Positions 1-64,000 of a DNA stretch of 64,000 nt are shown piece by piece. The notes beneath the pieces were generated by a model, which was given only the letters and a program-made list of their open reading frames with translations, was not told the origin of the DNA and did no database searches. The DNA is from Candidatus Planktophila lacus (GTDB lineage Bacteria; Actinomycetota; Actinomycetes; Nanopelagicales; Nanopelagicaceae): positions 1,178,001-1,242,000 of the forward strand of contig NZ_CP016783.1 in NCBI RefSeq assembly GCF_002288385.1, written 5' to 3'. How positions within the stretch are numbered: position 1 is the first letter of the stretch; each line of letters opens with the position of its first letter. A program made the position numbers and the translations under genes.

Positions 1-342
1 CTCATCGACAAGTTCTGCCGGATCGCCAATTACTAAAGCGATAACTGGCGTATTTGTATGAGCCTTTATGGTGCGCACAGTTTCGGCTGCATCTGCTGCA
101 AATCCATCAACGATCATGGCAATTGCAATATCGCCAGTTATCTTGATTGGGCGTAGGTCGCGCGTAGATGCAAAAGTTGGAAAGCGTTCTTTGACGCGGA
201 ATTCAAAGCCACCAGCAACATCGATTACTTCAAAGCCGAGTGCGGCTATTTGATCGCGTAGTTGATCAGCCTTTGCAAAATCCTTGGCTGCGCGCGCATC
301 GAGTCTTTCTTGCGCTAACTCTTCTTTACTCTTCGCTGTCAT
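1..342 (-). CDS. Hypothetical protein, CysS-tail-like N-terminus, glycosyltransferase-like remainder (C-terminus outside window)
   Basis: Only the first 114 codons are in the window; the gene runs off the left edge. The first 40 residues are a charged helix (AAKDFAKADQLRDQIAALGF) that resembles the C-terminal tail of cysteinyl-tRNA synthetase. The following segment has an alternating beta/alpha pattern (IAIAMIVDGF, TPVIALVIGDP) like the start of a family 2 glycosyltransferase domain. ATG at 340-342 overlaps the TGA of the upstream hadB-like gene (ATGA), so the two are probably translationally coupled. The glycosyltransferase reading is weak because the catalytic part is not visible. Confidence 0.55.
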   Translation of the reverse strand, partial: MTAKSKEELAQERLDARAAKDFAKADQLRDQIAALGFEVIDVAGGFEFRVKERFPTFASTRDLRPIKITGDIAIAMIVDGFAADAAETVRTIKAHTNTPVIALVIGDPAELVDE

Positions 343-746
343 TTCTTAATTACAACAGCCTTGGCCATGCCCAGCACTTTGATTCCAGCGGATGTAGCAA
401 CGAGATCTACTTTGATCTGATCACCAGAAACTTCGGTAACGGTGCCATTGATTGTTAAATCCACTTTTTCACCAGCAGGCACGATCACTGGCTTAATAAA
501 GCGAGCGCCGAATTCTTTAACGCTGGCTGTGCCGCCAGACCAATCGGTGACATATTTACCAACGAGGGCCATAGTCAACATTCCGTGGGCAATTACATTT
601 GGAAGTCCCACAGAGACTGCAACTTCTTCGCTCTGGTGAATTGGGTTTTGATCACCTGATGCATCGGCATAGGCCTTGAGCATCTGGCGATCGATCAGGA
701 CAACTCGCTCTGGAATTGCGAAACCGACTTCAATCTTTGTTGTCAT
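339..746 (-). CDS. MaoC-like (R)-3-hydroxyacyl dehydratase, HadB-type subunit
   Basis: This 135-residue hot-dog-fold protein carries the hydratase-2 motif DQNPIH, with the Asp and His that act on (R)-3-hydroxyacyl thioesters, followed by GLPNVIAHGML. In actinobacteria such a subunit pairs with a second, motif-poor MaoC protein to dehydrate 3-hydroxyacyl-ACP in fatty acid elongation. That partner lies directly upstream here. I chose the ATG at 744-746 because it overlaps the TGA of the upstream gene by four bases (ATGA). The longer reading frame would add only eight unlikely residues. The order rpmG-hadA-hadB is the same as in mycobacteria and streptomycetes. Confidence 0.82.
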   Translation of the reverse strand: MTTKIEVGFAIPERVVLIDRQMLKAYADASGDQNPIHQSEEVAVSVGLPNVIAHGMLTMALVGKYVTDWSGGTASVKEFGARFIKPVIVPAGEKVDLTINGTVTEVSGDQIKVDLVATSAGIKVLGMAKAVVIKK

Positions 747-1132
747 GCGCGCACCACCAAAGTTGACCAAGAGGAGACAACTAATTCAGAGCCGCGATGA
801 AGATCTGAACGCACGCTAACGATCTCGTTTCCGGCAGCTACGCGATAGCTTTCAATTGTTGCTGAGCAACTAAGTGAATCCCCTGCCTTAACTTGGGCGA
901 AAATTTCAAACTTTTGATCGCCATGGACAAGGCGCGACCAATCCAAACCAATTTCAGGTTGGGTGAGAATGTTTTGAAATTGATCCAATGAGATGCGGAT
1001 CGTAAATGTTGGGGGTGCAATGGATGTATCAGTCTCGCCAATTACGGCAGCGAAGGCATCGATTTCTGATTGCGAAATAGAGATTGAATCAGCACCAGCG
1101 AAGGTGCGCCCGACAGAATCGGGTGCGAGCAT
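743..1132 (-). CDS. MaoC-like dehydratase, HadA-type non-catalytic subunit
   Basis: This 129-residue protein has the MaoC N-terminal-type hot-dog fold (FAAVIGETD, then APPTFTIRI, then HGDQKFEIFAQVKAGD). It lacks the catalytic D-x-N-P-x-H motif, as expected for the substrate-binding HadA partner of HadB. The start ATG at 1130-1132 shares one base with the rpmG stop (TAATG), which is why I prefer it to the upstream in-frame ATG. The 3' end overlaps hadB by four bases. The two subunits are expected to form a heterodimer acting on fatty acyl chains in the cytoplasm. Confidence 0.8.
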   Translation of the reverse strand: MLAPDSVGRTFAGADSISISQSEIDAFAAVIGETDTSIAPPTFTIRISLDQFQNILTQPEIGLDWSRLVHGDQKFEIFAQVKAGDSLSCSATIESYRVAAGNEIVSVRSDLHRGSELVVSSWSTLVVRA

Positions 1133-1302
1133 TAGCGAGTTTCGCGGTGAAGAGTTGAAGACTTGCAACGTGGACAGAACTTCTTGAGTTCCATACGGTC
1201 TGGATCGTTGCGGCGGTTCTTCTTTGTAATGTAGTTGCGCTCTTTGCAGTCAACGCATGCCATGGTGATCTTTGGACGAACGTCCGCGCTCTTGCTTGCC
1301 AT
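1132..1302 (-). CDS. rpmG: 50S ribosomal protein L33
   Basis: The 56-residue product has the L33 core: the segment [20 protein letters not shown] flanked by two CxxC pairs (CVDC and CPRC). The pairs make this the zinc-binding form. The start ATG at 1300-1302 has a good ribosome binding site (AAGGAG, seven bases upstream). It is the first gene of a small operon with the hadA- and hadB-like genes, a linkage common in actinobacteria. Confidence 0.96.
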
Positions 1303-1428
1303 GGTCTTGCTCCTTCTATCGGTTAGTACCGTTTTGGTACCTGCTTGTTACGAGGCGCTTAGGTTACCTGAGCGATCTCGTTGCGCGAAATTCACGCTTA
1401 TTTAACTGCCAACTGCTGGTCAAACTAG

Positions 1429-1502
1429 TAGCGGAGGCGGGATTTGAACCCACGACACAGCGATTATGAGCCGCTTGCTCTACCAAGCTGAGCTACCCCG
1501 CC
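1429..1502 (-). tRNA. tRNA-Met (CAT), elongator
   Basis: The minus strand folds as a full cloverleaf: acceptor GGCGGGG with CTCCGCT, D stem GCTC/GAGC, anticodon stem AGCGG/TCGCT, loop with CAT, and T arm GTGGG-TTCAAAT-CCCGC. Base 1 pairs with base 72, and the anticodon stem lacks three consecutive G-C pairs. Both points argue for the elongator rather than the initiator. The 3' CCA is not encoded. Confidence 0.95.
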
Positions 1503-1520
1503 AAGGGTTGTGCACTTTCG

Positions 1521-1593
1521 AGCCCCCCACCGGAATCGAACCGGTGACCTTTTCCTTACCATGGAAACGCTCTACCGACTGAGCTAGGGGGGC
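1521..1593 (-). tRNA. tRNA-Thr (GGT)
   Basis: The minus strand gives a perfect cloverleaf: acceptor GCCCCCC/GGGGGGC, D stem GCTC/GAGC, anticodon stem TTTCC/GGAAA with loop ATGGTAA (anticodon GGT), and T arm ACCGG-TTCGATT-CCGGT. The 3' CCA is not encoded. It lies 18 bases upstream of tRNA-Met on the same strand, so the two may be co-transcribed. Confidence 0.96.
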
Positions 1594-1640
1594 AATAGGT
1601 AGAGGTGTGAGTGTACGACAGGTGCGGGGAAAGTTAAAAA

Positions 1641-2591
1641 TTAGCGAGCAGGATCAAGCGTGACTTTGCCGGTTGTAGCCCGCGCCAGCATCGCTTGATG
1701 AGCCGCTTTTGCCTCAGATAATCCATAAGTTGCACCGATAACAGGCTTTAGCGCGCCAGATGAAATCAAAGCAAATAGCTCAATCAGAACATCGCCGAGC
1801 AACTCTTTCTTTCCAAAGCAATGTGCCAACCAGAAGCCTGCAACAGTTTTTGTTCCACCCATTAACGCACCCGGATGAATTGGAGTTGGCGCAGTCCGCG
1901 ATGCCATTCCGTAGGTAATCAATCGACCAAAAGGTGCAAGTACTTCAAGGCTGGCATCGAAAGTTTTTCCACCAACCATTTCTAAGACGATATCTACTTT
2001 CTTTCCACCATTTGCCGCCATCATCGCGGCCGCCAGATCACTGGCATTCGCATCAACAACTTCATCTGCGCCCAATGATTTAGCAAGTTCATTCTTTTCC
2101 GCTGTTGATGTAACTGCAATAACTTTTGCGCCCCAAATCTTGGCTAATTGAATTGCCAGAGAACCAACGCCACCGGCTGCAGCTTGAACAACAACGGTTT
2201 CACCTGGTTGCACATGCGCCATGGTTTTCAAGATATGCCAAGCAGTTGTTCCCTGAACAAGCATTGCAACAGCTTGCGCATCAGAAACACTTTCTGGAAT
2301 ATCAACGCACATCGCTTTATGTGCCAGAGCTTTCTGCGCATATCCCCCGGTGCTAACACTTGCTAGAACGCGGCGACCAGTTTGGGTCTTGCCAACAACT
2401 TCTAGGCCAGGAATTAACGGCAGCTCTTGCTTGGAAAGATATGAGTTCTCAGTTTGGTGGGTATCGGCATAGTTGATTCCGATACAAGAGACATCTATTA
2501 ACTCTTCGTTTTCACCTGGTGTGGGATCAGCCAGTTCAACGAGTTCGAGTACTTCTGGTCCGCCAAATTTCGTTATCTGGATAGCTTTCAT
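1641..2591 (-). CDS. Zinc-free MDR-family NAD(P)H:quinone oxidoreductase
   Basis: The 316-residue protein has the medium-chain dehydrogenase layout: a GroES-like N-terminal half (residues 1-110, GINYADTHQTENSY) and a Rossmann half with the nucleotide-binding motif AAAGGVGSLAIQLAK. The Cys and His ligands of the zinc alcohol dehydrogenases are absent and QGTTAWHIL is present, as in quinone reductases (QOR/zeta-crystallin type). It probably reduces quinones or conjugated carbonyls in the cytoplasm with NADPH. Its ATG overlaps the stop codon of the tiny Cys-rich gene upstream by one base, so it is the last gene of that transcript. The substrate cannot be read from the sequence. Confidence 0.82.
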   Translation of the reverse strand: MKAIQITKFGGPEVLELVELADPTPGENEELIDVSCIGINYADTHQTENSYLSKQELPLIPGLEVVGKTQTGRRVLASVSTGGYAQKALAHKAMCVDIPESVSDAQAVAMLVQGTTAWHILKTMAHVQPGETVVVQAAAGGVGSLAIQLAKIWGAKVIAVTSTAEKNELAKSLGADEVVDANASDLAAAMMAANGGKKVDIVLEMVGGKTFDASLEVLAPFGRLITYGMASRTAPTPIHPGALMGGTKTVAGFWLAHCFGKKELLGDVLIELFALISSGALKPVIGATYGLSEAKAAHQAMLARATTGKVTLDPAR

Positions 2592-2710
2592 TAGTTATCG
2601 CAGGTGCAGCGTTGGTCGGCAGGCACTCCTTGAAGCGCTTCTTCAATATGTTCGCCGCAACCTGACCAGGTGTATTTACTGCACTTCTTGCATACAACAC
2701 GTGAACACAT
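2591..2710 (-). CDS. Small conserved Cys-rich protein (39 aa), probable metal-binding
   Basis: The minus strand encodes 39 residues that begin MCSRVVCKKCSKYTWSGCGE, continue with a central HIEEALQGVP helix and end RCTCDN. Six Cys (seven with Cys2) and one His sit in a spaced pattern, C-x2-C-x7-C with later C-x-C, which suggests a zinc or other metal site. I recall very similar short proteins in many bacteria and some fungi, all without known function. A ribosome binding site (AGGGAG) lies six bases before the ATG, and the stop overlaps the quinone oxidoreductase start (TAATG). Both support it as a real gene coupled to its neighbour. Confidence 0.8.
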   Translation of the reverse strand: MCSRVVCKKCSKYTWSGCGEHIEEALQGVPADQRCTCDN

Positions 2711-2746
2711 TTACTTCTCCCTTGTAGCCGATATTAAATTCTAGCG

Positions 2747-3928
2747 TTAGAAATACTTGCGGAAAATCTTCTTAAAACGCTTAGTTATGCGCTTATTAAT
2801 TTTTAAGGTCTGGTCAATCGGTGATACCGCCATCACTTTGGCATGGGCTGGCTCATCAGGAGTGATCACATCTTTAAGTGCTGGAGAGTTTTGATCTAGT
2901 GAATCAGCGATTCGTTCGATATTGGCAACCATCGAAAGTCCACGAATGATCTGCTCTTGGTCAGCATCTTTTGCATCTTCAATTAGTGATTCGGCAAGTG
3001 CGGCACCGGCTTCGCGCGCATCATCAGTTGCCGTGGTTGTAGTTTCAAAGTCTTCTTCATCATCTATTTTGGATGAGATGGCATAACTTGCCGCAGATAG
3101 CGCAACTGCGATCTGCTTCTTGGTGGAATCTGCGATACCTCCGCTGACGGCAGAGTCAAAGAGAGTTCTGGCAATTGTGCGCACCTGAACGAGGGTGTGC
3201 TCGATCGCAATTCCTTGAACGTAAACTTCTTCGGCTACATCTTTCTCTGCTGTTGGGAACCATCTGGCATGTCCGCGCGCTTCAACTGATTGTGCACGTA
3301 TCGCGGGAACTGCTTCCATTAACAACCTTGCTTTAGCTAACCAATTACCCGCTTCTTTCTGGGTGTAACCAGCGGCAACGCCTTCAGACATTTTCGCTAA
3401 CAACTCAGCAGCTTTGGCAGATACATCGGTGATCTGATCGATCGCACGATCAACTGGTGTCTTGGCGTGAGAGAAATAGGAGAAGACAATTGCAATTGCT
3501 GCGCCGATAAGAGTGGAACCAAGGCGATGCGCTGCAGTTGTTCCACTGATTCCTGGGCCGATAACGATGAGTGCAGTAACCGGGACATTTACCGATGCCA
3601 CCTCACCTAAGTGAAGTGCGCGCGCAACAACTGCGCAGAAGATAACTGTTAAACCGACTGCGATAAAGCCAAAATCAAAGATAGAAACGTTGATTAAAGC
3701 AACGGTTGCACCAATGGCAGTTCCGACTATCTGCCCAAAGCCTTCGCGAACAGATTTATGAAGTGAGATGCGGATCGACAAGGTGCAGACAATTGCCGCA
3801 ACTACGCCGCCATCTTCAACGAGTAGATCTCCAACTTGCCAGGCGACTGCTCCAGCAAGGCCGGCCACGAGTATTTGACGTACCCAAACCCGGCGGTCGG
3901 CAAATAACTTCTTTAACTTTTTCCACAT
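2747..3928 (-). CDS. FUSC-family (aromatic acid exporter-like) inner membrane protein
   Basis: The 393-residue protein starts with a basic stretch (MWKKLKKLFADRRVWVRQ) followed by about five or six hydrophobic helices in residues 20-160 (for example LVAGLAGAVAWQVGDLL and DFGFIAVGLTVIFCAVVARA). A long, acidic, helical cytoplasmic C-terminal half follows. This matches half-size FUSC/ArAE membrane proteins, one hydrophobic module plus a soluble domain. I chose the ATG at 3926-3928 because the longer frame would run back into the upstream gene. Family members are linked to export of aromatic carboxylic acids, but the substrate here is unknown. It is the last gene of the RuBisCO-like cluster by spacing (13 bases). 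Confidence 0.72.
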   Translation of the reverse strand: MWKKLKKLFADRRVWVRQILVAGLAGAVAWQVGDLLVEDGGVVAAIVCTLSIRISLHKSVREGFGQIVGTAIGATVALINVSIFDFGFIAVGLTVIFCAVVARALHLGEVASVNVPVTALIVIGPGISGTTAAHRLGSTLIGAAIAIVFSYFSHAKTPVDRAIDQITDVSAKAAELLAKMSEGVAAGYTQKEAGNWLAKARLLMEAVPAIRAQSVEARGHARWFPTAEKDVAEEVYVQGIAIEHTLVQVRTIARTLFDSAVSGGIADSTKKQIAVALSAASYAISSKIDDEEDFETTTTATDDAREAGAALAESLIEDAKDADQEQIIRGLSMVANIERIADSLDQNSPALKDVITPDEPAHAKVMAVSPIDQTLKINKRITKRFKKIFRKYF

Positions 3929-3941
3929 GATGTGGCTAAGT

Positions 3942-5039
3942 TTAGTAGGCGCGCACCAATTCGCACATGCGAGCCGCGTTATCTGCAAGGTTTCCGCGCG
4001 AAAGGGCTCCACCAATCAGTAGCGCGCTGTCATTGCCATACATCTTTATCATCTCTGGAATTCGCCCTAAATTCATTCCACCTGCAGGAGCGACAAACAT
4101 TGGGTTTAACTTGCCAAGTTTTTCACGTGAACGCTCTGTTATATCTAGACAATGATCGCTGCTAAAGGCAAAACGTCCACCGATATTTGGAAAGATCGTG
4201 ATGTCGGCCCCTGCAAGTCTCATCAAAGTGCCCAAGACAATTCCGTGTGAAATTCCCTCTGCTTTAGAGGTTATTAGTGATCCCAACATGGCAGGGTGTC
4301 CCTGAATAGGAAGTGCGATCGAGTCATCGGATGCGATCTTGCGCAACGAATCAAAGCCAGTTATTCCGGGAAGAATTAACAGCGCACCTGCACCTAAATC
4401 TTTTGCCGTGTGTGCAGCGTCAACTATCTGATCAAATGGAAGATTAAGGCTCGGTGCGTAAACAGATTTTCCACCGGTGACAGCATTTGCCTCTTTTACT
4501 GCACGAGAAATTAAAGTGACTCGCTCTTTCCATGTCGCCCAAGGTTGATTAGCAAGGCTGTGATCATCTTTAATCAAATCAAATCCCGCTAAGGCTAAGG
4601 TGCGGGCCATTTCTGCAAGTGTTTGCGCATCAGATCCCATTGGCTTTAGAGCAGTTGAAACAAGGGGGCGGGTTTCTGCGCCAAGTAATTTACGCAATCC
4701 ACTGATTCCAAAACGAGGTCCACTAAATTTCGCGAGGAAAGAATCAGGCAGTTTTAAGCCAACAATCTTTACATTAGGGAATAGCGAAACATTTCCCCAG
4801 AGCACGTTAAGAAACTGGTTTAACTCTCCGCCAGTTACATCTGGGTTATAAGAAATAGTAATTAAGTGGCTAGTTTTATCTGAGGATGAAATCTCCTCAA
4901 CTTTTCCAACCACTTCTTCCTGAATCCAACTTGGAGCTAATTCATAGGGAAATTCGATCGTCTGTTCTGCACGAATTACATCAGCGATCGACTTTGGATC
5001 TTCGCCAGTGAATTTATAGGTTACGTAGATACGATCCAC
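3942..5039 (-). CDS. RuBisCO-like protein (form IV), candidate sugar-acid-phosphate decarboxylase or isomerase
   Basis: The 365-residue protein has the RuBisCO large-subunit fold: a short N-terminal domain (VDRIYVTYKF) and a barrel with STALKPMG (Lys132 in the place of the loop-1 Lys), GFDLIKDDHSLANQPW (residues 153-168), IQGHPAML, RLAGADITIFPNIGGR, PMFVAPAGGM and LLIGGALSRG. The carbamylation motif K-x-D-D-E reads KDDH, so the metal-binding Glu is replaced by His and carbon fixation is ruled out. Relatives include methionine-salvage enzymes and two enzymes of D-apiose breakdown (3-oxo-isoapionate-4-phosphate decarboxylase and transcarboxylase/hydrolase). The KDDH signature and the lactonase/dehydrogenase neighbours favour the latter group. 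GTG at 5037-5039 follows a strong GGGGAGG site by eight bases. TTG (5069) and ATG (5063) upstream are less likely starts. Confidence 0.8.
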   Translation of the reverse strand: MDRIYVTYKFTGEDPKSIADVIRAEQTIEFPYELAPSWIQEEVVGKVEEISSSDKTSHLITISYNPDVTGGELNQFLNVLWGNVSLFPNVKIVGLKLPDSFLAKFSGPRFGISGLRKLLGAETRPLVSTALKPMGSDAQTLAEMARTLALAGFDLIKDDHSLANQPWATWKERVTLISRAVKEANAVTGGKSVYAPSLNLPFDQIVDAAHTAKDLGAGALLILPGITGFDSLRKIASDDSIALPIQGHPAMLGSLITSKAEGISHGIVLGTLMRLAGADITIFPNIGGRFAFSSDHCLDITERSREKLGKLNPMFVAPAGGMNLGRIPEMIKMYGNDSALLIGGALSRGNLADNAARMCELVRAY

Positions 5040-5073
5040 TTTAAGCGCCTCCCCATTTGCCATGGGCAATTAT

Positions 5074-7044
5074 CTACCTAGGAAATGCCGCCGCAACACC
5101 ACCATCGACGGCGATAACGCTTCCTGTTGTGCGTGAAGATTCATCACTTAAGAAGAATGCTGCGGCACGTGCCACATCTAGGCTTCTTACGCGTGCATTT
5201 AAAAGATTTCGAGAGGCATAGAAGTCCTCAAGTTCCTCTGGTTTCACACCATGTGCAGCTGCACGTTGTTCGCGAATACCGCCCTCCCACAACTTGCTGT
5301 TATCGAAGACTGCGTCAGGGTTGATTCCGTTGAAGCGAATTCCGGCGTTTCCACCTTCAAGAGCTGCAATGCGCATCAACTGCAACATTCCTGCCTTGCT
5401 AACTGAATATCCACCAAATCCTGCGCCCGGTGCAAATGCGTTCTTGCTTGCGATGTAAACGATCGAGCCACCCATTTTCTGTTTGCGCATAACTTTCATC
5501 GCTTCTTTAGTCAACATAAACGCGCTGGAAAGATTTATATCTAAACCGCGGCGCCATTTTTCAACATCCAAGTCTTCAAGCTTGTCGCTGATGCCAATAC
5601 CCGCGTTAATTACAGCGCCATCAAGTCCACCGAAGTGCTTAATAGTTTTTGTAACTGTCGCCTGAACATCTGCTTCCTTTGACTGATCACCCAATACCAA
5701 TAGCGGCGGATTACATTTATTCTCGGCAAACTCTTTTTCAACTTCGAGAAGTCCTTTTTCTTCGATATCGGCAAGGACTACGTGAGCGCCACGTTTTCCG
5801 AGTTCAAGTGCCACGCCTCTTCCAATGCCGCTACCGGCACCTGTAACGATAATGATGTGTCCATCTAGTTGTGCGGGGGCTGGCTTGTTCTTTAACTTAA
5901 ACAACTCCATTGGCCAGTAATCAAAACCAAAGATTTCTGCATCAGAGATTGTGTCTCCGTCACCAAATACATCGATGACTCGTGCTGCAACTTTGTGAGT
6001 ATGTGAAGCGATATCTGCCAGCATCACATTCTCTTTAATTGTTGTTGCGGCGGTAACTGCACCTACTCCTGGAACAAGAATTACGCGTGGATCATTTCCA
6101 TGGCTTGAATAACCAGCAGGTAATAATGACTTATTCGCTTCAAAATATGCGCTGTAGTTCTCACGGAATTCATTGATTCCAGTTTCAGTATCTTCCAAAG
6201 TCACTGTTGCTGACTTAGGGCGGATACGCAACATGTGATCGGCGCTAGATGCACCTAGAGCCAAGACCTTCTTCAGGTCTGGGCGCGATGCAATTTCAGC
6301 TAAACGAGTATCTGTTCTAAGTAACTGCTTCTTACCAAGAGTTCCGCGCAACTTTAGAAGCAAATCCTTTAACTCTTCATCGGGCAGATCTTGATGTTGG
6401 AAGTTCGCCGCTGGTCGTTTATTAAGTGAATCGAGGTATTTATCAGCCAACGCCACTGCATCAAGAGTCTTTTGGTAACAACGATCTGAATCTTCATCCC
6501 AGACAACTAGGCCGTGATGAGCAAGAACTACACCGGCATAATCGCCTAAACCGCCAACTAACTTAGACAGTTCAAAGCCCGGACGAATCCAATCGACATA
6601 CGCGAATTCTTCACCGAGTGCTTCACGAACTGCTTTTTCTCCTTGTGGATGATTGGTCAGCGCGCAGATGGCATCAGCATGCACGTGGTCGATATGTTTT
6701 GCAGGAAGAAAACCATGTAAAAGAGTTTCTATAGAAGGACGGCGTGATGTTGGATCAACCAGCGCTCGAGTTACATAATCAACCATCGTGTCATCATCTA
6801 AAGCATCGAAATCGCGTAACGCTAGAAGTTCTTCAAGATAAAGCGCTGGGTAATCTCGATCAATGGCGTACTGCATATCTGCGCCAGAACCTTTAACCCA
6901 TAAAACTTTCTTGAGGCGACCGAGATGGTCCTTTAATTCACCTTTACTCGATGTGTTGCCGCCACCGTAAACAACCATTGATTGGTCGGCACCGATCTTC
7001 TGTGAACGTGCGACTAGGTCGTGTAATGGCTTTAGATCACTCAT
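5074..7044 (-). CDS. Bifunctional class II aldolase / short-chain dehydrogenase
   Basis: The 656-residue protein fuses two enzymes. Residues 1-400 form a class II aldolase/adducin domain with GGGNTSSK, the zinc-binding HVHAD, and LAHHGLVVW. Residues 430-656 form an SDR with TGAGSGIGRG and the catalytic YSVSK. The family includes rhamnulose-1-phosphate aldolase/lactaldehyde dehydrogenase. The usual chemistry is cleavage of a ketose 1-phosphate to dihydroxyacetone phosphate plus an aldehyde, which the second domain oxidises or reduces. It overlaps the mtnA-like gene by four bases (ATGA). That pairing is the combination used in the DHAP shunt for methylthioribose or 5-deoxyribose. It lies five bases before the RuBisCO-like stretch. 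The exact substrate is unknown. Confidence 0.83.
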   Translation of the reverse strand: MSDLKPLHDLVARSQKIGADQSMVVYGGGNTSSKGELKDHLGRLKKVLWVKGSGADMQYAIDRDYPALYLEELLALRDFDALDDDTMVDYVTRALVDPTSRRPSIETLLHGFLPAKHIDHVHADAICALTNHPQGEKAVREALGEEFAYVDWIRPGFELSKLVGGLGDYAGVVLAHHGLVVWDEDSDRCYQKTLDAVALADKYLDSLNKRPAANFQHQDLPDEELKDLLLKLRGTLGKKQLLRTDTRLAEIASRPDLKKVLALGASSADHMLRIRPKSATVTLEDTETGINEFRENYSAYFEANKSLLPAGYSSHGNDPRVILVPGVGAVTAATTIKENVMLADIASHTHKVAARVIDVFGDGDTISDAEIFGFDYWPMELFKLKNKPAPAQLDGHIIIVTGAGSGIGRGVALELGKRGAHVVLADIEEKGLLEVEKEFAENKCNPPLLVLGDQSKEADVQATVTKTIKHFGGLDGAVINAGIGISDKLEDLDVEKWRRGLDINLSSAFMLTKEAMKVMRKQKMGGSIVYIASKNAFAPGAGFGGYSVSKAGMLQLMRIAALEGGNAGIRFNGINPDAVFDNSKLWEGGIREQRAAAHGVKPEELEDFYASRNLLNARVRSLDVARAAAFFLSDESSRTTGSVIAVDGGVAAAFPR

Positions 7045-8054
7045 AGTGTTTGGCCTTCTGCTATTTCGTAGGATTGTTTCTCGGTTATTACTGCGCTTAT
7101 GTACTTAGCTGGTGTGACGTCAAAAGCTGGATTAAAGGTTTTAGCTCCAATTGGTGCGACTTGGATTCCCTTGAATTGGGTTAACTCTTCATCTCCACGT
7201 ATCTCAATATGTATTTCACTTCCGGTTTTGATGCTGCGATCAACCGTTGATTCGGGTGCAACCACAAGAAATGGAATTCCTGCAGCGTGACAAGCAAGTG
7301 CAACGCTTAGCGAACCAATCTTGTTTGCAGAATCACCGTTTTCAGCGATTCGGTCCGCACCAATAAGCGCAGCGTCAATGCGACCGCTCAGGATCGCCAT
7401 CGCTGCTGCGCCATCTGGCTCAATTCGATATGGAATCTCTGATTTCATCAACTCCCATGCGGTCAAACGTGAGCCTTGAAGCAAGGGACGAGTTTCATCT
7501 GCATAAACCTCTTTAACAAAGCCACGCTTATGTATCTCTTTAATGACACCTAGCGCGGTTCCGGTTCCGGTTGTAGCAAGTGAACCAGTGTTGCAATGGG
7601 TCAACAAAGTCATTGGCTTACTTCCCAGTTTATTGATCAGCCAATCTGCGCCAATATTTCCCATATCAGTACTCGATTGCTTATCTTCACTCGCTAACTG
7701 GTGGGCTGCGGCAAGAACTGCATCGCGTCCTTCTGGCAAATGTTTACGAATCTTCTCAACAGCCCAGGCTAAGTTAACTGCCGTTGGACGTGCATCGCGA
7801 AGTAAATCAAGGTTATGTTCTAACTCTTGCGCGCTATGTCCTTTACGCGCTGCTTCATCAATAACCAGTACGACGCCGTAGGCACCAGCAACGCCGAGCG
7901 CAGGGGCGCCTCTAACAACCAACCTTTGAATTGCATCGATATATGGAGCTAGTTCGTCGTATGAAATATAGGTTTCAGAGATGGGAATCTGTGTTTGATC
8001 GAGCAGAACAATCTTGTTTTCTTTCCAGACAATCGCTTCGAACCCGCTAGACAT
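7041..8054 (-). CDS. mtnA: Aldose-1-phosphate isomerase, S-methyl-5-thioribose-1-phosphate isomerase family
   Basis: The 337-residue protein has every landmark of MtnA: VVRGAPALGVAGAYG, the catalytic Cys154 in THCNTGSLAT, the catalytic Asp234 in IGADRIAENGD, and NKIGS. MtnA converts 5-methylthioribose 1-phosphate to the ribulose form; close relatives act on 5-deoxyribose 1-phosphate. The ATG at 8052-8054 follows AAGGAG by seven bases. No kinase (MtnK) or phosphorylase (MtnP) to make the substrate is in the window. The aldolase/SDR overlaps its end by four bases, so the likely flow is isomerisation followed by aldol cleavage. Another aldose 1-phosphate is possible, given the sugar-oxidising genes beside it. 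Confidence 0.85.
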   Translation of the reverse strand: MSSGFEAIVWKENKIVLLDQTQIPISETYISYDELAPYIDAIQRLVVRGAPALGVAGAYGVVLVIDEAARKGHSAQELEHNLDLLRDARPTAVNLAWAVEKIRKHLPEGRDAVLAAAHQLASEDKQSSTDMGNIGADWLINKLGSKPMTLLTHCNTGSLATTGTGTALGVIKEIHKRGFVKEVYADETRPLLQGSRLTAWELMKSEIPYRIEPDGAAAMAILSGRIDAALIGADRIAENGDSANKIGSLSVALACHAAGIPFLVVAPESTVDRSIKTGSEIHIEIRGDEELTQFKGIQVAPIGAKTFNPAFDVTPAKYISAVITEKQSYEIAEGQTL

Positions 8055-8112
8055 TTAAATGCTCCTTATTCAAGGTCTTGAACTTATCACTTCGCCTCTA
8101 AAAAAGAGATTG

Positions 8113-8898
8113 CTAAGCGTATGAATCCCAATCGCCACCACTCAAGATTCCACCATCTATAACAATAGATTGGCCAGTTATATAAGAGGATGCATCGGTT
8201 GCTAGGAAGATTACGGATCCGATTATCTCGTCAGGGTTGGAGAGGCGGCCAATCGGCGTTGTTTCGTCAAACCATTTTGTGCGATGGGGTTCGCCCCATA
8301 GCGGCTTGGTGAAATCCGTTTTGATAACTGAAGGTTCAATGCAGTTAACTCGAATTTTATCTTTTGCCCATTCACGAGCGGTGCTGCGGGTAATTGAAGT
8401 CACCGCTGCTTTGGTAGCTGCATATACAGAGATCGTATTGAAGCTATAACGAGCGCTAAGTGAGCTCATATTTACAATAACTCCGCCGCCGGCTGCCTTC
8501 ATGATCGGATGCGCCGCCTGCGAAATAAAGTAGATCGCCTTCATATTCACTGAAACTATGGCGTTGAAATCTTCTTCGGTAACTTCAGTTATAGGTTTGC
8601 GACGATTTATTCCCGCAGTATTGATAACGATATCTAGGCCACCCATAAGCGCATTTGCCTCATTGACCACGCTGGCACATTGATCTGGGCTAGATAAATC
8701 AGCGCTAATTGAGAAAGCCTTACCTGATTCGCCAGAAATGGATTTGCGGACTTCATCGAGCCGTTCTTGATTTAGATCCTGGATAGTTACATCTGCGCCA
8801 CGTTCGGCGAAGGCTTTAGCAATCAACGCACCTAGCGTTCCAGCGCCACCGGTTATGAGAACGCGCTTCTGCTTAAGATCGAATAATGGATCAAACAT
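8113..8898 (-). CDS. Short-chain dehydrogenase/reductase, gluconate 5-dehydrogenase-like
   Basis: The 261-residue classical SDR has the cofactor motif TGGAGTLGA, NTAGINRR, the catalytic Ser in MSSLSA, and the Tyr/Lys pair in YAATK. It ends with GQSIVIDGGILSGGDW. The segment AGINRRKPITEVTEEDF resembles gluconate 5-dehydrogenase and 2-deoxygluconate 3-dehydrogenase, so a sugar-acid substrate is likely. Its start overlaps the end of the apionate-lactonase-like gene by eight bases, which links the two steps. It may oxidise the acid released by that lactonase; this is inference. Confidence 0.78.
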   Translation of the reverse strand: MFDPLFDLKQKRVLITGGAGTLGALIAKAFAERGADVTIQDLNQERLDEVRKSISGESGKAFSISADLSSPDQCASVVNEANALMGGLDIVINTAGINRRKPITEVTEEDFNAIVSVNMKAIYFISQAAHPIMKAAGGGVIVNMSSLSARYSFNTISVYAATKAAVTSITRSTAREWAKDKIRVNCIEPSVIKTDFTKPLWGEPHRTKWFDETTPIGRLSNPDEIIGSVIFLATDASSYITGQSIVIDGGILSGGDWDSYA

Positions 8899-10654
8899 TT
8901 GCTACCCCTGTAACTTCTAAATAAGTAACGCTCTCGGGAGTTAAAGTCTGTGGCTTTAAATCAATTCCAGAGAATTTCACTTCCTGCTCAATAGTACTGA
9001 AATTAACCAGAATAACCTTTGCTTTTTGCCCTGAAGTAACGATTAGGCAATCAACTAACTCTGGAAGAGATGAAGCAGTTGGTCTGGCATGAGTAAATCC
9101 CTTGAGATTCTTGAACAAGCGCCAAACTGGAAATTCTTCACCTGCTTTACTAGCAAAGTTGAGTGCATCTTCACTTCCAGTAGATAGCTCGCGTATGCCA
9201 CGCCATCCCAGAGTTTCGAAGTAAGTCACGGTTGAAATTGACGCTGACTCTGTAATCGAGCGAATAGACATCGCGGTCCAGCCTTCCGCAAACCAAGTGC
9301 GCTGGCGGGCATCGACCGACGATGGCAGAGGTGTATTGCTGACATCTTTATCGGGTTGAGTTGCATTTGGGTTGTACCTAGGACGTAGCGTTATTGGCCC
9401 AATACTTACCTTTTTTACTTTGGCAATCCGATGAGCATTTGTGGAAATCACTTTCTGGGTAGCAGTGTTTTGTATAAGAGTTCGATCGTCAAATGAGTGC
9501 ACCTGGGGGTTAATTGAAAAATTGACTTGATCAACGAAATCGACTGAGCCTTGATTGCGATTGAGTTCGGTGAAGTACAGATCTGTACCACCAATGATTT
9601 TTGACTTATCCCCTAGTAACTCTTCGGCCGCTTGAATAAAACCAAGTGGCACTGTTTTATCGCTTGCCGAGAAGATATAGAAGCGGCGAATCTGATCCTT
9701 TAATTCATCTATTGGCTGCAGTATTACTTGAAGTTGCTGCGGGCTATTGGCGGTTATCGCAAGATCAAGATCAATCTTTAGCTGCTGAGTTACTAATAGC
9801 GCCTGTTCCACGGCAGAGCGAATTTGAGAATCACCGTTCAGTGAAAGGCGAAGGTGCTTGATCGCAAGATCTTCGAACCCCACGTACTCGCTGGCTATTA
9901 AGTGAGCAGGATCTTCACTTAACCCCAAACCAATTTCGGGAATTTCAATCTCTTTTGTGCCAACAGTAATAATGGCGCTTTCATCCTTTGAAATTGGTGT
10001 CGCGTGCTCGCCGGAAATTGAGATGGTTATCTTTTGGCTAAGCACCTCCCCCGGAGAAACTTGCGCAGGAAAAGGTAGAGAAATTGGTGTGCAGTAAGTC
10101 TTATATGACGCATCACTCCAGTTACGGTGATCTTCGCTTTCAAATATCTCGCCTTCAAACTTTATTGAAGCAATTTGTCCGCTTTGAAGCTTATGGCTAA
10201 TGCCAGATAGATTTAAGAATGGTTGATCTGGAGAAATCGCTTCAGGGAATTTAGATTTTTCAATAGCGCCATCTGCCTTGGTTAACTCACAATCGCGTCC
10301 AGCTAAACCTGCAACGGGATGAAGCAGGCAGAGCCCCAAGCGGTTTCTCATAAAGGAAACTGATGTAGATGCGCTAAACCCGTAGGTGATTTCTCCGCTT
10401 TCTGAGCCAGTTATCTCTAACTCCACAGATAAATCTTTGGCATCGTGCGATCCCTGCGCTTTGATCTTCGCGCTGAACGAACGATCACTAACTTCCCAAA
10501 TCTCGTCTTTGATAACAAATGGCCGAGAAGTCCAATTAATATCTTGGAACACCAGGTAGATCCTGCGAATTACCTCTTCGCTACCGTTACTTATATTCCA
10601 AAGACTTCCCTCGGAATACTCCAGAGTTAACGGGCCAGCGACAAGTTTTCTCAT
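8891..10654 (-). CDS. Putative sugar lactonase, D-apionate lactonase-like
   Basis: This 587-residue protein has no simple named domain. It looks like an N-terminal beta-sandwich (residues 1-220: RRIYLVFQDINW, RNRLGLCLLHP, EDHRNWSDASYKTYCTP), a central alpha/beta barrel-like part and a C-terminal beta-sandwich (VILVNFSTIEQEVKF). The motifs FMRNRLGLCLLHP and NWSDASYKTYCTPISLPFP match what I remember of the D-apionate lactonase family (ApnL, about 600 residues), which opens D-apionolactone. The neighbouring Gfo/Idh gene could supply the lactone. There is no signal peptide, so it acts in the cytoplasm. A glycoside-hydrolase role cannot be excluded. Confidence 0.58.
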   Translation of the reverse strand: MRKLVAGPLTLEYSEGSLWNISNGSEEVIRRIYLVFQDINWTSRPFVIKDEIWEVSDRSFSAKIKAQGSHDAKDLSVELEITGSESGEITYGFSASTSVSFMRNRLGLCLLHPVAGLAGRDCELTKADGAIEKSKFPEAISPDQPFLNLSGISHKLQSGQIASIKFEGEIFESEDHRNWSDASYKTYCTPISLPFPAQVSPGEVLSQKITISISGEHATPISKDESAIITVGTKEIEIPEIGLGLSEDPAHLIASEYVGFEDLAIKHLRLSLNGDSQIRSAVEQALLVTQQLKIDLDLAITANSPQQLQVILQPIDELKDQIRRFYIFSASDKTVPLGFIQAAEELLGDKSKIIGGTDLYFTELNRNQGSVDFVDQVNFSINPQVHSFDDRTLIQNTATQKVISTNAHRIAKVKKVSIGPITLRPRYNPNATQPDKDVSNTPLPSSVDARQRTWFAEGWTAMSIRSITESASISTVTYFETLGWRGIRELSTGSEDALNFASKAGEEFPVWRLFKNLKGFTHARPTASSLPELVDCLIVTSGQKAKVILVNFSTIEQEVKFSGIDLKPQTLTPESVTYLEVTGVANV

Positions 10655-10661
10655 TTATCTA

Positions 10662-11696
10662 CTACTTGAGTAGTGAGCCAACGTTAAAGACTTGGCCTGA
10701 CTCGGCTGATTCATATGCGCCCAAGGTGATATCCAATAATTTGAGCGTGTCTTCGCCACTGGTTTCAGGTGTTCTGCCGGTTTTCAAACATTCAATCCAA
10801 TGCTTATTTACATTTACGACGCTATCTTGAATTCCATTCCAGGGCTGAGAAGTCCACCCGTGATTCGGAATAACAACAACTTCATTAGTTACAGAGGTAC
10901 CCGACACAACTTGAAGATGGTAATCAGCAGATAAGGTGATTGCTCCCTTGGTTCCTTCGATAATTACAAAGGTCTGCGGATAGGTGCTGTGGTCTGATCT
11001 AGTCTCGTAACTAGCATCAACAATGCAGCTGGCATCTGGCATATGCATCAGAATCGTGGCTGAATCTTCGCCTTTAATGATCGGATTTACTCGATGAGCG
11101 GAGGTAAAGATCGTATTTGGTTCACCGATAAAGTAACGAGCAAGATCGAAGAGGTGAACTGCGACATCAACGATAATCATTCGTTCGCTCTCAACCAGCC
11201 ATGATTGAGCAGAGTAAACATCGTGTGCAGTTCTAAATGAAATTCGCCCGAAGAACGGGCGACCAATTGCGCCGCTATCGATAATCTCTTTGATTTTTCG
11301 CATTGGGGTCTGGAATCTAAAATTCTCGTGAACCATAAAGGGCAAGCCTTGATCTGACATCGCCTTAACCATTGACTTTGCATCTGCCATATCCCATGCA
11401 AGTGGTTTCTGACAGATTGCTGCAACGCCATGCTTTGCCGCTAGTTCGACCATATATTTATGAGTTGGTGGAGTCGTAGCAATATCTACGAAATCTAAAT
11501 CTTCATTGGCAAATAACTCTTCCGCACTTGCATAAGCCTTGCCTCCGAAATTGGCGGCAGCCAACTTCGCTTTTTCAAAATCAACATCGCAAGTTGCAAC
11601 TAGTTCGACGTCGGGATTCTGGCTCCATGCATGGAGGTGGTTCTGGGCAAAGAAGCCACATCCAATTAAGGCATATCTATATTTCTTCTGGGTCAT
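10662..11696 (-). CDS. Gfo/Idh/MocA-family sugar dehydrogenase, candidate D-apiose dehydrogenase
   Basis: The 344-residue protein has the N-terminal Rossmann motif ALIGCGFFAQNHLHAW, the QKPLA motif (Lys of the usual EKP) and MVHENFRFQTPM. A mixed beta-sheet C-terminal domain includes VDVAVHLFDLARYFIG. Such enzymes oxidise cyclic sugars at C1 to lactones or act on inositols with NAD(P). HENFRFQ plus the adjacent lactonase-like gene recalls D-apiose dehydrogenase, so a sugar to lactone to acid sequence is plausible. It starts at 11696, overlapping the sulfurtransferase stop by four bases (ATGA). Confidence 0.72.
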   Translation of the reverse strand: MTQKKYRYALIGCGFFAQNHLHAWSQNPDVELVATCDVDFEKAKLAAANFGGKAYASAEELFANEDLDFVDIATTPPTHKYMVELAAKHGVAAICQKPLAWDMADAKSMVKAMSDQGLPFMVHENFRFQTPMRKIKEIIDSGAIGRPFFGRISFRTAHDVYSAQSWLVESERMIIVDVAVHLFDLARYFIGEPNTIFTSAHRVNPIIKGEDSATILMHMPDASCIVDASYETRSDHSTYPQTFVIIEGTKGAITLSADYHLQVVSGTSVTNEVVVIPNHGWTSQPWNGIQDSVVNVNKHWIECLKTGRTPETSGEDTLKLLDITLGAYESAESGQVFNVGSLLK

Positions 11697-12541
11697 AGCG
11701 CAATTTCTCTACTTGGATCTGTGATCCACTCGCTCCAAGAACCAACATATATTTTGCTTCCCGTGAAACCAGCGTGCTCCATAGCTAAGACATTTTGTGC
11801 AGCAGTTACGCCAGAGCCGCAATAGAAAATTGTGTTATCAGCGCTAACACCGTTGGTAAGTGATTCGTAGTGCTTCTTTAAATCAGCCTTGCTCTTAAAG
11901 AGCCCTTGCGCATCTGTAATTTCAGCGCGATCTGCCAGACCAGCGCCAGCGATATGTCCGCGTATTGGGTCATAGTATTTTCCGCCCCCGTGATATCCCT
12001 CTGCACCTCTGGAATCAAATACGCAGTAATTGGAATCATTTCTGGCCATTTCAACTTTTTCGACTTCGACTAAGAGATCGTTACGTAGCTTTGGAATGAA
12101 ATTTGTAGGCGTTAAAACTTTCTTCTCTTGGTTTAAAGGTAAAGATTCGCGGTTCCATGCATTTAGGCCGCCATCTAGAACGGCAACTTTTTCATGTCCC
12201 ATCCAGCGAAACATCAACCAAAGGCGTGATGCCGCCATCAAACCTGATTCTGCGTCGTAACAAATTACTTGGGTATCTGGGGTTATTCCCCAGTTAGAGA
12301 GAGTCTTAGTGAACGCTGCAACCGTTGGAAAAGGTCGGCGACCGGTAACGCCCGGAATAATTTCTCCAGACATATCAGTAGATAAATCTGCGTAATGTGC
12401 ACCTGGTATGTGGGATTGGTCATAAACCTTTCTTCCCCAGGATTCGTCATCTAATGTGAAGCGAACATCAAAAATTACAAACTCAGAATTTTCTAAGTTG
12501 CGCGCCAAATCGCTAGTGGATATCAACGTTGTATAACTCAT
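11693..12541 (-). CDS. Sulfurtransferase of the 3-mercaptopyruvate type (two rhodanese domains)
   Basis: The 282-residue protein has two rhodanese domains: an inactive N-terminal one (IFDVRFTLDD, HIPGAHYADL) and an active C-terminal one with Cys241 in YCGSGVTAAQN. CGSGVT is typical of 3-mercaptopyruvate sulfurtransferases, whereas thiosulfate-preferring enzymes usually have CRxGVT. It is the first gene of the run of minus-strand sugar genes and overlaps the Gfo/Idh start. Its job there is unclear. Roles in cysteine catabolism, or in handling sulfite from the sulfonate cluster a few kilobases away, are both possible. Confidence 0.8.
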   Translation of the reverse strand: MSYTTLISTSDLARNLENSEFVIFDVRFTLDDESWGRKVYDQSHIPGAHYADLSTDMSGEIIPGVTGRRPFPTVAAFTKTLSNWGITPDTQVICYDAESGLMAASRLWLMFRWMGHEKVAVLDGGLNAWNRESLPLNQEKKVLTPTNFIPKLRNDLLVEVEKVEMARNDSNYCVFDSRGAEGYHGGGKYYDPIRGHIAGAGLADRAEITDAQGLFKSKADLKKHYESLTNGVSADNTIFYCGSGVTAAQNVLAMEHAGFTGSKIYVGSWSEWITDPSREIAL

Positions 12542-12553
12542 TGCTGCACACTC

Positions 12554-12588
12554 TTCACAAGGTATTGGGTTGTGGTTAGGGTACTACA
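12554..12588 (+). promoter_or_regulatory. Predicted leaderless promoter of ilvD
   Basis: TTCACA (12554-12559) and TAGGGT (12577-12582) are separated by 17 bases and match a sigma-70-type -35 and -10. The -10 ends six bases before the GTG of ilvD, so transcription should begin at or next to the start codon. No Shine-Dalgarno sequence is present. The spacer to the divergent sulfurtransferase gene is only 47 bases. Confidence 0.6.
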
Positions 12589-14274
12589 GTGACTCTGACT
12601 CCGAGAAGTTCGCTTGTAACGCAAGGCCGTGACCGAAGCCCAAACCGCGCGATGTTGAGAGCGCTGGGTATGCAGGGCGATGATTTTAAGAAACCGCAGA
12701 TTGGTATTGCATCTTCTTACAACACCATTACCCCTTGCAATATGTCGCTGCGCACCGTTGCTGAAGATGTTGCCGCTGGAGTAAGCGCTAACGGCGGATT
12801 CCCAATGGAGTTTGGAACGATCACTGTTTCAGATGTAATTTCTATGGGACACGAAGGAATGCATTTCTCCCTCGTTAGTCGCGAAGTAATTGCAGATTCT
12901 GTGGAAACTGTTATGCAAGCAGAACGCTTAGATGCGATGGTAACTCTGGCGGGATGCGACAAAAGTATTCCGGCGATGCTTATGGCAGCTGCGCGCATAG
13001 ATGTGCCAAGTATCTTGATGTATGCCGGTTCTTTACTGCCTGGAAAAACTACTCTTCAAGATGGCACTGAGATTAAAGTAAATATCGTCACTTCTTTTGA
13101 AGCAGTTGGTGCAAATGCGCGTGGCTTAATGTCTGATGAAGATCTCGATCGCATTGAAAAGGCTGCCTGCCCAAGTGCCGGAACATGCGGTGGTATGTAC
13201 ACGGCAAACACGATGGCTAGCGCTTCAGAGGCGATGGGAATGTCACTTCCAGGCTCTTCATCTCCATCTGCAGTTGATAATCGCCGCGAACCGCTTGCAA
13301 AATTAGCGGGCGAATCTGTAATCAACTTACTTAAACTTGGAATCACAACCAGCGACATCATTACTAAAAAATCTTTGGAAAATGCCATCACGGTTGTCAT
13401 GGCACTTGGAGGATCTACAAATGCAGTGCTTCATATGCCAGCGATCGCTCACGAACTAGGTATTGACTTATCTCTCGATGATTTCAAGCGAATTGGCGCA
13501 CGCGTTCCATTGCTTGCAGATCTAAAACCATTCGGTGAATATGTGATGTTTGATCTCGATAAAGTTGGTGGCGTACCTGCAGTAATGAAGATTTTGCTTG
13601 ATGAGGGTCTGCTCTACGGCGATTGCATGACCGTAACTGGAAAAACAGTTGCTGAAAATCTAAAGGATGTAAATCCTCCTGCTGCTGATGGAAAGATTAT
13701 TTATCCAGCCGCTAAACCTTTTGGTAAAAATGGTGGCATAACTATTCTTAAAGGATCTCTCGCTCCTGAAGGTGCCGTTGTGAAGAACGCCGGTGTTGAT
13801 GAGGAGAAATTCCAAGGCGCTGCTCGAGTATTTGACCGCGAAGAATCAGCGATGCAGGCGCTCTCTGATGGCACAATTAAAAAAGGCGATGTAGTTGTTA
13901 TTCGCTACGAAGGTCCAAAGGGTGGTCCAGGAATGCGCGAAATGTTGATGATCACAAGTGCAATAAAGGGCGCAGGACTAGGAAGAGATGTATTGCTCGT
14001 TACCGATGGCAGATTCTCTGGTGGAACAACTGGACTTTGCGTAGGCCATATTTCACCGGAAGCTGTAGATGGTGGGCCGATTGGGTTAATTAAAGATGGC
14101 GATCAAATTTCGATCGATATCCCAAATGGAACTTTGGAGCTACTCGTTACACCCGAAGAGTTGCAAGAACGTGCCAAGAACTTTGTGCCACTCCCACCTA
14201 GATATACAAAGGGCGTGCTTTCTAAGTATGTGAAGTTGGTTGGTTCTGCAACCAACGGCGCAGTTTGTTCTTAA
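12589..14274 (+). CDS. ilvD: Dihydroxy-acid dehydratase
   Basis: The 561-residue protein is a full-length IlvD/Edd-family iron-sulfur dehydratase. It has the cluster cysteines in [10 protein letters not shown] and [15 protein letters not shown], the motif [12 protein letters not shown], and the C-terminal [21 protein letters not shown]. IlvD makes 2-oxo acids from dihydroxy acids in valine, leucine and isoleucine synthesis. The start is GTG. Its 3' end overlaps the convergent YeiH-family gene by four bases. A sugar-acid or sulfogluconate dehydratase of the same superfamily is possible given the neighbours, but [15 protein letters not shown] and the length are typical of IlvD. Confidence 0.88.
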
Positions 14275-15284
14275 AGACCAGTAATTTGAACTGCCGCTAA
14301 GGCAACGCCGGCAACAATTACCCAAGCAATTAAGCCCATCACCATGGGGCGTGGGCCAATTGCTCGAATCGATTTCCAGCGCACACTTGAACCAAGTGCA
14401 ACCAAACCAGCGCCAAGAAGTAACTTACTTACCAGAACGACTGCATCATGAATTCCTGAGGGAATATCAAGTGTGTTTTGGATCGTTGCAACTGCAATAA
14501 AGCCAATGACAAAGAATGGAATTAGTGGCACTTTCGTTGTCTTGGTACTAACCGCTATTCCATCTTTTTCATTTTGCATTGCAACTGAAGTTAAGTAGCG
14601 GCGGTGGCGAATCGAAAGAATTAGAACAATCGGAGCCAACATACATACTCGCGCCAATTTGATTACGACGGCAGATTGCACCGCCTCATCGCTCCAGACA
14701 GATGCAGTCGCAATTACCTGACCAACATCGTGTACGGCAGCACCAGCCCAGGCACCAAAAGTCTGATCACTTAGCCCAATTAGGTGGCCAATAAATGGCA
14801 GTGTAAAAATTGAAAGGGTGCCACAGAGCGAAATCAAAGCGATTGCATATGAGGTTTCTTCTTCGGTAGCGCGTGTTTGTGGGCGGATCGCAGCAACGGC
14901 AGTTGCACCACAGACTCCAAATCCAACGCCAATTAAAAGTCCAAGTTCACCACTCATCTTGAATACTTTTGATAGCGCCAAGATTCCAAAAATCGTGAAG
15001 GTCACAACCAAGATGACGGTTAGTACTCCCTTAAAGCCAATCGCCTTTAGCGATACAAGGCTTACTTGTGCGCCAAGAAGTGCGACTCCGATGCGCATTA
15101 ACTTCTTGCTCGCAAGCCCTGTTCCGGCAGCGGCAAAGCTTGGCCATCTACCAAAGTTTGCAACCGCGAATCCAAATGCGACGCAAAGTGCAAGTGGACT
15201 TACCGCTGGTTGAAAATCATTGATTAGAAAGGCAACGCCAACAATTGCAGCTATCAGACCTAAACCAGGAAGGTTCTTAACCAT
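14271..15284 (-). CDS. YeiH/COG2855-family membrane protein, putative sulfite/sulfate exporter
   Basis: The 337-residue integral membrane protein has about ten hydrophobic helices and the family signatures [35 protein letters not shown] and [15 protein letters not shown]. The family is annotated as a putative sulfate exporter. Related proteins sit in cysteate/sulfolactate and taurine degradation clusters, where they are thought to expel the sulfur anion. Here it is the last gene after suyA, suyB, slcC and comC and starts right after the comC stop (TAAATG). Export of sulfite or sulfate from sulfolactate cleavage is therefore the natural role. Transport has not been shown from sequence alone. 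Confidence 0.75.
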
Positions 15285-16292
15285 TTAGATCCCTAACTTG
15301 CTTGACCATTGCGCTAGCTGATCAGCGACCGAATCGGTGATCGTAATGTTTTCTGCAATGTCGGGACGTTCTGGATTAGAACGATTTGCTCCAGGTAAGC
15401 GGCCTCCGGCAGCGTTTACCAGCGCTGAAAAGTCTGCAGTTCTTGTATTTTCACCATCCACCGAAAGTTTTGCGCTATCGATAGCGATAATGAAATGTGA
15501 AATTTTCTGTGGATTGGCATCTTGCTCGCTAGCGAACATATCTGGAATATCTTTTGCCAGTGATGGACCAACCAACATTCCCGTTAGCGATTCAACAAGT
15601 ACTGCAATTGCATAACCTTTGACTCCACCTAGCGGCGCGAGCATTCCAGCAAGTGCTTCCTTAGCATCGGTTGTCGGGCTGCCATCTTTTGTAAACGCCC
15701 AGCCAGGTTCTAGTTCGGCACCTGCTTGCGCTTTTGCTTGAATCTTTCCACGTGCAACTGCGCTAGTTGCTAGATCAACAACAGTTGGCGGATTCGTTGG
15801 AATTCCCGCAGCAATTGGTGAAGTTGAAAGTAGCGCAGAGTTTCCACCCCATGGCGGCATTACTGCTGGCCCAGTGCTAAATGCGATTCCAACTAGTCCG
15901 CGATTAATCATCGGCCAGACATAAATTCCGAGAGCGCCACAGTGGTTGGATCGTCCAACTCCGACAGCGGCAATTCCATTTATTGCAGCGCGTTCAGCAG
16001 CAACTTCTGCCGCCTTCTGTAACTGCCAATGGCCAAGACCATCATCGCCATCAAAGACCACAAGGCTTGGTAGATCTGTTACTACCTTTAACTTCGCATC
16101 AGCTTTAATTCCACCTGCTTGCAAGCGCGCAAGATAGAAAGGAAGTCTCATTAAGCCGTGGCTTCCGATTCCCCAACGATCGCTGGCAACGATGCAACGA
16201 GCGGTTACATCTGCTTCTTGATCCGGAACACCGGCGGCTTTAAGAAGTGATTTCGCTAATTGCGTTGCAGAGCCAACAGTTAGCTGTGCCAT
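15285..16292 (-). CDS. comC: Ldh2-family 2-hydroxyacid dehydrogenase, candidate (R)-sulfolactate dehydrogenase
   Basis: The 335-residue protein is a malate/L-sulfolactate/ureidoglycolate dehydrogenase-family enzyme (RWGIGSHGLMRLPFYLARL, GIAAVGVGRSNHCGALGIYV with the catalytic His, and GVKGYAIAVLVESLTGML). ComC of this family interconverts (R)-sulfolactate and 3-sulfopyruvate. Paired with the D-isomer dehydrogenase encoded next to it, it would change sulfolactate from the S to the R form via sulfopyruvate, and SuyAB cleaves only the R form. Its start overlaps the slcC stop by one base. The context makes sulfolactate more likely than malate or lactate. Confidence 0.72.
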   Translation of the reverse strand: MAQLTVGSATQLAKSLLKAAGVPDQEADVTARCIVASDRWGIGSHGLMRLPFYLARLQAGGIKADAKLKVVTDLPSLVVFDGDDGLGHWQLQKAAEVAAERAAINGIAAVGVGRSNHCGALGIYVWPMINRGLVGIAFSTGPAVMPPWGGNSALLSTSPIAAGIPTNPPTVVDLATSAVARGKIQAKAQAGAELEPGWAFTKDGSPTTDAKEALAGMLAPLGGVKGYAIAVLVESLTGMLVGPSLAKDIPDMFASEQDANPQKISHFIIAIDSAKLSVDGENTRTADFSALVNAAGGRLPGANRSNPERPDIAENITITDSVADQLAQWSSKLGI

Positions 16293-17230
16293 TATTTTGC
16301 GCTCTCCTTGATTGCACCAACAGCATGTGTGGCAACTTCGTTATTTAAGACTTTCATAATATTTGAAACAAGGATTTCATTGATACGCAATTGGCTTTCC
16401 TTGGTAATCCCTGCAACGTGCGGAGTTAAGATCAAATTCGCAATTTGCTCCATTTCGCCTTTAACTGGTGGTTCTTGGGCGCGCACATCTAGGGCAGCGC
16501 CAGCAATAACCTTAGATTTCAAAGCTTCGATTAAATCGGCTTCGTTAATTACTTCACCGCGCCCCACATTTACCAATACGGCATCTGGCTTCATCAACTT
16601 CAAAGTTGCAGCGTTAATTGAGCCATTTGTTTCAGGGGTCGATGGCATATGGATGCTGATTACATCGCTCTCCTTTAAGACTTCTTCAAAAGACTTTAAT
16701 TCAATACCGCTTAGATTTTTCGCATAAGGATCGAAACCAATCATTTTGCATTGAAAACCTTGCAATAACTTTGCCGTCGCTAGCCCCGTTGCACCACATC
16801 CGAGCAACCCCCAGGTTAAGCCCGATAGCTCGCGGCCTGGTGTGCGGATCCAATTTCCTTCGCGCGTGACTTGATCATGCCCAGGGACATTTCGTAATAA
16901 AGAAAGCGCTAATCCCAGAGTTAGCTCGCCAACGCTTACCGCGTTAGCTCCAAGACCGGCAACGACGACGACACCTGCAGCATCGGCTGCCTTGATATCA
17001 ATGTTATCTAAGCCGACTCCGGCGCGAGCAATTACCTTTAACTTAGGTGCCGTAGCAATTACATCTGCAGTTACCTTCGTTCTGTTTCTTACAACTAGAG
17101 CAGTTGCATCTTTAAGAGCGCTCTTTAACTCATCGACGTTATTCCAAAGATCGTCATTTCGGACAATGGGAAAACTCCCCTCCAGCTTCTGGAAGGGAGT
17201 TCCCCATACATCTTCAGAGATGAGAATCAT
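16292..17230 (-). CDS. slcC: D-isomer-specific 2-hydroxyacid dehydrogenase, candidate (S)-sulfolactate dehydrogenase
   Basis: The 312-residue protein has the D-2-hydroxyacid dehydrogenase fold: ARAGVGLDNIDI, the NAD motif GLLGCGATGLATAK, and the catalytic triad Arg (NVGRGEVI), Glu (AQEPP) and His (TPHVAG). It lacks the C-terminal ACT domain of long 3-phosphoglycerate dehydrogenases. SlcC, the (S)-sulfolactate dehydrogenase of sulfolactate degraders, belongs to this family and is found beside comC and suyAB, as here. The ATG overlaps the suyB stop (TAATG). It would make 3-sulfopyruvate from (S)-sulfolactate with NAD. A phosphoglycerate dehydrogenase role is the main alternative. Confidence 0.72.
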   Translation of the reverse strand: MILISEDVWGTPFQKLEGSFPIVRNDDLWNNVDELKSALKDATALVVRNRTKVTADVIATAPKLKVIARAGVGLDNIDIKAADAAGVVVVAGLGANAVSVGELTLGLALSLLRNVPGHDQVTREGNWIRTPGRELSGLTWGLLGCGATGLATAKLLQGFQCKMIGFDPYAKNLSGIELKSFEEVLKESDVISIHMPSTPETNGSINAATLKLMKPDAVLVNVGRGEVINEADLIEALKSKVIAGAALDVRAQEPPVKGEMEQIANLILTPHVAGITKESQLRINEILVSNIMKVLNNEVATHAVGAIKESAK

Positions 17231-18396
17231 TATGCGGAGATATACAACTTTGTGAAGGTGAATTCACGGTGGCCCATAACTTCAGCCTTGCAGAGGCGTC
17301 CATTAACGGTCTGATTGATGACATCCATCATCATGTCGCCAGCCTTAGTTAAGTCATATTCGTAACGCAATAGACCTGAAACATCTAAATCGATGTGTTC
17401 AGTCATTGAGTTAGCAGTCTTAATGTTCGCTGTTAACTTGAGTACCGGAATAATTGGGTTACCAATCACATTGCCTTGTCCGGTTGGGAACAAGTGGATA
17501 ACTGCGCCGCCTGCTGCCATCAGAGTTACGCACTCTGCAGCTGCTGATGAAGAGTCCATGAAATAAAGGCCCTTCTTCTTTGGGTCTGGAGCTTCAGCTG
17601 GCTTGAGAACGCCAACAACTGGAACTGAACCAGTCTTAGCGATATTTCCAAGCGCCTTCTCTTCAATAGTTGTTAGCCCGCCAGCGATATTTCCTTGCGT
17701 TGGCTGTGAACCTAGAAGGTTTGCACCAGTTGCTTCAATTACCTTGATGTAATTGTCGTAAGTTGTTTGGAACAAGTTACGGCAAGCATCATCGATACAA
17801 CGGTCAGCGATCAAGTGCTCGCCACCAGTTAGCTCAGAAGTTTCGCCGAAGAATACGGTTCCACCTGCTGCTACCCAGCGATCGACTGCTTGTGATGTTG
17901 TTGGGCATGAGCCAAGACCTGATGTTGTATCTGATTCGCCGCACTTGATCGACATAATCATGTCGCCCATTTCGGCTGCTTCGCGCTCTAGGCCAGATGC
18001 ATCTTGCAAGAACATTGCGGCAACGCGGCTTGCTTCCTGAATTACTTGGAGATCGCCCTTACCTTCAATAGAGAACGCTGCAACCGGCTTACCAGTCTTA
18101 GCGATGCCATCGGCAACTCTCTGTGTCCACTTTGGTTCGATACCAATTACAACTACAGCGGCAACGTTTGCGTTAACACCTGTTCCAATTAGCGTATTAA
18201 AAGTTAGCTCTAGATCTTCGCCGAATTGCAAACGCCCAAATGCATGTGGGAGTGCAAGAGTTCCTGGAATTACCTTCGCAACAGCTTCTGCAGCAGCATT
18301 TGAAAGATCATCAAGGGGCAAAATAATGACGTGATTGCGGATACCCATGGTGCCGTTTTCGCGGCGGTATCCCATTAAGCGCGGCTTGCTTCCCAT
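17230..18396 (-). CDS. suyB: UxaA-family lyase large subunit, (R)-sulfolactate sulfo-lyase beta
   Basis: The 388-residue protein has UxaA/GarD C-terminal family motifs: YRRENGTMGIRNHV, LPHAFGRLQFGED, KCGESDTTSGLGSCPTT with metal or cluster-binding Cys, ENIAGG-like GNIAGGLTTIEEKALGNI and FPTGQGNVIGNP. The SAF-domain part is a separate small gene directly upstream, as in the two-subunit SuyAB that splits (R)-3-sulfolactate into pyruvate and sulfite. The neighbouring sulfolactate dehydrogenases and exporter favour this over altronate or galactarate dehydratase. The start ATG at 18394-18396 has a strong GAGGAG site six bases upstream and overlaps suyA by 22 bases. Confidence 0.76.
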   Translation of the reverse strand: MGSKPRLMGYRRENGTMGIRNHVIILPLDDLSNAAAEAVAKVIPGTLALPHAFGRLQFGEDLELTFNTLIGTGVNANVAAVVVIGIEPKWTQRVADGIAKTGKPVAAFSIEGKGDLQVIQEASRVAAMFLQDASGLEREAAEMGDMIMSIKCGESDTTSGLGSCPTTSQAVDRWVAAGGTVFFGETSELTGGEHLIADRCIDDACRNLFQTTYDNYIKVIEATGANLLGSQPTQGNIAGGLTTIEEKALGNIAKTGSVPVVGVLKPAEAPDPKKKGLYFMDSSSAAAECVTLMAAGGAVIHLFPTGQGNVIGNPIIPVLKLTANIKTANSMTEHIDLDVSGLLRYEYDLTKAGDMMMDVINQTVNGRLCKAEVMGHREFTFTKLYISA

Positions 18397-18677
18397 CGAT
18401 AACTCCTCATGTTGTGTGTGTGAATGTAATCGCCTTTTTTGATCGCAGCTGATGCCAGACCAACCTTGATTCCGTATTTAATAATCGCTTCGCCATTTGC
18501 AATATCTGCAAGGGCAAATTTGTGGCCGAGCGGAATCGCGTGATTTAAGATCGCGGTGCTCTCTGTTCCTTCTTTCACGGATCGCCCGTGAAGAGTTCCT
18601 GGTTGCATATCCGCCATAGCAACAGCGACATTGTCACCGTCGTGATGGAGCAGATATTGCGGTGGCGTAATTGCCAT
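18375..18677 (-). CDS. suyA: SAF-domain lyase small subunit, (R)-sulfolactate sulfo-lyase alpha
   Basis: The 100-residue protein is a single SAF (UxaA N-terminal) domain: YLLHHDGDNVAVAMADMQPG, HAIPLGHKFALADIANGEAI and KYGIKVGLASAAIKKGDYIH, ending at the HTHNM motif. It is the small partner of the SuyB-like subunit and overlaps its start. It is the first gene of a five-gene operon running to the YeiH-family exporter. A FadR-like palindrome lies 34-44 bases upstream, and the divergently read Gfo/Idh gene shares the 120-base control region. Confidence 0.76.
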   Translation of the reverse strand: MAITPPQYLLHHDGDNVAVAMADMQPGTLHGRSVKEGTESTAILNHAIPLGHKFALADIANGEAIIKYGIKVGLASAAIKKGDYIHTHNMRSYRWEASRA

Positions 18678-18710
18678 ATCTGACTTTCCTCTCTCGCATA
18701 AAGGGGGTAG

Positions 18711-18721
18711 TGGTCTGACCT
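18711..18721. promoter_or_regulatory. FadR/GntR-type operator A in the suyA-sqgA-like divergent promoter
   Basis: TGGTCTGACCT is a near-perfect inverted repeat of the FadR/FCD-GntR type (TGGT-N3-ACC-A/T). The surrounding string GTGGTCTGACCTCTTGGTG also occurs upstream of the isomerase gene at 27061 with two changes. It lies 34-44 bases before the suyA start codon. The probable ligand-responsive repressor is the GntR protein encoded at 21673-22389. Confidence 0.65.
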
Positions 18722-18783
18722 CTTGGTGGAGTCTAGGTTAGGTGAGCGTATTTCGTCTAGCCCTCTGCCCAAATTATCGTAAG

Positions 18784-18794
18784 TGGTCTAACCT
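18784..18794. promoter_or_regulatory. FadR/GntR-type operator B overlapping the -10 box of the sqgA-like gene
   Basis: TGGTCTAACCT repeats operator A with one change. Its last six bases, TAACCT (18789-18794), form a TANNNT -10 box that ends six bases before the ATG at 18801, so the transcript would be leaderless. A repressor bound here would cover the -10 directly. No convincing -35 box is visible. Confidence 0.62.
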
Positions 18795-18800
18795 GTGGCT

Positions 18801-19904
18801 ATGAAGAGCGAGCTTCGATACGGGGTTATAGGCGTCGGCAGCATGGGGCGCGAGCATATTTCCAACATCAAGGTGATGGGTGGAGCTGTCGTCACGGCCA
18901 TCAGCGACCCTCACCAGCCCTCCATTGAAGCGGCTCTAGAAATGGTTCCGGGGGCCAAGGTCTTTAGCGATCACCGCGCGCTCTTGGATTCTGGCTTAAT
19001 CGACGCCGTCGTAATTGCAACTCCAAATGACACCCATGCTGAGGTCTTAAAAGATGCGCTCGCAACAGAATTAGCGGTCTTTGTTGAAAAGCCACTTGCT
19101 ACAACTGTCGAAGATTTGAAATCAATTCTGTCTTGGGATGAAAAGCGTAGCGCTCTTACCTGGATGGGCTTGGAATATCGTTTTATGCCACCGGTGACTG
19201 AAGCAATTGCGAGAGCAAAAGAAGGTGAAGCCGGAAAAATACATCAGATTTCGATTCGCGAACATCGCGAACCTTTCTATCCAAAGGTAGATAGCTGGAA
19301 CCGCTTCACGGAAAGAACTGGTGGCACGCTTGTCGAAAAATGTTGCCACTATTTTAACTTGATGGATTTAGTGATTGGTGAACAACCTATCCGCGTATTT
19401 GCTTCAGGCGGTCAGAGCGTTAATCACTTAAATGAAAATTATGGCGGGCGCCGAGCAAATATGCTCGATAACGCATATGTAATTTTAGAATATGCCAGCG
19501 GTGCTCGTGGAATGCTCGATCTCTGTATGTTTGGCGAAGGTTCCTTCGATAAAGAGATTTTAACGATCATTGGAGATCAGGGAAAGATTGAATCATTCCT
19601 TCCTTCTCAAGTTGTTAAAGCCTCACGTCGTGATTCAGTTGGAAACCTCGATAACTGGGCAAGTGGTGCTAGCCGTGCGCGTGGCAGCGAAACAAAGATT
19701 GTTCATAACTACGATGTTAAGTACATGGGCCACCACTACGGTGCTTCATATATCGAACATACAAAATTCCGCGATGCGATTTTAAATTCCACTGCCGCTG
19801 AAGTTACCTTGCTAGATGGCGTAACGAGCGTTGTTACAGGGCTTGCTGCACACAAGAGCATCAACGAAGGTCGCGTCGTTGAAATCAAAGAACTTTGGGG
19901 CTAA
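18801..19904 (+). CDS. Gfo/Idh/MocA-fold protein, candidate NAD-dependent sulfoquinovosidase (SqgA/GH188-like)
   Basis: The 367-residue protein has an NAD-binding Rossmann motif (GVIGVGSMGREHISNI), VEKPLATT, YRFMPP, REHREPF (residues 153-159), and GGTLVEKCCHYFNLM in the substrate domain. Some members of this fold are NAD-dependent glycosidases. One group (SqgA, family GH188) releases sulfoquinovose from its glycosides in actinobacterial sulfoglycolysis clusters. No classical GH31 sulfoquinovosidase is in this cluster, so this is the best candidate. An ordinary sugar dehydrogenase is the alternative. I prefer ATG 18801 to GTG 18795 because of the -10 spacing. The stop abuts the convergent aldolase stop. 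Confidence 0.6.
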   Translation: MKSELRYGVIGVGSMGREHISNIKVMGGAVVTAISDPHQPSIEAALEMVPGAKVFSDHRALLDSGLIDAVVIATPNDTHAEVLKDALATELAVFVEKPLATTVEDLKSILSWDEKRSALTWMGLEYRFMPPVTEAIARAKEGEAGKIHQISIREHREPFYPKVDSWNRFTERTGGTLVEKCCHYFNLMDLVIGEQPIRVFASGGQSVNHLNENYGGRRANMLDNAYVILEYASGARGMLDLCMFGEGSFDKEILTIIGDQGKIESFLPSQVVKASRRDSVGNLDNWASGASRARGSETKIVHNYDVKYMGHHYGASYIEHTKFRDAILNSTAAEVTLLDGVTSVVTGLAAHKSINEGRVVEIKELWG

Positions 19905-20786
19905 TTACCAACTGCTCCATGGCTTGGCGTAGGTATCAACTGTTTCGGCGAGCTTTTCTAAGCGTGGAATAGAGATTTCGCGCAGCGCCTTTGGAATATC
20001 AGGGGCACCAACGATGTCGGCCCAAACCGCGCGTCCAGCAAGGAAACCGCTCGCTCCCCCAATTGCACAAGCCTTCACTGCATCGTTGAAAAATGGTTGC
20101 TTAACTCCGTTAGAGAGAACTACCCACGGAGATCCAATTGCCTCAGAAATTCGTTCTGCGTTCTTGGTTACTAAAGAAAGATCTCCTTCGCCATGGAAGG
20201 GAACTTCTGCTTTATACAAATCTGGCTTCCAAGTCGCAGCTTCACGTGCTGCGATAATTAACTCTTCTTCGCGATCAAAAGATCTTGAAGTATCAGTTGG
20301 TGGCTTCACGATGATTTCTATAATCGATGGCAGACCAGAGACTTCGCATAACTTATTAAATTCGGCTACGAGTTTGGCTCGGCTATCCGGAGATTCATCG
20401 TTGCGCCACAGCACCAAGAATTTCAATCCGACGCTTTTGATATCACGCATTCTGATCGGATCAACATCAGGATCGACAGCAGTATCAGTAGCTGCGCCAC
20501 CTGCGGGACCAACCAATAAATCAGCGGCAGCGATTAATCCGCATGAGCCTTTTAGCGCGCCCTGGTTGATAATCGCATCAATGCCAAACTCTTGATCAAC
20601 TAAGAGCGCTGATGCAAATGGCGAAAGTTCGCGGGCAACATCTACTTTAAATTGAGTTAACTGTGAGTCAGGGACCGGTGTGCTCTGATGTGCCGCAAAC
20701 ATTCCGCGCAGAGCTTCACGTTGATCCACGGCAACCATCGCAAGTGCACCAGATGGACGGGCTAATTTGGTAAGTGGTGCTCTCAT
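19905..20786 (-). CDS. yihT: Sulfofructose-1-phosphate aldolase, YihT family (class I)
   Basis: The 293-residue protein follows remembered E. coli YihT along its length: GALAMVAVDQREALRGMFAA, SALLVDQEFG, KFLVLWRNDES, SIIEIIVKPP, DLYKAEVPFHG and GASGFLAGRAVWADIVG. Lys192 in DLYKAEVP corresponds to the Schiff-base Lys (193 in E. coli). The Arg of AGRAVW is conserved and is thought to bind the sulfonate. The enzyme splits 6-deoxy-6-sulfofructose 1-phosphate into dihydroxyacetone phosphate and 3-sulfolactaldehyde. It follows the PfkB kinase with a four-base overlap (ATGA), which is the kinase-aldolase pair of EMP-type sulfoglycolysis. A tagatose-bisphosphate aldolase (LacD) is a less likely reading. 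Confidence 0.82.
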   Translation of the reverse strand: MRAPLTKLARPSGALAMVAVDQREALRGMFAAHQSTPVPDSQLTQFKVDVARELSPFASALLVDQEFGIDAIINQGALKGSCGLIAAADLLVGPAGGAATDTAVDPDVDPIRMRDIKSVGLKFLVLWRNDESPDSRAKLVAEFNKLCEVSGLPSIIEIIVKPPTDTSRSFDREEELIIAAREAATWKPDLYKAEVPFHGEGDLSLVTKNAERISEAIGSPWVVLSNGVKQPFFNDAVKACAIGGASGFLAGRAVWADIVGAPDIPKALREISIPRLEKLAETVDTYAKPWSSW

Positions 20787-21676
20787 GATCGCTCCTTTAG
20801 GAATTTATCTAGCTCTGCGGTATTTGGAATCATCGATTGACCATCTAGGCCACGACATGAAAGTGCGGCGACTGCATTAGCGCGCATTAAAGAGGCTTCG
20901 AGAGTGTGGCCTTGAATTACTTGAGCAAGAAGCGCTCCATGAAAAACATCGCCGGCGCCTAGCGTGCTTACAACATCAACGGCAAAGCCATCTGCGTGAA
21001 CTAAGCCTGATTCGCTGGAATAACCAGTACTTCCCGCAGAACCTTGCGTTGCAACCGTTATATTTTTTGCGTTAACCGCATCTCTTTCGACCGCTGTGCC
21101 CAGTTGAAGGTCGGGGTAACGAAGCGCCATCTGCCGATCAGTTGGAACAAATAGATCTACCTCTGAAGCCTCGAAATCAGCAACGTTGTAGCCGGCATCA
21201 AATGAAATCTTCGGTCCGTTTCCACGAGCGATCTTTTCAGACTTTAAACGGTTAATTCCAACGTGATCTACGTGGAGCCACTCAGCCTGACTAATCAACT
21301 TCTTCGCTTCTGCATTTAGATTTACTTGTTGCATTGGTTGACGGGTGCTAATTGCACGTGCGCTATGGGCCTTCGAAGCAACGATTACGCTTCCTGATGT
21401 TGCGCTAGCACCGATTGAAATCCCTGAAGTATCAACGCCTTCACGGACAAAAATGCGCAGAACTTCTGCGCCATCTTCATCATCGCCAATTGTTCCCACA
21501 ATCGCCGTTGAAACACCGAGGCGGCTTAGCGTTACTGCGGCAACAGCTGCCGGGCCACCACCTGCACGGGCTATCTGGTGGGCTAAAACTCTTTCATCTT
21601 CGCCTGGATAGTTATCGACTAAGGCGATTGTGTCGATAGTTATTACGCCGAGACAAACAACTTGAATATCGCTCAA
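20783..21676 (-). CDS. PfkB-family sugar kinase, candidate 6-deoxy-6-sulfofructose kinase
   Basis: The 297-residue ribokinase-fold protein has the substrate-side GGGPAAVAAVTLSRLG (residues 39-54) and the ATP-site motif LGAGDVFHGALL with the catalytic Asp243. The GGGPAA and GAGDVFHGAL strings match YihV, the sulfofructose kinase of E. coli. It would phosphorylate C1 of sulfofructose for the adjacent aldolase, with which it overlaps by four bases. It also overlaps the regulator gene upstream by four bases, so kinase and aldolase are translationally coupled to it. I cannot identify its sulfonate-binding residues with confidence. Confidence 0.76.
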   Translation of the reverse strand: MSDIQVVCLGVITIDTIALVDNYPGEDERVLAHQIARAGGGPAAVAAVTLSRLGVSTAIVGTIGDDEDGAEVLRIFVREGVDTSGISIGASATSGSVIVASKAHSARAISTRQPMQQVNLNAEAKKLISQAEWLHVDHVGINRLKSEKIARGNGPKISFDAGYNVADFEASEVDLFVPTDRQMALRYPDLQLGTAVERDAVNAKNITVATQGSAGSTGYSSESGLVHADGFAVDVVSTLGAGDVFHGALLAQVIQGHTLEASLMRANAVAALSCRGLDGQSMIPNTAELDKFLKERS

Positions 21677-22389
21677 CGCTCATTCTTTTCATTTGCATCG
21701 GCAAGGGCTACTGCACGTGCGCCAGAAATATGTTGCAGCGTTAACTTAGAGACAAGTTCTCCATCTCTTGCTTCAATCGCATCCAAAATAGCGTTGTGCT
21801 CGCGCTTTGATACATCTGATCTGCCTGGCAAACGCAACGTGGTTTCCATCGACATCTTCATTACATCTTGCAAGACGTTGAGAGTTTGGTTGATAAATCT
21901 ATTTTCGGCGATTCCGACGATTGTTAGGTGAAACTTCGCATCTAACGCCTGCAATTGGTTGTAATCAATTGGCGTCGTTGAAGTAACTGTCTCGATCTGA
22001 TTTAAAGTTGCACGAAGTAAGCGGATATCTTCCTTGGTTGCCTTTGCCGCTGCCCACTTTGATGCCGGAACTTCCAGAACTTCACGAGCATCAAAGAGCT
22101 CATTTAAGCCGTGGGTGGTGGCCATCATCGAAGCGCGCAGTTCTTGCGCAACTATCGGTTCTTGAACAAAAGTGCCTTGTCCATGCTTTATTTGCACTAA
22201 GCCTTGGGCCTGCAGAATATGTAGAGCTTCGCGCAGAGAAGGACGACTAACCGCCAACAATTCCGCGAGAGTTCGCTCTGATGGCAGGCGGTCGTTTGGC
22301 TTTAGATTCTGAATTTCAATTAGTTCAACTAATTGTGTAGCAATGCGCGCTGCACGTTGTGGAGCAAGCGGGGTTACAGCGCTCATCAT
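21673..22389 (-). CDS. GntR-family (FadR/FCD) transcriptional regulator of the sulfonate-sugar cluster
   Basis: The 238-residue protein has an N-terminal winged helix (RLPSERTLAELLAVSRPSLREALHILQAQGLV, about residues 33-64) and HGQGTFV. An all-helical FCD ligand domain follows, with metal-binding Asp/His residues (LQALDAKFHLTIVGIAENRF and ISGARAVALADA). It sits inside the operon between the permease and the kinase and overlaps the kinase start (ATGA). Four FadR-like palindromes in this region (18711, 18784, 27062, 27189) are its likely targets. The inducer is probably a sulfonated sugar or sulfolactate, which is inference. Confidence 0.85.
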   Translation of the reverse strand: MMSAVTPLAPQRAARIATQLVELIEIQNLKPNDRLPSERTLAELLAVSRPSLREALHILQAQGLVQIKHGQGTFVQEPIVAQELRASMMATTHGLNELFDAREVLEVPASKWAAAKATKEDIRLLRATLNQIETVTSTTPIDYNQLQALDAKFHLTIVGIAENRFINQTLNVLQDVMKMSMETTLRLPGRSDVSKREHNAILDAIEARDGELVSKLTLQHISGARAVALADANEKNER

Positions 22390-23205
22390 TTAACCCTTTA
22401 CCGCTCCTGCTGTAAGACCGGCGATAAACGAGCGTTGCATCATGAGGTACATGATAACCATTGGAAGTGATGCCACCATCACAGCGGTGAAGAGCATCGA
22501 GAAACTAACGAAATATTCACCGCGGTATGCCAACATCGCAAGTGGCAGAGTTTTCTTATCTGATTCTTGAATAAGCAAAAGTGGCCAGAGAAGATCGTTC
22601 CAGTTGATTACAAATAGGAAAATCGCTGTTGCACCCATCGCAGGTCGGGATAACGGTAGGGCGATAGAGCGATAGATGCGAAGCGGCGATGCGCCATCTA
22701 CCTCAGAAGCTTCATACATATCTCGAGATATCTCTCGGAAGAAAGCGGTAAGAATAAAGATAGAAATTGGCAGGGTTGTGGTCACATTGATAATCACTAA
22801 GCCAAAGAACGAGTTGGTAAGTCCCAAATCTCGGAAGATGTAATAGATCGGAACAAGGTTGATCTGGGCGGGAATTGCCAAGCCGAGTGCAAATAAAGTT
22901 GCCAATACTTTTCCGGAAACTGTGATCATTCGGGCGATTGCAAATGAGGCCAGGCTGGCAAATAGCAAGGTGAAAATTACGGATAGCAGGGTTACAACTA
23001 CGCTATTTCTAAAACTAACTTCAAGGTCGCTGTCGCTAAGCAATCTCTTGTAGTTATCCAGACTCCAGACATCTGGGAGAGAAAGTGGCTTGTTATAGAC
23101 CTCAGAGTCGGTCTTGAAGGAGCCTAGAACAACAATAAGCGAAGGAATCAGAATTAGCGCGGCAAAGAAAGTAAGCGAGACAATCCGAGAACTCTTAAAG
23201 ATCAT
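22390..23205 (-). CDS. ABC sugar transporter permease, MalG/UgpE type
   Basis: The 271-residue protein has six predicted membrane helices and the permease EAA loop YEASEVDGASPLRIYRSIALP, which contacts the ATPase. It belongs to the carbohydrate uptake family 1 permeases and pairs with the permease gene ten bases upstream. It ends right before the regulator gene. With the binding protein it would import sulfoquinovose or its glycerol glycoside. No ATPase gene is in the cluster, so a shared MsmX-like ATPase encoded elsewhere must serve it. Confidence 0.88.
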   Translation of the reverse strand: MIFKSSRIVSLTFFAALILIPSLIVVLGSFKTDSEVYNKPLSLPDVWSLDNYKRLLSDSDLEVSFRNSVVVTLLSVIFTLLFASLASFAIARMITVSGKVLATLFALGLAIPAQINLVPIYYIFRDLGLTNSFFGLVIINVTTTLPISIFILTAFFREISRDMYEASEVDGASPLRIYRSIALPLSRPAMGATAIFLFVINWNDLLWPLLLIQESDKKTLPLAMLAYRGEYFVSFSMLFTAVMVASLPMVIMYLMMQRSFIAGLTAGAVKG

Positions 23206-23215
23206 TTCTTATCCC

Positions 23216-24064
23216 TCACTTCTCGTATCGTCCGCTAAATGCCCGGCGTTGCAACCAAGTTATAAGCACCATAGTGGCAACCATAAAGATTGTCTGTGCC
23301 GCCGCGTATCCAAGTCGAAGTTCATTAAACAAAGTGAAATAAACCAAGGTGCTAAAAATACTTGTTGAGTTATTTGGTCCCGCGGTTGAATTTGTCATAA
23401 CCATGATCAAATCAAAGGCGCGGAACGATTGAATAGTCGTATATGCCATAACCACCAAGGTCGTAGGCATCGCCATTGGCCAAGTTATCTTTGTAAATTG
23501 CTTCCAGCGAGATGCGCCATCTACCTCTGCGGCCTCATAAAGTTCTTTGGGAATCTGCTGCAGGCCGGCGATATAGACAACCATCATCTGACCGGTGTGG
23601 AACCAGACTTGGCTAAAAGCGATCGCATAGAGCGCGCTGCTTTCACTACCCAGCCAGTTAAGTGCAAAGGAAGGCAATCCAACGCTATTAAAGAATAGGT
23701 TGATCGCTCCGAAGTTTGGATCATATAGAAAGAGCCAGATCATTCCCACAGAGACTGAAGAGAGAATTGTTGGGAAGAAGTAAAGAGTACGAAGTGCAAT
23801 ATTAACTTTGGTGTTTTTAACTAAGAAGACTGCAAAAATCAGAGCCAGCGCAGTTTGGAAAATAACAACCAGGAATGTGAATTCAATGTTGTTACCTAGC
23901 GTTTTATAGAAGAGATCGTCATTGGTAAGTAGATTTGTAAAGTTTCTAAAGCCCACATTTTCAGGCTCGGTGATGCCATCCCAACGTCGTGTGGCAAATT
24001 GCAGGTTTTGCAGCGCTGGATATAAATAAAAAGCAAGGAAGAGAATCATCGCCGGTGCGCCCAT
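23216..24064 (-). CDS. ABC sugar transporter permease, MalF/UgpA type (start uncertain)
   Basis: The first ATG gives 282 residues with six membrane helices and the EAA loop YEAAEVDGASRWKQFTKITWP. The frame stays open upstream and encodes a plausible basic permease N-terminus, RKKRKKDALVYYV, before this ATG. No ATG, GTG or TTG exists there before a stop. The only upstream candidate is a rare ATT at 24164-24166, next to the stop of the binding-protein gene. Either the protein starts at 24064 and loses part of its first helix, or it uses a non-canonical start. A strong hairpin lies in this stretch. Confidence 0.82.
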   Translation of the reverse strand: MGAPAMILFLAFYLYPALQNLQFATRRWDGITEPENVGFRNFTNLLTNDDLFYKTLGNNIEFTFLVVIFQTALALIFAVFLVKNTKVNIALRTLYFFPTILSSVSVGMIWLFLYDPNFGAINLFFNSVGLPSFALNWLGSESSALYAIAFSQVWFHTGQMMVVYIAGLQQIPKELYEAAEVDGASRWKQFTKITWPMAMPTTLVVMAYTTIQSFRAFDLIMVMTNSTAGPNNSTSIFSTLVYFTLFNELRLGYAAAQTIFMVATMVLITWLQRRAFSGRYEK

Positions 24065-24113
24065 TACATAATAAACAAGCGCATCTTTCTTACGCTTTTT
24101 ACGGGTAGCAGGA

Positions 24114-24144
24114 GTACCGCTCCCACCAATGGTGGGAGCGGTAC
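24114..24144 (-). promoter_or_regulatory. Perfect 14-bp stem-loop between binding-protein and permease genes
   Basis: GTACCGCTCCCACC and GGTGGGAGCGGTAC are exact inverted repeats with a three-base loop. The RNA hairpin is G-C rich, and no T run follows it in the direction of transcription. It therefore looks like a transcript-stabilising or partial attenuation element, as found after binding-protein genes (malE-malF style), and would let the binding protein be made in excess. Confidence 0.7.
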
Positions 24145-24165
24145 CGGTAGCTAGTTTTGTCTTAA

Positions 24166-25614
24166 TTAGCCTTGCAACTTCTGCTTGATCTGCTTAGAGA
24201 AGTCAGGCAGAACATCGTCTGGGCTCTTGCCACCAACGATTTGAATGAGGGCATCCTGAGTCAAATCTGAAACTGAAGTATTCAGAATCAAGAAGCGTGG
24301 AGCCAACATTGTGTTCTTAGCCTGGAAGGCAGATGTATTTAGCAAGTCAACGTTTGCTGAGTAATCAACATCTAGAACGTTAACGTGCTGAGTAGTTGCA
24401 ACTGCATAGATCGCTGCAACTGGACCTGTAGCCAAATATGACAAGAAGGATTTTGCAATCCGCTGGTCAGTTGGATTTGACTTAGCATTTACACTGAGGT
24501 TGAAGGTGTTGTTCATAATTCCTTCAGCGACAACTTTGCCATCTGTTAGAACCATGCTCATCAACTGCATCTTGCCGGTTAGCGCTGGGGCCAAAGTCTT
24601 GATTGAACCCATTGAGAATGTACCGGTAGGAAGAATTGGTGACTTACCTGTTGCGAACAAGTTGTAAGCAGCAGCTTCAGTAACACCTGTTGGGTTATCT
24701 GGGAAGCATCCTGCGTTACGTAGCTTGACGTAGATATCTGCAACGCCCTTGAACCATGTTGAAGTCAGATCGATCTTTCCTGAGTTCAAATCTGCCAAGT
24801 TTGCAGATAACGCATCGTAATCTGCTGCAGAGTTCATTAGAGCAGAGTTTGAGATCTGCGCTGCTTGTCCACGTGTTGCTCCTGGCCATGCAAGAGGAAC
24901 ATATCCCTTGGCCTTGGCATCCTTACACCAGGCGACCCAACCAGTTAGGTTCTTAGGAATATCCCACTTCTCTTTTGCCCAGAGTTCAGTGTTATAGACC
25001 GGGTTGTTAAATAGGTAGTGATAAGGAACTGCGAGTACGCGACCCTTTTCAACTCCCGCTGTTAGACCCTTTGATACGAGGTTGCGCTTTACGAAACGCT
25101 CGTTAGTTAGATCTGCTGGCAATCCACTCTTAACGAAGTCGTTGAAGATTGAACCACGTGCTGCAGCGAATAGAGCAGCCTTTGGATTTGCGAGGATCTG
25201 CACGCGTGCAGTTGCGTTGTAATCAGTTGTTGTCTTGATTACCTGAGTAATTTTTGTACCTGGGTACTTTGCTTCGTAGTTTGTAATGATCTTTTCGAAG
25301 TGGGCTTTATCTTCTGGGCGATAGTGCCAGAATTCAATTGATCCAGCTGGTGGAACAATCTCCTTGATTGGAGCACCGAGGCTTGAGCTTAGGCGAACCT
25401 TCTGCCAAGTCAGTTTTCCATTTGATCCAGCCTTGCAAACTAGTGATGTTGAACTTGTTCCTGTTGAAACACCTTCAACCTTGCAAGCCTTTCCTAAGAC
25501 TTCTCCAGCTGCAAATGCCGATGGCAATGTTGAAACAGCGACTGCGAATGCAACCACAGCTACTGCGCCAAGGCGACGTGCACTAAAGGAAGTCATTCCT
25601 TGAGTTTTCATCAT
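24166..25614 (-). CDS. ABC sugar transporter substrate-binding protein with extra N-terminal Cys-pair domain
   Basis: The 482-residue protein starts with a Sec signal peptide (RRLGAVAVVAFAVAVSTLPS, AFAAGE). About 45 residues with two Cys (GKACKVEG, SLVCKAGSNGKLTWQKV) follow, then a family 1 solute-binding protein from about residue 75 (GSIEFWHYRPEDKAHFEKII). There is no lipobox Cys at the cleavage site, so anchoring may differ from the usual lipoprotein form. AGGA lies six bases before ATG 25612-25614; a second ATG follows directly. It should bind the imported sugar, predicted to be sulfoquinovose or a glycoside. The N-terminal module may tie the protein to the cell surface. Confidence 0.85.
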   Translation of the reverse strand: MMKTQGMTSFSARRLGAVAVVAFAVAVSTLPSAFAAGEVLGKACKVEGVSTGTSSTSLVCKAGSNGKLTWQKVRLSSSLGAPIKEIVPPAGSIEFWHYRPEDKAHFEKIITNYEAKYPGTKITQVIKTTTDYNATARVQILANPKAALFAAARGSIFNDFVKSGLPADLTNERFVKRNLVSKGLTAGVEKGRVLAVPYHYLFNNPVYNTELWAKEKWDIPKNLTGWVAWCKDAKAKGYVPLAWPGATRGQAAQISNSALMNSAADYDALSANLADLNSGKIDLTSTWFKGVADIYVKLRNAGCFPDNPTGVTEAAAYNLFATGKSPILPTGTFSMGSIKTLAPALTGKMQLMSMVLTDGKVVAEGIMNNTFNLSVNAKSNPTDQRIAKSFLSYLATGPVAAIYAVATTQHVNVLDVDYSANVDLLNTSAFQAKNTMLAPRFLILNTSVSDLTQDALIQIVGGKSPDDVLPDFSKQIKQKLQG

Positions 25615-25649
25615 TTGTAGTCCTTTGCTAATCGAGGGTTTTAGTTGTT

Positions 25650-27050
25650 TTACCATTCTGTGAGGGGTATCCCTAACATCTTTGCCATTTGACGAATACC
25701 CGGACGCACATCTATCCACGAGATGACTAGATGATGCGGATATCCGCCAGTGACTATTCCATTTACTAACGCAGCAGCATCAGGTTGAGTGATAACCGTT
25801 GCGGTATTACCTTGGAAGTGATTGGGAGCAGGGATAGATTCCCCTCGGCTCACAACCATTCGTAAACCCGTGCTATTGCTCGGATCTACATCCCGATCAA
25901 TACGGAACAGCGTTACTGGTCCGGTCTTGAGCGGAAAATTACCTGCAACGCCTAGTTTGCGATTGCAGTGTGTTGTTTGCGTTGCATTTTGTGGATCTGC
26001 CGCCAACTTTGTCGCAGCTGATCCGCAATGCCATAGTCGAACTAAACCTTTATCTGCATCTAGATCGACGATATCTACCAAATAGTTTTCATCTGAACCC
26101 AGTGACTCGCAAACCATCATGGTTACGGCGCCCAGCACATCGCGTTCGCAGGTTGTGACTGTGCCGCGATCTGAAAGGCGGCCAAGGGAAGAACAGATAC
26201 AGGCACCCATTTCCGTTGGAAATTCTGGCCAGCAACGGATAGCAATTGCATCTAGGGACTCTTCTTCGCGCCAAGTATCTAGCGCAACTTCAACACCATA
26301 AACTTTCTTTGCCTCATCAACGTTTACTGAAGAAAGAGAAGGCTGCGCTGCTACCGCGTTTGCATAGGCTAATTCACGCGCTTCTTCCTTAACTTCAGCA
26401 ATTCGGCCAAATGCATCTGTAATTGTTATCTGGCGAACATCAAGTCCAAAATACTTATTCAACTGTTTGCCATCAAATACACATGGAGTAAATCCAATTG
26501 GAGCATCTCCAACAGCGCCGATCTTTTTGCCCTTTAACCAAGCAAAAGCTTTTTCAACTTCGCCAGCGGGTGCAAATTCTCCAACAATAGATTTTGGAGC
26601 AGTCGCCTCTGGAAGTTTGCCGGCGAGCGCATCACGAATTGCACTGCGCACATTCGCTTCATCGGCGTTTCCATGGATATGACGGATTGATTGCCCAACA
26701 TTCATCAGAGCATGTGCCGCAAGATTTACGCCGCACATTGAATTCAATTTAAGTCTTTCGCCAACTTCACCAGGTTCGCGCATCGACCAACCAAGGATGG
26801 GTCCATTAACTTTTCCAAAGAGTTCAACTGCCGGTGATGCATCTGCAAATGAGGCCATAAATAAAATGTGAAGGTCAGCCGCTGGAAGTTTTACCGCAGC
26901 GAGATCTTCAACAGTCATTACGAGTTCACTTGGCCCTACTACTGATGCGCCTAGTTCATTTAACAGTGCACGCGCGCTATCGAAATTAGCCTGGGCGCAG
27001 GTCAGATCAAAGGTAGGTCGCGCTAACGCGACGAGAGCTACAGTGCTCAA
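25650..27050 (-). CDS. L-fucose/L-arabinose isomerase-fold protein, candidate sulfoquinovose isomerase
   Basis: The 466-residue protein has the FucI/AraA-like layout: an N-terminal alpha/beta half (DLHILFMASFADASPAVELF), a middle part with IAIRCWPEFPTEMGACICSS, and a C-terminal part with a metal-site-like RLWHCGSAA and the terminal GGYPHHLVISWID. Shortened FucI-like proteins act as sulfoquinovose-sulfofructose isomerases in sulfoglycolysis clusters that lack the AGE-family YihS, and no YihS-like gene is present here. The start is TTG (27048-27050) with GGAGG four bases before it. The gene has its own candidate promoter with an operator-like palindrome at 27062-27072. Confidence 0.68.
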   Translation of the reverse strand: MSTVALVALARPTFDLTCAQANFDSARALLNELGASVVGPSELVMTVEDLAAVKLPAADLHILFMASFADASPAVELFGKVNGPILGWSMREPGEVGERLKLNSMCGVNLAAHALMNVGQSIRHIHGNADEANVRSAIRDALAGKLPEATAPKSIVGEFAPAGEVEKAFAWLKGKKIGAVGDAPIGFTPCVFDGKQLNKYFGLDVRQITITDAFGRIAEVKEEARELAYANAVAAQPSLSSVNVDEAKKVYGVEVALDTWREEESLDAIAIRCWPEFPTEMGACICSSLGRLSDRGTVTTCERDVLGAVTMMVCESLGSDENYLVDIVDLDADKGLVRLWHCGSAATKLAADPQNATQTTHCNRKLGVAGNFPLKTGPVTLFRIDRDVDPSNSTGLRMVVSRGESIPAPNHFQGNTATVITQPDAAALVNGIVTGGYPHHLVISWIDVRPGIRQMAKMLGIPLTEW

Positions 27051-27061
27051 TTTGCCTCCAG

Positions 27062-27072
27062 TGGTAAGACCT
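27062..27072. promoter_or_regulatory. FadR/GntR-type operator C before the isomerase gene
   Basis: TGGTAAGACCT lies 12-22 bases upstream of the TTG start. Its context GTGGTAAGACCTCTTGGTG differs from operator A (18710) at two central bases only. A possible minus-strand promoter, TTGACT (27104-27109) with a 17-base spacer and a weak -10, lies just upstream. A bound repressor would block initiation or early elongation. Confidence 0.62.
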
Positions 27073-27165
27073 CTTGGTGAAGGGTGCCACTGGCGACCTA
27101 GCGAGTCAATGGGAAAGCGCGAGTTTTTCGCTTGTTATGAGACCGTTATGAGCAGGGCGATGGGG

Positions 27166-28230
27166 TTATCTTTGAAGGATGAAGGGTCTGGTCCGACCAT
27201 TGACCTCAAAAGCGGGCCAATTCGGATCGTTGGTAAGTACCTCAACCCCCGACTTGGTCGCCAAGATCGTATCCTCAGCCTTCCAGCCTGTACCCGTTGG
27301 GTTCCATGCGATCGGTTGGTTGTGCGCAATCAATCTGGTTGTTCCCTGATTTGCTGGCCAATCACGAGGAAGGAAGCCGGTTGGCCCACCTTGGTGATGG
27401 TTCTGCCACTCATCCTTATCGAAACCATTTAGCGGGTAAGCAGCGATCGCAGCATTTATTGGATCTGAGAAAGGCCGACCAACCACAGTGGCATCGAACA
27501 TCGCCGCCTCAACTTTAAATATTGATTCGTAGCCGTTTATCTCCTCTTGAGATAACTGCCCAAAACTGACAATTCTGGTTATTGATGCGATTAGCCCCTT
27601 ATGTTTTGCGCATATTGAGGCCGAGACACGGTCTCCAATTGGCGTTGAGGTCGGTAGTGGATGGCGAAACTTGGTGACTCGCTCTTGGCCGGCAACGCCT
27701 AGAAATGCGATCTCTAAATTAGAGCGCCATAAGGAACTAGTTATTAGCGCTGCCACATCGATTTCTCGATCGCTACTTTTTACCTCTTTCATAGCGCTTC
27801 CTAGAGCTGATGCGGCTTCCAGGCAGATCTTCTTAAAGCGTTCTACATCATCTGCAATAAGTGAGCCGCGAATAATCTCGATCTCAACGCCTAGATCAAC
27901 TCTGTCACCACCAGGTTGATCAGAACCAACTTTTGCTCCTGTTGGCAATAACGGATCGCGTCCTTGTGACCACGGCACGGTTTGTACTGAAACTTCTGCA
28001 GGAAACTCTTCAGCAATTAATCGTGGCGCCTCGACAACATTTGTTATTGCAACAGCTGAATCTTTTGTAATGATTAAATCAAAACACGCCGCATCGATAG
28101 TTGTTGGAACATGTGCTCGTCCAGAAATGGCCCAAGCCAGATTTGGATTACGGCGGAGCACAAATGCATCAAGCCCTTTTTCAGCCATTAAATCTCGTAC
28201 TGGTTGGATCCGAAGATTAAATGCGCTCAT
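27166..28230 (-). CDS. Pita-bread (creatinase/M24 peptidase) fold protein lacking metal ligands
   Basis: The 354-residue protein has a creatinase-type N-terminal domain (RIQPVRDLMAEKGLDAFVL) and an M24 pita-bread domain. In active M24 peptidases two Asp in the D-x-G ... D-I-T-R motif bind metal. Here the segment reads SASICAKHKGLIASITR (residues 203-219), with Ser in both places, and a later Glu position reads Asn (IAWNPTGTG). A His pair remains (NHHQGGPTGF). It is therefore probably not a metallopeptidase; it could be a metal-free hydrolase like creatinase. It is the first gene before the isomerase on the same strand. Its role in sulfonate-sugar use is unknown. Confidence 0.72.
   Translation of the reverse strand: MSAFNLRIQPVRDLMAEKGLDAFVLRRNPNLAWAISGRAHVPTTIDAACFDLIITKDSAVAITNVVEAPRLIAEEFPAEVSVQTVPWSQGRDPLLPTGAKVGSDQPGGDRVDLGVEIEIIRGSLIADDVERFKKICLEAASALGSAMKEVKSSDREIDVAALITSSLWRSNLEIAFLGVAGQERVTKFRHPLPTSTPIGDRVSASICAKHKGLIASITRIVSFGQLSQEEINGYESIFKVEAAMFDATVVGRPFSDPINAAIAAYPLNGFDKDEWQNHHQGGPTGFLPRDWPANQGTTRLIAHNQPIAWNPTGTGWKAEDTILATKSGVEVLTNDPNWPAFEVNGRTRPFILQR
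27189..27199. promoter_or_regulatory. FadR/GntR-type operator D inside the 3' end of the M24-like gene
   Basis: TGGTCCGACCA is a perfect inverted repeat around the central C and the best FadR-type site in the window. It lies about 140 bases upstream of the isomerase start and inside the last codons of the M24-like gene. Together with operator C it could allow looping or roadblock control. It could also be a chance match constrained by the coding sequence. Confidence 0.5.
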
Positions 28231-28237
28231 GGTAAGG

Positions 28238-28243
28238 ATGCTA
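28238..28243 (-). promoter_or_regulatory. Predicted -10 box of the M24-like gene (leaderless)
   Basis: On the minus strand TAGCAT ends seven bases before the ATG at 28228-28230, the spacing of leaderless actinobacterial promoters. No ribosome binding site is present. The -35 region is poor. Confidence 0.4.
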
Positions 28244-28286
28244 CAACTTTGGGCTCATAAGAAAAAGTGAGCAAAATAGGCGTTAC

Positions 28287-28371
28287 TGGTGGCGGGTGAA
28301 GGATTTGAACCTTCGAAGGCAGAGCCGGGGGATTTACAGTCCCCTCCCATTGGCCGCTCGGGCAACCCGCC
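28287..28371 (-). tRNA. tRNA-Tyr (GTA)
   Basis: The minus strand encodes a long-variable-arm tRNA: acceptor GGCGGGT/ACCCGCC, anticodon GTA in CTGTAAATC, and a T arm with GGTTCAAATCC. Discriminator A is at 28290 and an encoded CCA follows (28287-28289), unlike the two tRNAs at the left end of the window. Confidence 0.95.
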
Positions 28372-28431
28372 AGGGTCATTCTTTTACGGCGGGCGCAAGA
28401 TTACCTCAAATATTTAGCGAGGGGTAATCGG

Positions 28432-28953
28432 CTATTTTGCCCGCTTTTTCCAGATAAAAATCAAGATTAGTAAGCCACCAACAATCGCAGTAGCGCTAAG
28501 AATTAGATAGATAGAAATTTTATTACCTGAAGGAGATGGTGAAGTGGTTATAGGTTCAGATTTAATCTCTGAAGTTGTTACTGACGATGCTTCAACTGTG
28601 AAAGTAAATTCGCCCTCAATCACATGCCCATCAGCAGCCACTGCACGATACTCGACTCTAAATTCTCCAGTTTTATCGATTGTTTTTAGCGCTTTAGTAA
28701 GCGTTGGACCAGCAACTAAAACCTTACCTTGGCTTACATCATTATTGGTGGAGTCAAAAACCTTTATTGAATTCGAATCTCCAATAGCAATCAACTCTTC
28801 TGCAAAGGTGATAGTCGCTTCTGGTGGAAGCGAATTAATCACTGATTCACTCTGAGGAATTGAGTTAACTAGCACTGTGTGCGCTGGCGCTGGAGATGCC
28901 AAAAATGCAAGGAAAATGGCTCCCGCTAAAGCGATAATCTGTCGTAAGCGCAT
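28432..28953 (-). CDS. CopC-domain protein with C-terminal membrane anchor
   Basis: The 173-residue protein has a signal peptide (IIALAGAIFLAFLASPAPA) cleaved just before a His (AHTVLV), the usual first copper ligand of CopC. A beta-barrel follows with VEYRAVAADGHVIEGEFTFTV. A Ser/Thr/Pro linker and one membrane helix (YLILSATAIVGGLLILIFIW) end in a basic tail. It is exported and anchored, and may bind copper for cytochrome oxidase supply or resistance. No CopD or other copper gene lies next to it. Confidence 0.85.
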   Translation of the reverse strand: MRLRQIIALAGAIFLAFLASPAPAHTVLVNSIPQSESVINSLPPEATITFAEELIAIGDSNSIKVFDSTNNDVSQGKVLVAGPTLTKALKTIDKTGEFRVEYRAVAADGHVIEGEFTFTVEASSVTTSEIKSEPITTSPSPSGNKISIYLILSATAIVGGLLILIFIWKKRAK

Positions 28954-29048
28954 GGATCAATTCTACTTCGCATAAACTTTATTAATCCTTCTAAGCGCGA
29001 TAACCTAGCGCTATTCAAAGTGATCTTCACCGCTTTTAGGAGGGCCCC

Positions 29049-29537
29049 ATGGCTGATAGCAGTTTCGATGTAGTTTCAAAGATTGATCGTATGGAGCTTG
29101 ATAACGCGATCAACCAAGCGATCCGCGAGATTGACACGCGCTTTGATTTTAAAAATACCGGCGCAAAAATTGAAATGGCCGGCGAAAAGATAAATATTGA
29201 AGCTGATACCGAAGAACGCGCTAAGGCAACTCTCGACGTCATCAAAGATAAAATGATTAAGCGCGGGGTTTCACTTAAGCATATTGATCCAGGCGAGCCA
29301 CAACTTTCTGGAAAGATCTACAAGATCTCTTGCCCGCTTAAAGAAGGTATCTCTACAGAGAATGCAAAGAAGATCGCTAAGTTTTTACGTGATGAGGGTC
29401 CAAAGTCAGTTAAATCTCAGATCCAAGGTGATGAACTACGCGTCACTAGTAAGAGCCGTGACGACCTGCAAGCCACGATGGCGATGATCAAAGAAGGTAA
29501 GTGGGAGTTCGCAGTTCAATTTGTGAATTTCCGTTAA
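29049..29537 (+). CDS. yajQ: YajQ-family nucleotide/cyclic-di-GMP-binding protein
   Basis: The 162-residue protein begins [20 protein letters not shown] and has [31 protein letters not shown] and [20 protein letters not shown], which span the two ferredoxin-like domains of YajQ. Family members bind nucleotides or cyclic di-GMP, and the physiological role varies. AGGAGG lies eight bases before the ATG. The next gene, rarD-like, begins directly at its stop codon. Confidence 0.93.
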
Positions 29538-30428
29538 TTGAAAAAGCAGAAGCTTGGCCTCATATATGGGGTTAGCGCATATGTCTTGTGGGGAATGTTT
29601 CCTCTCTATTGGCCGCTGCTCGAGCCTGCTAACCCACTTGAAATAGTTTCGCACCGCGCTGTCTGGACTTTGATCTTCTGTGTAATTGTTCTGGCCATTA
29701 CCCACGCCCTTAAATCGACCTTAGCCACATTCCGCCGGCCAAAGGTGGCAATCAAGTTATTTCTTGCCTCAATTCTTATCTCAATTAACTGGCTGATTTA
29801 TATCTGGGCAACCAATAACGGGCACGTTGTCGAGGCTTCGCTTGGTTATTACATAAACCCACTGATCATCATTGCCTTCGGTGTGATTTTGCTGAAAGAG
29901 AAGATGCGCCGGCTTCAATGGGTAGCAGTTTCAATTGCAACAGTTGGAGTAATTATCCTTACCGTTGATTACGGTCGTCTGCCTTGGGTTGCTTTGGGGC
30001 TTGCTCTTTCCTGGGGAACTTACGGACTTGTTAAGAAACAACTTGGGCTTGGTGCGCTCGAAGGCCTAGCGATTGAAACGATGATCGCCTTTATTCCTTA
30101 CTGCGGTTATCTCATCTTTATCGGATCTAAGGGCGAAGGACAGTTTGGCAATGGCGCAGGTCTAACCATTCTCTTGATTAGCGCAGGCGCAGTAACTGCG
30201 ATTCCTTTGCTGTTATTTAACGGTTCTACTACACGACTTCCATATTCAACGATCGGACTCTTGCAATATATAACTCCGACGATTCAATTTTCGATCGGTG
30301 TTTGGGTAAACCATGAAGCGATGCCTACTGCTCGTTGGGTGGGATTTATCTTTATCTGGTTAGCGCTAATGACGCTGGCAACGGATCTTTTAAAATCAGG
30401 CAGATCTGTCGACAACAGCATCGCATAG
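29538..30428 (+). CDS. rarD: RarD/EamA-family membrane transporter
   Basis: The 296-residue protein has about ten membrane helices in two EamA repeats. RarD-type signatures are LIYGVSAYVLWGMFPLYWPL, LEIVSHRAVWTL, NWLIYIWATNNGHVVEASLG and YYINPLI. The start is TTG immediately after the yajQ stop, so translation is probably coupled. Its 3' end overlaps the convergent polyprenyl synthase gene by 33 bases. The transported metabolite is unknown. Confidence 0.88.
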   Translation: MKKQKLGLIYGVSAYVLWGMFPLYWPLLEPANPLEIVSHRAVWTLIFCVIVLAITHALKSTLATFRRPKVAIKLFLASILISINWLIYIWATNNGHVVEASLGYYINPLIIIAFGVILLKEKMRRLQWVAVSIATVGVIILTVDYGRLPWVALGLALSWGTYGLVKKQLGLGALEGLAIETMIAFIPYCGYLIFIGSKGEGQFGNGAGLTILLISAGAVTAIPLLLFNGSTTRLPYSTIGLLQYITPTIQFSIGVWVNHEAMPTARWVGFIFIWLALMTLATDLLKSGRSVDNSIA

Positions 30429-31385
30429 CGAGAATAAAGCGCTAGTTGCTGAATTTAGTGGCAGCGGGCCAAGTGCGGTGCGCGCATCTTTAGCAACGTT
30501 TCCAAGCTGTTGGCGGGCTTGCTGCAAGCCATCATGGGTGCGAAGAGCGCGAAGAACTTGCTGCACTACAACTTCATCATGAATAGGTGCACTCAATAGC
30601 TCTTTAAGTTCGGCATCTTCAGCTTTATTTGAAGCCATAACATTTAAAGTTACAAGAGTAGGAACGCCTTCACGTAGATCCGTTCCTGGAGTTTTTCCAG
30701 ATTGGCTAGATTCGCTTGCGATGTCGATTACATCATCAGCCAGTTGGAATGCGATACCGATCTGTTCGCCAAATTTAGTTAGCGTTTCAACGGTTTCACG
30801 CGGTGCTCCCGAGAGAAGTGCACCAAAGCGCGCACTAGTTGCAATAAGCGAGCCAGTCTTATCCCCCACAACGCGCAGATAATGTGCGAGTGGATCTTCA
30901 CCATTCTGCGGACCTTGGGTCTCCATAATCTGACCAATAACTAAACGCTCGAAAGTTCGCGCTTGCAGGCGAACTGCTTCCGGGCCTAAGTCAGCAAGTA
31001 GATCTGATGCCTTAGAGAAAAGATAATCACCGGTCAAAATTGCGATGGTATTTCCCCAACGATTATTCGCACTTTCTACACCGCGACGAAGTGGCGCTTC
31101 ATCCATTACATCATCGTGATAAAGCGTTGCCAGATGCGTTAATTCACAGACCACCGCTGCGGGAATTACTTCCTTGCGCGTTGGATCACCAAAGTGAGAT
31201 GAGATAAGAGTTAATAGCGGGCGCAATCGCTTGCCACCGGCAGCAACTAGGTGGCGAGAGGTTTCTTCAACTAGTGGGTAATCACCTTTGATGTGTTCAC
31301 GCAGTAAATGTTCAACGCCTTGCATACCTGTAGCAAGATCTGCCTCAAGTGCGGGATCAAGATCAGGAATGCCGAATGATGACAT
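30396..31385 (-). CDS. Polyprenyl diphosphate synthase
   Basis: The 329-residue all-helical protein has both Asp-rich motifs of long-chain trans-prenyl synthases: the first as TLYHDDVMDEAPLRRG and the second as QLADDVIDIASE, plus the GGKRLRP motif near residue 50. It elongates prenyl diphosphates, very likely for the menaquinone side chain. It follows nuoN with a one-base overlap (TAATG), so respiration and quinone tail genes share a transcript. The chain length cannot be read directly. Confidence 0.92.
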   Translation of the reverse strand: MSSFGIPDLDPALEADLATGMQGVEHLLREHIKGDYPLVEETSRHLVAAGGKRLRPLLTLISSHFGDPTRKEVIPAAVVCELTHLATLYHDDVMDEAPLRRGVESANNRWGNTIAILTGDYLFSKASDLLADLGPEAVRLQARTFERLVIGQIMETQGPQNGEDPLAHYLRVVGDKTGSLIATSARFGALLSGAPRETVETLTKFGEQIGIAFQLADDVIDIASESSQSGKTPGTDLREGVPTLVTLNVMASNKAEDAELKELLSAPIHDEVVVQQVLRALRTHDGLQQARQQLGNVAKDARTALGPLPLNSATSALFSLCDAVVDRSA

Positions 31386-32908
31386 TAGCGAAGGAATGTA
31401 GCTGAGCTTTGAATAAAGTTAATCAAAGGAGTTGGGTAGATTCCGAGTGCGAATGTTGCTAATGCAGATACCGTGATTGTGATCTGTGTATAGATTGAAG
31501 GAATCACAACGCTAGTGCCATCTTCGACTGGATCTTTAAAGAACATCAGAACAATTACGCGGATATAGAAGAAGGCTGCGATCGCTGATGAAAGAACGCC
31601 GGTAATCAAAATTGCTGTTGATCCACTTTCGTAGGCAGCTGAGAAGATCGAGAACTTTCCGATAAATCCGCTCGTTAGCGGAATTCCAGCAAAGGCCAGT
31701 AAGAAACCAGCGAAAGCTGTGGCAACCCAAGGAGAACGCTTTCCTAGACCGCTCCAGCGATTTAGATCGGTAACTTCACCAGCTGAATCGCGAACTAGAG
31801 TCACGATTCCGAAAGCACCTACTGTGGCAATTCCATATGCGAAGAGATAGAAGATTGAAGATTCCAAACCTGATTTGCTTAATGCAACTACACCTGAGAG
31901 CAAAAACCCTGCATGGGCGATAGATGAGTAAGCGAGCATGCGCTTTATATCGCGCTGTGCGATTGCAACAAGTGAGCCAAAGACCATTGTTATAAGTGCA
32001 ATTGCGATAATCGCTGGACGCCATTGCCAGTAAGCCTCAGCGAATGAAACATAGAAGATACGGAGCATTGCACCGAATGCGGCAACTTTGGTGGCAGCTG
32101 CCATAAGGGCGGTAACTGCAGTTGGTGCGCCCTGGTAAACATCTGGCGACCAAGCGTGGAACGGAACTGCGCCAACTTTAAAGAGAAGTCCGATTGAGAT
32201 AAATGCGATTCCGAGAAGTAGATAAATATCGTTTCCGCTTCCACCGATTACCGCTGAGTGGATTCCAGCGAAGGTAACTGATGATGAATAGCCGTAAAGA
32301 TATGCGATACCCATCAGGAAGAACGCTGATGCGAAAGCGCCGAGCAAGAAGTATTTAAGCGCTGCCTCTTGCGACATCAAACGGCGACGGCGCGATAGAC
32401 CAGCCAATAGATAAAGTGGAAGTGAGAGAACTTCTAGCGCCACAAAGAGCGTAATTAAATCTGTAGCAACTGGAAAGAGCATCATGCCCGCAACTGCAAA
32501 GAGGGTCAGTGGGTAGATCTCGGTGACTCTTAGATCTTGCTGCAGTGATGCACGTTCTTCATCTGATCCTGGAAGAGCAGCAGCCAGCGCGGTGAAGTTC
32601 TCTTGATCTGCAAGCAAAAAGACCGCAATAATTGAAATAAGAAGTATGGAACCTTGAATCAACATACCTGCGCCATCGAAGGTGACTGACTCCATCGCAG
32701 CCGCTGATGAGGAACGATCGCGCACACGAATTAACGATGCCACTTGCGATAGAACCAAAGTTGCCAGAGTAATAAATAGTTGTGATGAAGCGCGTGATTT
32801 ACGAGGAGCAAAGGCTTCGATGAGCACGCCGAGAACTGCGCCACCAAGCACGATCAGAATCGGTGCAAGAAGTGCGTAATCAAGGGTTGGAGATACGAAT
32901 TCAATCAT
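31385..32908 (-). CDS. nuoN: NADH-quinone oxidoreductase subunit N
   Basis: The 507-residue antiporter-like membrane subunit has LFVALEVLSLPLYLLAGL, AALKYFLLGAFASAFFLMG, GAVPFHAWSPDVYQGAPT with the conserved Lys-to-helix region, and KRMLAYSSIAHAGFLLSG. It forms one proton channel in the membrane arm of complex I. It is the last nuo gene and overlaps nuoM upstream by one base. Confidence 0.96.
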   Translation of the reverse strand: MIEFVSPTLDYALLAPILIVLGGAVLGVLIEAFAPRKSRASSQLFITLATLVLSQVASLIRVRDRSSSAAAMESVTFDGAGMLIQGSILLISIIAVFLLADQENFTALAAALPGSDEERASLQQDLRVTEIYPLTLFAVAGMMLFPVATDLITLFVALEVLSLPLYLLAGLSRRRRLMSQEAALKYFLLGAFASAFFLMGIAYLYGYSSSVTFAGIHSAVIGGSGNDIYLLLGIAFISIGLLFKVGAVPFHAWSPDVYQGAPTAVTALMAAATKVAAFGAMLRIFYVSFAEAYWQWRPAIIAIALITMVFGSLVAIAQRDIKRMLAYSSIAHAGFLLSGVVALSKSGLESSIFYLFAYGIATVGAFGIVTLVRDSAGEVTDLNRWSGLGKRSPWVATAFAGFLLAFAGIPLTSGFIGKFSIFSAAYESGSTAILITGVLSSAIAAFFYIRVIVLMFFKDPVEDGTSVVIPSIYTQITITVSALATFALGIYPTPLINFIQSSATFLR

Positions 32909-34425
32909 TACTTGCCCTCACTCGTGGTTGGCGCTGGATCGCTAAATCCTTGTTGCGAAATGATGGTCTGCGATGCTGGATTAATGATGTTTAACAACGG
33001 TGATGGGTAGAAACCAAGCACAACGATCGTTGCGATAACTGGTGCGATCGCAATTTTTTCGCGCAGAGTTAGATCGCTTAAATTCTCATTGCCCGGAGTT
33101 GTTGGGCCATGGAGCGCGCGTTGTACCGGAATCAAAATGTATAGAGCCGCTAAGACGATACCGAAGGTAGCGATAACCGCTGCAACTGGATATCGCGTAA
33201 AGGTTCCAACTAGAACGAGGAATTCGCTAACGAAGCTAGAAAGACCCGGCAGCGCCAAGCTCGATAGACCTGCGATGAAGAATGACCAAGCCATGATTGG
33301 TGTGACGCGTTGTAGTCCACCGAAATCAGAGATTGTTGATGAGTTACGGCGAGTGATCATAAATCCAGCAACTAAGAAGAGCGCTGCTGTTGAGAATCCG
33401 TGGTTAAACATGTACAGCGTTGAACCAGACATACCTTGCGAAGTCATCGCGAAGATTCCCATGGTGATAAATCCGAAGTGAGAAATCGAGGTATATGCGA
33501 TCAAGCGCTTGATGTCTTTGGCGCCAATTGCAAGGAATGCACCGTAGAGAATGGAGATAACTGCCAAGGTAATAATCATCGGAGTAAATGTCTTACTTGC
33601 CTCTGGAAAGAGAGTTAAGCAATAACGGATCATTCCGAATGTTCCGACCTTATCGAGAACACCTAAGAGCAATACTGAAGTTCCAGGGGTCGCTGACTTT
33701 GCAGCATCTGGTAGCCATGTATGTAGCGGCCAGAGCGGAGCCTTGATCGCAAATGCGATAAAGAATCCAAGGAATAAGACGTTCTCCATCATTGGTGTTA
33801 GAACTGTGTGCAGCCCCGAAAGAGTTGTTATATCGAAGGTGCGGTTGCCGTAGCGAGTTGCCATGACATAGATACCGATAATTGAGGCGAGCATCAGCAA
33901 GCCACCAAAAAGGCTGTAGAGCAAGAATTTAACTGCTGCGGCAGCGCGTTCGCCGGAACCAAAACCACCAATTAAGAAGTAAACCGGAACCAACATCGCT
34001 TCAAAGAAGACGTAGAACAAGAAGACGTCAGTTGAAGCAAAGACGCCGATCATCATTGTTTCAAGTACTAGAAGTAGTGAGTAGAAGACCTTAGGGCTCC
34101 AACGTCCGCCTTCAGATTCATTCCATCCCGCAACTACAACAATTGGAGTTAAGAGAACAGACATCAAGATCAATACGAGGGCAATGCCATCGACGCCAAG
34201 TGCATATTTGATACCAAAGGCAGGAATCCATTCGCGAGATTCTACGAATTGAAAACCATTAGCGTTGAAGTCAAAGGAGATCGTCATGTAAATGCCAACA
34301 AGAGCAACCAATATTGTGGTCACAAGTGCGATCTGTTTAGTTAAAAGAACGTTTGTCTTAGGAGCTAGCGCGATGAAAGCGGTACCAATCAGCGGCAGCA
34401 GCATCAAGAAAGAGAGGATGTTCAT
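32908..34425 (-). CDS. nuoM: NADH-quinone oxidoreductase subunit M
   Basis: The 505-residue membrane subunit has the antiporter-like core (FYVFFEAMLVPVYFLIGGFG with the conserved Glu, AIKAPLWPLHTWLPDAAKSA and KRLIAYTSISHFGFITMG). It carries one of the three proton paths of complex I. The start is either ATG 34425 (MNILSFLMLLPLIG) or GTG 34440, which overlaps the nuoL stop. The ATG gives the usual NuoM N-terminus. Confidence 0.95.
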   Translation of the reverse strand: MNILSFLMLLPLIGTAFIALAPKTNVLLTKQIALVTTILVALVGIYMTISFDFNANGFQFVESREWIPAFGIKYALGVDGIALVLILMSVLLTPIVVVAGWNESEGGRWSPKVFYSLLLVLETMMIGVFASTDVFLFYVFFEAMLVPVYFLIGGFGSGERAAAAVKFLLYSLFGGLLMLASIIGIYVMATRYGNRTFDITTLSGLHTVLTPMMENVLFLGFFIAFAIKAPLWPLHTWLPDAAKSATPGTSVLLLGVLDKVGTFGMIRYCLTLFPEASKTFTPMIITLAVISILYGAFLAIGAKDIKRLIAYTSISHFGFITMGIFAMTSQGMSGSTLYMFNHGFSTAALFLVAGFMITRRNSSTISDFGGLQRVTPIMAWSFFIAGLSSLALPGLSSFVSEFLVLVGTFTRYPVAAVIATFGIVLAALYILIPVQRALHGPTTPGNENLSDLTLREKIAIAPVIATIVVLGFYPSPLLNIINPASQTIISQQGFSDPAPTTSEGK

Positions 34426-34436
34426 ATCTGCCAGGT

Positions 34437-36326
34437 TCACGTTGTTACCACCCAAATTGCCGCGATTAGCGCTGCTGCGCCGATCAAGATTAGAACTGCA
34501 TAGCTACGAACAAAACCTGTCTGAGTTTCGCGGAGCGCAGAACCAGAGCCGAGCGCCATCTTTCCAACACCGCGAACTGCGCCATCAACAACTGAGCCAT
34601 CAATCTTGACTAGGGCAGAAGTTAACGCTTGTCCTGGTCGCATAAAGAGCGCTTCGTTTACATCATCTTGTAGCAAGTCGCGACGTGCGATGCGAGTAAA
34701 GATAGAGACTTTCTCTGGTGCCACGTTATCAATTTCAGAGAGTTGGTATTTGATAACTGCGATTGCAACACCAATTGCAACCATTGTGAGAGCAAGACCG
34801 GAGACAACAATTGGAGGCAGTAGCTCGGTGTGCTCACCATGTTCTTCAAAGAGTGGCTCAAGCCAATGCTTAAAGGCTTTTCCACGATAGAGCAGATAAC
34901 CTGAAATAACTGAGCCGATTGAAAGGATCACCATCGGTGCCCACATCAAAGCAGGTGATTCATGTGGATGTTGGTTATCGTCCCAACGCTTTGGACTTGT
35001 AAAGGTCAAGATCATTACACGCGTCATATAGAAGGCGGTGATCGCTGCACCTAAGAGCGTGACTGAACCAAGAATAATTCCCTTTGCACCACCGGCATTT
35101 AGCGCCGTTTCAATAATCATATCTTTGGAGTAAAAACCAGCGAATGGTGGAACCCCGATAATTGCTAAGTAGCCAAGACCAAAGGTCACAAATGTGATCG
35201 GCATAAATTTACGCAGTCCACCATATTTGCGCATATTTACTTCATCGTTCATGCCATGCATTACCGAACCTGCGCCAAGGAACATTCCGGCTTTAAAGAA
35301 TCCGTGGGTAAGTAAGTGCATGATTGCAAATGCGTAACCGGCAGGTCCAAGGCCTGATGCCAAGATCATGTAACCGATCTGAGACATCGTTGAAGCAGCA
35401 AGTGCTTTCTTGATGTCATCTTTAGCCATACCGATAATGGCACCGAACAAGAGAGTGATTGCACCAACGATAACGACGAGAAGTTGCGCGGTTGGCGCAG
35501 CATCAAATACAAAGTTTGAGCGAACGATGAGATAAACGCCGGCAGTAACCATGGTTGCGGCGTGGATCAACGCAGAAACTGGAGTTGGGCCTGCCATCGC
35601 ATCGCCGAGCCATGCCTGCAATGGGAATTGCGCAGACTTTCCGACTGCCGCAACCAACAACATAACTCCGATGGCAGTCATCGCTGCTTCAGATGCATGA
35701 TGTGATTGTTCTTTTACTCCGCTAAATGAAACGGTGCCTAATGTGGCAAAGGCGATCATGATCGCAAAGGAAAGCCCCATATCGCCGATACGGTTCATGA
35801 CAAATGCCTTCTTAGAAGCAGTTGCATATGCTGGTTTTTGATTCCAGAAACCGATCAATAGATAAGAGGCAAGTCCTACGCCTTCCCAACCAACATAGAG
35901 GTTTAGGTATGAGTCACCGAGCACCAAGAGCAACATCGCTGCGATAAAGAGGTTTAGGTATGCAAAGAAACGACGGCGATCTTTGTCGTGAGACATATAT
36001 GAGATGGAATAGATATGAATCAAAGTTCCAACGCCGGTGATTAGCAGTACAAAGCAGATCGATAACTGATCTAGCAAGAGCGATGCATCAACGTTAAAAC
36101 TTCCAACGCTGATCCAAGTAAAGAGCTTCTGCGTCACCGGGCGAAGCTCTGCTTCGCGATCAAGCATCTGTGAAAGTTGAATTAAACCAACTGCAAATGA
36201 TCCAGCAGACATCGCAGTAGCAAGTAGGTGTCCCCACTTATCAGCCTTACGTCCAAGAAGCAGCAGGGCAAGTGCGCCAAAGAGTGGAAGCGCGATTAAA
36301 TAAACGAGACCGTTATTGGTAGCCAT
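34437..36326 (-). CDS. nuoL: NADH-quinone oxidoreductase subunit L
   Basis: The 629-residue protein is the largest antiporter-like subunit. It shows [54 protein letters not shown] and [19 protein letters not shown]. The long C-terminal region should include the lateral helix that braces the membrane arm. It begins two bases after the nuoK stop. Confidence 0.96.
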
Positions 36327-36328
36327 GT

Positions 36329-36628
36329 TTATCGCTTCAACAAACTAGCATCATCGATAGATGCTGATCGGCGTGAACGGTAGATCGTGACGATGATCGC
36401 AAGGCCAACTACTACTTCACAGGCTGCAACAACCATCGTGAAGAAGGCAACTACTTGACCATCTAGAGTTCCGTTGATTCTTGAGAAAGTTACTAGTGAA
36501 AGATTTGCTGCGTTGAGCATTAGCTCAATACACATAAAGACAACGATTGCGTTGCGGCGAACGACTACGCCAACGGCGCCGATGGTAAATAGAATCGCGG
36601 AAAGGTAGAGATAGTTATCGAGGCTCAT
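36329..36628 (-). CDS. nuoK: NADH-quinone oxidoreductase subunit K
   Basis: The 99-residue protein has three membrane helices with the conserved [19 protein letters not shown] (Glu of the central proton axis) and [14 protein letters not shown] (second Glu). It overlaps nuoJ by one base. Length and motifs are typical. Confidence 0.96.
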
Positions 36629-37407
36629 TACTTCTCCTCCACAACTGATGTATCAACGTTATCGAGTTGGAACTGGGCTGAATCAATTACATCTCCACGC
36701 GCCTTAAGCGTTGCAGAAATTGAAGAAGGGGCTGGCGTTCCATCTGGCAAAAGCGCTGGAACATCGACTGCGTTGTGACGAGCAAAGACGCCTGGGCCAG
36801 GTAGTCCAGCAGCGCCTGCTAAAGAATCTGAGCGGAAACGATTTACTGATTGTTCGCGCTGAGTTGGGCGCGGGGTTGTGCGTTGATGATGTGCCAGAAC
36901 CATTGCGCCAACTGCTGCGGTAATTAGCAGCGCTGAAATAACTTCAAATGGCCATACGTACTTTGAGAATAAGAGTGCAGCAAGTCCTTGCACATTTCCT
37001 GGTCCATTTGCAGCATCTAATCCAATTGGTTCGCGACCCAAAGTTGCACGACCAAGGAGTGAAACCATTAGTCCGCCAAAGCCGACTGCTGCAGTGATTG
37101 CAATAGGACGAAGTCCAGTAATTGTCTCGGTTAGCGAATCAGATGAATCAACACCGACCAACATCAAGATAAAGAGGAAGAGCATCATCACCGCACCGGT
37201 GTAGACAACCACCTGAACAATTCCGAGGAAGAGCGCGCCTTGTGCGATGTAGAAAATTGCGAGCGAGACCATAACCCACGCAAGTAATAGCGCTGAATGA
37301 ACTGCCTTCTTAACCAACAACATTCCAAGTGAAGCAAGAACTGAAAGTGGTGCTAAGAACCAGAAGAGAACTGTCTCTGGCGTCTGAATAGTTAGTAAAG
37401 GTTCCAT
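36628..37407 (-). CDS. nuoJ: NADH-quinone oxidoreductase subunit J
   Basis: The 259-residue protein has five membrane helices in residues 10-170 ([40 protein letters not shown]). A roughly 90-residue soluble, Pro-rich C-terminal tail is typical of actinobacterial NuoJ. It overlaps nuoI and nuoK by one base each. Confidence 0.95.
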
Positions 37408-38033
37408 TATTTTTGCTCCTGTGAGGGATGAGCTTCCTTAACATCGCCGTTGTAATAGTTGGTATCGGTCATACCTGGATACATTGGATGTGGAGGTGGC
37501 AACATGCCTGCGCGAAGTGGACCTAGTAAATCGTCTTTTTCGAAGATCAATTTGCTGCGAGTTGAATCTGCTAGCTCGTATTCATTTGTCATGGTTAGCG
37601 CACGAGTTGGACATGCTTCAATACAAAGCCCGCAGAAAACACAACGTAGATAGTTAATTTGGTAGACCTTGCCGTAACGCTCTCCTGGTGACATTTGATT
37701 ATCAGGCGTGTTATCTGCACCTTCAACATAAATCGCATCAGCAGGACATGCCCACGCGCAGAGTTCACAACCAATGCACTTTTCGAGTCCATCTGGGTGG
37801 CGATTTAACTGATGGCGACCGTGGAAACGCTCTGCAGTCGGCTCTTTAACTTCTGGATATTGAACAGTATTAACCTTCTTAAACATGGTTATGAAGGTGA
37901 CCCAGAAACCTTGTGCCTGTTTGAGCAAACTCTTTGGACCAGGTTGTTCTACTTTTTCATAGGCAACGCTGGTGATATCTACATCTTTATTCTCTTTATT
38001 TACGAGTGGTTGAAATTCGTTTTGGTCAGCCAC
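37407..38033 (-). CDS. nuoI: NADH-quinone oxidoreductase subunit I
   Basis: The 208-residue protein binds two 4Fe-4S clusters through [12 protein letters not shown] and [12 protein letters not shown], the last relay before the quinone. I place the start at GTG 38031-38033. A GGAGG site lies six bases upstream inside the end of nuoH, and the longer frame from 38069 would overlap nuoH by 44 bases without a binding site. Confidence 0.94.
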
Positions 38034-39282
38034 GATCGCCTCCCTTGTCTGAAACACTATTTGAAACATTGATTGTGGTTATCTCGGATGGAAGCGATGG
38101 AACGGCAAAACTTGGAGCTGCTGCTTCTGGGTAAACATGTGCAGCGCGCTTTCTCTTTGAGGCATCAACCGCTGTAGAAATTCCCATAACGATGAGGACT
38201 ACGACGCCAGCGAAAATAAAAGTGGTGACGCGAGATTGGCTGGTAGTTGAAATCAGGCGAAGCGTTGCAACGACCAAGATCCAGAGCAATGAGACCGGAA
38301 TCAAGACTTTCCAACCGAATTGCATAAATTGGTCGTAGCGCAAACGAGGAAGAGTTCCACGTAACCATACGAAAACAAAGAAGAAGAAGAGAACCTTTAA
38401 GAAGAACCAGACGAGTGTGAACCAACCGCCGAGCCATTGCTCTGTAAAGCCCAGACCTGGAATTGCGTGGTAACCACCAAGGAATAACGTTGTTGCTAGC
38501 GCTGAAACAGCGATGATATTTACATATTCTGCCAAGAAGAAGAGTGCGAATTTAAGTGATGAATACTCAGTATGGAATCCACCAACGAGTTCGCCTTCAG
38601 CTTCGGCTAGGTCGAATGGCGCGCGGTTTGTTTCGCCAACCATTGAGATCGCATAGATAACAAATGATGGGAAGAGAACAAGTCCGTACCACCAAGTGCT
38701 CTGCTGCGCGGCAACAATCGATGATGTAGACATTGATCCGGAGTAGATAAAGACTGAAACAAGTGAGAGGCCCATAGCAATTTCATAAGAAACTACCTGA
38801 GCACTTGAACGAAGTCCGCCAAGTAGCGGGTAAGTCGAACCTGATGACCAACCAGCAAGAACAATTCCGTAGACACCAACTGATGCAGTGGCAAGAACGT
38901 AGAGAACGCCAACTGGAAGGTCGGTTAACTGCATAACTGTTTCTTCGCCGAAGAAGTTAACTGGACCAGTCATTGGCATTACCGCAAAGGCCATAAATGC
39001 TGCAGTAACGCTGATTACTGGAGCGATGATAAATACAACTTTATCCGCAGCTGCCGGAATCAAATCTTCTTTAAGCGCAAGCTTTACGCCATCTGCAAGA
39101 GCCTGAATTAAGCCGAATTTTCCAACGCGGTTAGGGCCAACGCGCATCTGCATGCGAGCAACGATGCGACGTTCGCCCCATACAGACATGATCGTCAAAA
39201 CAACACAAACGGCAAAGACAATAACTGCCTTAAGGGTGATGATCCAACCTGGATCATCTACCAATAACTGGGCGTTATTCAT
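38026..39282 (-). CDS. nuoH: NADH-quinone oxidoreductase subunit H
   Basis: The 418-residue protein has eight or nine membrane helices and quinone-chamber motifs: [49 protein letters not shown] and [11 protein letters not shown]. It joins the membrane and peripheral arms. Its ATG overlaps the nuoG stop by four bases. A hydrophilic tail of about 35 residues after the last helix is longer than in E. coli. Confidence 0.95.
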
Positions 39283-41648
39283 GCCTTCACCACCGATACA
39301 ACATCGCCGTGAACAGCATTTAATGAGATCAATACCTGCGTACCGAATGAGTTACGTGGCACCCAAACTGCATCATCGTGAATATCTTCAACTAGCGCAG
39401 GAAGAGAGATTGATCCGTGTGAGTTAGAGACTCGCAAAATATCGCCATCTTTAACGCCCATTGCTTCTGCGCGCTTTGGAGAAATCACTGCAACAGATTT
39501 ACGTGCAGTACCAGCCAAGTTTGCCTCGCCCTTTTGCAAAGTACCGAGATCTAACAAGCGACGCCACGAAGTAAGTAACGCTTCATTTCCAGAGATCTTA
39601 TTTGCACCCGCTGCAGAAACTGTTGCGAAGTTTGCGCGTGCGCCATCCCATTTACCGAGTGATGAAATCTCACGCGCTGCTTGGGTAACTGTGCCGAGCA
39701 TGATTGATTCGCCCATTTCATCAGCAATTGCCGACAAGATGCGAAGATCAGAACGATTTAGTGAATCTGCAACTGCGGCATCGAAGGCACGTGCGCGGCC
39801 TTCCCAGTTAAGGAATGAGCCAGATTTTTCTGTAACTGCAGCAACTGGCAGAACTACATCAGCCACATTGGTAACTGCAGAGTGTGCAATTTCTAGTGAG
39901 ATAACAAAAGACTTGGAAAGTGCGGCAAGTGCAGCTGTGCTATTTGGCATATCTTGTGGATCAACGCCACCAACAACAACTGCATCAAGTGAACCGTTGC
40001 CAAGGCTTTCAATAATTTCAGAAGTAGTGCGACCTACATTTGCTGGAATTGTTGGAACTCCCCAAACTGCTGCGATATCTACGCGTGCTGCAGCATCTGC
40101 AACTGGGCGGCCGCCTGGAAGAAGTGTGCCGATTGCTCCGGCTTCAAGTGCACCGCGTTCGCCTGCGCGACGTGGAATCCAGGCAAGCTTTGCGCCAGAC
40201 TTTTGGGCCAACGCAGAAGCTGCAGAAAGCAGACCAGTGGTTTCAGCGGCGCGTTCGCCAACCAAGATGACTGACTTACCAGTTAAGGAAAGTGCTGAAA
40301 CTGCAGCGCCTTCAGATCCTGGTGCCACCTTAATAAATTCAGCCTTCAACTTTTCAACGCCAATTGAGAGCTTGGTTGCAACTGCGCTGACCTTTAGAGC
40401 GCGCTTGCGAACCTGCTTATTGATGCGTAGGAAGACGATTGGTGATTCTTCTTCTGGTTCAAAGCCAATGAGAACAACGTGATCTGCAATATCGATATCG
40501 CGGTAGGTAGTTGCTGAGCCAACAACTTTTGCACCAAGGAAGTCGCGTTCTTCATCTGATGAAACGCGGGCACGGAAATCAATATCGTTTGTGCCAAGTG
40601 CGATACGCGCAAACTTGCTGTAACCGTAAGCATCTTCTGCAGTTGCGCGTCCACCAACTAGGACAGCAGCGCGCTTGCCCTTAAGACCTGCTGCAGCTGC
40701 AGCGATTGCTTCTGGCCATGATGCAGGAGCAAGAACTCCGTCGGCGCCACGAACCATTGGTGTTGTTAGACGATCAACTTCGGTTACATACTTAAATGCC
40801 CAGCGACCTTTATCGCAGTTCCATTCTTCGTTAACTGCGGCATCATCACCAGCAAGGCGGCGTAAAGTCTTTCCACGACGAACATCGGTGCGCATATCGC
40901 AACCGGATGCGCAATGTTCGCAGGCAGATGGTGTTGAAACTAAATCGAATGGACGTGCGCGGAAGCGATAAGCAGCCCCGGTAAGTGCGCCAACCGGACA
41001 GATCTGCACGGTGTTACCTGAGAAGTAGGACTCGAATGGTTGGTTCTCGTAGATACCAACTTGCTGCAGTGCACCGCGTTCGTTAAGAGTAATAAATGGA
41101 TCGCCAGCAATTTGATCAGAGAAACGTGTGCAACGAGCGCAGAGAACGCAACGTTCGCGATCGAGCAGAACCTGTGAAGAGATCGCAACCGGCTTCTCAA
41201 AGGTGCGCTTTACGCCTTCGAAGCGAGTCTCACCATTTCCGGTGCTCATCGCTTGGTTCTGCAATGGACATTCGCCGCCCTTGTCGCAAACAGGGCAATC
41301 AAGTGGGTGGTTAACAAGGAGAAGTTCCATAACACCGCGCTGTGCTTTTTCAGCAACTGGTGAAGTTAGTTGAGTCTTTACGATCATATTTGGTTCTACT
41401 GGAATCGTGCATGAAGCCTGTGGCTTTGGAAATGCGCGACCGTTAATTTCGATATCAACTAAACATTGACGACAAGCGCCAACTGGATCAAGAAGTGGGT
41501 GATCGCAGAAACGTGGAATCTGAATTCCTAGTTTTTCTGCGGCGCGAATAACCAAGGTTCCCTTTGGAACGCTGACTTCAAAACCATCGATAACAACGGT
41601 AATGAGTTCTACTGCTTGCGCGGTTGTGTTCTCTTGAGTCGTAGTCAT
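39279..41648 (-). CDS. nuoG: NADH-quinone oxidoreductase subunit G
   Basis: The 789-residue protein has an N-terminal 2Fe-2S domain ([19 protein letters not shown]), a His-ligated 4Fe-4S site ([17 protein letters not shown]), further clusters ([34 protein letters not shown]) and a C-terminal molybdopterin-oxidoreductase-like domain without a cofactor. It is the main electron wire of the peripheral arm. It overlaps nuoF by one base and nuoH by four. Confidence 0.96.
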
Positions 41649-42928
41649 TATGCGTTTGCTCCAGAGAAGAGAGTTGATTTAACTGGATCGAATGGGCATC
41701 CACCGTTTGTTAAGTGGGCGATGTATTCGTCACGGAAATATTTGATTGAAGATGTGATTGGGCTAGTTGCGCCATCACCAAGTGCGCAGAATGAACGGCC
41801 CATGATGTTGTCGCAGAGATCGAGCAACTTAGCTAGATCTGCTTCAGTACCCACGCCGTTTTCTAGATCGCGCAGAATCTGAACCAACCACCATGTGCCT
41901 TCGCGACATGGTGTGCACTTGCCACATGACTCGTGCTTGTAGAACTCAGTCCAACGCAGTACTGCGCGAACCACACAAGTAGTTTCATCAAAGATCTGTA
42001 GCGCTTTAGTGCCGAGCATTGAGCCAGCAGCGGCAACGCCTTCGTAATCAAGTGGAATATCAAGGTGCTGATCTGTAAATAGCGGTGTTGAAGATCCACC
42101 TGGTGTCCAGAACTTCAACTTATGTCCAGCGCGAATTCCACCTGACATCTCAAGAATTTCGCGAAGGGTAATTCCAAGCGGGGCTTCAAATTGACCAGGA
42201 TTTACAACGTGGCCAGAGAGTGAGTAAAGCGTTGTTCCCTTTGATTTTTCAGTACCCATTGATTGGTACCACTCAGCGCCGTTTGCAACGATCGCTGGAA
42301 CTGAGGCGATTGATTCGACGTTATTTACAACTGTTGGTCGTGCATATAAACCTGCGATCGCAGGAAACGGTGGACGCAGACGTGGTTGGCCGCGGAAACC
42401 TTCAAGTGAATCAAGGAGCGCAGTTTCTTCACCGCAGATGTAAGCGCCGGCACCGACGTGGAGAACAACATCGATTCCTTTTCCAAGGTGGCCCGCTTTG
42501 TAAGCATCTTCGATCGCTTGATTTAAACGACGAACCACATGTGTAACTTCACCGCGGATGTAGATAAATGCATGCTTTGCACGAATTGCATGGCAAGCGA
42601 TGATGCAGCCTTCAATAAGTACGTGTGGGTTTGCCATCAAAAGTGGTGTGTCTTTGCAAGTACCTGGCTCTGATTCGTCAGCGTTTACAACTAGGTAATG
42701 ATCTTTGTTATCGCCCTGTGGGATAAAGCCCCACTTCATTCCGGTTGGGAAACCTGCGCCGCCGCGACCGCGAAGTCCAGAATCTTTTACAAGTTGGATA
42801 ACTGCATCTGGATCCATAGCAAGTGCTTTTGCAGAAGCCTTGTATCCACCGTGACGTGTGTATGCCGCAATTGTGAATGAATCTTTCTCATCCCAATGTG
42901 CAGAAAGAACTGGAGCTAGTTTTGTCAT
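41648..42928 (-). CDS. nuoF: NADH-quinone oxidoreductase subunit F
   Basis: The 426-residue protein carries the NADH and FMN site ([37 protein letters not shown]) and the 4Fe-4S ligands [15 protein letters not shown] with a final Cys in LGDGA-adjacent SFCALGD. It accepts hydride from NADH at the tip of complex I. It overlaps nuoE and nuoG by one base each. Confidence 0.97.
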
Positions 42929-43554
42929 TACTTGCCCTCTTTCGAAAGTTTTAAACCAAGAAGTGTTGGTTCGCCAGCCTGCAAGCCTTCATTGGCTTTT
43001 CCATCGCTTAACCCGGCAAGAACTGCTGATGCTTCTTTCCAAGTAACCAAAGAGTTAGGTCCACGTGTTGGTGGCCTAGGTGTTCCCTTGCGCATTGAAT
43101 CAACTAGATCTTTTGCAGTCTCAACGTTCTGGTTGTCGTAGAACTCCCAGTTCGCCATAACAACTGGTGCGTAATCGCAGGCTGCGTTGCATTCGATATG
43201 TTCTAGTGAAACTTTTCCATCAGCGGTAACGCCATCATTTTCAACGCCGAGGTGGTCTTTAAGGGCTGCAAATATCGCATCTCCGCCCATAACTGCGCAC
43301 AAAGTGTTGGTGCAAACACCAACGTGGTACTCGCCTACTGGGCGGCGCTTGTACTGGGTGTAGAAAGTTGCAACAGCAGTTACTTCAGCAGTTTCTAATT
43401 CAAGCAACTTGGCAATCTCTTCAATGCCTTCATTTGTTACATAACCAGCAAGTGATTGCACGTAATGGAGCAAAGGCATGATGGCAGAGCGGCTACGTGG
43501 GTAGCGCTTGATAATCGAATTCATGATTTCGATCTGATCTGGTGAGTAAGCCAT
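42928..43554 (-). CDS. nuoE: NADH-quinone oxidoreductase subunit E
   Basis: The 208-residue thioredoxin-like protein has four Cys for one 2Fe-2S cluster, in VCTNTLCAVMGG and CNAACDYAPVVM. A helical N-terminal part (SAIMPLLHYVQSLAGYVTNE) precedes them. It partners NuoF. A tail of about 50 residues after the fold is common in actinobacteria. Confidence 0.96.
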   Translation of the reverse strand: MAYSPDQIEIMNSIIKRYPRSRSAIMPLLHYVQSLAGYVTNEGIEEIAKLLELETAEVTAVATFYTQYKRRPVGEYHVGVCTNTLCAVMGGDAIFAALKDHLGVENDGVTADGKVSLEHIECNAACDYAPVVMANWEFYDNQNVETAKDLVDSMRKGTPRPPTRGPNSLVTWKEASAVLAGLSDGKANEGLQAGEPTLLGLKLSKEGK

Positions 43555-44894
43555 TAGCGGTCAACTCCTCCCATCACAGGATCGATTGAGGCAACAGCGC
43601 CGATGATGTCGGCAACCATTGAGCCTTCACACATTGCAGATGTTGATTGCAAGTTATTGAAAGATGGTTCGCGGAAGTGAACGCGGTAAGGGCGTGTGCC
43701 GCCATCAGAGACAACGTGTGCACCGAGTTCGCCACGTGGTGATTCAACTGCTGTGTAAACCTGACCTGCTGGAACGCGGAAACCTTCAGTAACAAGTTTG
43801 AAGTGGTGGATCAAAGACTCCATTGATGTGCCCATGATTTCGCGGATATGGTTAAGCGAGTTACCCATTCCGTCTGCGCCAATTGCCAGCTGTGCTGGCC
43901 AGGCGATCTTCTTATCTGCAACCATTACTGGAGCGCCTTCAAGTGATTTAAGTTTTTCAGCGCATTGTTCGATGATGCGAAGTGATTGTTCTAGTTCGTT
44001 GATACGAATCAAGAAGCGACCGTAAACATCGCAGGTATCTGCAGTGACAACATCAAACTTGTAATTTTCGTAACCTGAGTAAGGCTGAATCTTGCGCAGA
44101 TCAAGTGGCAAACCGGTTGCGCGGATAACGGGACCTGTAACTCCAAGCGTCGTTGCGCCGGCAAGATCGAGGTAACCAATTCCCTCGGTGCGCTTCATCC
44201 AGATGCTATTACCAACGAGCAACTTCTCATTATCTTTAAAGCTATGGCGCAGATCTTTTACCGTTGCTAAAACTTTCTCGACAGTGCCAGCAGGAAGATC
44301 CTGAGCAACACCGCCTGGGCGGATATAGGCCATATTCATACGCAAGCCAGAGATAAATTCGAAGATATCTAGAACTTTTTCACGTTCGCGGAAGCAGAAG
44401 ATCATTGGTGAAAGCGCACCAAGTTCTAGCGCACCAGTGCCAAGGGCAACCATGTGTGAAGAGATACGGTTGAACTCCATCATCATTACGCGAATAACGT
44501 CGGCCTTTTCAGGAACATCGCCTGTGATTCCAAGGAGCTTTTCAACGCCTAAGCAGTAAGCCGCTTCGTTAAATAACGGTGCCAAGTAATCCATACGAGT
44601 TACAAATGTTGTGGCCTGAGTCCAGTTACGGAACTCGATGTTCTTTTCAATACCTGTGTGCAGGTAACCGATTCCGCAACGAACTTCAGTAACAGTTTCG
44701 CCTTCAAGTTCTAGAACCAAGCGAAGTACGCCGTGTGTTGATGGGTGCTGTGGACCCATATTTACAACTACGCGCTCTTCTTTCGCCTGACCAATTTCAG
44801 TTACGAGTGAATCCCAATCGCCACCGGTTACCGAGAAGACAGTGCCTTCAGTGGTTTCGCGTGATGATGCATATGGATCTGCGTACGTGCTCAC
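43554..44894 (-). CDS. nuoD: NADH-quinone oxidoreductase subunit D
   Basis: The 446-residue protein has the NiFe-hydrogenase-like quinone-site subunit motifs [32 protein letters not shown], and [20 protein letters not shown]. The nickel-binding Cys of hydrogenases are absent. It overlaps nuoC by four bases and nuoE by one. Confidence 0.97.
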
Positions 44895-45526
44895 TTGTAA
44901 GACCTCCGATCTGATGGAGGTGGTGTAACAGCGCCCTTGTATTCAACGCCGATTCCGCCAAGTGCGTAATCCTTACGTTGTGGATGTCCTTGCCAATCAT
45001 CTGGCATCAAGATGCGAGTAAGTCCTGGGTGGCCATCAAAGATGATTCCAAACATGTCGTAAGTTTCGCGTTCGTTCCAGTTAGATCCAGCCCAGACTTC
45101 AACAAGTGAAGGAATGTGTGGATCGACATCTGGAACAGAAACTTCCAAACGAATTCGTTGGTTATTTGTCACTGATAACAAGTGGTAAACCGCGTGAAGT
45201 TCGCGATTGGTATCTTCTGGATAGTGCACACCAGATACGCCCATCGACATTTCAAATTTCAATTTATCGCGCAAGATAAGTGCAACTTCTACTAAACGCT
45301 CGCGCTTTATGTGAAGTGTTAGCTCGCCGCGATCAACAACTACGCGCTCAATAGCATCTGCAAAATCTGGATATGCGCGCTCTAGATCATCGGCAACCTG
45401 ATCGAAATAACCACCAAATGGGCGCTGTGAAGAGCCTGCAGAAGCAGTTGCGCGAACTAGCCCACCGTAACCCGAGGTATCCCCCGTGCCGGCAGCACCA
45501 AACATTCCGTGTTGCTCATCAGACAT
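44891..45526 (-). CDS. nuoC: NADH-quinone oxidoreductase subunit C
   Basis: The 211-residue protein has the 30-kDa subunit signature [20 protein letters not shown] and [17 protein letters not shown]. The first 35 residues are Gly/Ser rich and look disordered. It ends with a four-base overlap into nuoD and begins one base after the nuoB stop. Confidence 0.96.
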
Positions 45527-46081
45527 TTAAGCCAACAACCCCTTCAACTGATGGGTTGGAACAGCGGCCATAGCTGCAGCTTCAACTTCCTTGATAACTT
45601 TTTCGCGGTTAGGTCCGAGTTTTTCGTCGTAAATCTGATCGTGCAATTTAAGAATCGCATCCATCAACATCTCAGGGCGCGGTGGACAGCCAGGCAGATA
45701 AATATCTACTGGCACGACGTGGTCAACGCCTTGCACGATGGCGTAGTTGTTAAACATTCCACCGGATGAAGCACAAGCACCCATCGCAATAACCCACTTT
45801 GGCGCTGCCATTTGATCATAAATCTGTCGAAGTACTGGGGCCATTTTATTTGAAACGCGACCGGCAACAATCATTAAATCCGCTTGACGTGGGGATGCGC
45901 GGAAAACTTCCATACCAAAGCGCGCTAAGTCATAACGACCCGCACCAGCTGCCATCATCTCAATTGCGCAACATGCCAAACCGAAAGTTGCTGGCCAGAG
46001 TGAATTTTTACGCATGTAACCTGCAAGTTTTTCAACTGAGGTTAAAACAATTCCGCTAGGTAACTTCTCTTCTAATCCCAT
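45527..46081 (-). CDS. nuoB: NADH-quinone oxidoreductase subunit B
   Basis: The 184-residue protein binds the terminal 4Fe-4S cluster N2 through [18 protein letters not shown] and PGCPPRPE. It sits beside the quinone chamber. It overlaps nuoA by ten bases. Confidence 0.97.
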
Positions 46082-46437
46082 TCGAGGCCTCCGCGACGCC
46101 AGACATATGCAAATGCAACGAAGACTGTTCCGATAAAGATCGCCATTTCGACTAAACCAAATAGTCCAAGTTGATCAAAGGTGACAGCCCATGGATATAA
46201 GAAAACGATTTCAATATCAAAGATGATAAAGAGCATCGCGGTTAAAAAGTACTTGACTGGAAAACGTCCACCTTGTGCTGCTTGCGGTGAAGGTTCGATT
46301 CCGCACTCGTACGCTTCAAGCTTTGCGCGGTTGTAACGAGCAGGTCCGGTAACGGCGGCTGCGGCAAGGGAGAAAATTGCGAACCCAAAACCAACGGCGG
46401 CAATCGCCAGAATTGGAATATATGGGTTACCGATCAC
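46072..46437 (-). CDS. nuoA: NADH-quinone oxidoreductase subunit A
   Basis: The 121-residue protein has three membrane helices and the conserved loop [13 protein letters not shown] with the quinone-site Cys, then [21 protein letters not shown]. The start is GTG at 46435-46437. It is the first gene of the nuoA-N operon, and a TAGGAT box lies seven bases before the GTG. Confidence 0.95.
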
Positions 46438-46444
46438 AAGCGAA

Positions 46445-46476
46445 ATCCTAAGGTGGCCACGGGGGTGGTCGCGACC
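46445..46476 (-). promoter_or_regulatory. Predicted nuo operon promoter region with GC-rich palindromes
   Basis: On the minus strand TAGGAT (46445-46450) ends seven bases before the nuoA GTG and fits a leaderless -10. Upstream lie two palindromes, GTGGCCAC (46453-46460) and the perfect GGTCGCGACC (46467-46476), in the 40 bases between menG and nuoA. They may bind a regulator or form a short hairpin at the end of menG. The -35 is weak. Confidence 0.4.
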
Positions 46477-46477
46477 G

Positions 46478-47170
46478 TTAAGCCTTTACGCCTCTGTGAA
46501 CTGCAACAACCCCGAAAGTTAAGTTCTGCCAGCCGACTTGGCTCCATCCCGCGGCCTCGATCTTGGCGGCGAGCGCCTGCTGATTTGGCCAGGCCCGGAT
46601 CGATTCGGCCAGGTAAATATAGGCATCTGGGTTAGAAGAGGTTTTCTTGGCGATCGCCGGGAGGGCGCGCATTAAGTAATTGGTATAGAGCTTTCGAAAT
46701 GGTGCCCAAGTTGGGCTGGAAAACTCGGCTATGACGATCCTGCCACCCTTTTTGGTCACGCGTAGGGCTTCCCCAAGGGCTTTATCCACATCTGAGGTAT
46801 TTCGCAGACCGAAAGAGATGGTCACAACGTCGAATTCGCCATCGGCGAAGGGCAGATTTAAGGCATCGGCGAAGGTGAAGGGCAGGTGCGGGCGGGCTTT
46901 ACGGCCAGCTGCCAGCATGCCTTCAGAGAAATCGGCTGGAATAACGTCGGCGCCAGCGGCAGCCAGGGGTTCGGAGCTAGATCCCGTACCTGCAGCCAAA
47001 TCCAAGATCTTCATCCCAGGCTTTGGGGCGATGATCGCTGTGGTCGCTCGGCGCCAAGCCTTGGTTTGGCCCAGGCTGAGCAGATCATTTACGAGGTCAT
47101 AGCGCTTAGCCACCCCATCGAACATTGCGGCGACTTCATCGGGGTTTTTATCCATATTTGCGCGCGACAT
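46478..47170 (-). CDS. menG: Demethylmenaquinone methyltransferase
   Basis: The 230-residue class I methyltransferase has [20 protein letters not shown], the SAM motif [33 protein letters not shown] and the family-specific [19 protein letters not shown]. It methylates demethylmenaquinone in the last step of menaquinone synthesis. The start ATG 47168-47170 has GAGAG nine bases upstream; a GTG at 47200 is possible but less like the family. It reads toward the nuo operon, 40 bases away. Confidence 0.93.
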
Positions 47171-47231
47171 AGGCCAAGTCTCTCGCAATAGTAGGCTCAC
47201 TCACAACTCCAAAGCCGTAAAGGGGAAGTAA

Positions 47232-47831
47232 ATGTCGATCTCAACCGGATCACTTCGGGCAACGGTCTTTCCTCGCAGCACCGCGCTAACCCATGCCACC
47301 TTCATCGTCGGCGGAACGCTATTTATCGCAGCTCTGGCACAAATCGCTGTTCCGGTGCCAGGTTCACCTGTTCCTGTAACAGGTCAAACACTTGCCGTTT
47401 ATTTAATCGGAACCACTTACGGTGCACGTCTTGGATTTGCAACATTCGCAACGTATTTATTAGCCGGCGTTGCAGGAGCTCCAGTCTTTGCTGCAGCAAC
47501 AGGTGCAGCTAGCCACGGTATTGCCCGTTTAACTGGTGCAACTGGTGGTTACCTAATCGGAATGCTCGTAGCCACATTTATTCTTGGCGCGCTCGCAGAT
47601 CGCAAAGCCGATCAGAAATTTAAAACTTCATTTCCAGCGCTAACTTTGGGAAGCGCAATTGTCTTTGGCTTTGGATTGATCTGGTTAAAAACATCGCTAG
47701 ATCTTTCTTGGGCAGCAACAATTAGCGCAGGCCTTACTCCATTTATTTTCGGCGAACTTTTGAAGATCGCAATCACTGCAACTTCTCTGCCACTGATTTG
47801 GCGCAAGATTTCACAAAAGTTAAATCGATAA
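47232..47831 (+). CDS. bioY: BioY biotin transporter (ECF substrate-binding component)
   Basis: The 199-residue membrane protein has about six helices and BioY signatures: QIAVPVPGSPVPVTGQTLAV and TGGYLIGMLVATFILGALAD. BioY captures biotin alone or with an ECF energy module, and none is encoded nearby. No bio synthesis genes appear in the window, so the cell may depend on external biotin. GGGGAAG precedes the ATG. Confidence 0.93.
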   Translation: MSISTGSLRATVFPRSTALTHATFIVGGTLFIAALAQIAVPVPGSPVPVTGQTLAVYLIGTTYGARLGFATFATYLLAGVAGAPVFAAATGAASHGIARLTGATGGYLIGMLVATFILGALADRKADQKFKTSFPALTLGSAIVFGFGLIWLKTSLDLSWAATISAGLTPFIFGELLKIAITATSLPLIWRKISQKLNR

Positions 47832-47842
47832 ACTAAATTTTT

Positions 47843-49063
47843 ATGCCGCAACTTATCCCCGTTACTACTGCGCGCCTGGGCGAGCACTTACCGCTGCTGG
47901 AGCTACTTCCAGATAGCGCACCTGTTACTTGGGTTCGCGGCGGCGATGGCTTAGTTGGTTGGGGCTCTTACGCAACCACATCAGTAAGTGGCCCAAATAG
48001 ATTTAACGATGCTCGCATTTGGTGGCATCAGCAGCTAGAAAAACTAGCGATCTCAGATTCAGTTCACGTAAGCGGTACAGGTCCAATTCTCTTTACCTCT
48101 TTCTCTTTCGATCAGAACGAAGAGTCAATTCTTGTCATTCCCGAAATCGTCGTCGGAATGCGCAATGGCAGCTCTTGGATCACATGGATCGGCGATCAAG
48201 CTCAGCCGAAACTCGCGGAAAGCGCACAGTACTTAGAAGATGCTGAATACAACTGGGGTGATGGATCACTAAGCCCAGCTGAGTGGCAGATTCGCGTTGC
48301 GCAAGCGATTAAAGAAATTGAAAGCACCAAACTTGAAAAAGTTGTCCTTGCCCGCGATTTAAAAGTTAACTCACATCGCGCCATTGATCCACGGAAAATT
48401 CTCCGCAATCTAAGTGCCGAGTATCCATCTACATGGATCTTTGCAGTGGCCGGTTTAATCGGAGCAACACCTGAGCTCTTACTCCGCTTATCTCGCGGCA
48501 TGGTTACATCACGCGTTTTAGCCGGAACCATCAGTAAAACCGGCGATGATGAGAGAGATTTGGCGCTAGCGGCATCCCTTGCGCGATCATCTAAAGATCT
48601 CGAAGAACACGAATATGCAGTCAGATCAGTTGCAGATGCGCTCGATCCTTTCTGCACATCCACAAACGTTCCTGAATCCCCATTTGTTCTTCACTTAGCA
48701 AATGTTATGCACCTTGCGACTGACGTTACAGGTGCTTTAATTGAGAGCAAGAAGAGCATTGATGCTTTTACAATTCTTGAAAAATTACATCCCTCTGCCG
48801 CTGTCTGCGGCACACCAACTGAGATTGCTGCAAAGCTGATTAAAGATATTGAAGGGATGCCACGTGGTCGCTATGCCGGACCAGTAGGTTGGCTCGATGC
48901 ACGCGGTGATGGCGAGCTAGGAATCGCACTTCGTTGTGGGCAAATTACTGAAAATGAACTCCGCGTCTTTGCGGGCTGCGGAATTGTGGCTGGTTCCAAC
49001 CCAGAGAAAGAGTTAACTGAGAGCAACGCTAAATTTGCGCCGATGCGCAGCGCACTTTCCTAG
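47843..49063 (+). CDS. menF: Isochorismate synthase
   Basis: The 406-residue chorismate-binding enzyme has KVVLARDLKV, RVLAGTISKTGDDERDL, VMHLATDVTG, LHPSAAVCGTPTE and GRYAGPVGWLDARGDGE, which cover the active site. It converts chorismate to isochorismate, the entry step of menaquinone synthesis. It starts 11 bases after bioY and ends three bases before the convergent menD. Confidence 0.93.
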   Translation: MPQLIPVTTARLGEHLPLLELLPDSAPVTWVRGGDGLVGWGSYATTSVSGPNRFNDARIWWHQQLEKLAISDSVHVSGTGPILFTSFSFDQNEESILVIPEIVVGMRNGSSWITWIGDQAQPKLAESAQYLEDAEYNWGDGSLSPAEWQIRVAQAIKEIESTKLEKVVLARDLKVNSHRAIDPRKILRNLSAEYPSTWIFAVAGLIGATPELLLRLSRGMVTSRVLAGTISKTGDDERDLALAASLARSSKDLEEHEYAVRSVADALDPFCTSTNVPESPFVLHLANVMHLATDVTGALIESKKSIDAFTILEKLHPSAAVCGTPTEIAAKLIKDIEGMPRGRYAGPVGWLDARGDGELGIALRCGQITENELRVFAGCGIVAGSNPEKELTESNAKFAPMRSALS

Positions 49064-49066
49064 ACT

Positions 49067-50641
49067 TTAAAGCGATTTCATCTTCTCTGCCAGATCTTTA
49101 ATTAGATCGGCATTTGCTTCACGGTTAGGAACATCCAGGACTACAACGCTTAGCCCCTTAATTGGTGCAGTTATCTCTTTACTTAATTCTGCGGTGTTAT
49201 CGATAGTTTTTGCGCTGATTCCCATTGATTTCGCAATCGCCGCAGGGTCTAGCCCGTGTGGTGTTCCAAAAACTTCTTCAAATCCTTCTACTCCGCGTTG
49301 TGGCAGAGTTGAGAAAATTCCGCCACCATCATTATTTACAACGAAGATCTTGAGGTTTACCTGGTCGTGATGAATTAACCCAGTTAAGTCATGTAAGAAA
49401 GCTAAATCTCCAAGTACTGCAATTGCCGAACCGTGATGTGTTGCAATTCCGGTTGCGGTTGAGATATTTCCATCAATGCCTGCAAGCCCACGATTGGCAT
49501 AGGTAATGACTCCTGATCGTGCAGCTGCAAAAGCTTCAAGGTCTCTAATCGGACGCGATGATGCAATAAATATTGCCGTTTCTGCAGGAAGGTTGGCTGC
49601 AATCTCACGAGCGATCAGTGGTTCAGACCAGATTGAAATATCTTTGACAACTTTTGCAGTGCGTTCAGAATATTTCTGCCATTTAGCAATCCATTCCAGA
49701 TCGGCAGGCGCAACATAAAGTTCTGGAAGATCGGTAAATCGCTTATCTGCCGCGCGGTCGGAATCCACTGTTGCAATGCGCGGATCAATAACAAATGTTG
49801 AACGTGCAGATTTAATGAGTGCGTTAACTGATCTAGACAGCGTTGTGCGGCCAATAACGATCACAGTATCTGGAGTTAAATCTTTAGCGATTGGTGTTGC
49901 CGTTAGGAATAAACTGGCGTGGGCGTTTGCCTGTGCAAATGTCAGTGGATCCTCACTGATTACCGGCCATCCGAGAGATTCAATAAATGCGCTAACTGCG
50001 GCAACTTCAAGTCCACCACGATCATGGCCAATTACTAGTAAGCCACGTGTTGATTTACTTGCGAGAGTTCCGGCTTTCTTGCGATCAAAGACTTTTGGTG
50101 GATTTACCTTTAAACCATCGAGCCACGCATCGTTATCGTCGCCAAGAAGTGGTTCTTCAAATTGCACATTGATGTGGACAGGTCCGGTTTGCAGGGCGTT
50201 AAGTGGAAGTTCTAGCGGATAGGCCCCGCCAGAAACATCAGAGAAGTAACGAACTGCTTTGCCAAAGATGCGTGCTTGCTCAGTTGTTTGGTTGGCACCA
50301 GTTCGACGTAGTTCGGCTGGACGATCTGCAGTAATTACAAAGAGCGGAATATTTGAGTGTGATGCTTCCAAAACTGCTGGGTGGTAATTAGCAACGGCTG
50401 TTCCGCTAGTGCAGATAACTGGCACTGGACGATTGCTGGCTTTTGCTAAACCGAGTGCGTAGAAAGCAGCAGTGCGTTCGTCGATGCGGATATGTAACTT
50501 AATCAAGCCGCGCTTTTGTGCCGCAACGAGTGCAAGAGATAAAGGTGCGTTGCGAGATCCTGGTGAAATAACTGCATCAGTTATTCCAGCCTCAAGAATT
50601 TGGCGAATGATTACCCGAGCAAGTTGAGTTGCTTGGTTCAT
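49067..50641 (-). CDS. menD: 2-succinyl-5-enolpyruvyl-6-hydroxy-3-cyclohexene-1-carboxylate synthase
   Basis: The 524-residue thiamine-diphosphate enzyme has VISPGSRNAPLSLAL, DERTAAFYALGLAKAS, VICTSGTAVANYHPAVLEAS and the cofactor motif LGDLAFLHDLTGL with NNDGGGIFSTLPQ. It adds 2-oxoglutarate to isochorismate. The ATG at 50639-50641 overlaps the menC stop (ATGA), which sets the start. Confidence 0.95.
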   Translation of the reverse strand: MNQATQLARVIIRQILEAGITDAVISPGSRNAPLSLALVAAQKRGLIKLHIRIDERTAAFYALGLAKASNRPVPVICTSGTAVANYHPAVLEASHSNIPLFVITADRPAELRRTGANQTTEQARIFGKAVRYFSDVSGGAYPLELPLNALQTGPVHINVQFEEPLLGDDNDAWLDGLKVNPPKVFDRKKAGTLASKSTRGLLVIGHDRGGLEVAAVSAFIESLGWPVISEDPLTFAQANAHASLFLTATPIAKDLTPDTVIVIGRTTLSRSVNALIKSARSTFVIDPRIATVDSDRAADKRFTDLPELYVAPADLEWIAKWQKYSERTAKVVKDISIWSEPLIAREIAANLPAETAIFIASSRPIRDLEAFAAARSGVITYANRGLAGIDGNISTATGIATHHGSAIAVLGDLAFLHDLTGLIHHDQVNLKIFVVNNDGGGIFSTLPQRGVEGFEEVFGTPHGLDPAAIAKSMGISAKTIDNTAELSKEITAPIKGLSVVVLDVPNREANADLIKDLAEKMKSL

Positions 50642-51585
50642 GCGATTAGCTCCCAAGTCTTCATTAGGCGATCTTGCCACCATTTATATCTCTCTGGTGA
50701 AACTTCCAAGCCCTCGAAATTTGGATCGATTCGCTTTACTTCAATTTCTCCGTTAACAATCGGCAGCTCACCAATATTTGCTGAAAGCAAGGAACCTGTG
50801 GCAAGTCCGCAATCAAAATTCATCTCGTTAAATGAGGCGGCCAGCGCCAGACCGTGGGAAATTCCCACAGCGCTTTCTAGGGCGCTGGAAACGACGATAG
50901 GTAAATTATGGTGCTGCGCTAATTGATGTACGCGCACGATTCCACCTAGTGGTTGCACTTTTAGAGCCAAGATATCAACTGCATCGTTTAAATCTACTTT
51001 AAATGGATTAGCAGATTTTCTAAGTATTTCATCGCCAGCGATCGGAATATCAACCTTTAACTTTGCCTTTAATTCGCGCAGCTCTTCAACGCTCTGGCAA
51101 GGTTGTTCGACATATTCAATCGCACCAATGTTTTCGTATATTGCTTGCAGGTTAGTTATTGCATTTGTAACGATCCAATTCCCGTTTACATCGATTCGCA
51201 ATTTAGCGTTTGGTCGAAGCGCGCGAACTTTGGCTAGGCGAGCGATATCTTCACTTAAGTTATCGCCTACCTTTACTTTAAAAGTATTAACCCCAGGAAA
51301 AGTTTCGATGATTTGTTCGATTTCATTTGGATCATTTAGCGCAGGAATAGTTCCATTTACTTTTACTTTGCTCCGCTTGAGTTCTGGCCATGGCTTGGTT
51401 GCGGCTTCAATTGCAGATTGCAGCCAAGGTACACATTCACTTGGTTGGTATTCCAGAAATGGTGAAAACTCTCCCCATCCAGCCTCACCTTGAATGAGCG
51501 CTACTTCGCGGATATTTATCCCGCGGAAGTTTGTCTTAGTAGGTAGCGCAACAACGCGCATTGTGGAGAAGAGTTCTTGCGACAT
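50638..51585 (-). CDS. menC: o-Succinylbenzoate synthase
   Basis: The 315-residue enolase-superfamily protein has the catalytic Lys region (KVKVGD), the metal ligands Asp (LRIDVNGNW), Glu (IEYVEQP) and Asp (IPIAGDE), then LALKVQPLGG with the second Lys and VVSSALESAVGI. It dehydrates SHCHC to o-succinylbenzoate. It is short compared with E. coli MenC but normal for actinobacteria. It is coupled to menD. Confidence 0.93.
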   Translation of the reverse strand: MSQELFSTMRVVALPTKTNFRGINIREVALIQGEAGWGEFSPFLEYQPSECVPWLQSAIEAATKPWPELKRSKVKVNGTIPALNDPNEIEQIIETFPGVNTFKVKVGDNLSEDIARLAKVRALRPNAKLRIDVNGNWIVTNAITNLQAIYENIGAIEYVEQPCQSVEELRELKAKLKVDIPIAGDEILRKSANPFKVDLNDAVDILALKVQPLGGIVRVHQLAQHHNLPIVVSSALESAVGISHGLALAASFNEMNFDCGLATGSLLSANIGELPIVNGEIEVKRIDPNFEGLEVSPERYKWWQDRLMKTWELIA

Positions 51586-51587
51586 AT

Positions 51588-52466
51588 TTAGGGACGCTTG
51601 GGAAACTTTCCAAAATCTGGAGCGCGCTTTTCCTTGTAAGCATCGCGGCCTTCTTGACCTTCTTCACTTAAGTAGAAGAGCAGCGTTGCATCGCCAGCCA
51701 GTTGTTGAATTCCGGCAAGGCCATCATCGGCTGCGTTCATTGAAGATTTAAGTAAGCGAAGTGCGAGTGGAGAATTGCGCAGCATTTCGCGGCACCAGGA
51801 AACTGTTTCGGCTTCAAGTTCTTTAAGTGGAACAACAGTGTTAACAAGTCCCATCGCGAGCGCTTCATGCGCATCGTATTGACGAGTCATAAACCAAATC
51901 TCGCGCGCCTTCTTCTGTCCAACGCTTGCGGCAAGTAAACCTGAACCGTAACCGCCGTCGAATGAACCGACCATTGGGCCGGTCTGCCCAAACTTGGCGT
52001 TATCTGCTGCAATTGTTAAATCACAAACGACGTGCAGAACATGTCCGCCGCCAATTGCCCAACCCGCGACCATTGCAACAACTGGCTTAGGTGTGCGACG
52101 AATTTGAATTTGTAGATCTAAAACATTTAGGCGGCCAATACCTTTTTGTGCCAAAGGGTCTTCGCCGAGATATCCGTCATCTCCGCGCACGCTGATATCT
52201 CCGCCAGAACAGAAGGCTTCATCGCCGGTTCCGGTAAAGATGATTACGCCGACATCTGAGTTATCGCGCGCAAGTGAGAAAGCTTCTTGTAATTCAATAA
52301 TTGTTTGGGGGCGAAATGCGTTGCGCACCTCTGGTCGATTGATCGCGATCTTGGCCATGCCGTCGCCTACTTGATAGGTGATATCGGTAAATTTCTCTCC
52401 ACCTGCGCCAGTTGCCCACGCAGGGATAGAACGGTTACCAAATTCACGCTTGATCGGCTTGCTCAC
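51588..52466 (-). CDS. menB: 1,4-Dihydroxy-2-naphthoyl-CoA synthase
   Basis: The 292-residue crotonase-fold protein has [71 protein letters not shown] and the C-terminal [20 protein letters not shown] typical of MenB. It closes the second naphthoquinone ring. The start is GTG (52464-52466) after GGAGGA. It reads divergently from menE. Confidence 0.95.
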
Positions 52467-52508
52467 GATTCCTCCATCTTCGACTTCGAGCGATAGCCTA
52501 CGCGTGCA

Positions 52509-53606
52509 ATGGAGCAGACGTCACAACGAGAGATTCGTGCGATAGATCCCACGTGGGACCTCGCCGAGTTAATGGCGCGCCTTGCCAAAGCTCTTATTGG
52601 AGAAGGCCCGGCTCTGGCCCTTGGCCCGGTTTCAGTCGCCGGCGCCCCAGATCGCGTGGCGCTAGTAGTCAATACCAGTGGATCAACTGGGTTAGCTAAG
52701 GAAGTTGGTTTATCCGCCAGCGCACTTTTAGAGAGCGCCAAGAGCGCAAATAAATTTGTTGGTGCAAAGCCAGGGCAGATCTGGTCGTTGTTGCTGCCGT
52801 TAACTCATATCGCTGGAATAAATGTTTTAGTTAGAAGTTTAGAGCTTGGAACGGTGCCAATTGATGCGCGAGAAATTATTGGCAAATACCCTTTTGCTGA
52901 TTTCACTGCAGTTGTGCCGACTCAACTATTTCGTGCGCTAAATGGCGATAGCGATCTGCTGGAACATTTGATTTCCGCGCAAGCGGTATTGGTGGGAGGC
53001 GCGGCACTTTCTGCAGAACTGCGTGAAGCCTCATATAACGCAGGTATCAAGGTAATTGAGACTTATGGAATGACCGAAACATCAGGTGGATGTATTTACA
53101 ACGGAACACCGCTTGACGGAACCGAATTTGAAATTGACGATCTTGGAATTATTTCAATTTCTAGTAAATCGCTAGCCACAACGTATCTAAATGATCAAAA
53201 ATCTTGGGATGAGAAAATTCGTAATGGTTTCTTTGTAACCACTGACGTTGGACATCTCGTAGATGGAAAACTTATCGTAACCGGCAGAAGTGATGATCTA
53301 ATTATCTCGGGTGGCGAAAATATCTCGCTAGCTGAAGTCGAAAGAATCGTTTCAACAACTTTCTCCGGAATTGATTGTGCAGCATTTGCAGTGCCTGACT
53401 CACAATGGGGTCAATCACTTCAATTAGCAATTGCTGGCGATGTTAAGCCAGAGCAATCTGCGATAAATGAATATCTCTCTTCACAAATCTCAAAAGCGGC
53501 AAAGGTCAAGAACTTCTTATATGTAAGCCAACTCCCCCGTACCGCCCTTGGCAAAATTGATCGCCGCAAACTTGCCGAGCTCGCGACCGAGGCAAACCAT
53601 GGCTAA
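52509..53606 (+). CDS. menE: o-Succinylbenzoate-CoA ligase (short actinobacterial form)
   Basis: The 365-residue AMP-forming ligase has the P-loop-like [57 protein letters not shown] and the C-terminal Lys in [12 protein letters not shown]. The N-terminal domain is shorter than in E. coli or Bacillus MenE, as in other actinobacteria. It activates o-succinylbenzoate for MenB. A TAGCCT box (52494-52499) lies nine bases before the ATG. Confidence 0.9.
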
Positions 53607-54447
53607 TAAATGGATCCTCGGTGCGCGCCCGCGCACACTTGCTGCAGCTATTGCTCCAGTGTTAGTTGCTACATCCTTTGCAGGAAGTGACTGGAAACCA
53701 GTCCCTGCTGCACTCGCACTCTTAGTTAGTTTGTCGCTGCAAATCGGCGTTAATTACGCAAATGATTATTCAGATGGAATCCGCGGCACCGATGATTCTC
53801 GTATCGGCCCTATCCGTTTAACCGCAAGCGGTCTGGCTAGTGCAAAATCTGTGAAGAACGCTGCCTTTATCTCCTTCTTCGTTGCGGCTATCGCTGGACT
53901 TGTCTTAGCGATTCAAACTTCCTGGTGGTTAATTGCAGTCGGTGCGCTAGCCATTGCGGCTGCTTGGGGATACACAGGTGGTTCTAGCCCTTACGGATAT
54001 AAAGGCTTAGGAGACATTTCAGTCTTTGTGTTCTTTGGGATTGTTGCAACTGTTGGAAGTTATTACGTACAGACTGAAGAGTTGAATTTGCAGATATTTA
54101 TTGTGGCAGTTCCGATGGGTTCTCTGGCATGTGCGATCCTGGCAATTAACAACTTAAGAGATCGCGCCGAGGATGAGTTAGTTGGAAAACGCACGATGGC
54201 GGTGCGGCTGGGAGATAAAGGTGCGCGCGCCCTTTACATTTCACTCTTTGTATCGGCCCACCTCTTTGCTCTGCTTACCTTCGAGCCTTTTGCGTTACTT
54301 ACTTTGCTAGCACTGCCCCTAAGCGCATCTCTGACACGTTCGGTCTGGGCTGGGACAACTGGCGCAGCGCTGATTCCACTTCTGGCAAAGACCGGCAAGT
54401 TGCAGATGCTCTTTGCCGCCCTATTTGCACTCGGCCTAGTCCTCTAA
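53599..54447 (+). CDS. menA: 1,4-Dihydroxy-2-naphthoate polyprenyltransferase
   Basis: The 282-residue UbiA-family membrane protein has nine or so helices, ILGARPRTLAAAIAPVLVAT, the first Asp motif NYANDYSDGIRGTDD and the second NNLRDRAEDELVGKRTMAV. It attaches the polyprenyl chain to the naphthoate ring. The ATG at 53599 overlaps the last codons of menE by eight bases. Confidence 0.94.
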   Translation: MANKWILGARPRTLAAAIAPVLVATSFAGSDWKPVPAALALLVSLSLQIGVNYANDYSDGIRGTDDSRIGPIRLTASGLASAKSVKNAAFISFFVAAIAGLVLAIQTSWWLIAVGALAIAAAWGYTGGSSPYGYKGLGDISVFVFFGIVATVGSYYVQTEELNLQIFIVAVPMGSLACAILAINNLRDRAEDELVGKRTMAVRLGDKGARALYISLFVSAHLFALLTFEPFALLTLLALPLSASLTRSVWAGTTGAALIPLLAKTGKLQMLFAALFALGLVL

Positions 54448-54454
54448 CTTTCGC

Positions 54455-54460
54455 TAGACT
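54455..54460 (+). promoter_or_regulatory. Predicted -10 box of the PLD-N gene (leaderless)
   Basis: TAGACT ends six bases before the ATG at 54467, and no ribosome binding site is present. The 19 bases between menA and this gene hold little else. Confidence 0.45.
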
Positions 54461-54466
54461 CTACCC

Positions 54467-54727
54467 ATGCTCAGATTTCAAGCGCTCTTTGTTATCGCAT
54501 CTCTTGCCTTAACTCTTTACTCTTTTATTGATTGCGCAAAACGAGATGAGTCGCTAATTCAGAAACTTCCTAAATGGGGTTGGCTGCTAATTATTTTGTT
54601 CTTCTCAGCTTTTGGAGCTATCGCTTATCTATTTATTGGTCGCACCCGCAGAGATAAAGGCCCTCGTCCACCAAAGCGCAGAATCTTGCCTCCGGATGAT
54701 GACCCAGATTTCTTGCGTCGCCTTTAG
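54467..54727 (+). CDS. Small membrane protein with phospholipase D N-terminal-type (PLDc_N) domain
   Basis: The 86-residue protein has two hydrophobic helices (FQALFVIASLALTLYSFIDC and WGWLLIILFFSAFGAIAYLF) joined by CAKRDESLIQKLPKW. A basic, Pro-rich cytoplasmic tail (GRTRRDKGPRPPKRR) and an acidic end follow. This is the PLDc_N layout found alone in many actinobacteria. The function is unknown. It meets the convergent ccsB gene ten bases later. Confidence 0.82.
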   Translation: MLRFQALFVIASLALTLYSFIDCAKRDESLIQKLPKWGWLLIILFFSAFGAIAYLFIGRTRRDKGPRPPKRRILPPDDDPDFLRRL

Positions 54728-54737
54728 TATTTAACTC

Positions 54738-55652
54738 TTAAAGACCGCTGTATGTGTGCTTTCCAGTTCCCCAAACATTTACATATACATAGTTAAATAG
54801 AAATGTTGAGCCTGCAAATAAGCAGAGCCAAGCAGCGCGACGTCCACGCCAACCAATAGTTACGCGCGCATGAAGATATGCGGCATAGGCAACCCAAGTA
54901 ATAAAGGCCCAAGTCTCTTTTGGATCCCAACCCCAGTAACGCCCCCATGCGCTCTCTGCCCAAATTGCACCCGCGATAACTGAGAAGGTCCAAAGTGGAA
55001 AGACAAACGCAACGAGTCGATAAGAGAGTTGATCTAGCGTCTCAAGCGATGGAAGACGTTTGGCCCAAGGTTTACGATCGCCACGTTTCTCCATTGAATC
55101 TAAGTAAAGAAATGCGCCTGCGATTACATTCGCTAACAAGAAGACGCCACCAGAAATGATTGCGGCAACGACGTGGATAACCAACCAAGTAGATTTCAGC
55201 GCTGGTACTAAAGGTGCGCTATCGCGATAAAGCAAAGTAATTGCCGTACCGAGCGTTAACAAGACTGCAATAGATACAAATAGCCCAAGCCAACGCAGAT
55301 CGTGTTTACGTAAAGCGATTAGATATGCGCCGGTAAATGCCAGCGCACCGGTGATTGAGAATTCATACATATTTCCCCAAGGGACATGGCCATTGGAAAT
55401 TCCACGCGCGATAACGCCAGCGAAGAGAAAGAGAAACCCTAAAACCATCATCGCAGTTGCAATTCGCGCTGCACGTTCGGTTCGCGTGTAATCAAAAGTT
55501 CTAGTTAAAGTATTTCCTATCGCGCTATCAGCAAGCTCTGGTGAGCGCACTGCCCAAGCAGTCTCGAAGGCATGGGCTAAGAAAGAGAGCGCAAAAACTG
55601 CCATAGCCGAATAAATAGAGTAATTAGAGATATATGCCCAAGTTGTTTGCAT
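54738..55652 (-). CDS. ccsB: Cytochrome c biogenesis protein CcsB (CcsA/ResC family)
   Basis: The 304-residue membrane protein has eight or so helices and the haem-handling Trp-rich motif WGRYWGWDPKETWAFITW, with conserved His residues in WLVIHVVAA and YAAYLHARV. With ResB it moves haem across the membrane and joins it to apocytochrome c (system II). It is the last of four cytochrome maturation genes and overlaps resB by one base. Confidence 0.95.
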   Translation of the reverse strand: MQTTWAYISNYSIYSAMAVFALSFLAHAFETAWAVRSPELADSAIGNTLTRTFDYTRTERAARIATAMMVLGFLFLFAGVIARGISNGHVPWGNMYEFSITGALAFTGAYLIALRKHDLRWLGLFVSIAVLLTLGTAITLLYRDSAPLVPALKSTWLVIHVVAAIISGGVFLLANVIAGAFLYLDSMEKRGDRKPWAKRLPSLETLDQLSYRLVAFVFPLWTFSVIAGAIWAESAWGRYWGWDPKETWAFITWVAYAAYLHARVTIGWRGRRAAWLCLFAGSTFLFNYVYVNVWGTGKHTYSGL

Positions 55653-57127
55653 TACTTCTCATCTCTCATATGCGCGGTTAATGAAGCGATCTCTTCTTCA
55701 AGTCCTGGGGCACCATTCTTGGCTAGCCCTGCTACTTCCACAACTCCAGACGGTGTGATCCTGATCCAAATACGACGGCGTCTTCCGAAGAGCGATGCAA
55801 GCAGACCAAGGATTGCGGCGATCGCGCCATAGAGCGCGTATTCCTTGCCGGGATCGTTAACTATTTGCAGGTTTATCCAAGGTACAAAAGTTTCAAAGGT
55901 AATTGAGCCAGCGCTGAAGTTAAAGGTTTCACCTGGTTTAAGTGAGCTAAGGGCGATCCGAGACATCTCTGAAGTATCAATGCGATAAACAGATTGTGGG
56001 ATTCCTGAATCTAAACCCAGGTCACCTTCCCAAATGGAGAATAGAAGTCTTGGATCTAGCGCCTCAGGAAAGAGTGAAATTCCACCATCAACTGCAGAGC
56101 GCGCATAAGTCGGTAAGAAACTGGCAACGAAGCCGAGCTGCGGACGTGCATCAGGAACTTTTATCGAACCGATTGATTTTAGATTTCCATCTTGTGGCAA
56201 GAAGGTAACTGGCCCTTGAAAAACAACAAATCCTGCCGTATCACGCACTGTAACAATTGGTGCATAACCATTTGCCTGTAAATAAACACGGGTATTTCCA
56301 AAAGTTAGTGGGCTATTTACCTTAAGCGTCTTTACTTCAGAGTTCTCCTCACCTGGATTTGTTACACGAACCGTTGCCGTGTAATCACGTGGAGCATTTG
56401 TAATCGGATCGTACTTTGCTTGGAAATCCTCAACCTCAACGATAAATGGATCGATTACATCTTCATCTACTAACTTTCCAAATGACAATGTGTCATACGA
56501 AGTAGGAACGCTAATAAATCTCTCACCCTTATTTACGATCGCTTCACCGCGCATTCCAAAGAGCGATCCCACGCTGACGCCAATCAAAATCAAGATAAGT
56601 GAGAGGTGGAATAAGAGGTTTCCAGTTTCGCGCAAGTAACCCTTCTCTGCAGAAACTGCGCCAACTTCGTAGCGAATTCGAAAACGCTTGCGCTTTAACC
56701 AAGCAGCGCCTTTGTCGAATTGAGATTTATCACCATCAAAAGAAGTGAAGAACTCCATGCGAGAAAGATTCTTTGGAGTTGCAGGAGGCACGGCGCGCAT
56801 CGCTTTGAAATGCTCAACCGATCTAGGTAATACACAACCAATTAGAGAGATGAAGAGCAGAATATAAATAGCGCTAAACCAAGGCGATGAATAAACCTCA
56901 AAACCAGAGAAGCGATCAATCCAGCGAGCTAGCTGCGGATCATCAATAAAATATTGCCGCACCGCCATTGGGTTCTGGCTGCGTTGCGGGACAAGTGAGC
57001 CTGGAATCGCAGCAACACCGAGCAACATCAAGAGAATTAGCGCAGTGCGCATACTTGTTAACTGGCGCCAAGCAAAGCGCGCTAAACCGCCTGCGCCGAG
57101 CTCGGGAACTTCTACTTGGCTACTCAT
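55652..57127 (-). CDS. resB: Cytochrome c biogenesis protein ResB (Ccs1)
   Basis: The 491-residue protein has three N-terminal helices (MRTALILLMLLGVAAIPGSL, FSAIYILLFISLIGCVLP, LLFHLSLILILIGVSVGSLF), a large extracytoplasmic domain and a last helix (YALYGAIAAILGLLASLFG). This is the ResB layout. It forms the haem-ligation complex with CcsB. It overlaps ccdA and ccsB by one base each. Confidence 0.94.
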   Translation of the reverse strand: MSSQVEVPELGAGGLARFAWRQLTSMRTALILLMLLGVAAIPGSLVPQRSQNPMAVRQYFIDDPQLARWIDRFSGFEVYSSPWFSAIYILLFISLIGCVLPRSVEHFKAMRAVPPATPKNLSRMEFFTSFDGDKSQFDKGAAWLKRKRFRIRYEVGAVSAEKGYLRETGNLLFHLSLILILIGVSVGSLFGMRGEAIVNKGERFISVPTSYDTLSFGKLVDEDVIDPFIVEVEDFQAKYDPITNAPRDYTATVRVTNPGEENSEVKTLKVNSPLTFGNTRVYLQANGYAPIVTVRDTAGFVVFQGPVTFLPQDGNLKSIGSIKVPDARPQLGFVASFLPTYARSAVDGGISLFPEALDPRLLFSIWEGDLGLDSGIPQSVYRIDTSEMSRIALSSLKPGETFNFSAGSITFETFVPWINLQIVNDPGKEYALYGAIAAILGLLASLFGRRRRIWIRITPSGVVEVAGLAKNGAPGLEEEIASLTAHMRDEK

Positions 57128-57852
57128 TAGATCACCGGCGCAAAATCTGAAATTACAGAGCGAAGTGAGGCCATCAAATCAGACCAGAGACCAAGTAATT
57201 GCGCGATGCCGATCAGAATCAAAATAACTCCACCGATCTTTGAAATCAAATCACCGCGTTTAACCAAGAACTTACGTAACTTCTCTGATTTATCTAGAAA
57301 GAGTCCGGTTGCGATAAATGGTGCACCTAAACCGATGCAATAACCCAGCGATAAAATTGCTCCACGTGCCGCACTTGATTCTTGAAATGCCAGAGTTTGT
57401 ACCGTTGCTAGCGCAGGTCCGATACATGGCGTCCAGCCGATACCAAAGAGAAATCCCAGAAGTGGGGCGCCAACTAACCCACCAGTTGTTGAGATACGGG
57501 GATGAAAAGTTGGTGCCATCGGAAAGATACCCATGAAGAGCAGACCCAAGAGAATTGTTAAACCACCGAGAATTCGAGTTATCAACTCTTCTCGTGCAAA
57601 TACTTCAGAACCGATTCCGCCGAAGAGCGCACCGTAAGAGATAAAGAGCGCGCTAAAGCCGGCAACAAAGAGAATTGATCCTAAGAAAACTCGACCGCGA
57701 GATCTTGAAAAACCTGCCGCGTATGCGAGATAGCCCGGAACTAGCGGCAGTACGCAGGGAGATAGAAAAGAGATGATGCCGGCAAAAATTGCGAAGGGCA
57801 GAGCGGCGATGAAATAGCCACCAAATAACTGATCAACAATAAAGTCGATCAT
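57127..57852 (-). CDS. ccdA: CcdA-family thiol-disulfide transport membrane protein
   Basis: The 241-residue protein has six helices and the two redox Cys in FLSPCVLPLVPGYLAY and GWTPCIGPALATVQTL. It carries electrons from cytoplasmic thioredoxin to the exported TlpA-like protein encoded just upstream (four-base overlap), keeping apocytochrome thiols reduced. Confidence 0.94.
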   Translation of the reverse strand: MIDFIVDQLFGGYFIAALPFAIFAGIISFLSPCVLPLVPGYLAYAAGFSRSRGRVFLGSILFVAGFSALFISYGALFGGIGSEVFAREELITRILGGLTILLGLLFMGIFPMAPTFHPRISTTGGLVGAPLLGFLFGIGWTPCIGPALATVQTLAFQESSAARGAILSLGYCIGLGAPFIATGLFLDKSEKLRKFLVKRGDLISKIGGVILILIGIAQLLGLWSDLMASLRSVISDFAPVI

Positions 57853-58394
57853 TCTGCTTCTAACTTTCTAATTATTTTGCTTAGCGAAGTAAGTGTTACT
57901 TCACCAGAGATTCGTGCGGCAACATTTCCGTTCTTATCGATCAGAACAGTAGAAGGAATGGCATTTGCAGGAAGTGTAGATTTAAAGCCCAGCAAGAGCG
58001 CATCATCGATAAATGTTGGATATTGGATATTTAATCTGCGCGCTAAGGCTTCCGCATTTACTGGGTTATCGCGAGTCAATATCCCCATAAATTGCACGTT
58101 GGGATATTGCTTAGAAAGTTCGATCAGCGTTGGAATCTCTGCGCGACATGGTGAACACCAAGAAGCCCAAACGTTTACTACCGCAACTTGTCCAGGGTTA
58201 AAGATAAAAGTCTTGCCCGTTAGCGTCATCCCCGATAGCGCCGGCGCTGCTTTGCGATCCTCCAAATTTATATTGGTGACTGCCCCACTGCCCTCAATAA
58301 AACTTTCTTCCGCTATCGAACTTCCGCCACCGCACGCAGTTAAAGTAAATGCGATAAGCAGAAGTGGTGCAAGGCTAGAAAGTCTTTTGCGCAT
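57849..58394 (-). CDS. TlpA/ResA-like thioredoxin lipoprotein
   Basis: The 181-residue protein has a lipoprotein signal (LAPLLLIAFTLTACGGG, Cys at the lipobox) and a thioredoxin fold with the redox pair in WASWCSPCRAEIPTL and a cis-Pro in NAIPSTVLID. It should reduce apocytochrome c thiols before haem attachment. It heads the ccdA-resB-ccsB run and follows the histidine phosphatase gene by three bases. Confidence 0.92.
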   Translation of the reverse strand: MRKRLSSLAPLLLIAFTLTACGGGSSIAEESFIEGSGAVTNINLEDRKAAPALSGMTLTGKTFIFNPGQVAVVNVWASWCSPCRAEIPTLIELSKQYPNVQFMGILTRDNPVNAEALARRLNIQYPTFIDDALLLGFKSTLPANAIPSTVLIDKNGNVAARISGEVTLTSLSKIIRKLEAE

Positions 58395-58397
58395 TAC

Positions 58398-59021
58398 TTA
58401 TTTCTTCTCGGGCAGTAAATGTCCGGCTGGTTCAGAATAAGAAAGTCCAGAAATAACGCCTTCGTCATCAAAGTGAACGCTGGTCACCGAAGCGAGTGTG
58501 CAGATCCGCTTTCTTGGATCGTGCAAAAGAGATCGACCTTCGATTGCACTTCTTAAAATCCAAATTGGAAGTTGATGAGAAACCACGATCGCATCTTTAC
58601 CATTGGCAGCCTTACGCGCGGCAAAGATTGCGGCAAGCATGCGGTTGATCTGCTCTTCATACGGTTCTCCCCAAGATGGTTTCCATGGGTTGTATAAATG
58701 GCGCCAAGAAGATGGGTGTTTTAGTACTCCGCTTCCTAGTTCAAAACTCTTTCCTTCAAAGATATTGGCAGCTTCAATTAAACGCTCATCAGTTGTTATC
58801 TCGATACCGTGTGCACGAGCAATTGGTGCTGCGGTTTCTTGCGCACGTTGTAGCGGTGAGACATGGAGCGCGCCGAGGTTTATAGATTTAGACCATTCAC
58901 CGAGAGTTTCAGCCATTTGCTGTCCGCGCGTTGAAAGTCTCCAACCTGGTTGACGTCCATAGAGAATTTTCTCAGGATTCTCTACTTCACCATGTCGCGC
59001 GATGTGAACCGTTGTACTCAT
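58398..59021 (-). CDS. Histidine phosphatase (phosphoglycerate mutase-like)
   Basis: The 207-residue protein begins TTVHIARHGEVENPEK with the catalytic RHGE motif. It has the second Arg/His set in VSPLQRAQETAAPIA and AIVVSHQLPIWILRSA. Such single-domain enzymes remove phosphate from small metabolites; the substrate here is unknown. I chose ATG 59021 over ATG 59033 (MLSAM) because homologues begin just before the RHG strand. The link to cytochrome c genes is common in actinobacteria. Confidence 0.88.
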   Translation of the reverse strand: MSTTVHIARHGEVENPEKILYGRQPGWRLSTRGQQMAETLGEWSKSINLGALHVSPLQRAQETAAPIARAHGIEITTDERLIEAANIFEGKSFELGSGVLKHPSSWRHLYNPWKPSWGEPYEEQINRMLAAIFAARKAANGKDAIVVSHQLPIWILRSAIEGRSLLHDPRKRICTLASVTSVHFDDEGVISGLSYSEPAGHLLPEKK

Positions 59022-59082
59022 AGCGCTAAGCATAAAGCGTCTGAAGGCTATGGATTAAACGAGAAATAGCGGTGATAATCGC

Positions 59083-59088
59083 TAGGGT
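59083..59088 (+). promoter_or_regulatory. Predicted -10 box of the HAD-IB gene (leaderless)
   Basis: TAGGGT ends six bases before the ATG at 59095, the same box and spacing as at ilvD. No ribosome binding site is visible. Confidence 0.5.
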
Positions 59089-59094
59089 AGTGAC

Positions 59095-59862
59095 ATGTCA
59101 CTCACCGTCAGACGCGCAGCGTTCTTTGACGTCGATAACACCTTGGTTCGTGGCTCAACAATTTACTTCCTGGGCCGCGGCATGTACCAACGTGGTTTCT
59201 TCACAAAATCAGATATCTCGCGATTTGTATTAGCCAATCTGAGATTTAGATTAACGGGGACTGAAAAGCAGGATGAGATAAATCGCTTTCAAAAATCTGC
59301 CCAAGACTTTATCGGCGGCCATAACGTTTCTGAGATTAGAACTGTTGCTCAAGAAATTTATGACGAATACGTCTCGCCCTCACTCTGGGAAGGAACCATC
59401 GAAATCGCGCAAGCACATCTAAATGATGGCGTAGAAGTTTGGTTGGTTACCGCAGCTCCGGAAGATATGGCGACACTTATCGCAGAACGACTTGGATTCA
59501 CAGGCGCTCTTGGCAGCAAGGCGGCGATAGTTGATGGCCATTACACCGGCGCTATGAACGGTCCCCTGTTGCACGGTAAAGAGAAAGCAGTTGCAATTAA
59601 AGAGATTGCTAAAGAGCGCGGATTTGTTCTAGCCGATTGCTTTGGATATTCCGATAGCCACAATGATCTTCCTTTACTTCAAAGCGTTGGCCATCCATCT
59701 GCAATTAATCCTGATGCAAAGTTAAGAATTCGTGCACTTAAGGAGAATTGGCCGATCCATGACTTCCGCAGAATGCGCTCTATCAATCGCTATCTGGGTC
59801 CGATCGTCTCGCGCGCTGCCTGGCTGGGAACTCGCTTAACTCCACGCAGAGAATCCAGATAA
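59095..59862 (+). CDS. HAD-superfamily subfamily IB hydrolase (SerB-like)
   Basis: The 255-residue protein has HAD motif I as AAFFDVDNTLVRGSTIYF, motif II near WLVTAAPEDM, motif III Lys in LHGKEKAVAI, and motif IV as CFGYSDSHNDLPLL. The helical cap and C-terminal basic tail match actinobacterial HAD-IB phosphatases, which include acyl-phosphate and phosphoserine phosphatases. The substrate is not identifiable. Confidence 0.88.
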   Translation: MSLTVRRAAFFDVDNTLVRGSTIYFLGRGMYQRGFFTKSDISRFVLANLRFRLTGTEKQDEINRFQKSAQDFIGGHNVSEIRTVAQEIYDEYVSPSLWEGTIEIAQAHLNDGVEVWLVTAAPEDMATLIAERLGFTGALGSKAAIVDGHYTGAMNGPLLHGKEKAVAIKEIAKERGFVLADCFGYSDSHNDLPLLQSVGHPSAINPDAKLRIRALKENWPIHDFRRMRSINRYLGPIVSRAAWLGTRLTPRRESR

Positions 59863-59911
59863 CTCTTACAGTTCGCGCGAAGCGGTCACTTGCCAGTAAT
59901 GTAGGCAAGTT

Positions 59912-62113
59912 ATGGAAACGCGCTCCTTTGCAGATTACTTACGTACCTTGGATGACGCTGCCCTAATTTCCTTATTTTCACATCGCCCAGATTTAGTAAC
60001 ACCAGTTCCACCTGATGTGGCGTCTCTTGCAGTGCGTGCATCTTCTGCGCCCAGCCTGGCGCGCGCCATTGATGCGTTAAACGCCTGGCAATATCAAGTA
60101 CTGGAAGCCTGCGCGATCGCTGCTGAACCATTTACTGAAAAAACTATCGCCGCTTTAACCGATAAGGCAGCGCTCTTTGTTATTCCAGGCTTGCTAGAAC
60201 GCGGCCTTATCTATCAAGGTAAAGATGGTTTCTATATTCCGACCACCGTTCGCGAAGTTCTGGGCAATGAAATACAAGGGCTTGGTCCACAAACTGTTGT
60301 GAAGTTAAATCTGAAGCACTTAGATGAAGCACCACCTGCGGCACAGAAAGCGCTCGAGGCGATGGTCTGGGGTCCACCGCGCGGGACTGTTGCAGATGTT
60401 AAGAAGCCTGGTGCCGGCGTTGCTTGGTTACTTGAAAATAACTTCGTAGTTGCCGCCAATACCAAGACAGTTTTATTGGTACGCGAAGTTGCTCTTGCGC
60501 TTCGTGGTGGCAAGTTACATAAAGAGTTACAAGTCCAAGAACCTACTTTGAAAACTGAGAAACGCGATCTCAAGAGCGTGCAGTTAGCTGCGATCGCAAA
60601 TATCACCACCTTCCTTAGATGGACAGAGGAGATTCTAAATTTCTGGGCGCAAGAGCCTGCCGATGCGCTGCGCTCTGGTGGTTTAGGAGTTCGCGATCTG
60701 AAAGTTCTCTCAGCCCATCTTGGCGTCGATACCTCATGTGCCGCCTTTATCGCTGAGGTTTCCTATCTTGCAGGCCTTGTAACAATTGATGCAGATGATC
60801 GAATTCTTCCAACTACCCAATTTGATATCTGGTTGATGCAAACGCCATCTGCGAGATGGCAATCTCTAGTTTCGCCGTGGCTAATTACCTCTCGTGTTAG
60901 TGGATTAGTTGGAAAAGTTGAGAGTAAGAATGTTGCTCCACTTGGGCCAGAGTTAGATCGCGTATCTGCAGCGCCAATCCGTAAGTTGGTGCTTCGCTTA
61001 CTTTCCGATAACCCATCAGTCGCGCCTGAGTTCAACTCATTTGCAACTCTTGCCACTTGGCATATGCCGGCAAAGCGCAGCAATGGAATACCAACCGATT
61101 ATCTGCAATGGGCGCTGCGCGAATCAGAATGGCTTGGAATTACCGGCCAAGGTGTAATTTCGAAATATGGCATCGAGTTCTTAGCAGGCGGTGAGTTAGA
61201 AAGTATTAATGAAGATCTGCCTAAACCAGTTGATCACATACTTATTCAGAGCGATCACACCGCAATTGCGCCCGGACCGCTGGAACATGAAATCGCGCAA
61301 GAGCTTGCGATCTTGGCAGAGATTGAAAGTCGCGGTGGTGCAACTGTTTATCGCTTTAGTGAAGCAACAATTCGACGTGGATTGGATCATGGCCGAAGTG
61401 GCGATGAAATTAAGGCGTTCTTAAAGAAGACTTCCAAGACTCCGATGCCTCAGCCACTTGAGTATTTGATTGCAGACGTTGCGAAGAAGCATGGCAAGTT
61501 GCGCGTTGGAAATACATCTGCGTTTATTCGATGTGAAGATTCTGCGCTTATCGCGCAGATCATGAACGATAAGCGTTTAGATCTCTTATCGCTGCGCCAG
61601 ATTGCCCCAGAAGTTTTAATCTGCCAACACGATGCTGGCGATGCCATGAACATCTTGCGCAGCTTTGGATACTTACCAGCAGGCGAAGATTCGCAAGGCG
61701 CTTTGCTGAGCGGACCGCGAATTCAACGCGCTAAGACAAAAGCTCGTCCGCCACGAATTATCGGTGAGTTCGAGCGACCAGATGAGATTCAACTTGAAGG
61801 TGCGCTCCGTGCGCTGCGCACTGGCGAAAAATCTAGCCATCGCCAAAGCACAATGCGAAATATCGCTTCCAATGCACTGGGATCACTTCCTCGAACAACA
61901 GCGAATGAAACTTTAGATATTTTGGCTGATTATCTGCAGAACCAACCAGCCACATCTCTTTCAATTGGTTACGCCGATAACAATGGTCTGGTCTCACATC
62001 GAATAATCGATCCGTTGAAACTCTCTGCTGGCTCACTTGTCGCGCGAGATCACGCGACAGGAGAAGTTCAGAGCTTCCGGATCGCTCGTATTACAGGTGT
62101 GGCTTCGATATGA
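59912..62113 (+). CDS. Helicase-associated (XPB/Ssl2-like) domain protein
   Basis: The 733-residue protein starts METRSFADYLRTLDDAALIS and has repeated winged-helix-like segments. A conserved region follows with DHILIQSDHTAIAPGPLEHE, ATVYRFSEATIRRGLDHGRS and VLICQHDAGDAMNILRSFGY. It lacks Walker motifs. The family is found beside an XPB helicase in actinobacteria and resembles the N-terminal part of eukaryotic XPB. Here the helicase is 1.1 kb downstream with one gene between. A DNA repair or remodelling role is inferred. A 7-bp inverted repeat with a TAATGT box precedes the ATG. Confidence 0.85.
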   Translation: METRSFADYLRTLDDAALISLFSHRPDLVTPVPPDVASLAVRASSAPSLARAIDALNAWQYQVLEACAIAAEPFTEKTIAALTDKAALFVIPGLLERGLIYQGKDGFYIPTTVREVLGNEIQGLGPQTVVKLNLKHLDEAPPAAQKALEAMVWGPPRGTVADVKKPGAGVAWLLENNFVVAANTKTVLLVREVALALRGGKLHKELQVQEPTLKTEKRDLKSVQLAAIANITTFLRWTEEILNFWAQEPADALRSGGLGVRDLKVLSAHLGVDTSCAAFIAEVSYLAGLVTIDADDRILPTTQFDIWLMQTPSARWQSLVSPWLITSRVSGLVGKVESKNVAPLGPELDRVSAAPIRKLVLRLLSDNPSVAPEFNSFATLATWHMPAKRSNGIPTDYLQWALRESEWLGITGQGVISKYGIEFLAGGELESINEDLPKPVDHILIQSDHTAIAPGPLEHEIAQELAILAEIESRGGATVYRFSEATIRRGLDHGRSGDEIKAFLKKTSKTPMPQPLEYLIADVAKKHGKLRVGNTSAFIRCEDSALIAQIMNDKRLDLLSLRQIAPEVLICQHDAGDAMNILRSFGYLPAGEDSQGALLSGPRIQRAKTKARPPRIIGEFERPDEIQLEGALRALRTGEKSSHRQSTMRNIASNALGSLPRTTANETLDILADYLQNQPATSLSIGYADNNGLVSHRIIDPLKLSAGSLVARDHATGEVQSFRIARITGVASI

Positions 62114-63219
62114 CGAGCGCCAATAGCGATAAATACGGCAGACTTGACCCTATGTTGGCGGCGATAGAAGCGTTGGTTCGTTGTGAATCACCGAGCGAAG
62201 ATATTGAAGCCTGTCGCAACGTTGTTCGTTTAGCTAGCGATATTTCAACGCGCGTACTTGGAACACCTGCGCAAATAAAAGAGATCGAAGGCCGACCAGT
62301 TTTCTGGTGGGGATCAGATGCACCCGAGATTTTAATTTTGGCCCATCTCGATACCGTTTGGCCACATGGTTCTTACTCACCGCTCTGGGAAGTAAATGGC
62401 GATGTAGTTCGCGGCCCCGGAGTATTTGATATGAAGGCGGGATTTGTTCAAGCTCTCTACGCACTTAAGGGAATCTCTGAAGCTGGTAATCGCGTGGCAC
62501 TTATTGCAACAACTGATGAAGAGACCGGAAGTTTTGCATCACGCAAATTAATTATGGATTTATCCGCCAAGGCTAAAGCGGTTTTAGTTCTAGAAGCATC
62601 GCTTAATGGAAAAGTGAAGACCGGGCGCAAAGGCACCGCGATGTACAAGGTCAGCGCACATGGTCTGGCATCACATGCCGGCCTTGAACCAGAAAAGGGC
62701 GTCAACGCAACTGTTGAGATCGCACATTTAATTCTGAAGTTATCTGCGTTAGAAGATTCGGCTCATGGAACAACTGTGGTCCCGACACTTCTGCGTTCTG
62801 GAAACAGCGCAAATACAGTCCCTGATTTAGCGGTGCTAGAAATTGATGCCCGTTCTTTCTCACAGGCCGAACTAGAGCGAATTGATAAGGCGATTAAAGC
62901 GCTACCTTCCACGGTTTCTGGAGCACGTATTGAAGTAACAGGTGGTTTAAATCGTCCGCCGCTACAACCTTCATCAACAAAAGAACTTTATGAGCGCGCA
63001 GAACGTGTGGCGAAAGAGATCGGCATGGCGCCTCTTGGTTGCGCTGAAGTCGGTGGCGCAAGCGATGGCAACTTTGCCGCGGCCGCTGGTGCACAAGTAC
63101 TAGATGGTTTAGGCGCTGTTGGTGGCGGAGCACATGCACCAAATGAATGGTTAAGTCTGAAATCTATCGAAGAACGAAGTGCGCTTCTGCATGCTCTAAT
63201 AAAGGATCTCTTGAAATGA
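62110..63219 (+). CDS. M20-family metallopeptidase (carboxypeptidase G2/ArgE-like)
   Basis: The 369-residue protein has the di-zinc site: LAHLDTVWPHG, GPGVFDMKAGFVQALYAL (bridging Asp), TTDEETGS (catalytic Glu pair) and a final His in GGGAHAPNEW. A dimerisation domain starts near YKVSAHGLASHAGL. Such enzymes remove a C-terminal Glu or deacylate amino acids. It overlaps the helicase-associated gene (ATGA) and the helicase gene (ATGA) by four bases each, so all three are translationally coupled. Confidence 0.88.
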   Translation: MTSANSDKYGRLDPMLAAIEALVRCESPSEDIEACRNVVRLASDISTRVLGTPAQIKEIEGRPVFWWGSDAPEILILAHLDTVWPHGSYSPLWEVNGDVVRGPGVFDMKAGFVQALYALKGISEAGNRVALIATTDEETGSFASRKLIMDLSAKAKAVLVLEASLNGKVKTGRKGTAMYKVSAHGLASHAGLEPEKGVNATVEIAHLILKLSALEDSAHGTTVVPTLLRSGNSANTVPDLAVLEIDARSFSQAELERIDKAIKALPSTVSGARIEVTGGLNRPPLQPSSTKELYERAERVAKEIGMAPLGCAEVGGASDGNFAAAAGAQVLDGLGAVGGGAHAPNEWLSLKSIEERSALLHALIKDLLK

Positions 63220-64000
63220 GCGAAGGCCCGCTAATTGTTCAGAGCGATAAGACGCTCCTGCTAGATATTGATCATCCGATGTCGACGGAATGTCGTCGCG
63301 CTATTGCACCTTTTGCTGAACTCGAACGTTCGCCTGAACATATTCATACCTACCGTTTAACAAACCTTGGATTATGGAATGCGCGCGCTGCCGGCCATGA
63401 TGCTGAACTAGTCATCGATACTTTAATTAAATACTCGCGTTACGCGGTGCCACATTCTCTTCTTGTAGATGTTGCCGAAACCATGTCGCGTTACGGCCGT
63501 TTGCGCCTTGAAGCCGACCCAGTACATGGCTTGATTCTTGTGACTACAGATGTCGGTGTACTTGAAGAAGTTATCCGCGCCAAGAAGATTGCACCGCTGC
63601 TCGGTGTTCGAATCGATCCGGAAACTATTGCAGTTCATCCCAGCCAACGTGGTGCGATCAAACAATCACTTCTGCGTTTAGGTTGGCCGGCAGAAGATTT
63701 CGCAGGATACGTTGACGGCCAAGCACATGAAATCGCGCTAAAGCAGAGCGACTGGAAAATTCGTCCCTATCAAGAGTTAGCTGCCGAAGGTTTCTGGCAC
63801 GGTGGTTCTGGCGTTGTTGTACTTCCTTGTGGCGCCGGAAAGACAATTGTCGGTGCTGCAGCAATGGCACATGCCAAAGCAACAACTTTGATTTTGGTTA
63901 CAAATACAGTTGCAGCGCGCCAATGGCGTGAAGAACTCCTTCGCCGCACAACGCTTAATGAAGATGAGATCGGCGAATACTCAGGTGCTAAGAAAGAGAT
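63216..64000 (+). CDS. XPB-family DNA helicase (5' part; continues beyond window)
   Basis: The visible 261 residues include an N-terminal XPB-like domain (AELERSPEHIHTYRLTNLGL, ALLIDTL-like ELVIDTLIKYSRYAVP), the Q-motif region WKIRPYQELAAEGFW and Walker A VVVLPCGAGKTIVGAAAM. Motif Ia follows as ILVTNTVAARQWREELLRR. This is a superfamily 2 helicase of the bacterial XPB type, thought to act in DNA repair. The gene leaves the window before motif II. Confidence 0.92.
   Translation, partial: MSEGPLIVQSDKTLLLDIDHPMSTECRRAIAPFAELERSPEHIHTYRLTNLGLWNARAAGHDAELVIDTLIKYSRYAVPHSLLVDVAETMSRYGRLRLEADPVHGLILVTTDVGVLEEVIRAKKIAPLLGVRIDPETIAVHPSQRGAIKQSLLRLGWPAEDFAGYVDGQAHEIALKQSDWKIRPYQELAAEGFWHGGSGVVVLPCGAGKTIVGAAAMAHAKATTLILVTNTVAARQWREELLRRTTLNEDEIGEYSGAKKE

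Follow-up and report, generated by a model that had tools for sequence, protein, structure and literature searches.

Related systems

Turnover of sulfoquinovose (SQ) is thought to proceed mostly in two steps that are split between species. A tandem route from sulfofucose to sulfolyase degradation was published in 2025 for the proteobacterium Paracoccus wurundjeri Merri, in a report that calls the presence of both SQ steps within a single bacterium unusual (PMC12421959), and both halves in one cell were also predicted for Ensifer sp. HO-A22 (PMC10599462). The P. wurundjeri report presents growth, proteomic and metabolite data for an ED-type pathway in which the sulfosugar gives sulfolactaldehyde (SLA), with SlcC/ComC and SuyAB proposed to lead to pyruvate and sulfite, and it describes no classical SLA dehydrogenase. 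The island described here resembles that system in these last respects, but holds a predicted EMP-type SQ route in one compact island of a streamlined actinobacterium. The tandem idea was already in print for sulfofucose; here it is predicted for SQ through a hybrid sulfo-EMP route.

The sulfo-EMP clusters of Arthrobacter sp. AK01/AK04 share with the island a YihV-/YihT-type kinase and aldolase, an ABC transporter (PMC8873060) and a Gfo/Idh gene (GH188 in PMC10755693), but are described as having a YihS-type isomerase and an in-cluster SLA dehydrogenase, with excretion of sulfolactate (PMC8873060). Hybrid sulfo-EMP/EMP2 clusters, which can pair an SqvD-type isomerase with the enzymes of sulfo-EMP, have been reported in Actinobacteria (PMC9594981, PMC12890257, PMC10599462). 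The suyAB-slcC-comC genes are common to the island and to the module described in Paracoccus, Cupriavidus and Chromohalobacter (PMC9594981); according to these reports, (S)-sulfolactate as the source requires the racemising SlcC/ComC pair (PMC9594981, PMC12421959). The suy modules of Paracoccus and Cupriavidus carry a C3-sulfonate importer, whereas that of the island is coupled to sulfoglycolysis instead.

The cluster of Pseudonocardia nigra (L038) has relatives of the island's genes for isomerase, kinase, aldolase and transporter and of its M24-like gene; it differs in having TauE, a GH31 glycosidase and an SLADH-like ALDH, and the stretch compared contained no SuyAB. The GH31 proteins of P. 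nigra and of a Deinococcus cluster, considered as sulfoquinovosidases, may have other substrates: they scored 220 and 241 bits with PRK10426, which we take to be the YihQ model (cut-off 553), and higher, 448 and 483 bits, with an alpha-xylosidase model (cut-off 606). The isomerase of the Deinococcus cluster gave a partial SftI match (139 bits), and that cluster may serve another sugar. The reading of the window's island does not depend on these two GH31 proteins.

Gene content and predicted pathway

The window, a 64,000-nucleotide stretch of the 1.41-Mb, single-contig genome of Candidatus Planktophila lacus, a very small and abundant lake bacterium of the acI group, contains an island of about 14 kb. 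The sulfosugar enzymes, ABC importer and suyA-suyB-slcC-comC-yeiH operon listed in an earlier note on this DNA were all recovered from the ORF list of the window as intact ORFs, at the coordinates given there.

It is likely that the island supports mineralisation of SQ in one cell by a hybrid of sulfo-EMP and sulfolactate sulfo-lyase reactions, with sulfite export through YeiH and, as a proposal, aid from an M24-fold protein. We infer the following series of steps from the genes. The ABC transporter would import SQ or its glycosides, and a GH188-type NAD-dependent sulfoquinovosidase would release SQ. The M24-fold protein would speed ring opening or mutarotation of SQ for an SftI/SqvD-type isomerase, which would form sulfofructose; this would be phosphorylated by the YihV-like kinase, and the YihT-like aldolase would split the product to give DHAP and (S)-sulfolactaldehyde. 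Oxidation of this aldehyde to (S)-sulfolactate would fall to an ALDH encoded outside the island, SlcC and ComC would convert this by way of sulfopyruvate to (R)-sulfolactate, and SuyAB would cleave it to pyruvate and sulfite, the sulfite leaving through YeiH. Both C3 halves of SQ would then serve as carbon.

Uptake, sulfoquinovosidase and sulfoglycolysis genes

The importer genes lie on the minus strand and comprise sugar ABC permeases of the GlcU/MalG type (22390-23205) and the GlcT/UgpA type (23216-24064), and a sugar-binding protein (24166-25611). The ORF of the last runs to 25719; the start at MKTQGM (25611) was chosen by hand. Its product gave weak matches to sugar-binding proteins, none of them SQ-specific, and its position is conserved across acI loci. 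A GntR/FadR-type regulator is encoded at 21673-22389 (minus strand).

The Gfo/Idh protein (18795-19904, plus strand) had been proposed as an NAD-dependent sulfoquinovosidase, and this assignment held on comparison with solved structures. It scored 343 and 340 bits against the NAD-dependent sulfoquinovosidases 8qc3 and 8qc2 and 282 bits against the oxidoreductase 8zn9, the next Gfo/Idh structure reaching only 105 bits. All seven side chains that contact the sugar or sulfonate were kept, both sulfonate-binding residues included: Lys107, Tyr136, Arg166, Lys172, Glu189, His193 and His321 of ArSqgA correspond to K99, Y128, R158, K164, E181, H185 and H314 of the window protein.

The aldolase (19905-20786, minus strand) scored 252 bits against the sulfofructosephosphate aldolase 7ag1 and 67 bits against tagatose aldolases among PDB sequences. 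The earlier assignment as a YihT-like aldolase with Schiff-base Lys192 was borne out, and the protein is a putative class I sulfofructose-1-phosphate aldolase: the lysine is present in the motif DLYKAEVP, and the grouping with LacD/tagatose enzymes that would have spoken against it was ruled out by these scores. The related genus g8 has the island and lacks the aldolase, which counts against the predicted route. Class II FBA was considered there as a substitute for YihT, and none intact was found in the nine genomes searched; one (G050) holds a 90-aa fragment with a stop and the other eight none.

The PfkB kinase (20783-21676, minus strand) had its best PDB match in the sulfofructose kinase 7ag6, by a modest margin (98 bits, runner-up 75), in keeping with its proposed role as a YihV-like sulfofructose kinase.

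For the isomerase (25650-27050, minus strand), called FucI-like before, the only NCBIfam match was NF048012 (E 7e-81). This places it nearest the SftI/SqvD type as a putative SQ isomerase, with a score of 272 bits against an equivalog cut-off of 700; a Zymomonas homologue that adjoins a GH188-like gene scored 288 bits with the same model.

That score below the SftI cut-off would also fit a substrate other than SQ, such as sulfofucose or sulforhamnose, and sulfofucose is the sugar for which the tandem scheme has reported growth evidence (PMC12421959). P. wurundjeri is however described as degrading sulfofucose by an ED-type route, and the island encodes YihT- and YihV-like enzymes together with a GH188 protein in which the SQ contacts are conserved, so that we regard another 6-sulfo sugar as very improbable and SQ as the preferred substrate.

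Sulfolactate genes and sulfite

The second half of the island is encoded on the minus strand by suyA (18375-18677), suyB (17230-18396), slcC (16292-17230), comC (15285-16292) and yeiH (14271-15284). The intergenic region between suyA and the divergent GH188-like gene (18678-18794) is possibly a control region common to both.

SuyA and SuyB, the putative small and large subunits of (R)-sulfolactate sulfo-lyase, were 44 and 73% identical to those of Rhodococcus koreensis, 40 and 59% to those of C. pinatubonensis, and 34 and 58% to those of Paracoccus aestuarii; SuyA also has a SAF domain (Pfam). In a tree with five other UxaA-type rows, SuyB of the window fell inside an eight-row SuyB clade with a support of 100/100; some outgroup rows drew a long-branch warning. 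Among the matches listed from a plasmid collection (40 of 314), identity dropped directly from 56.6 to 39%. An altronate or galactarate dehydratase reading of SuyAB was ruled out by the identity gap and the tree. The sulfo-lyase assignment stood, SuyB being apart from the five other UxaA-family proteins tried and suyA adjacent to suyB.

SlcC, the putative (S)-sulfolactate dehydrogenase, belongs to the 2-hydroxyacid dehydrogenase family, in which its closest solved structures are phosphoglycerate dehydrogenases; it was 50% identical to the product of the SlcC-position gene of R. koreensis and 36% to that of P. aestuarii. ComC, the putative (R)-sulfolactate dehydrogenase, had its best NCBIfam match in L-sulfolactate dehydrogenase (NF040650; 202 bits, below the cut-off of 500) and was 53% identical to its R. 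koreensis and 36% to its P. aestuarii counterpart. Both genes adjoin suyAB and have kin in suy clusters, in agreement with their earlier naming as sulfolactate dehydrogenases. The order in P. aestuarii is similar, suyA-suyB-transporter-slcC-comC-exporter, the final gene being a putative sulfate exporter; that in R. koreensis is suyA-suyB-ALDH-MFS-oxidoreductase-slcC-comC.

YeiH matched PF03601 (238 bits) and TIGR00698 (175 bits, cut-off 232.6), and has an equally placed counterpart in the suy operon of P. aestuarii, with 31% identity over 242 residues. Since a domain search found neither sulfite reductase (NIR_SIR) nor one molybdenum sulfite oxidase family (Oxidored_molyb) in the genome, sulfite is probably exported through YeiH.

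Sulfolactaldehyde step

The earlier note had described the island as probably complete from SQ to pyruvate, and it named no SLA dehydrogenase. The enzyme assignments that were tested held, and the gene for the conversion of SLA to sulfolactate was missing from the island: no SLA dehydrogenase was found there, no reductase-like ORF was seen in the ORF list of the island, and the seven ALDH-family matches of the genome all lie elsewhere. These seven were viewed as possible hiding places of the enzyme. The best candidate is an SSADH-like ALDH (L003; genome positions 1317529-1318953), which scored 465 bits against the SSADH 3jz4, 456 against the ALDH 3ek1 and 451 against 8c54, which is presumably the SLADH of R. 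leguminosarum. Its best NCBIfam model was SSADH, below the cut-off, and it was only 40% identical to the ALDH of the Rhodococcus suy cluster. The gene is core: with a threshold of E <= 1e-110, 216 of 296 genomes had it. The comparison of linkage with the island was made for this ALDH, one of five full-length ALDHs in the genome; it was present in 30/32 good genomes with the island and 70/76 without (p = 1). It stays only a candidate because it is core and unlinked to the island. In P. wurundjeri, an enzyme other than an ALDH may act at this step.

Distribution and co-occurrence

Among 108 good genomes of the order (one per species), the isomerase and SuyB occurred together in 32 and neither occurred in 76. 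Whenever either gene was present both were (32/32; Fisher p about 4e-28, the genomes being related and non-independent). The expected synteny in relatives was also found, the gene order recurring in Planktophila and related genomes. Given this recurrence and the co-occurrence, the arrangement is not due to chance.

Two independent modules, one of them performing sulfoglycolysis with excretion of its C3 sulfonate and the other scavenging external sulfolactate or DHPS, would account for the absence of an SLA dehydrogenase joining the halves, and suy operons that stand by themselves are known to serve in scavenging. This arrangement is improbable: the halves never occur singly in the 32 genomes, the GH188 gene sits between them, and the suy operon of the window lacks a C3-sulfonate importer, unlike those of Paracoccus, Cupriavidus and Rhodococcus with their TTT/MFS genes. 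The claim that one cell carries out both halves is upheld in part, by kinship and co-occurrence, with the SLA dehydrogenase absent from the island. If SQ is mineralised in this way, a sizeable part of the order (32 of the 108 genomes) could use all six carbons of the sulfolipid sugar while exporting sulfite, and algal and cyanobacterial sulfolipid would be linked directly to sulfite release in lakes.

M24-fold protein

The gene at 27166-28230 (minus strand) encodes a prolidase/creatinase-like protein. Pfam gave M24 (28 bits) and Creatinase_N only, with no aldose-epimerase domain (PF01263), and a fold search against the PDB returned the pita-bread fold (best Z 31.8). M24 metallopeptidases bind metal through five ligands, Asp, Asp, His, Glu and Glu. 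When these positions were placed on the window protein through a prolidase alignment, four were found replaced (S205, S216, G282 and N310) and E319 was kept, leaving the protein without a metal site; each of the four lost ligands (Asp, Asp, His and Glu) was likewise missing from all 27 aligned homologues. H278, Q280, R289, N310, K317 and E319 are invariant in the protein and its homologues.

The gene lies upstream of the isomerase in all 30 acI loci that reach this far, three of them with inserted genes. Operons for galactose, arabinose and xylose contain homologues, as do other sulfoglycolysis-like clusters; galactose, arabinose, FucI-type or sulfoglycolysis-like clusters made up 16 of 30 homologue contexts, and Thermus has the arrangement xylA-xylB-M24.

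There is about an even chance that the protein represents a hitherto unrecognised, metal-free lineage of the prolidase/creatinase fold with aldose mutarotase activity, that this lineage has displaced GalM/YihR/SqvB in galactose, arabinose, xylose and SQ pathways, with His278, Gln280, Arg289, Asn310, Lys317 and Glu319 as its site, and that it supplies the FucI-type isomerase with open-chain or correct-anomer SQ. GalM/YihR (aldose 1-epimerase) and SqvB would have the same role next to isomerase or kinase genes in a sugar pathway, but differ from the pita-bread protein in fold.

Another accessory role in the sugar pathway is a serious competitor, if somewhat short of an even chance; the protein might, for instance, hydrolyse by-products such as glycosylamines or lactones, or be a pseudo-enzyme that senses sugar. 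Some proteins of related fold are C-N hydrolases (prolidase, creatinase and ectoine hydrolase), three homologues (L167, L169 and L176) have no visible neighbouring sugar genes, and an aldose-epimerase gene is also held by the genome of the window and by 6 of 30 genomes with a homologue, including both with sulfoglycolysis-like clusters (G380 and G466). Against this, the common need of the 16 sugar-cluster contexts and of the Thermus arrangement is anomer interconversion or ring opening, and no M24 gene is annotated in a Zymomonas cluster that has an aldose epimerase. PF01263 was found in 34 of 80 sampled genomes without the M24-like gene, compared with the 6 of 30 with it (p = 0.044), the controls being about every fifth genome in the collection and unmatched by family. 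By family, the counts with and without the M24-like gene were 0/2 and 0/10 (f13), 0/15 and 1/4 (f19), and 0/3 and 2/3 (f10). Genome-wide exclusion between the two genes thus has weak support and is confounded by lineage.

A new mutarotase family, if the preferred mutarotase reading is true, would explain sugar-operon genes now annotated 'M24 family metallopeptidase', among them members of galT/E/K operons from genomes that yielded no GalM-family gene. The M24-like gene lay inside the coordinates of the earlier note and was unnamed in its text.

Organization and conservation of the island

The source genome is a single contig of 1,410,107 bases, 99.98% complete, with the window at bases 1178001-1242000. 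The island, proposed to take sulfoquinovose (SQ) to pyruvate and sulfite, consists of two minus-strand runs on either side of a single plus-strand gene. The upstream run (28230 down to 19905) encodes an M24-like protein, an isomerase, a binding protein, two permeases, a GntR regulator, a kinase and an aldolase, and the downstream run (18677 down to 14271) holds suyA, suyB, slcC, comC and yeiH. Between them, divergent from suyA, lies the plus-strand GH188-like gene (18795-19904), which encodes a putative NAD-dependent sulfoquinovosidase of the Gfo/Idh family. The isomerase was 98% identical to its counterpart in Candidatus Planktophila lacus MMS-21-148, which makes an acI actinobacterium the most likely source.

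Thirty-nine loci from named genomes were compared, of which one (L046) was unrelated and one (L038) was from Pseudonocardia nigra. The isomerase and SuyB lay together inside the fetched stretch in 15 loci; most others stop earlier at a contig or flank edge. Extra genes were inserted in L012 (genome G237) and L041 (G235), and suyB was located farther along the same contig. Across the order set of 296 genomes (Nanopelagicales, the order of the acI actinobacteria) the isomerase was found in 65 genomes, SuyB in 63 and both in 58, with strong matches and near-identical fragments of the isomerase counted and matches at about 20-26% identity excluded. Every one of the 12 genomes with just one of the two was less than 90% complete. 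Among the 108 good genomes 32 had isomerase and SuyB and 76 had neither; the p value of this co-occurrence overstates independence because the genomes are related.

The ABC transporter diverged far more than the remaining island (L008-L045; binding protein often 48-59%), and in L031 no ABC transporter genes lay between the isomerase and the GntR gene, which suggests swapping of the transporter between relatives. Insertions comprised a nucleoside hydrolase in L013 and L017 (PF01156 in L013), a NagA-like amidohydrolase in L018 and L025 (PF01979 in L018) with a NagB-like neighbour (no Pfam match in L018), an ADP-ribosylglycohydrolase and PfkB kinase in L032, and, judged by eye, a large glycan-type locus in L012 and L041, with its own ABC genes in L041. 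Five loci of the related genus g8 (L077, L078, L079, L081, L082) had the same island, but with the YihT aldolase missing from its place between the kinase gene and suyA. Searches of the g8 members of the order set gave no YihT homologue at E <= 1e-20, and a search of 9 g8 genomes for class II FBA gave no intact copy.

Predicted sulfoglycolysis enzymes

The aldolase, which has Lys192, scored 252 bits against solved sulfofructosephosphate aldolases but 67 bits against tagatose aldolases. The top solved match of the kinase was sulfofructose kinase (98 bits; runner-up 75), and the sole NCBIfam match of the isomerase was the SQ isomerase SftI model (E 7e-81, 272 bits, below the cut-off of 700). The Gfo/Idh protein gave 343 bits with 8qc3, 340 with 8qc2, 282 with oxidoreductase 8zn9 and 105 with the next Gfo/Idh entry. 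Entries 8qc2-8qc8 are presumably the sulfoquinovosidases of the ArSqgA study, an assignment consistent with the residue numbering. Seven ArSqgA side chains are described as touching SQ, with the sulfonate bound by Arg166 and Lys172 (PMC10755693); the window protein retains all seven, the counterparts of Arg166 and Lys172 included. The binding protein and permeases gave general sugar-transport matches and nothing more specific.

Predicted sulfolactate formation and cleavage

SuyB was 73, 59 and 58% identical to the proteins of Rhodococcus koreensis, Cupriavidus pinatubonensis and Paracoccus aestuarii, respectively, and formed one clade with them (support 100/100), outside which fell all five other UxaA-family proteins of the comparison set. 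The P. aestuarii operon is ordered suyA-suyB-transporter-slcC-comC-exporter; at the C. pinatubonensis locus hpsN and hpsO adjoin suyAB. L-sulfolactate dehydrogenase was the top NCBIfam model for ComC, with a score under the model cut-off. The presence of the SlcC/ComC pair is explained by stereochemistry, since sulfoglycolysis is described as yielding the (S) form but SuyAB as cutting the (R) form (PMC9594981, PMC12421959).

No gene for conversion of sulfolactaldehyde to sulfolactate was found in the island. Related clusters do include candidates for it: the P. nigra cluster (L038) encodes an ALDH sharing 66% identity with the Rhodococcus suy-cluster enzyme, and genes annotated as SSADH occur in clusters from Arthrobacter YA7-1, Deinococcus peraridilitoris and Zymomonas. 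In the source genome the ALDH closest to the Rhodococcus suy-cluster enzyme is L003 (40% identity), which resembles SSADH and has arginines within MATRK and MRNGG motifs. By our motif reading these may be counterparts of Arg171/Arg289, the proposed sulfonate-binding pair (PMC10599462), a pair common to SSADHs too. L003 is a core gene: 216 of 296 genomes have it, and its frequency is 30/32 among island genomes versus 70/76 among the others. Paracoccus wurundjeri is described as having the same enzyme gap, yet forms sulfolactate (PMC12421959).

Fate of sulfur

The source genome contained no member of the NIR_SIR or Oxidored_molyb families; applied to 14 control genomes, the same searches detected them in 11 and 9, respectively. 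This makes it unlikely that the cell assimilates sulfite or oxidises it by a SorA-type enzyme, and export of sulfite by YeiH is the simplest reading.

The M24-like protein

The M24-like gene (27166-28230, minus strand) was upstream of the isomerase in 30/30 acI loci extending that far, directly so in 27 and with intervening genes in three (L018, L025, L032); seven further acI loci start in or at the isomerase and so fall outside this count. It was present in 15 of 16 additional isomerase loci (L091 stops short of the expected place; L083 and L034 are the same genome) and in the P. nigra cluster. Two actinobacterial loci (L165, L166) carry it with related kinase, aldolase, isomerase, transporter and GH31 genes, and a Deinococcus plasmid cluster with GH31, LacD-like aldolase, PfkB, FucI-type isomerase, ABC transporter and SSADH-type ALDH. 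The exact substrate of the P. nigra and Deinococcus clusters is uncertain because their GH31 proteins are closer to an alpha-xylosidase model than to PRK10426. The D. peraridilitoris cluster (GH31, LacD-like aldolase) is sulfoglycolysis-like, its substrate unsure.

The predicted structure of the window's M24-like protein (pLDDT 89.9) had a pita-bread fold and resembled prolidases, with Z as high as 31.8, and creatinase, with Z about 29. Four of the five metal ligands are substituted, and none of 27 homologues retains either Asp, the His or the first Glu ligand; His278, Gln280, Arg289, Asn310, Lys317 and Glu319 are invariant across the 27. Seven SQ-linked actinobacterial proteins formed one clade (97/95), with the Deinococcus protein outside.

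Homologues (E <= 1e-25) occurred in 31 of 396 genomes of a phylum sample, the window's genome counted, and contexts were inspected in the other 30. Twelve were inside or near galT/galE/galK (L173, L175, L177, L179, L181, L192-L198): about 1.1 kb from galK in L173, between galT and galE in L195-L197, adjoining an alpha-galactosidase in L181, and with galK alone before the contig end in L193. Pfam/NCBIfam confirmed galactokinase (4/4 tested), galT (1/1 tested) and the GH36 gene; remaining gal genes were assigned by tblastn to these. The gene lay between araA and ribulokinase, both confirmed, in L172, adjoined a FucI-like isomerase and class II aldolase in L180, and was in sulfoglycolysis-like clusters in two contexts, leaving 14. 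An IlvD/Edd-type dehydratase was nearby in L178 (Pfam-confirmed), L183 and L184 (tblastn), galT and galK about 3.6 kb away in L170, and sugar-kinase-like genes near in L200; L191 and L199 place the gene at a contig edge, and no sugar genes were found in its context in L167, L169 and L176. Thermus plasmids show the order xylA-xylB-M24, and Pantoea and one cyanobacterium other contexts. Zymomonas mobilis plasmid pZZM402 carries a sulfoglycolysis-like cluster with class II aldolase, aldose epimerase and SSADH genes, a GH188-like gene and a FucI-type isomerase of the window's type (288 bits to SftI); no M24 gene is among the annotated features of the cluster.

What the sugar pathways hosting M24-like genes have in common is that each requires ring opening or the interconversion of anomers. 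The substrate of SqvD-type isomerases is considered to be the open-chain form of SQ, usually supplied by SqvB or YihR (PMC9594981), and spontaneous SQ mutarotation is reported to be slow, with a half-life of 299 min by extrapolation to zero phosphate (PMC5902678). We therefore propose that the M24-like protein is a mutarotase. Against this role counts one member of PF01263, the aldose 1-epimerase family (GalM/YihR), elsewhere in the window's genome (48 bits). No member of the family was found in the 12 galT/E/K-context genomes (6/12 less than 90% complete), which proves little alone because the family was also missing from 46/80 sampled genomes without the M24-like gene, and G380 and G466, with sulfoglycolysis-like clusters and the M24-like gene, each hold a member. 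Among the matches listed from open-licence papers for mutarotase paired with M24, pita-bread or creatinase, nothing was relevant.

Relation to published pathways

Conversion of a sulfosugar to sulfite via SuyAB in one cell is published for sulfofucose in P. wurundjeri (PMC12421959), the one-cell principle is predicted for Ensifer sp. HO-A22 (PMC10599462), and hybrid sulfo-EMP pathways are described from Actinobacteria (PMC9594981, PMC12890257, PMC10599462). In a 2026 survey that covered 21,845 aquatic genomes, sulfo-SMO clusters are described as frequent in Actinomycetota, and the main text has zero occurrences of "nanopelagic" (PMC13372026). Sulfoquinovose and Planktophila were not found together in any paper of the open-licence collection searched. 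As far as our searches go, it is new that sulfo-EMP and SuyAB are joined in one island and that this is a stable feature of the order; the M24 lead is new as well.

Neighbouring genes

A separate run at window 3942-11696 encodes a RuBisCO-like protein, a RhaD/SDR fusion, an MtnA-type isomerase, an SDR, a D-apionate-lactonase-like protein (NF049900, E 2e-78, under the cut-off) and a Gfo/Idh protein. These genes resemble a pathway for apiose/apionate or a related branched sugar.
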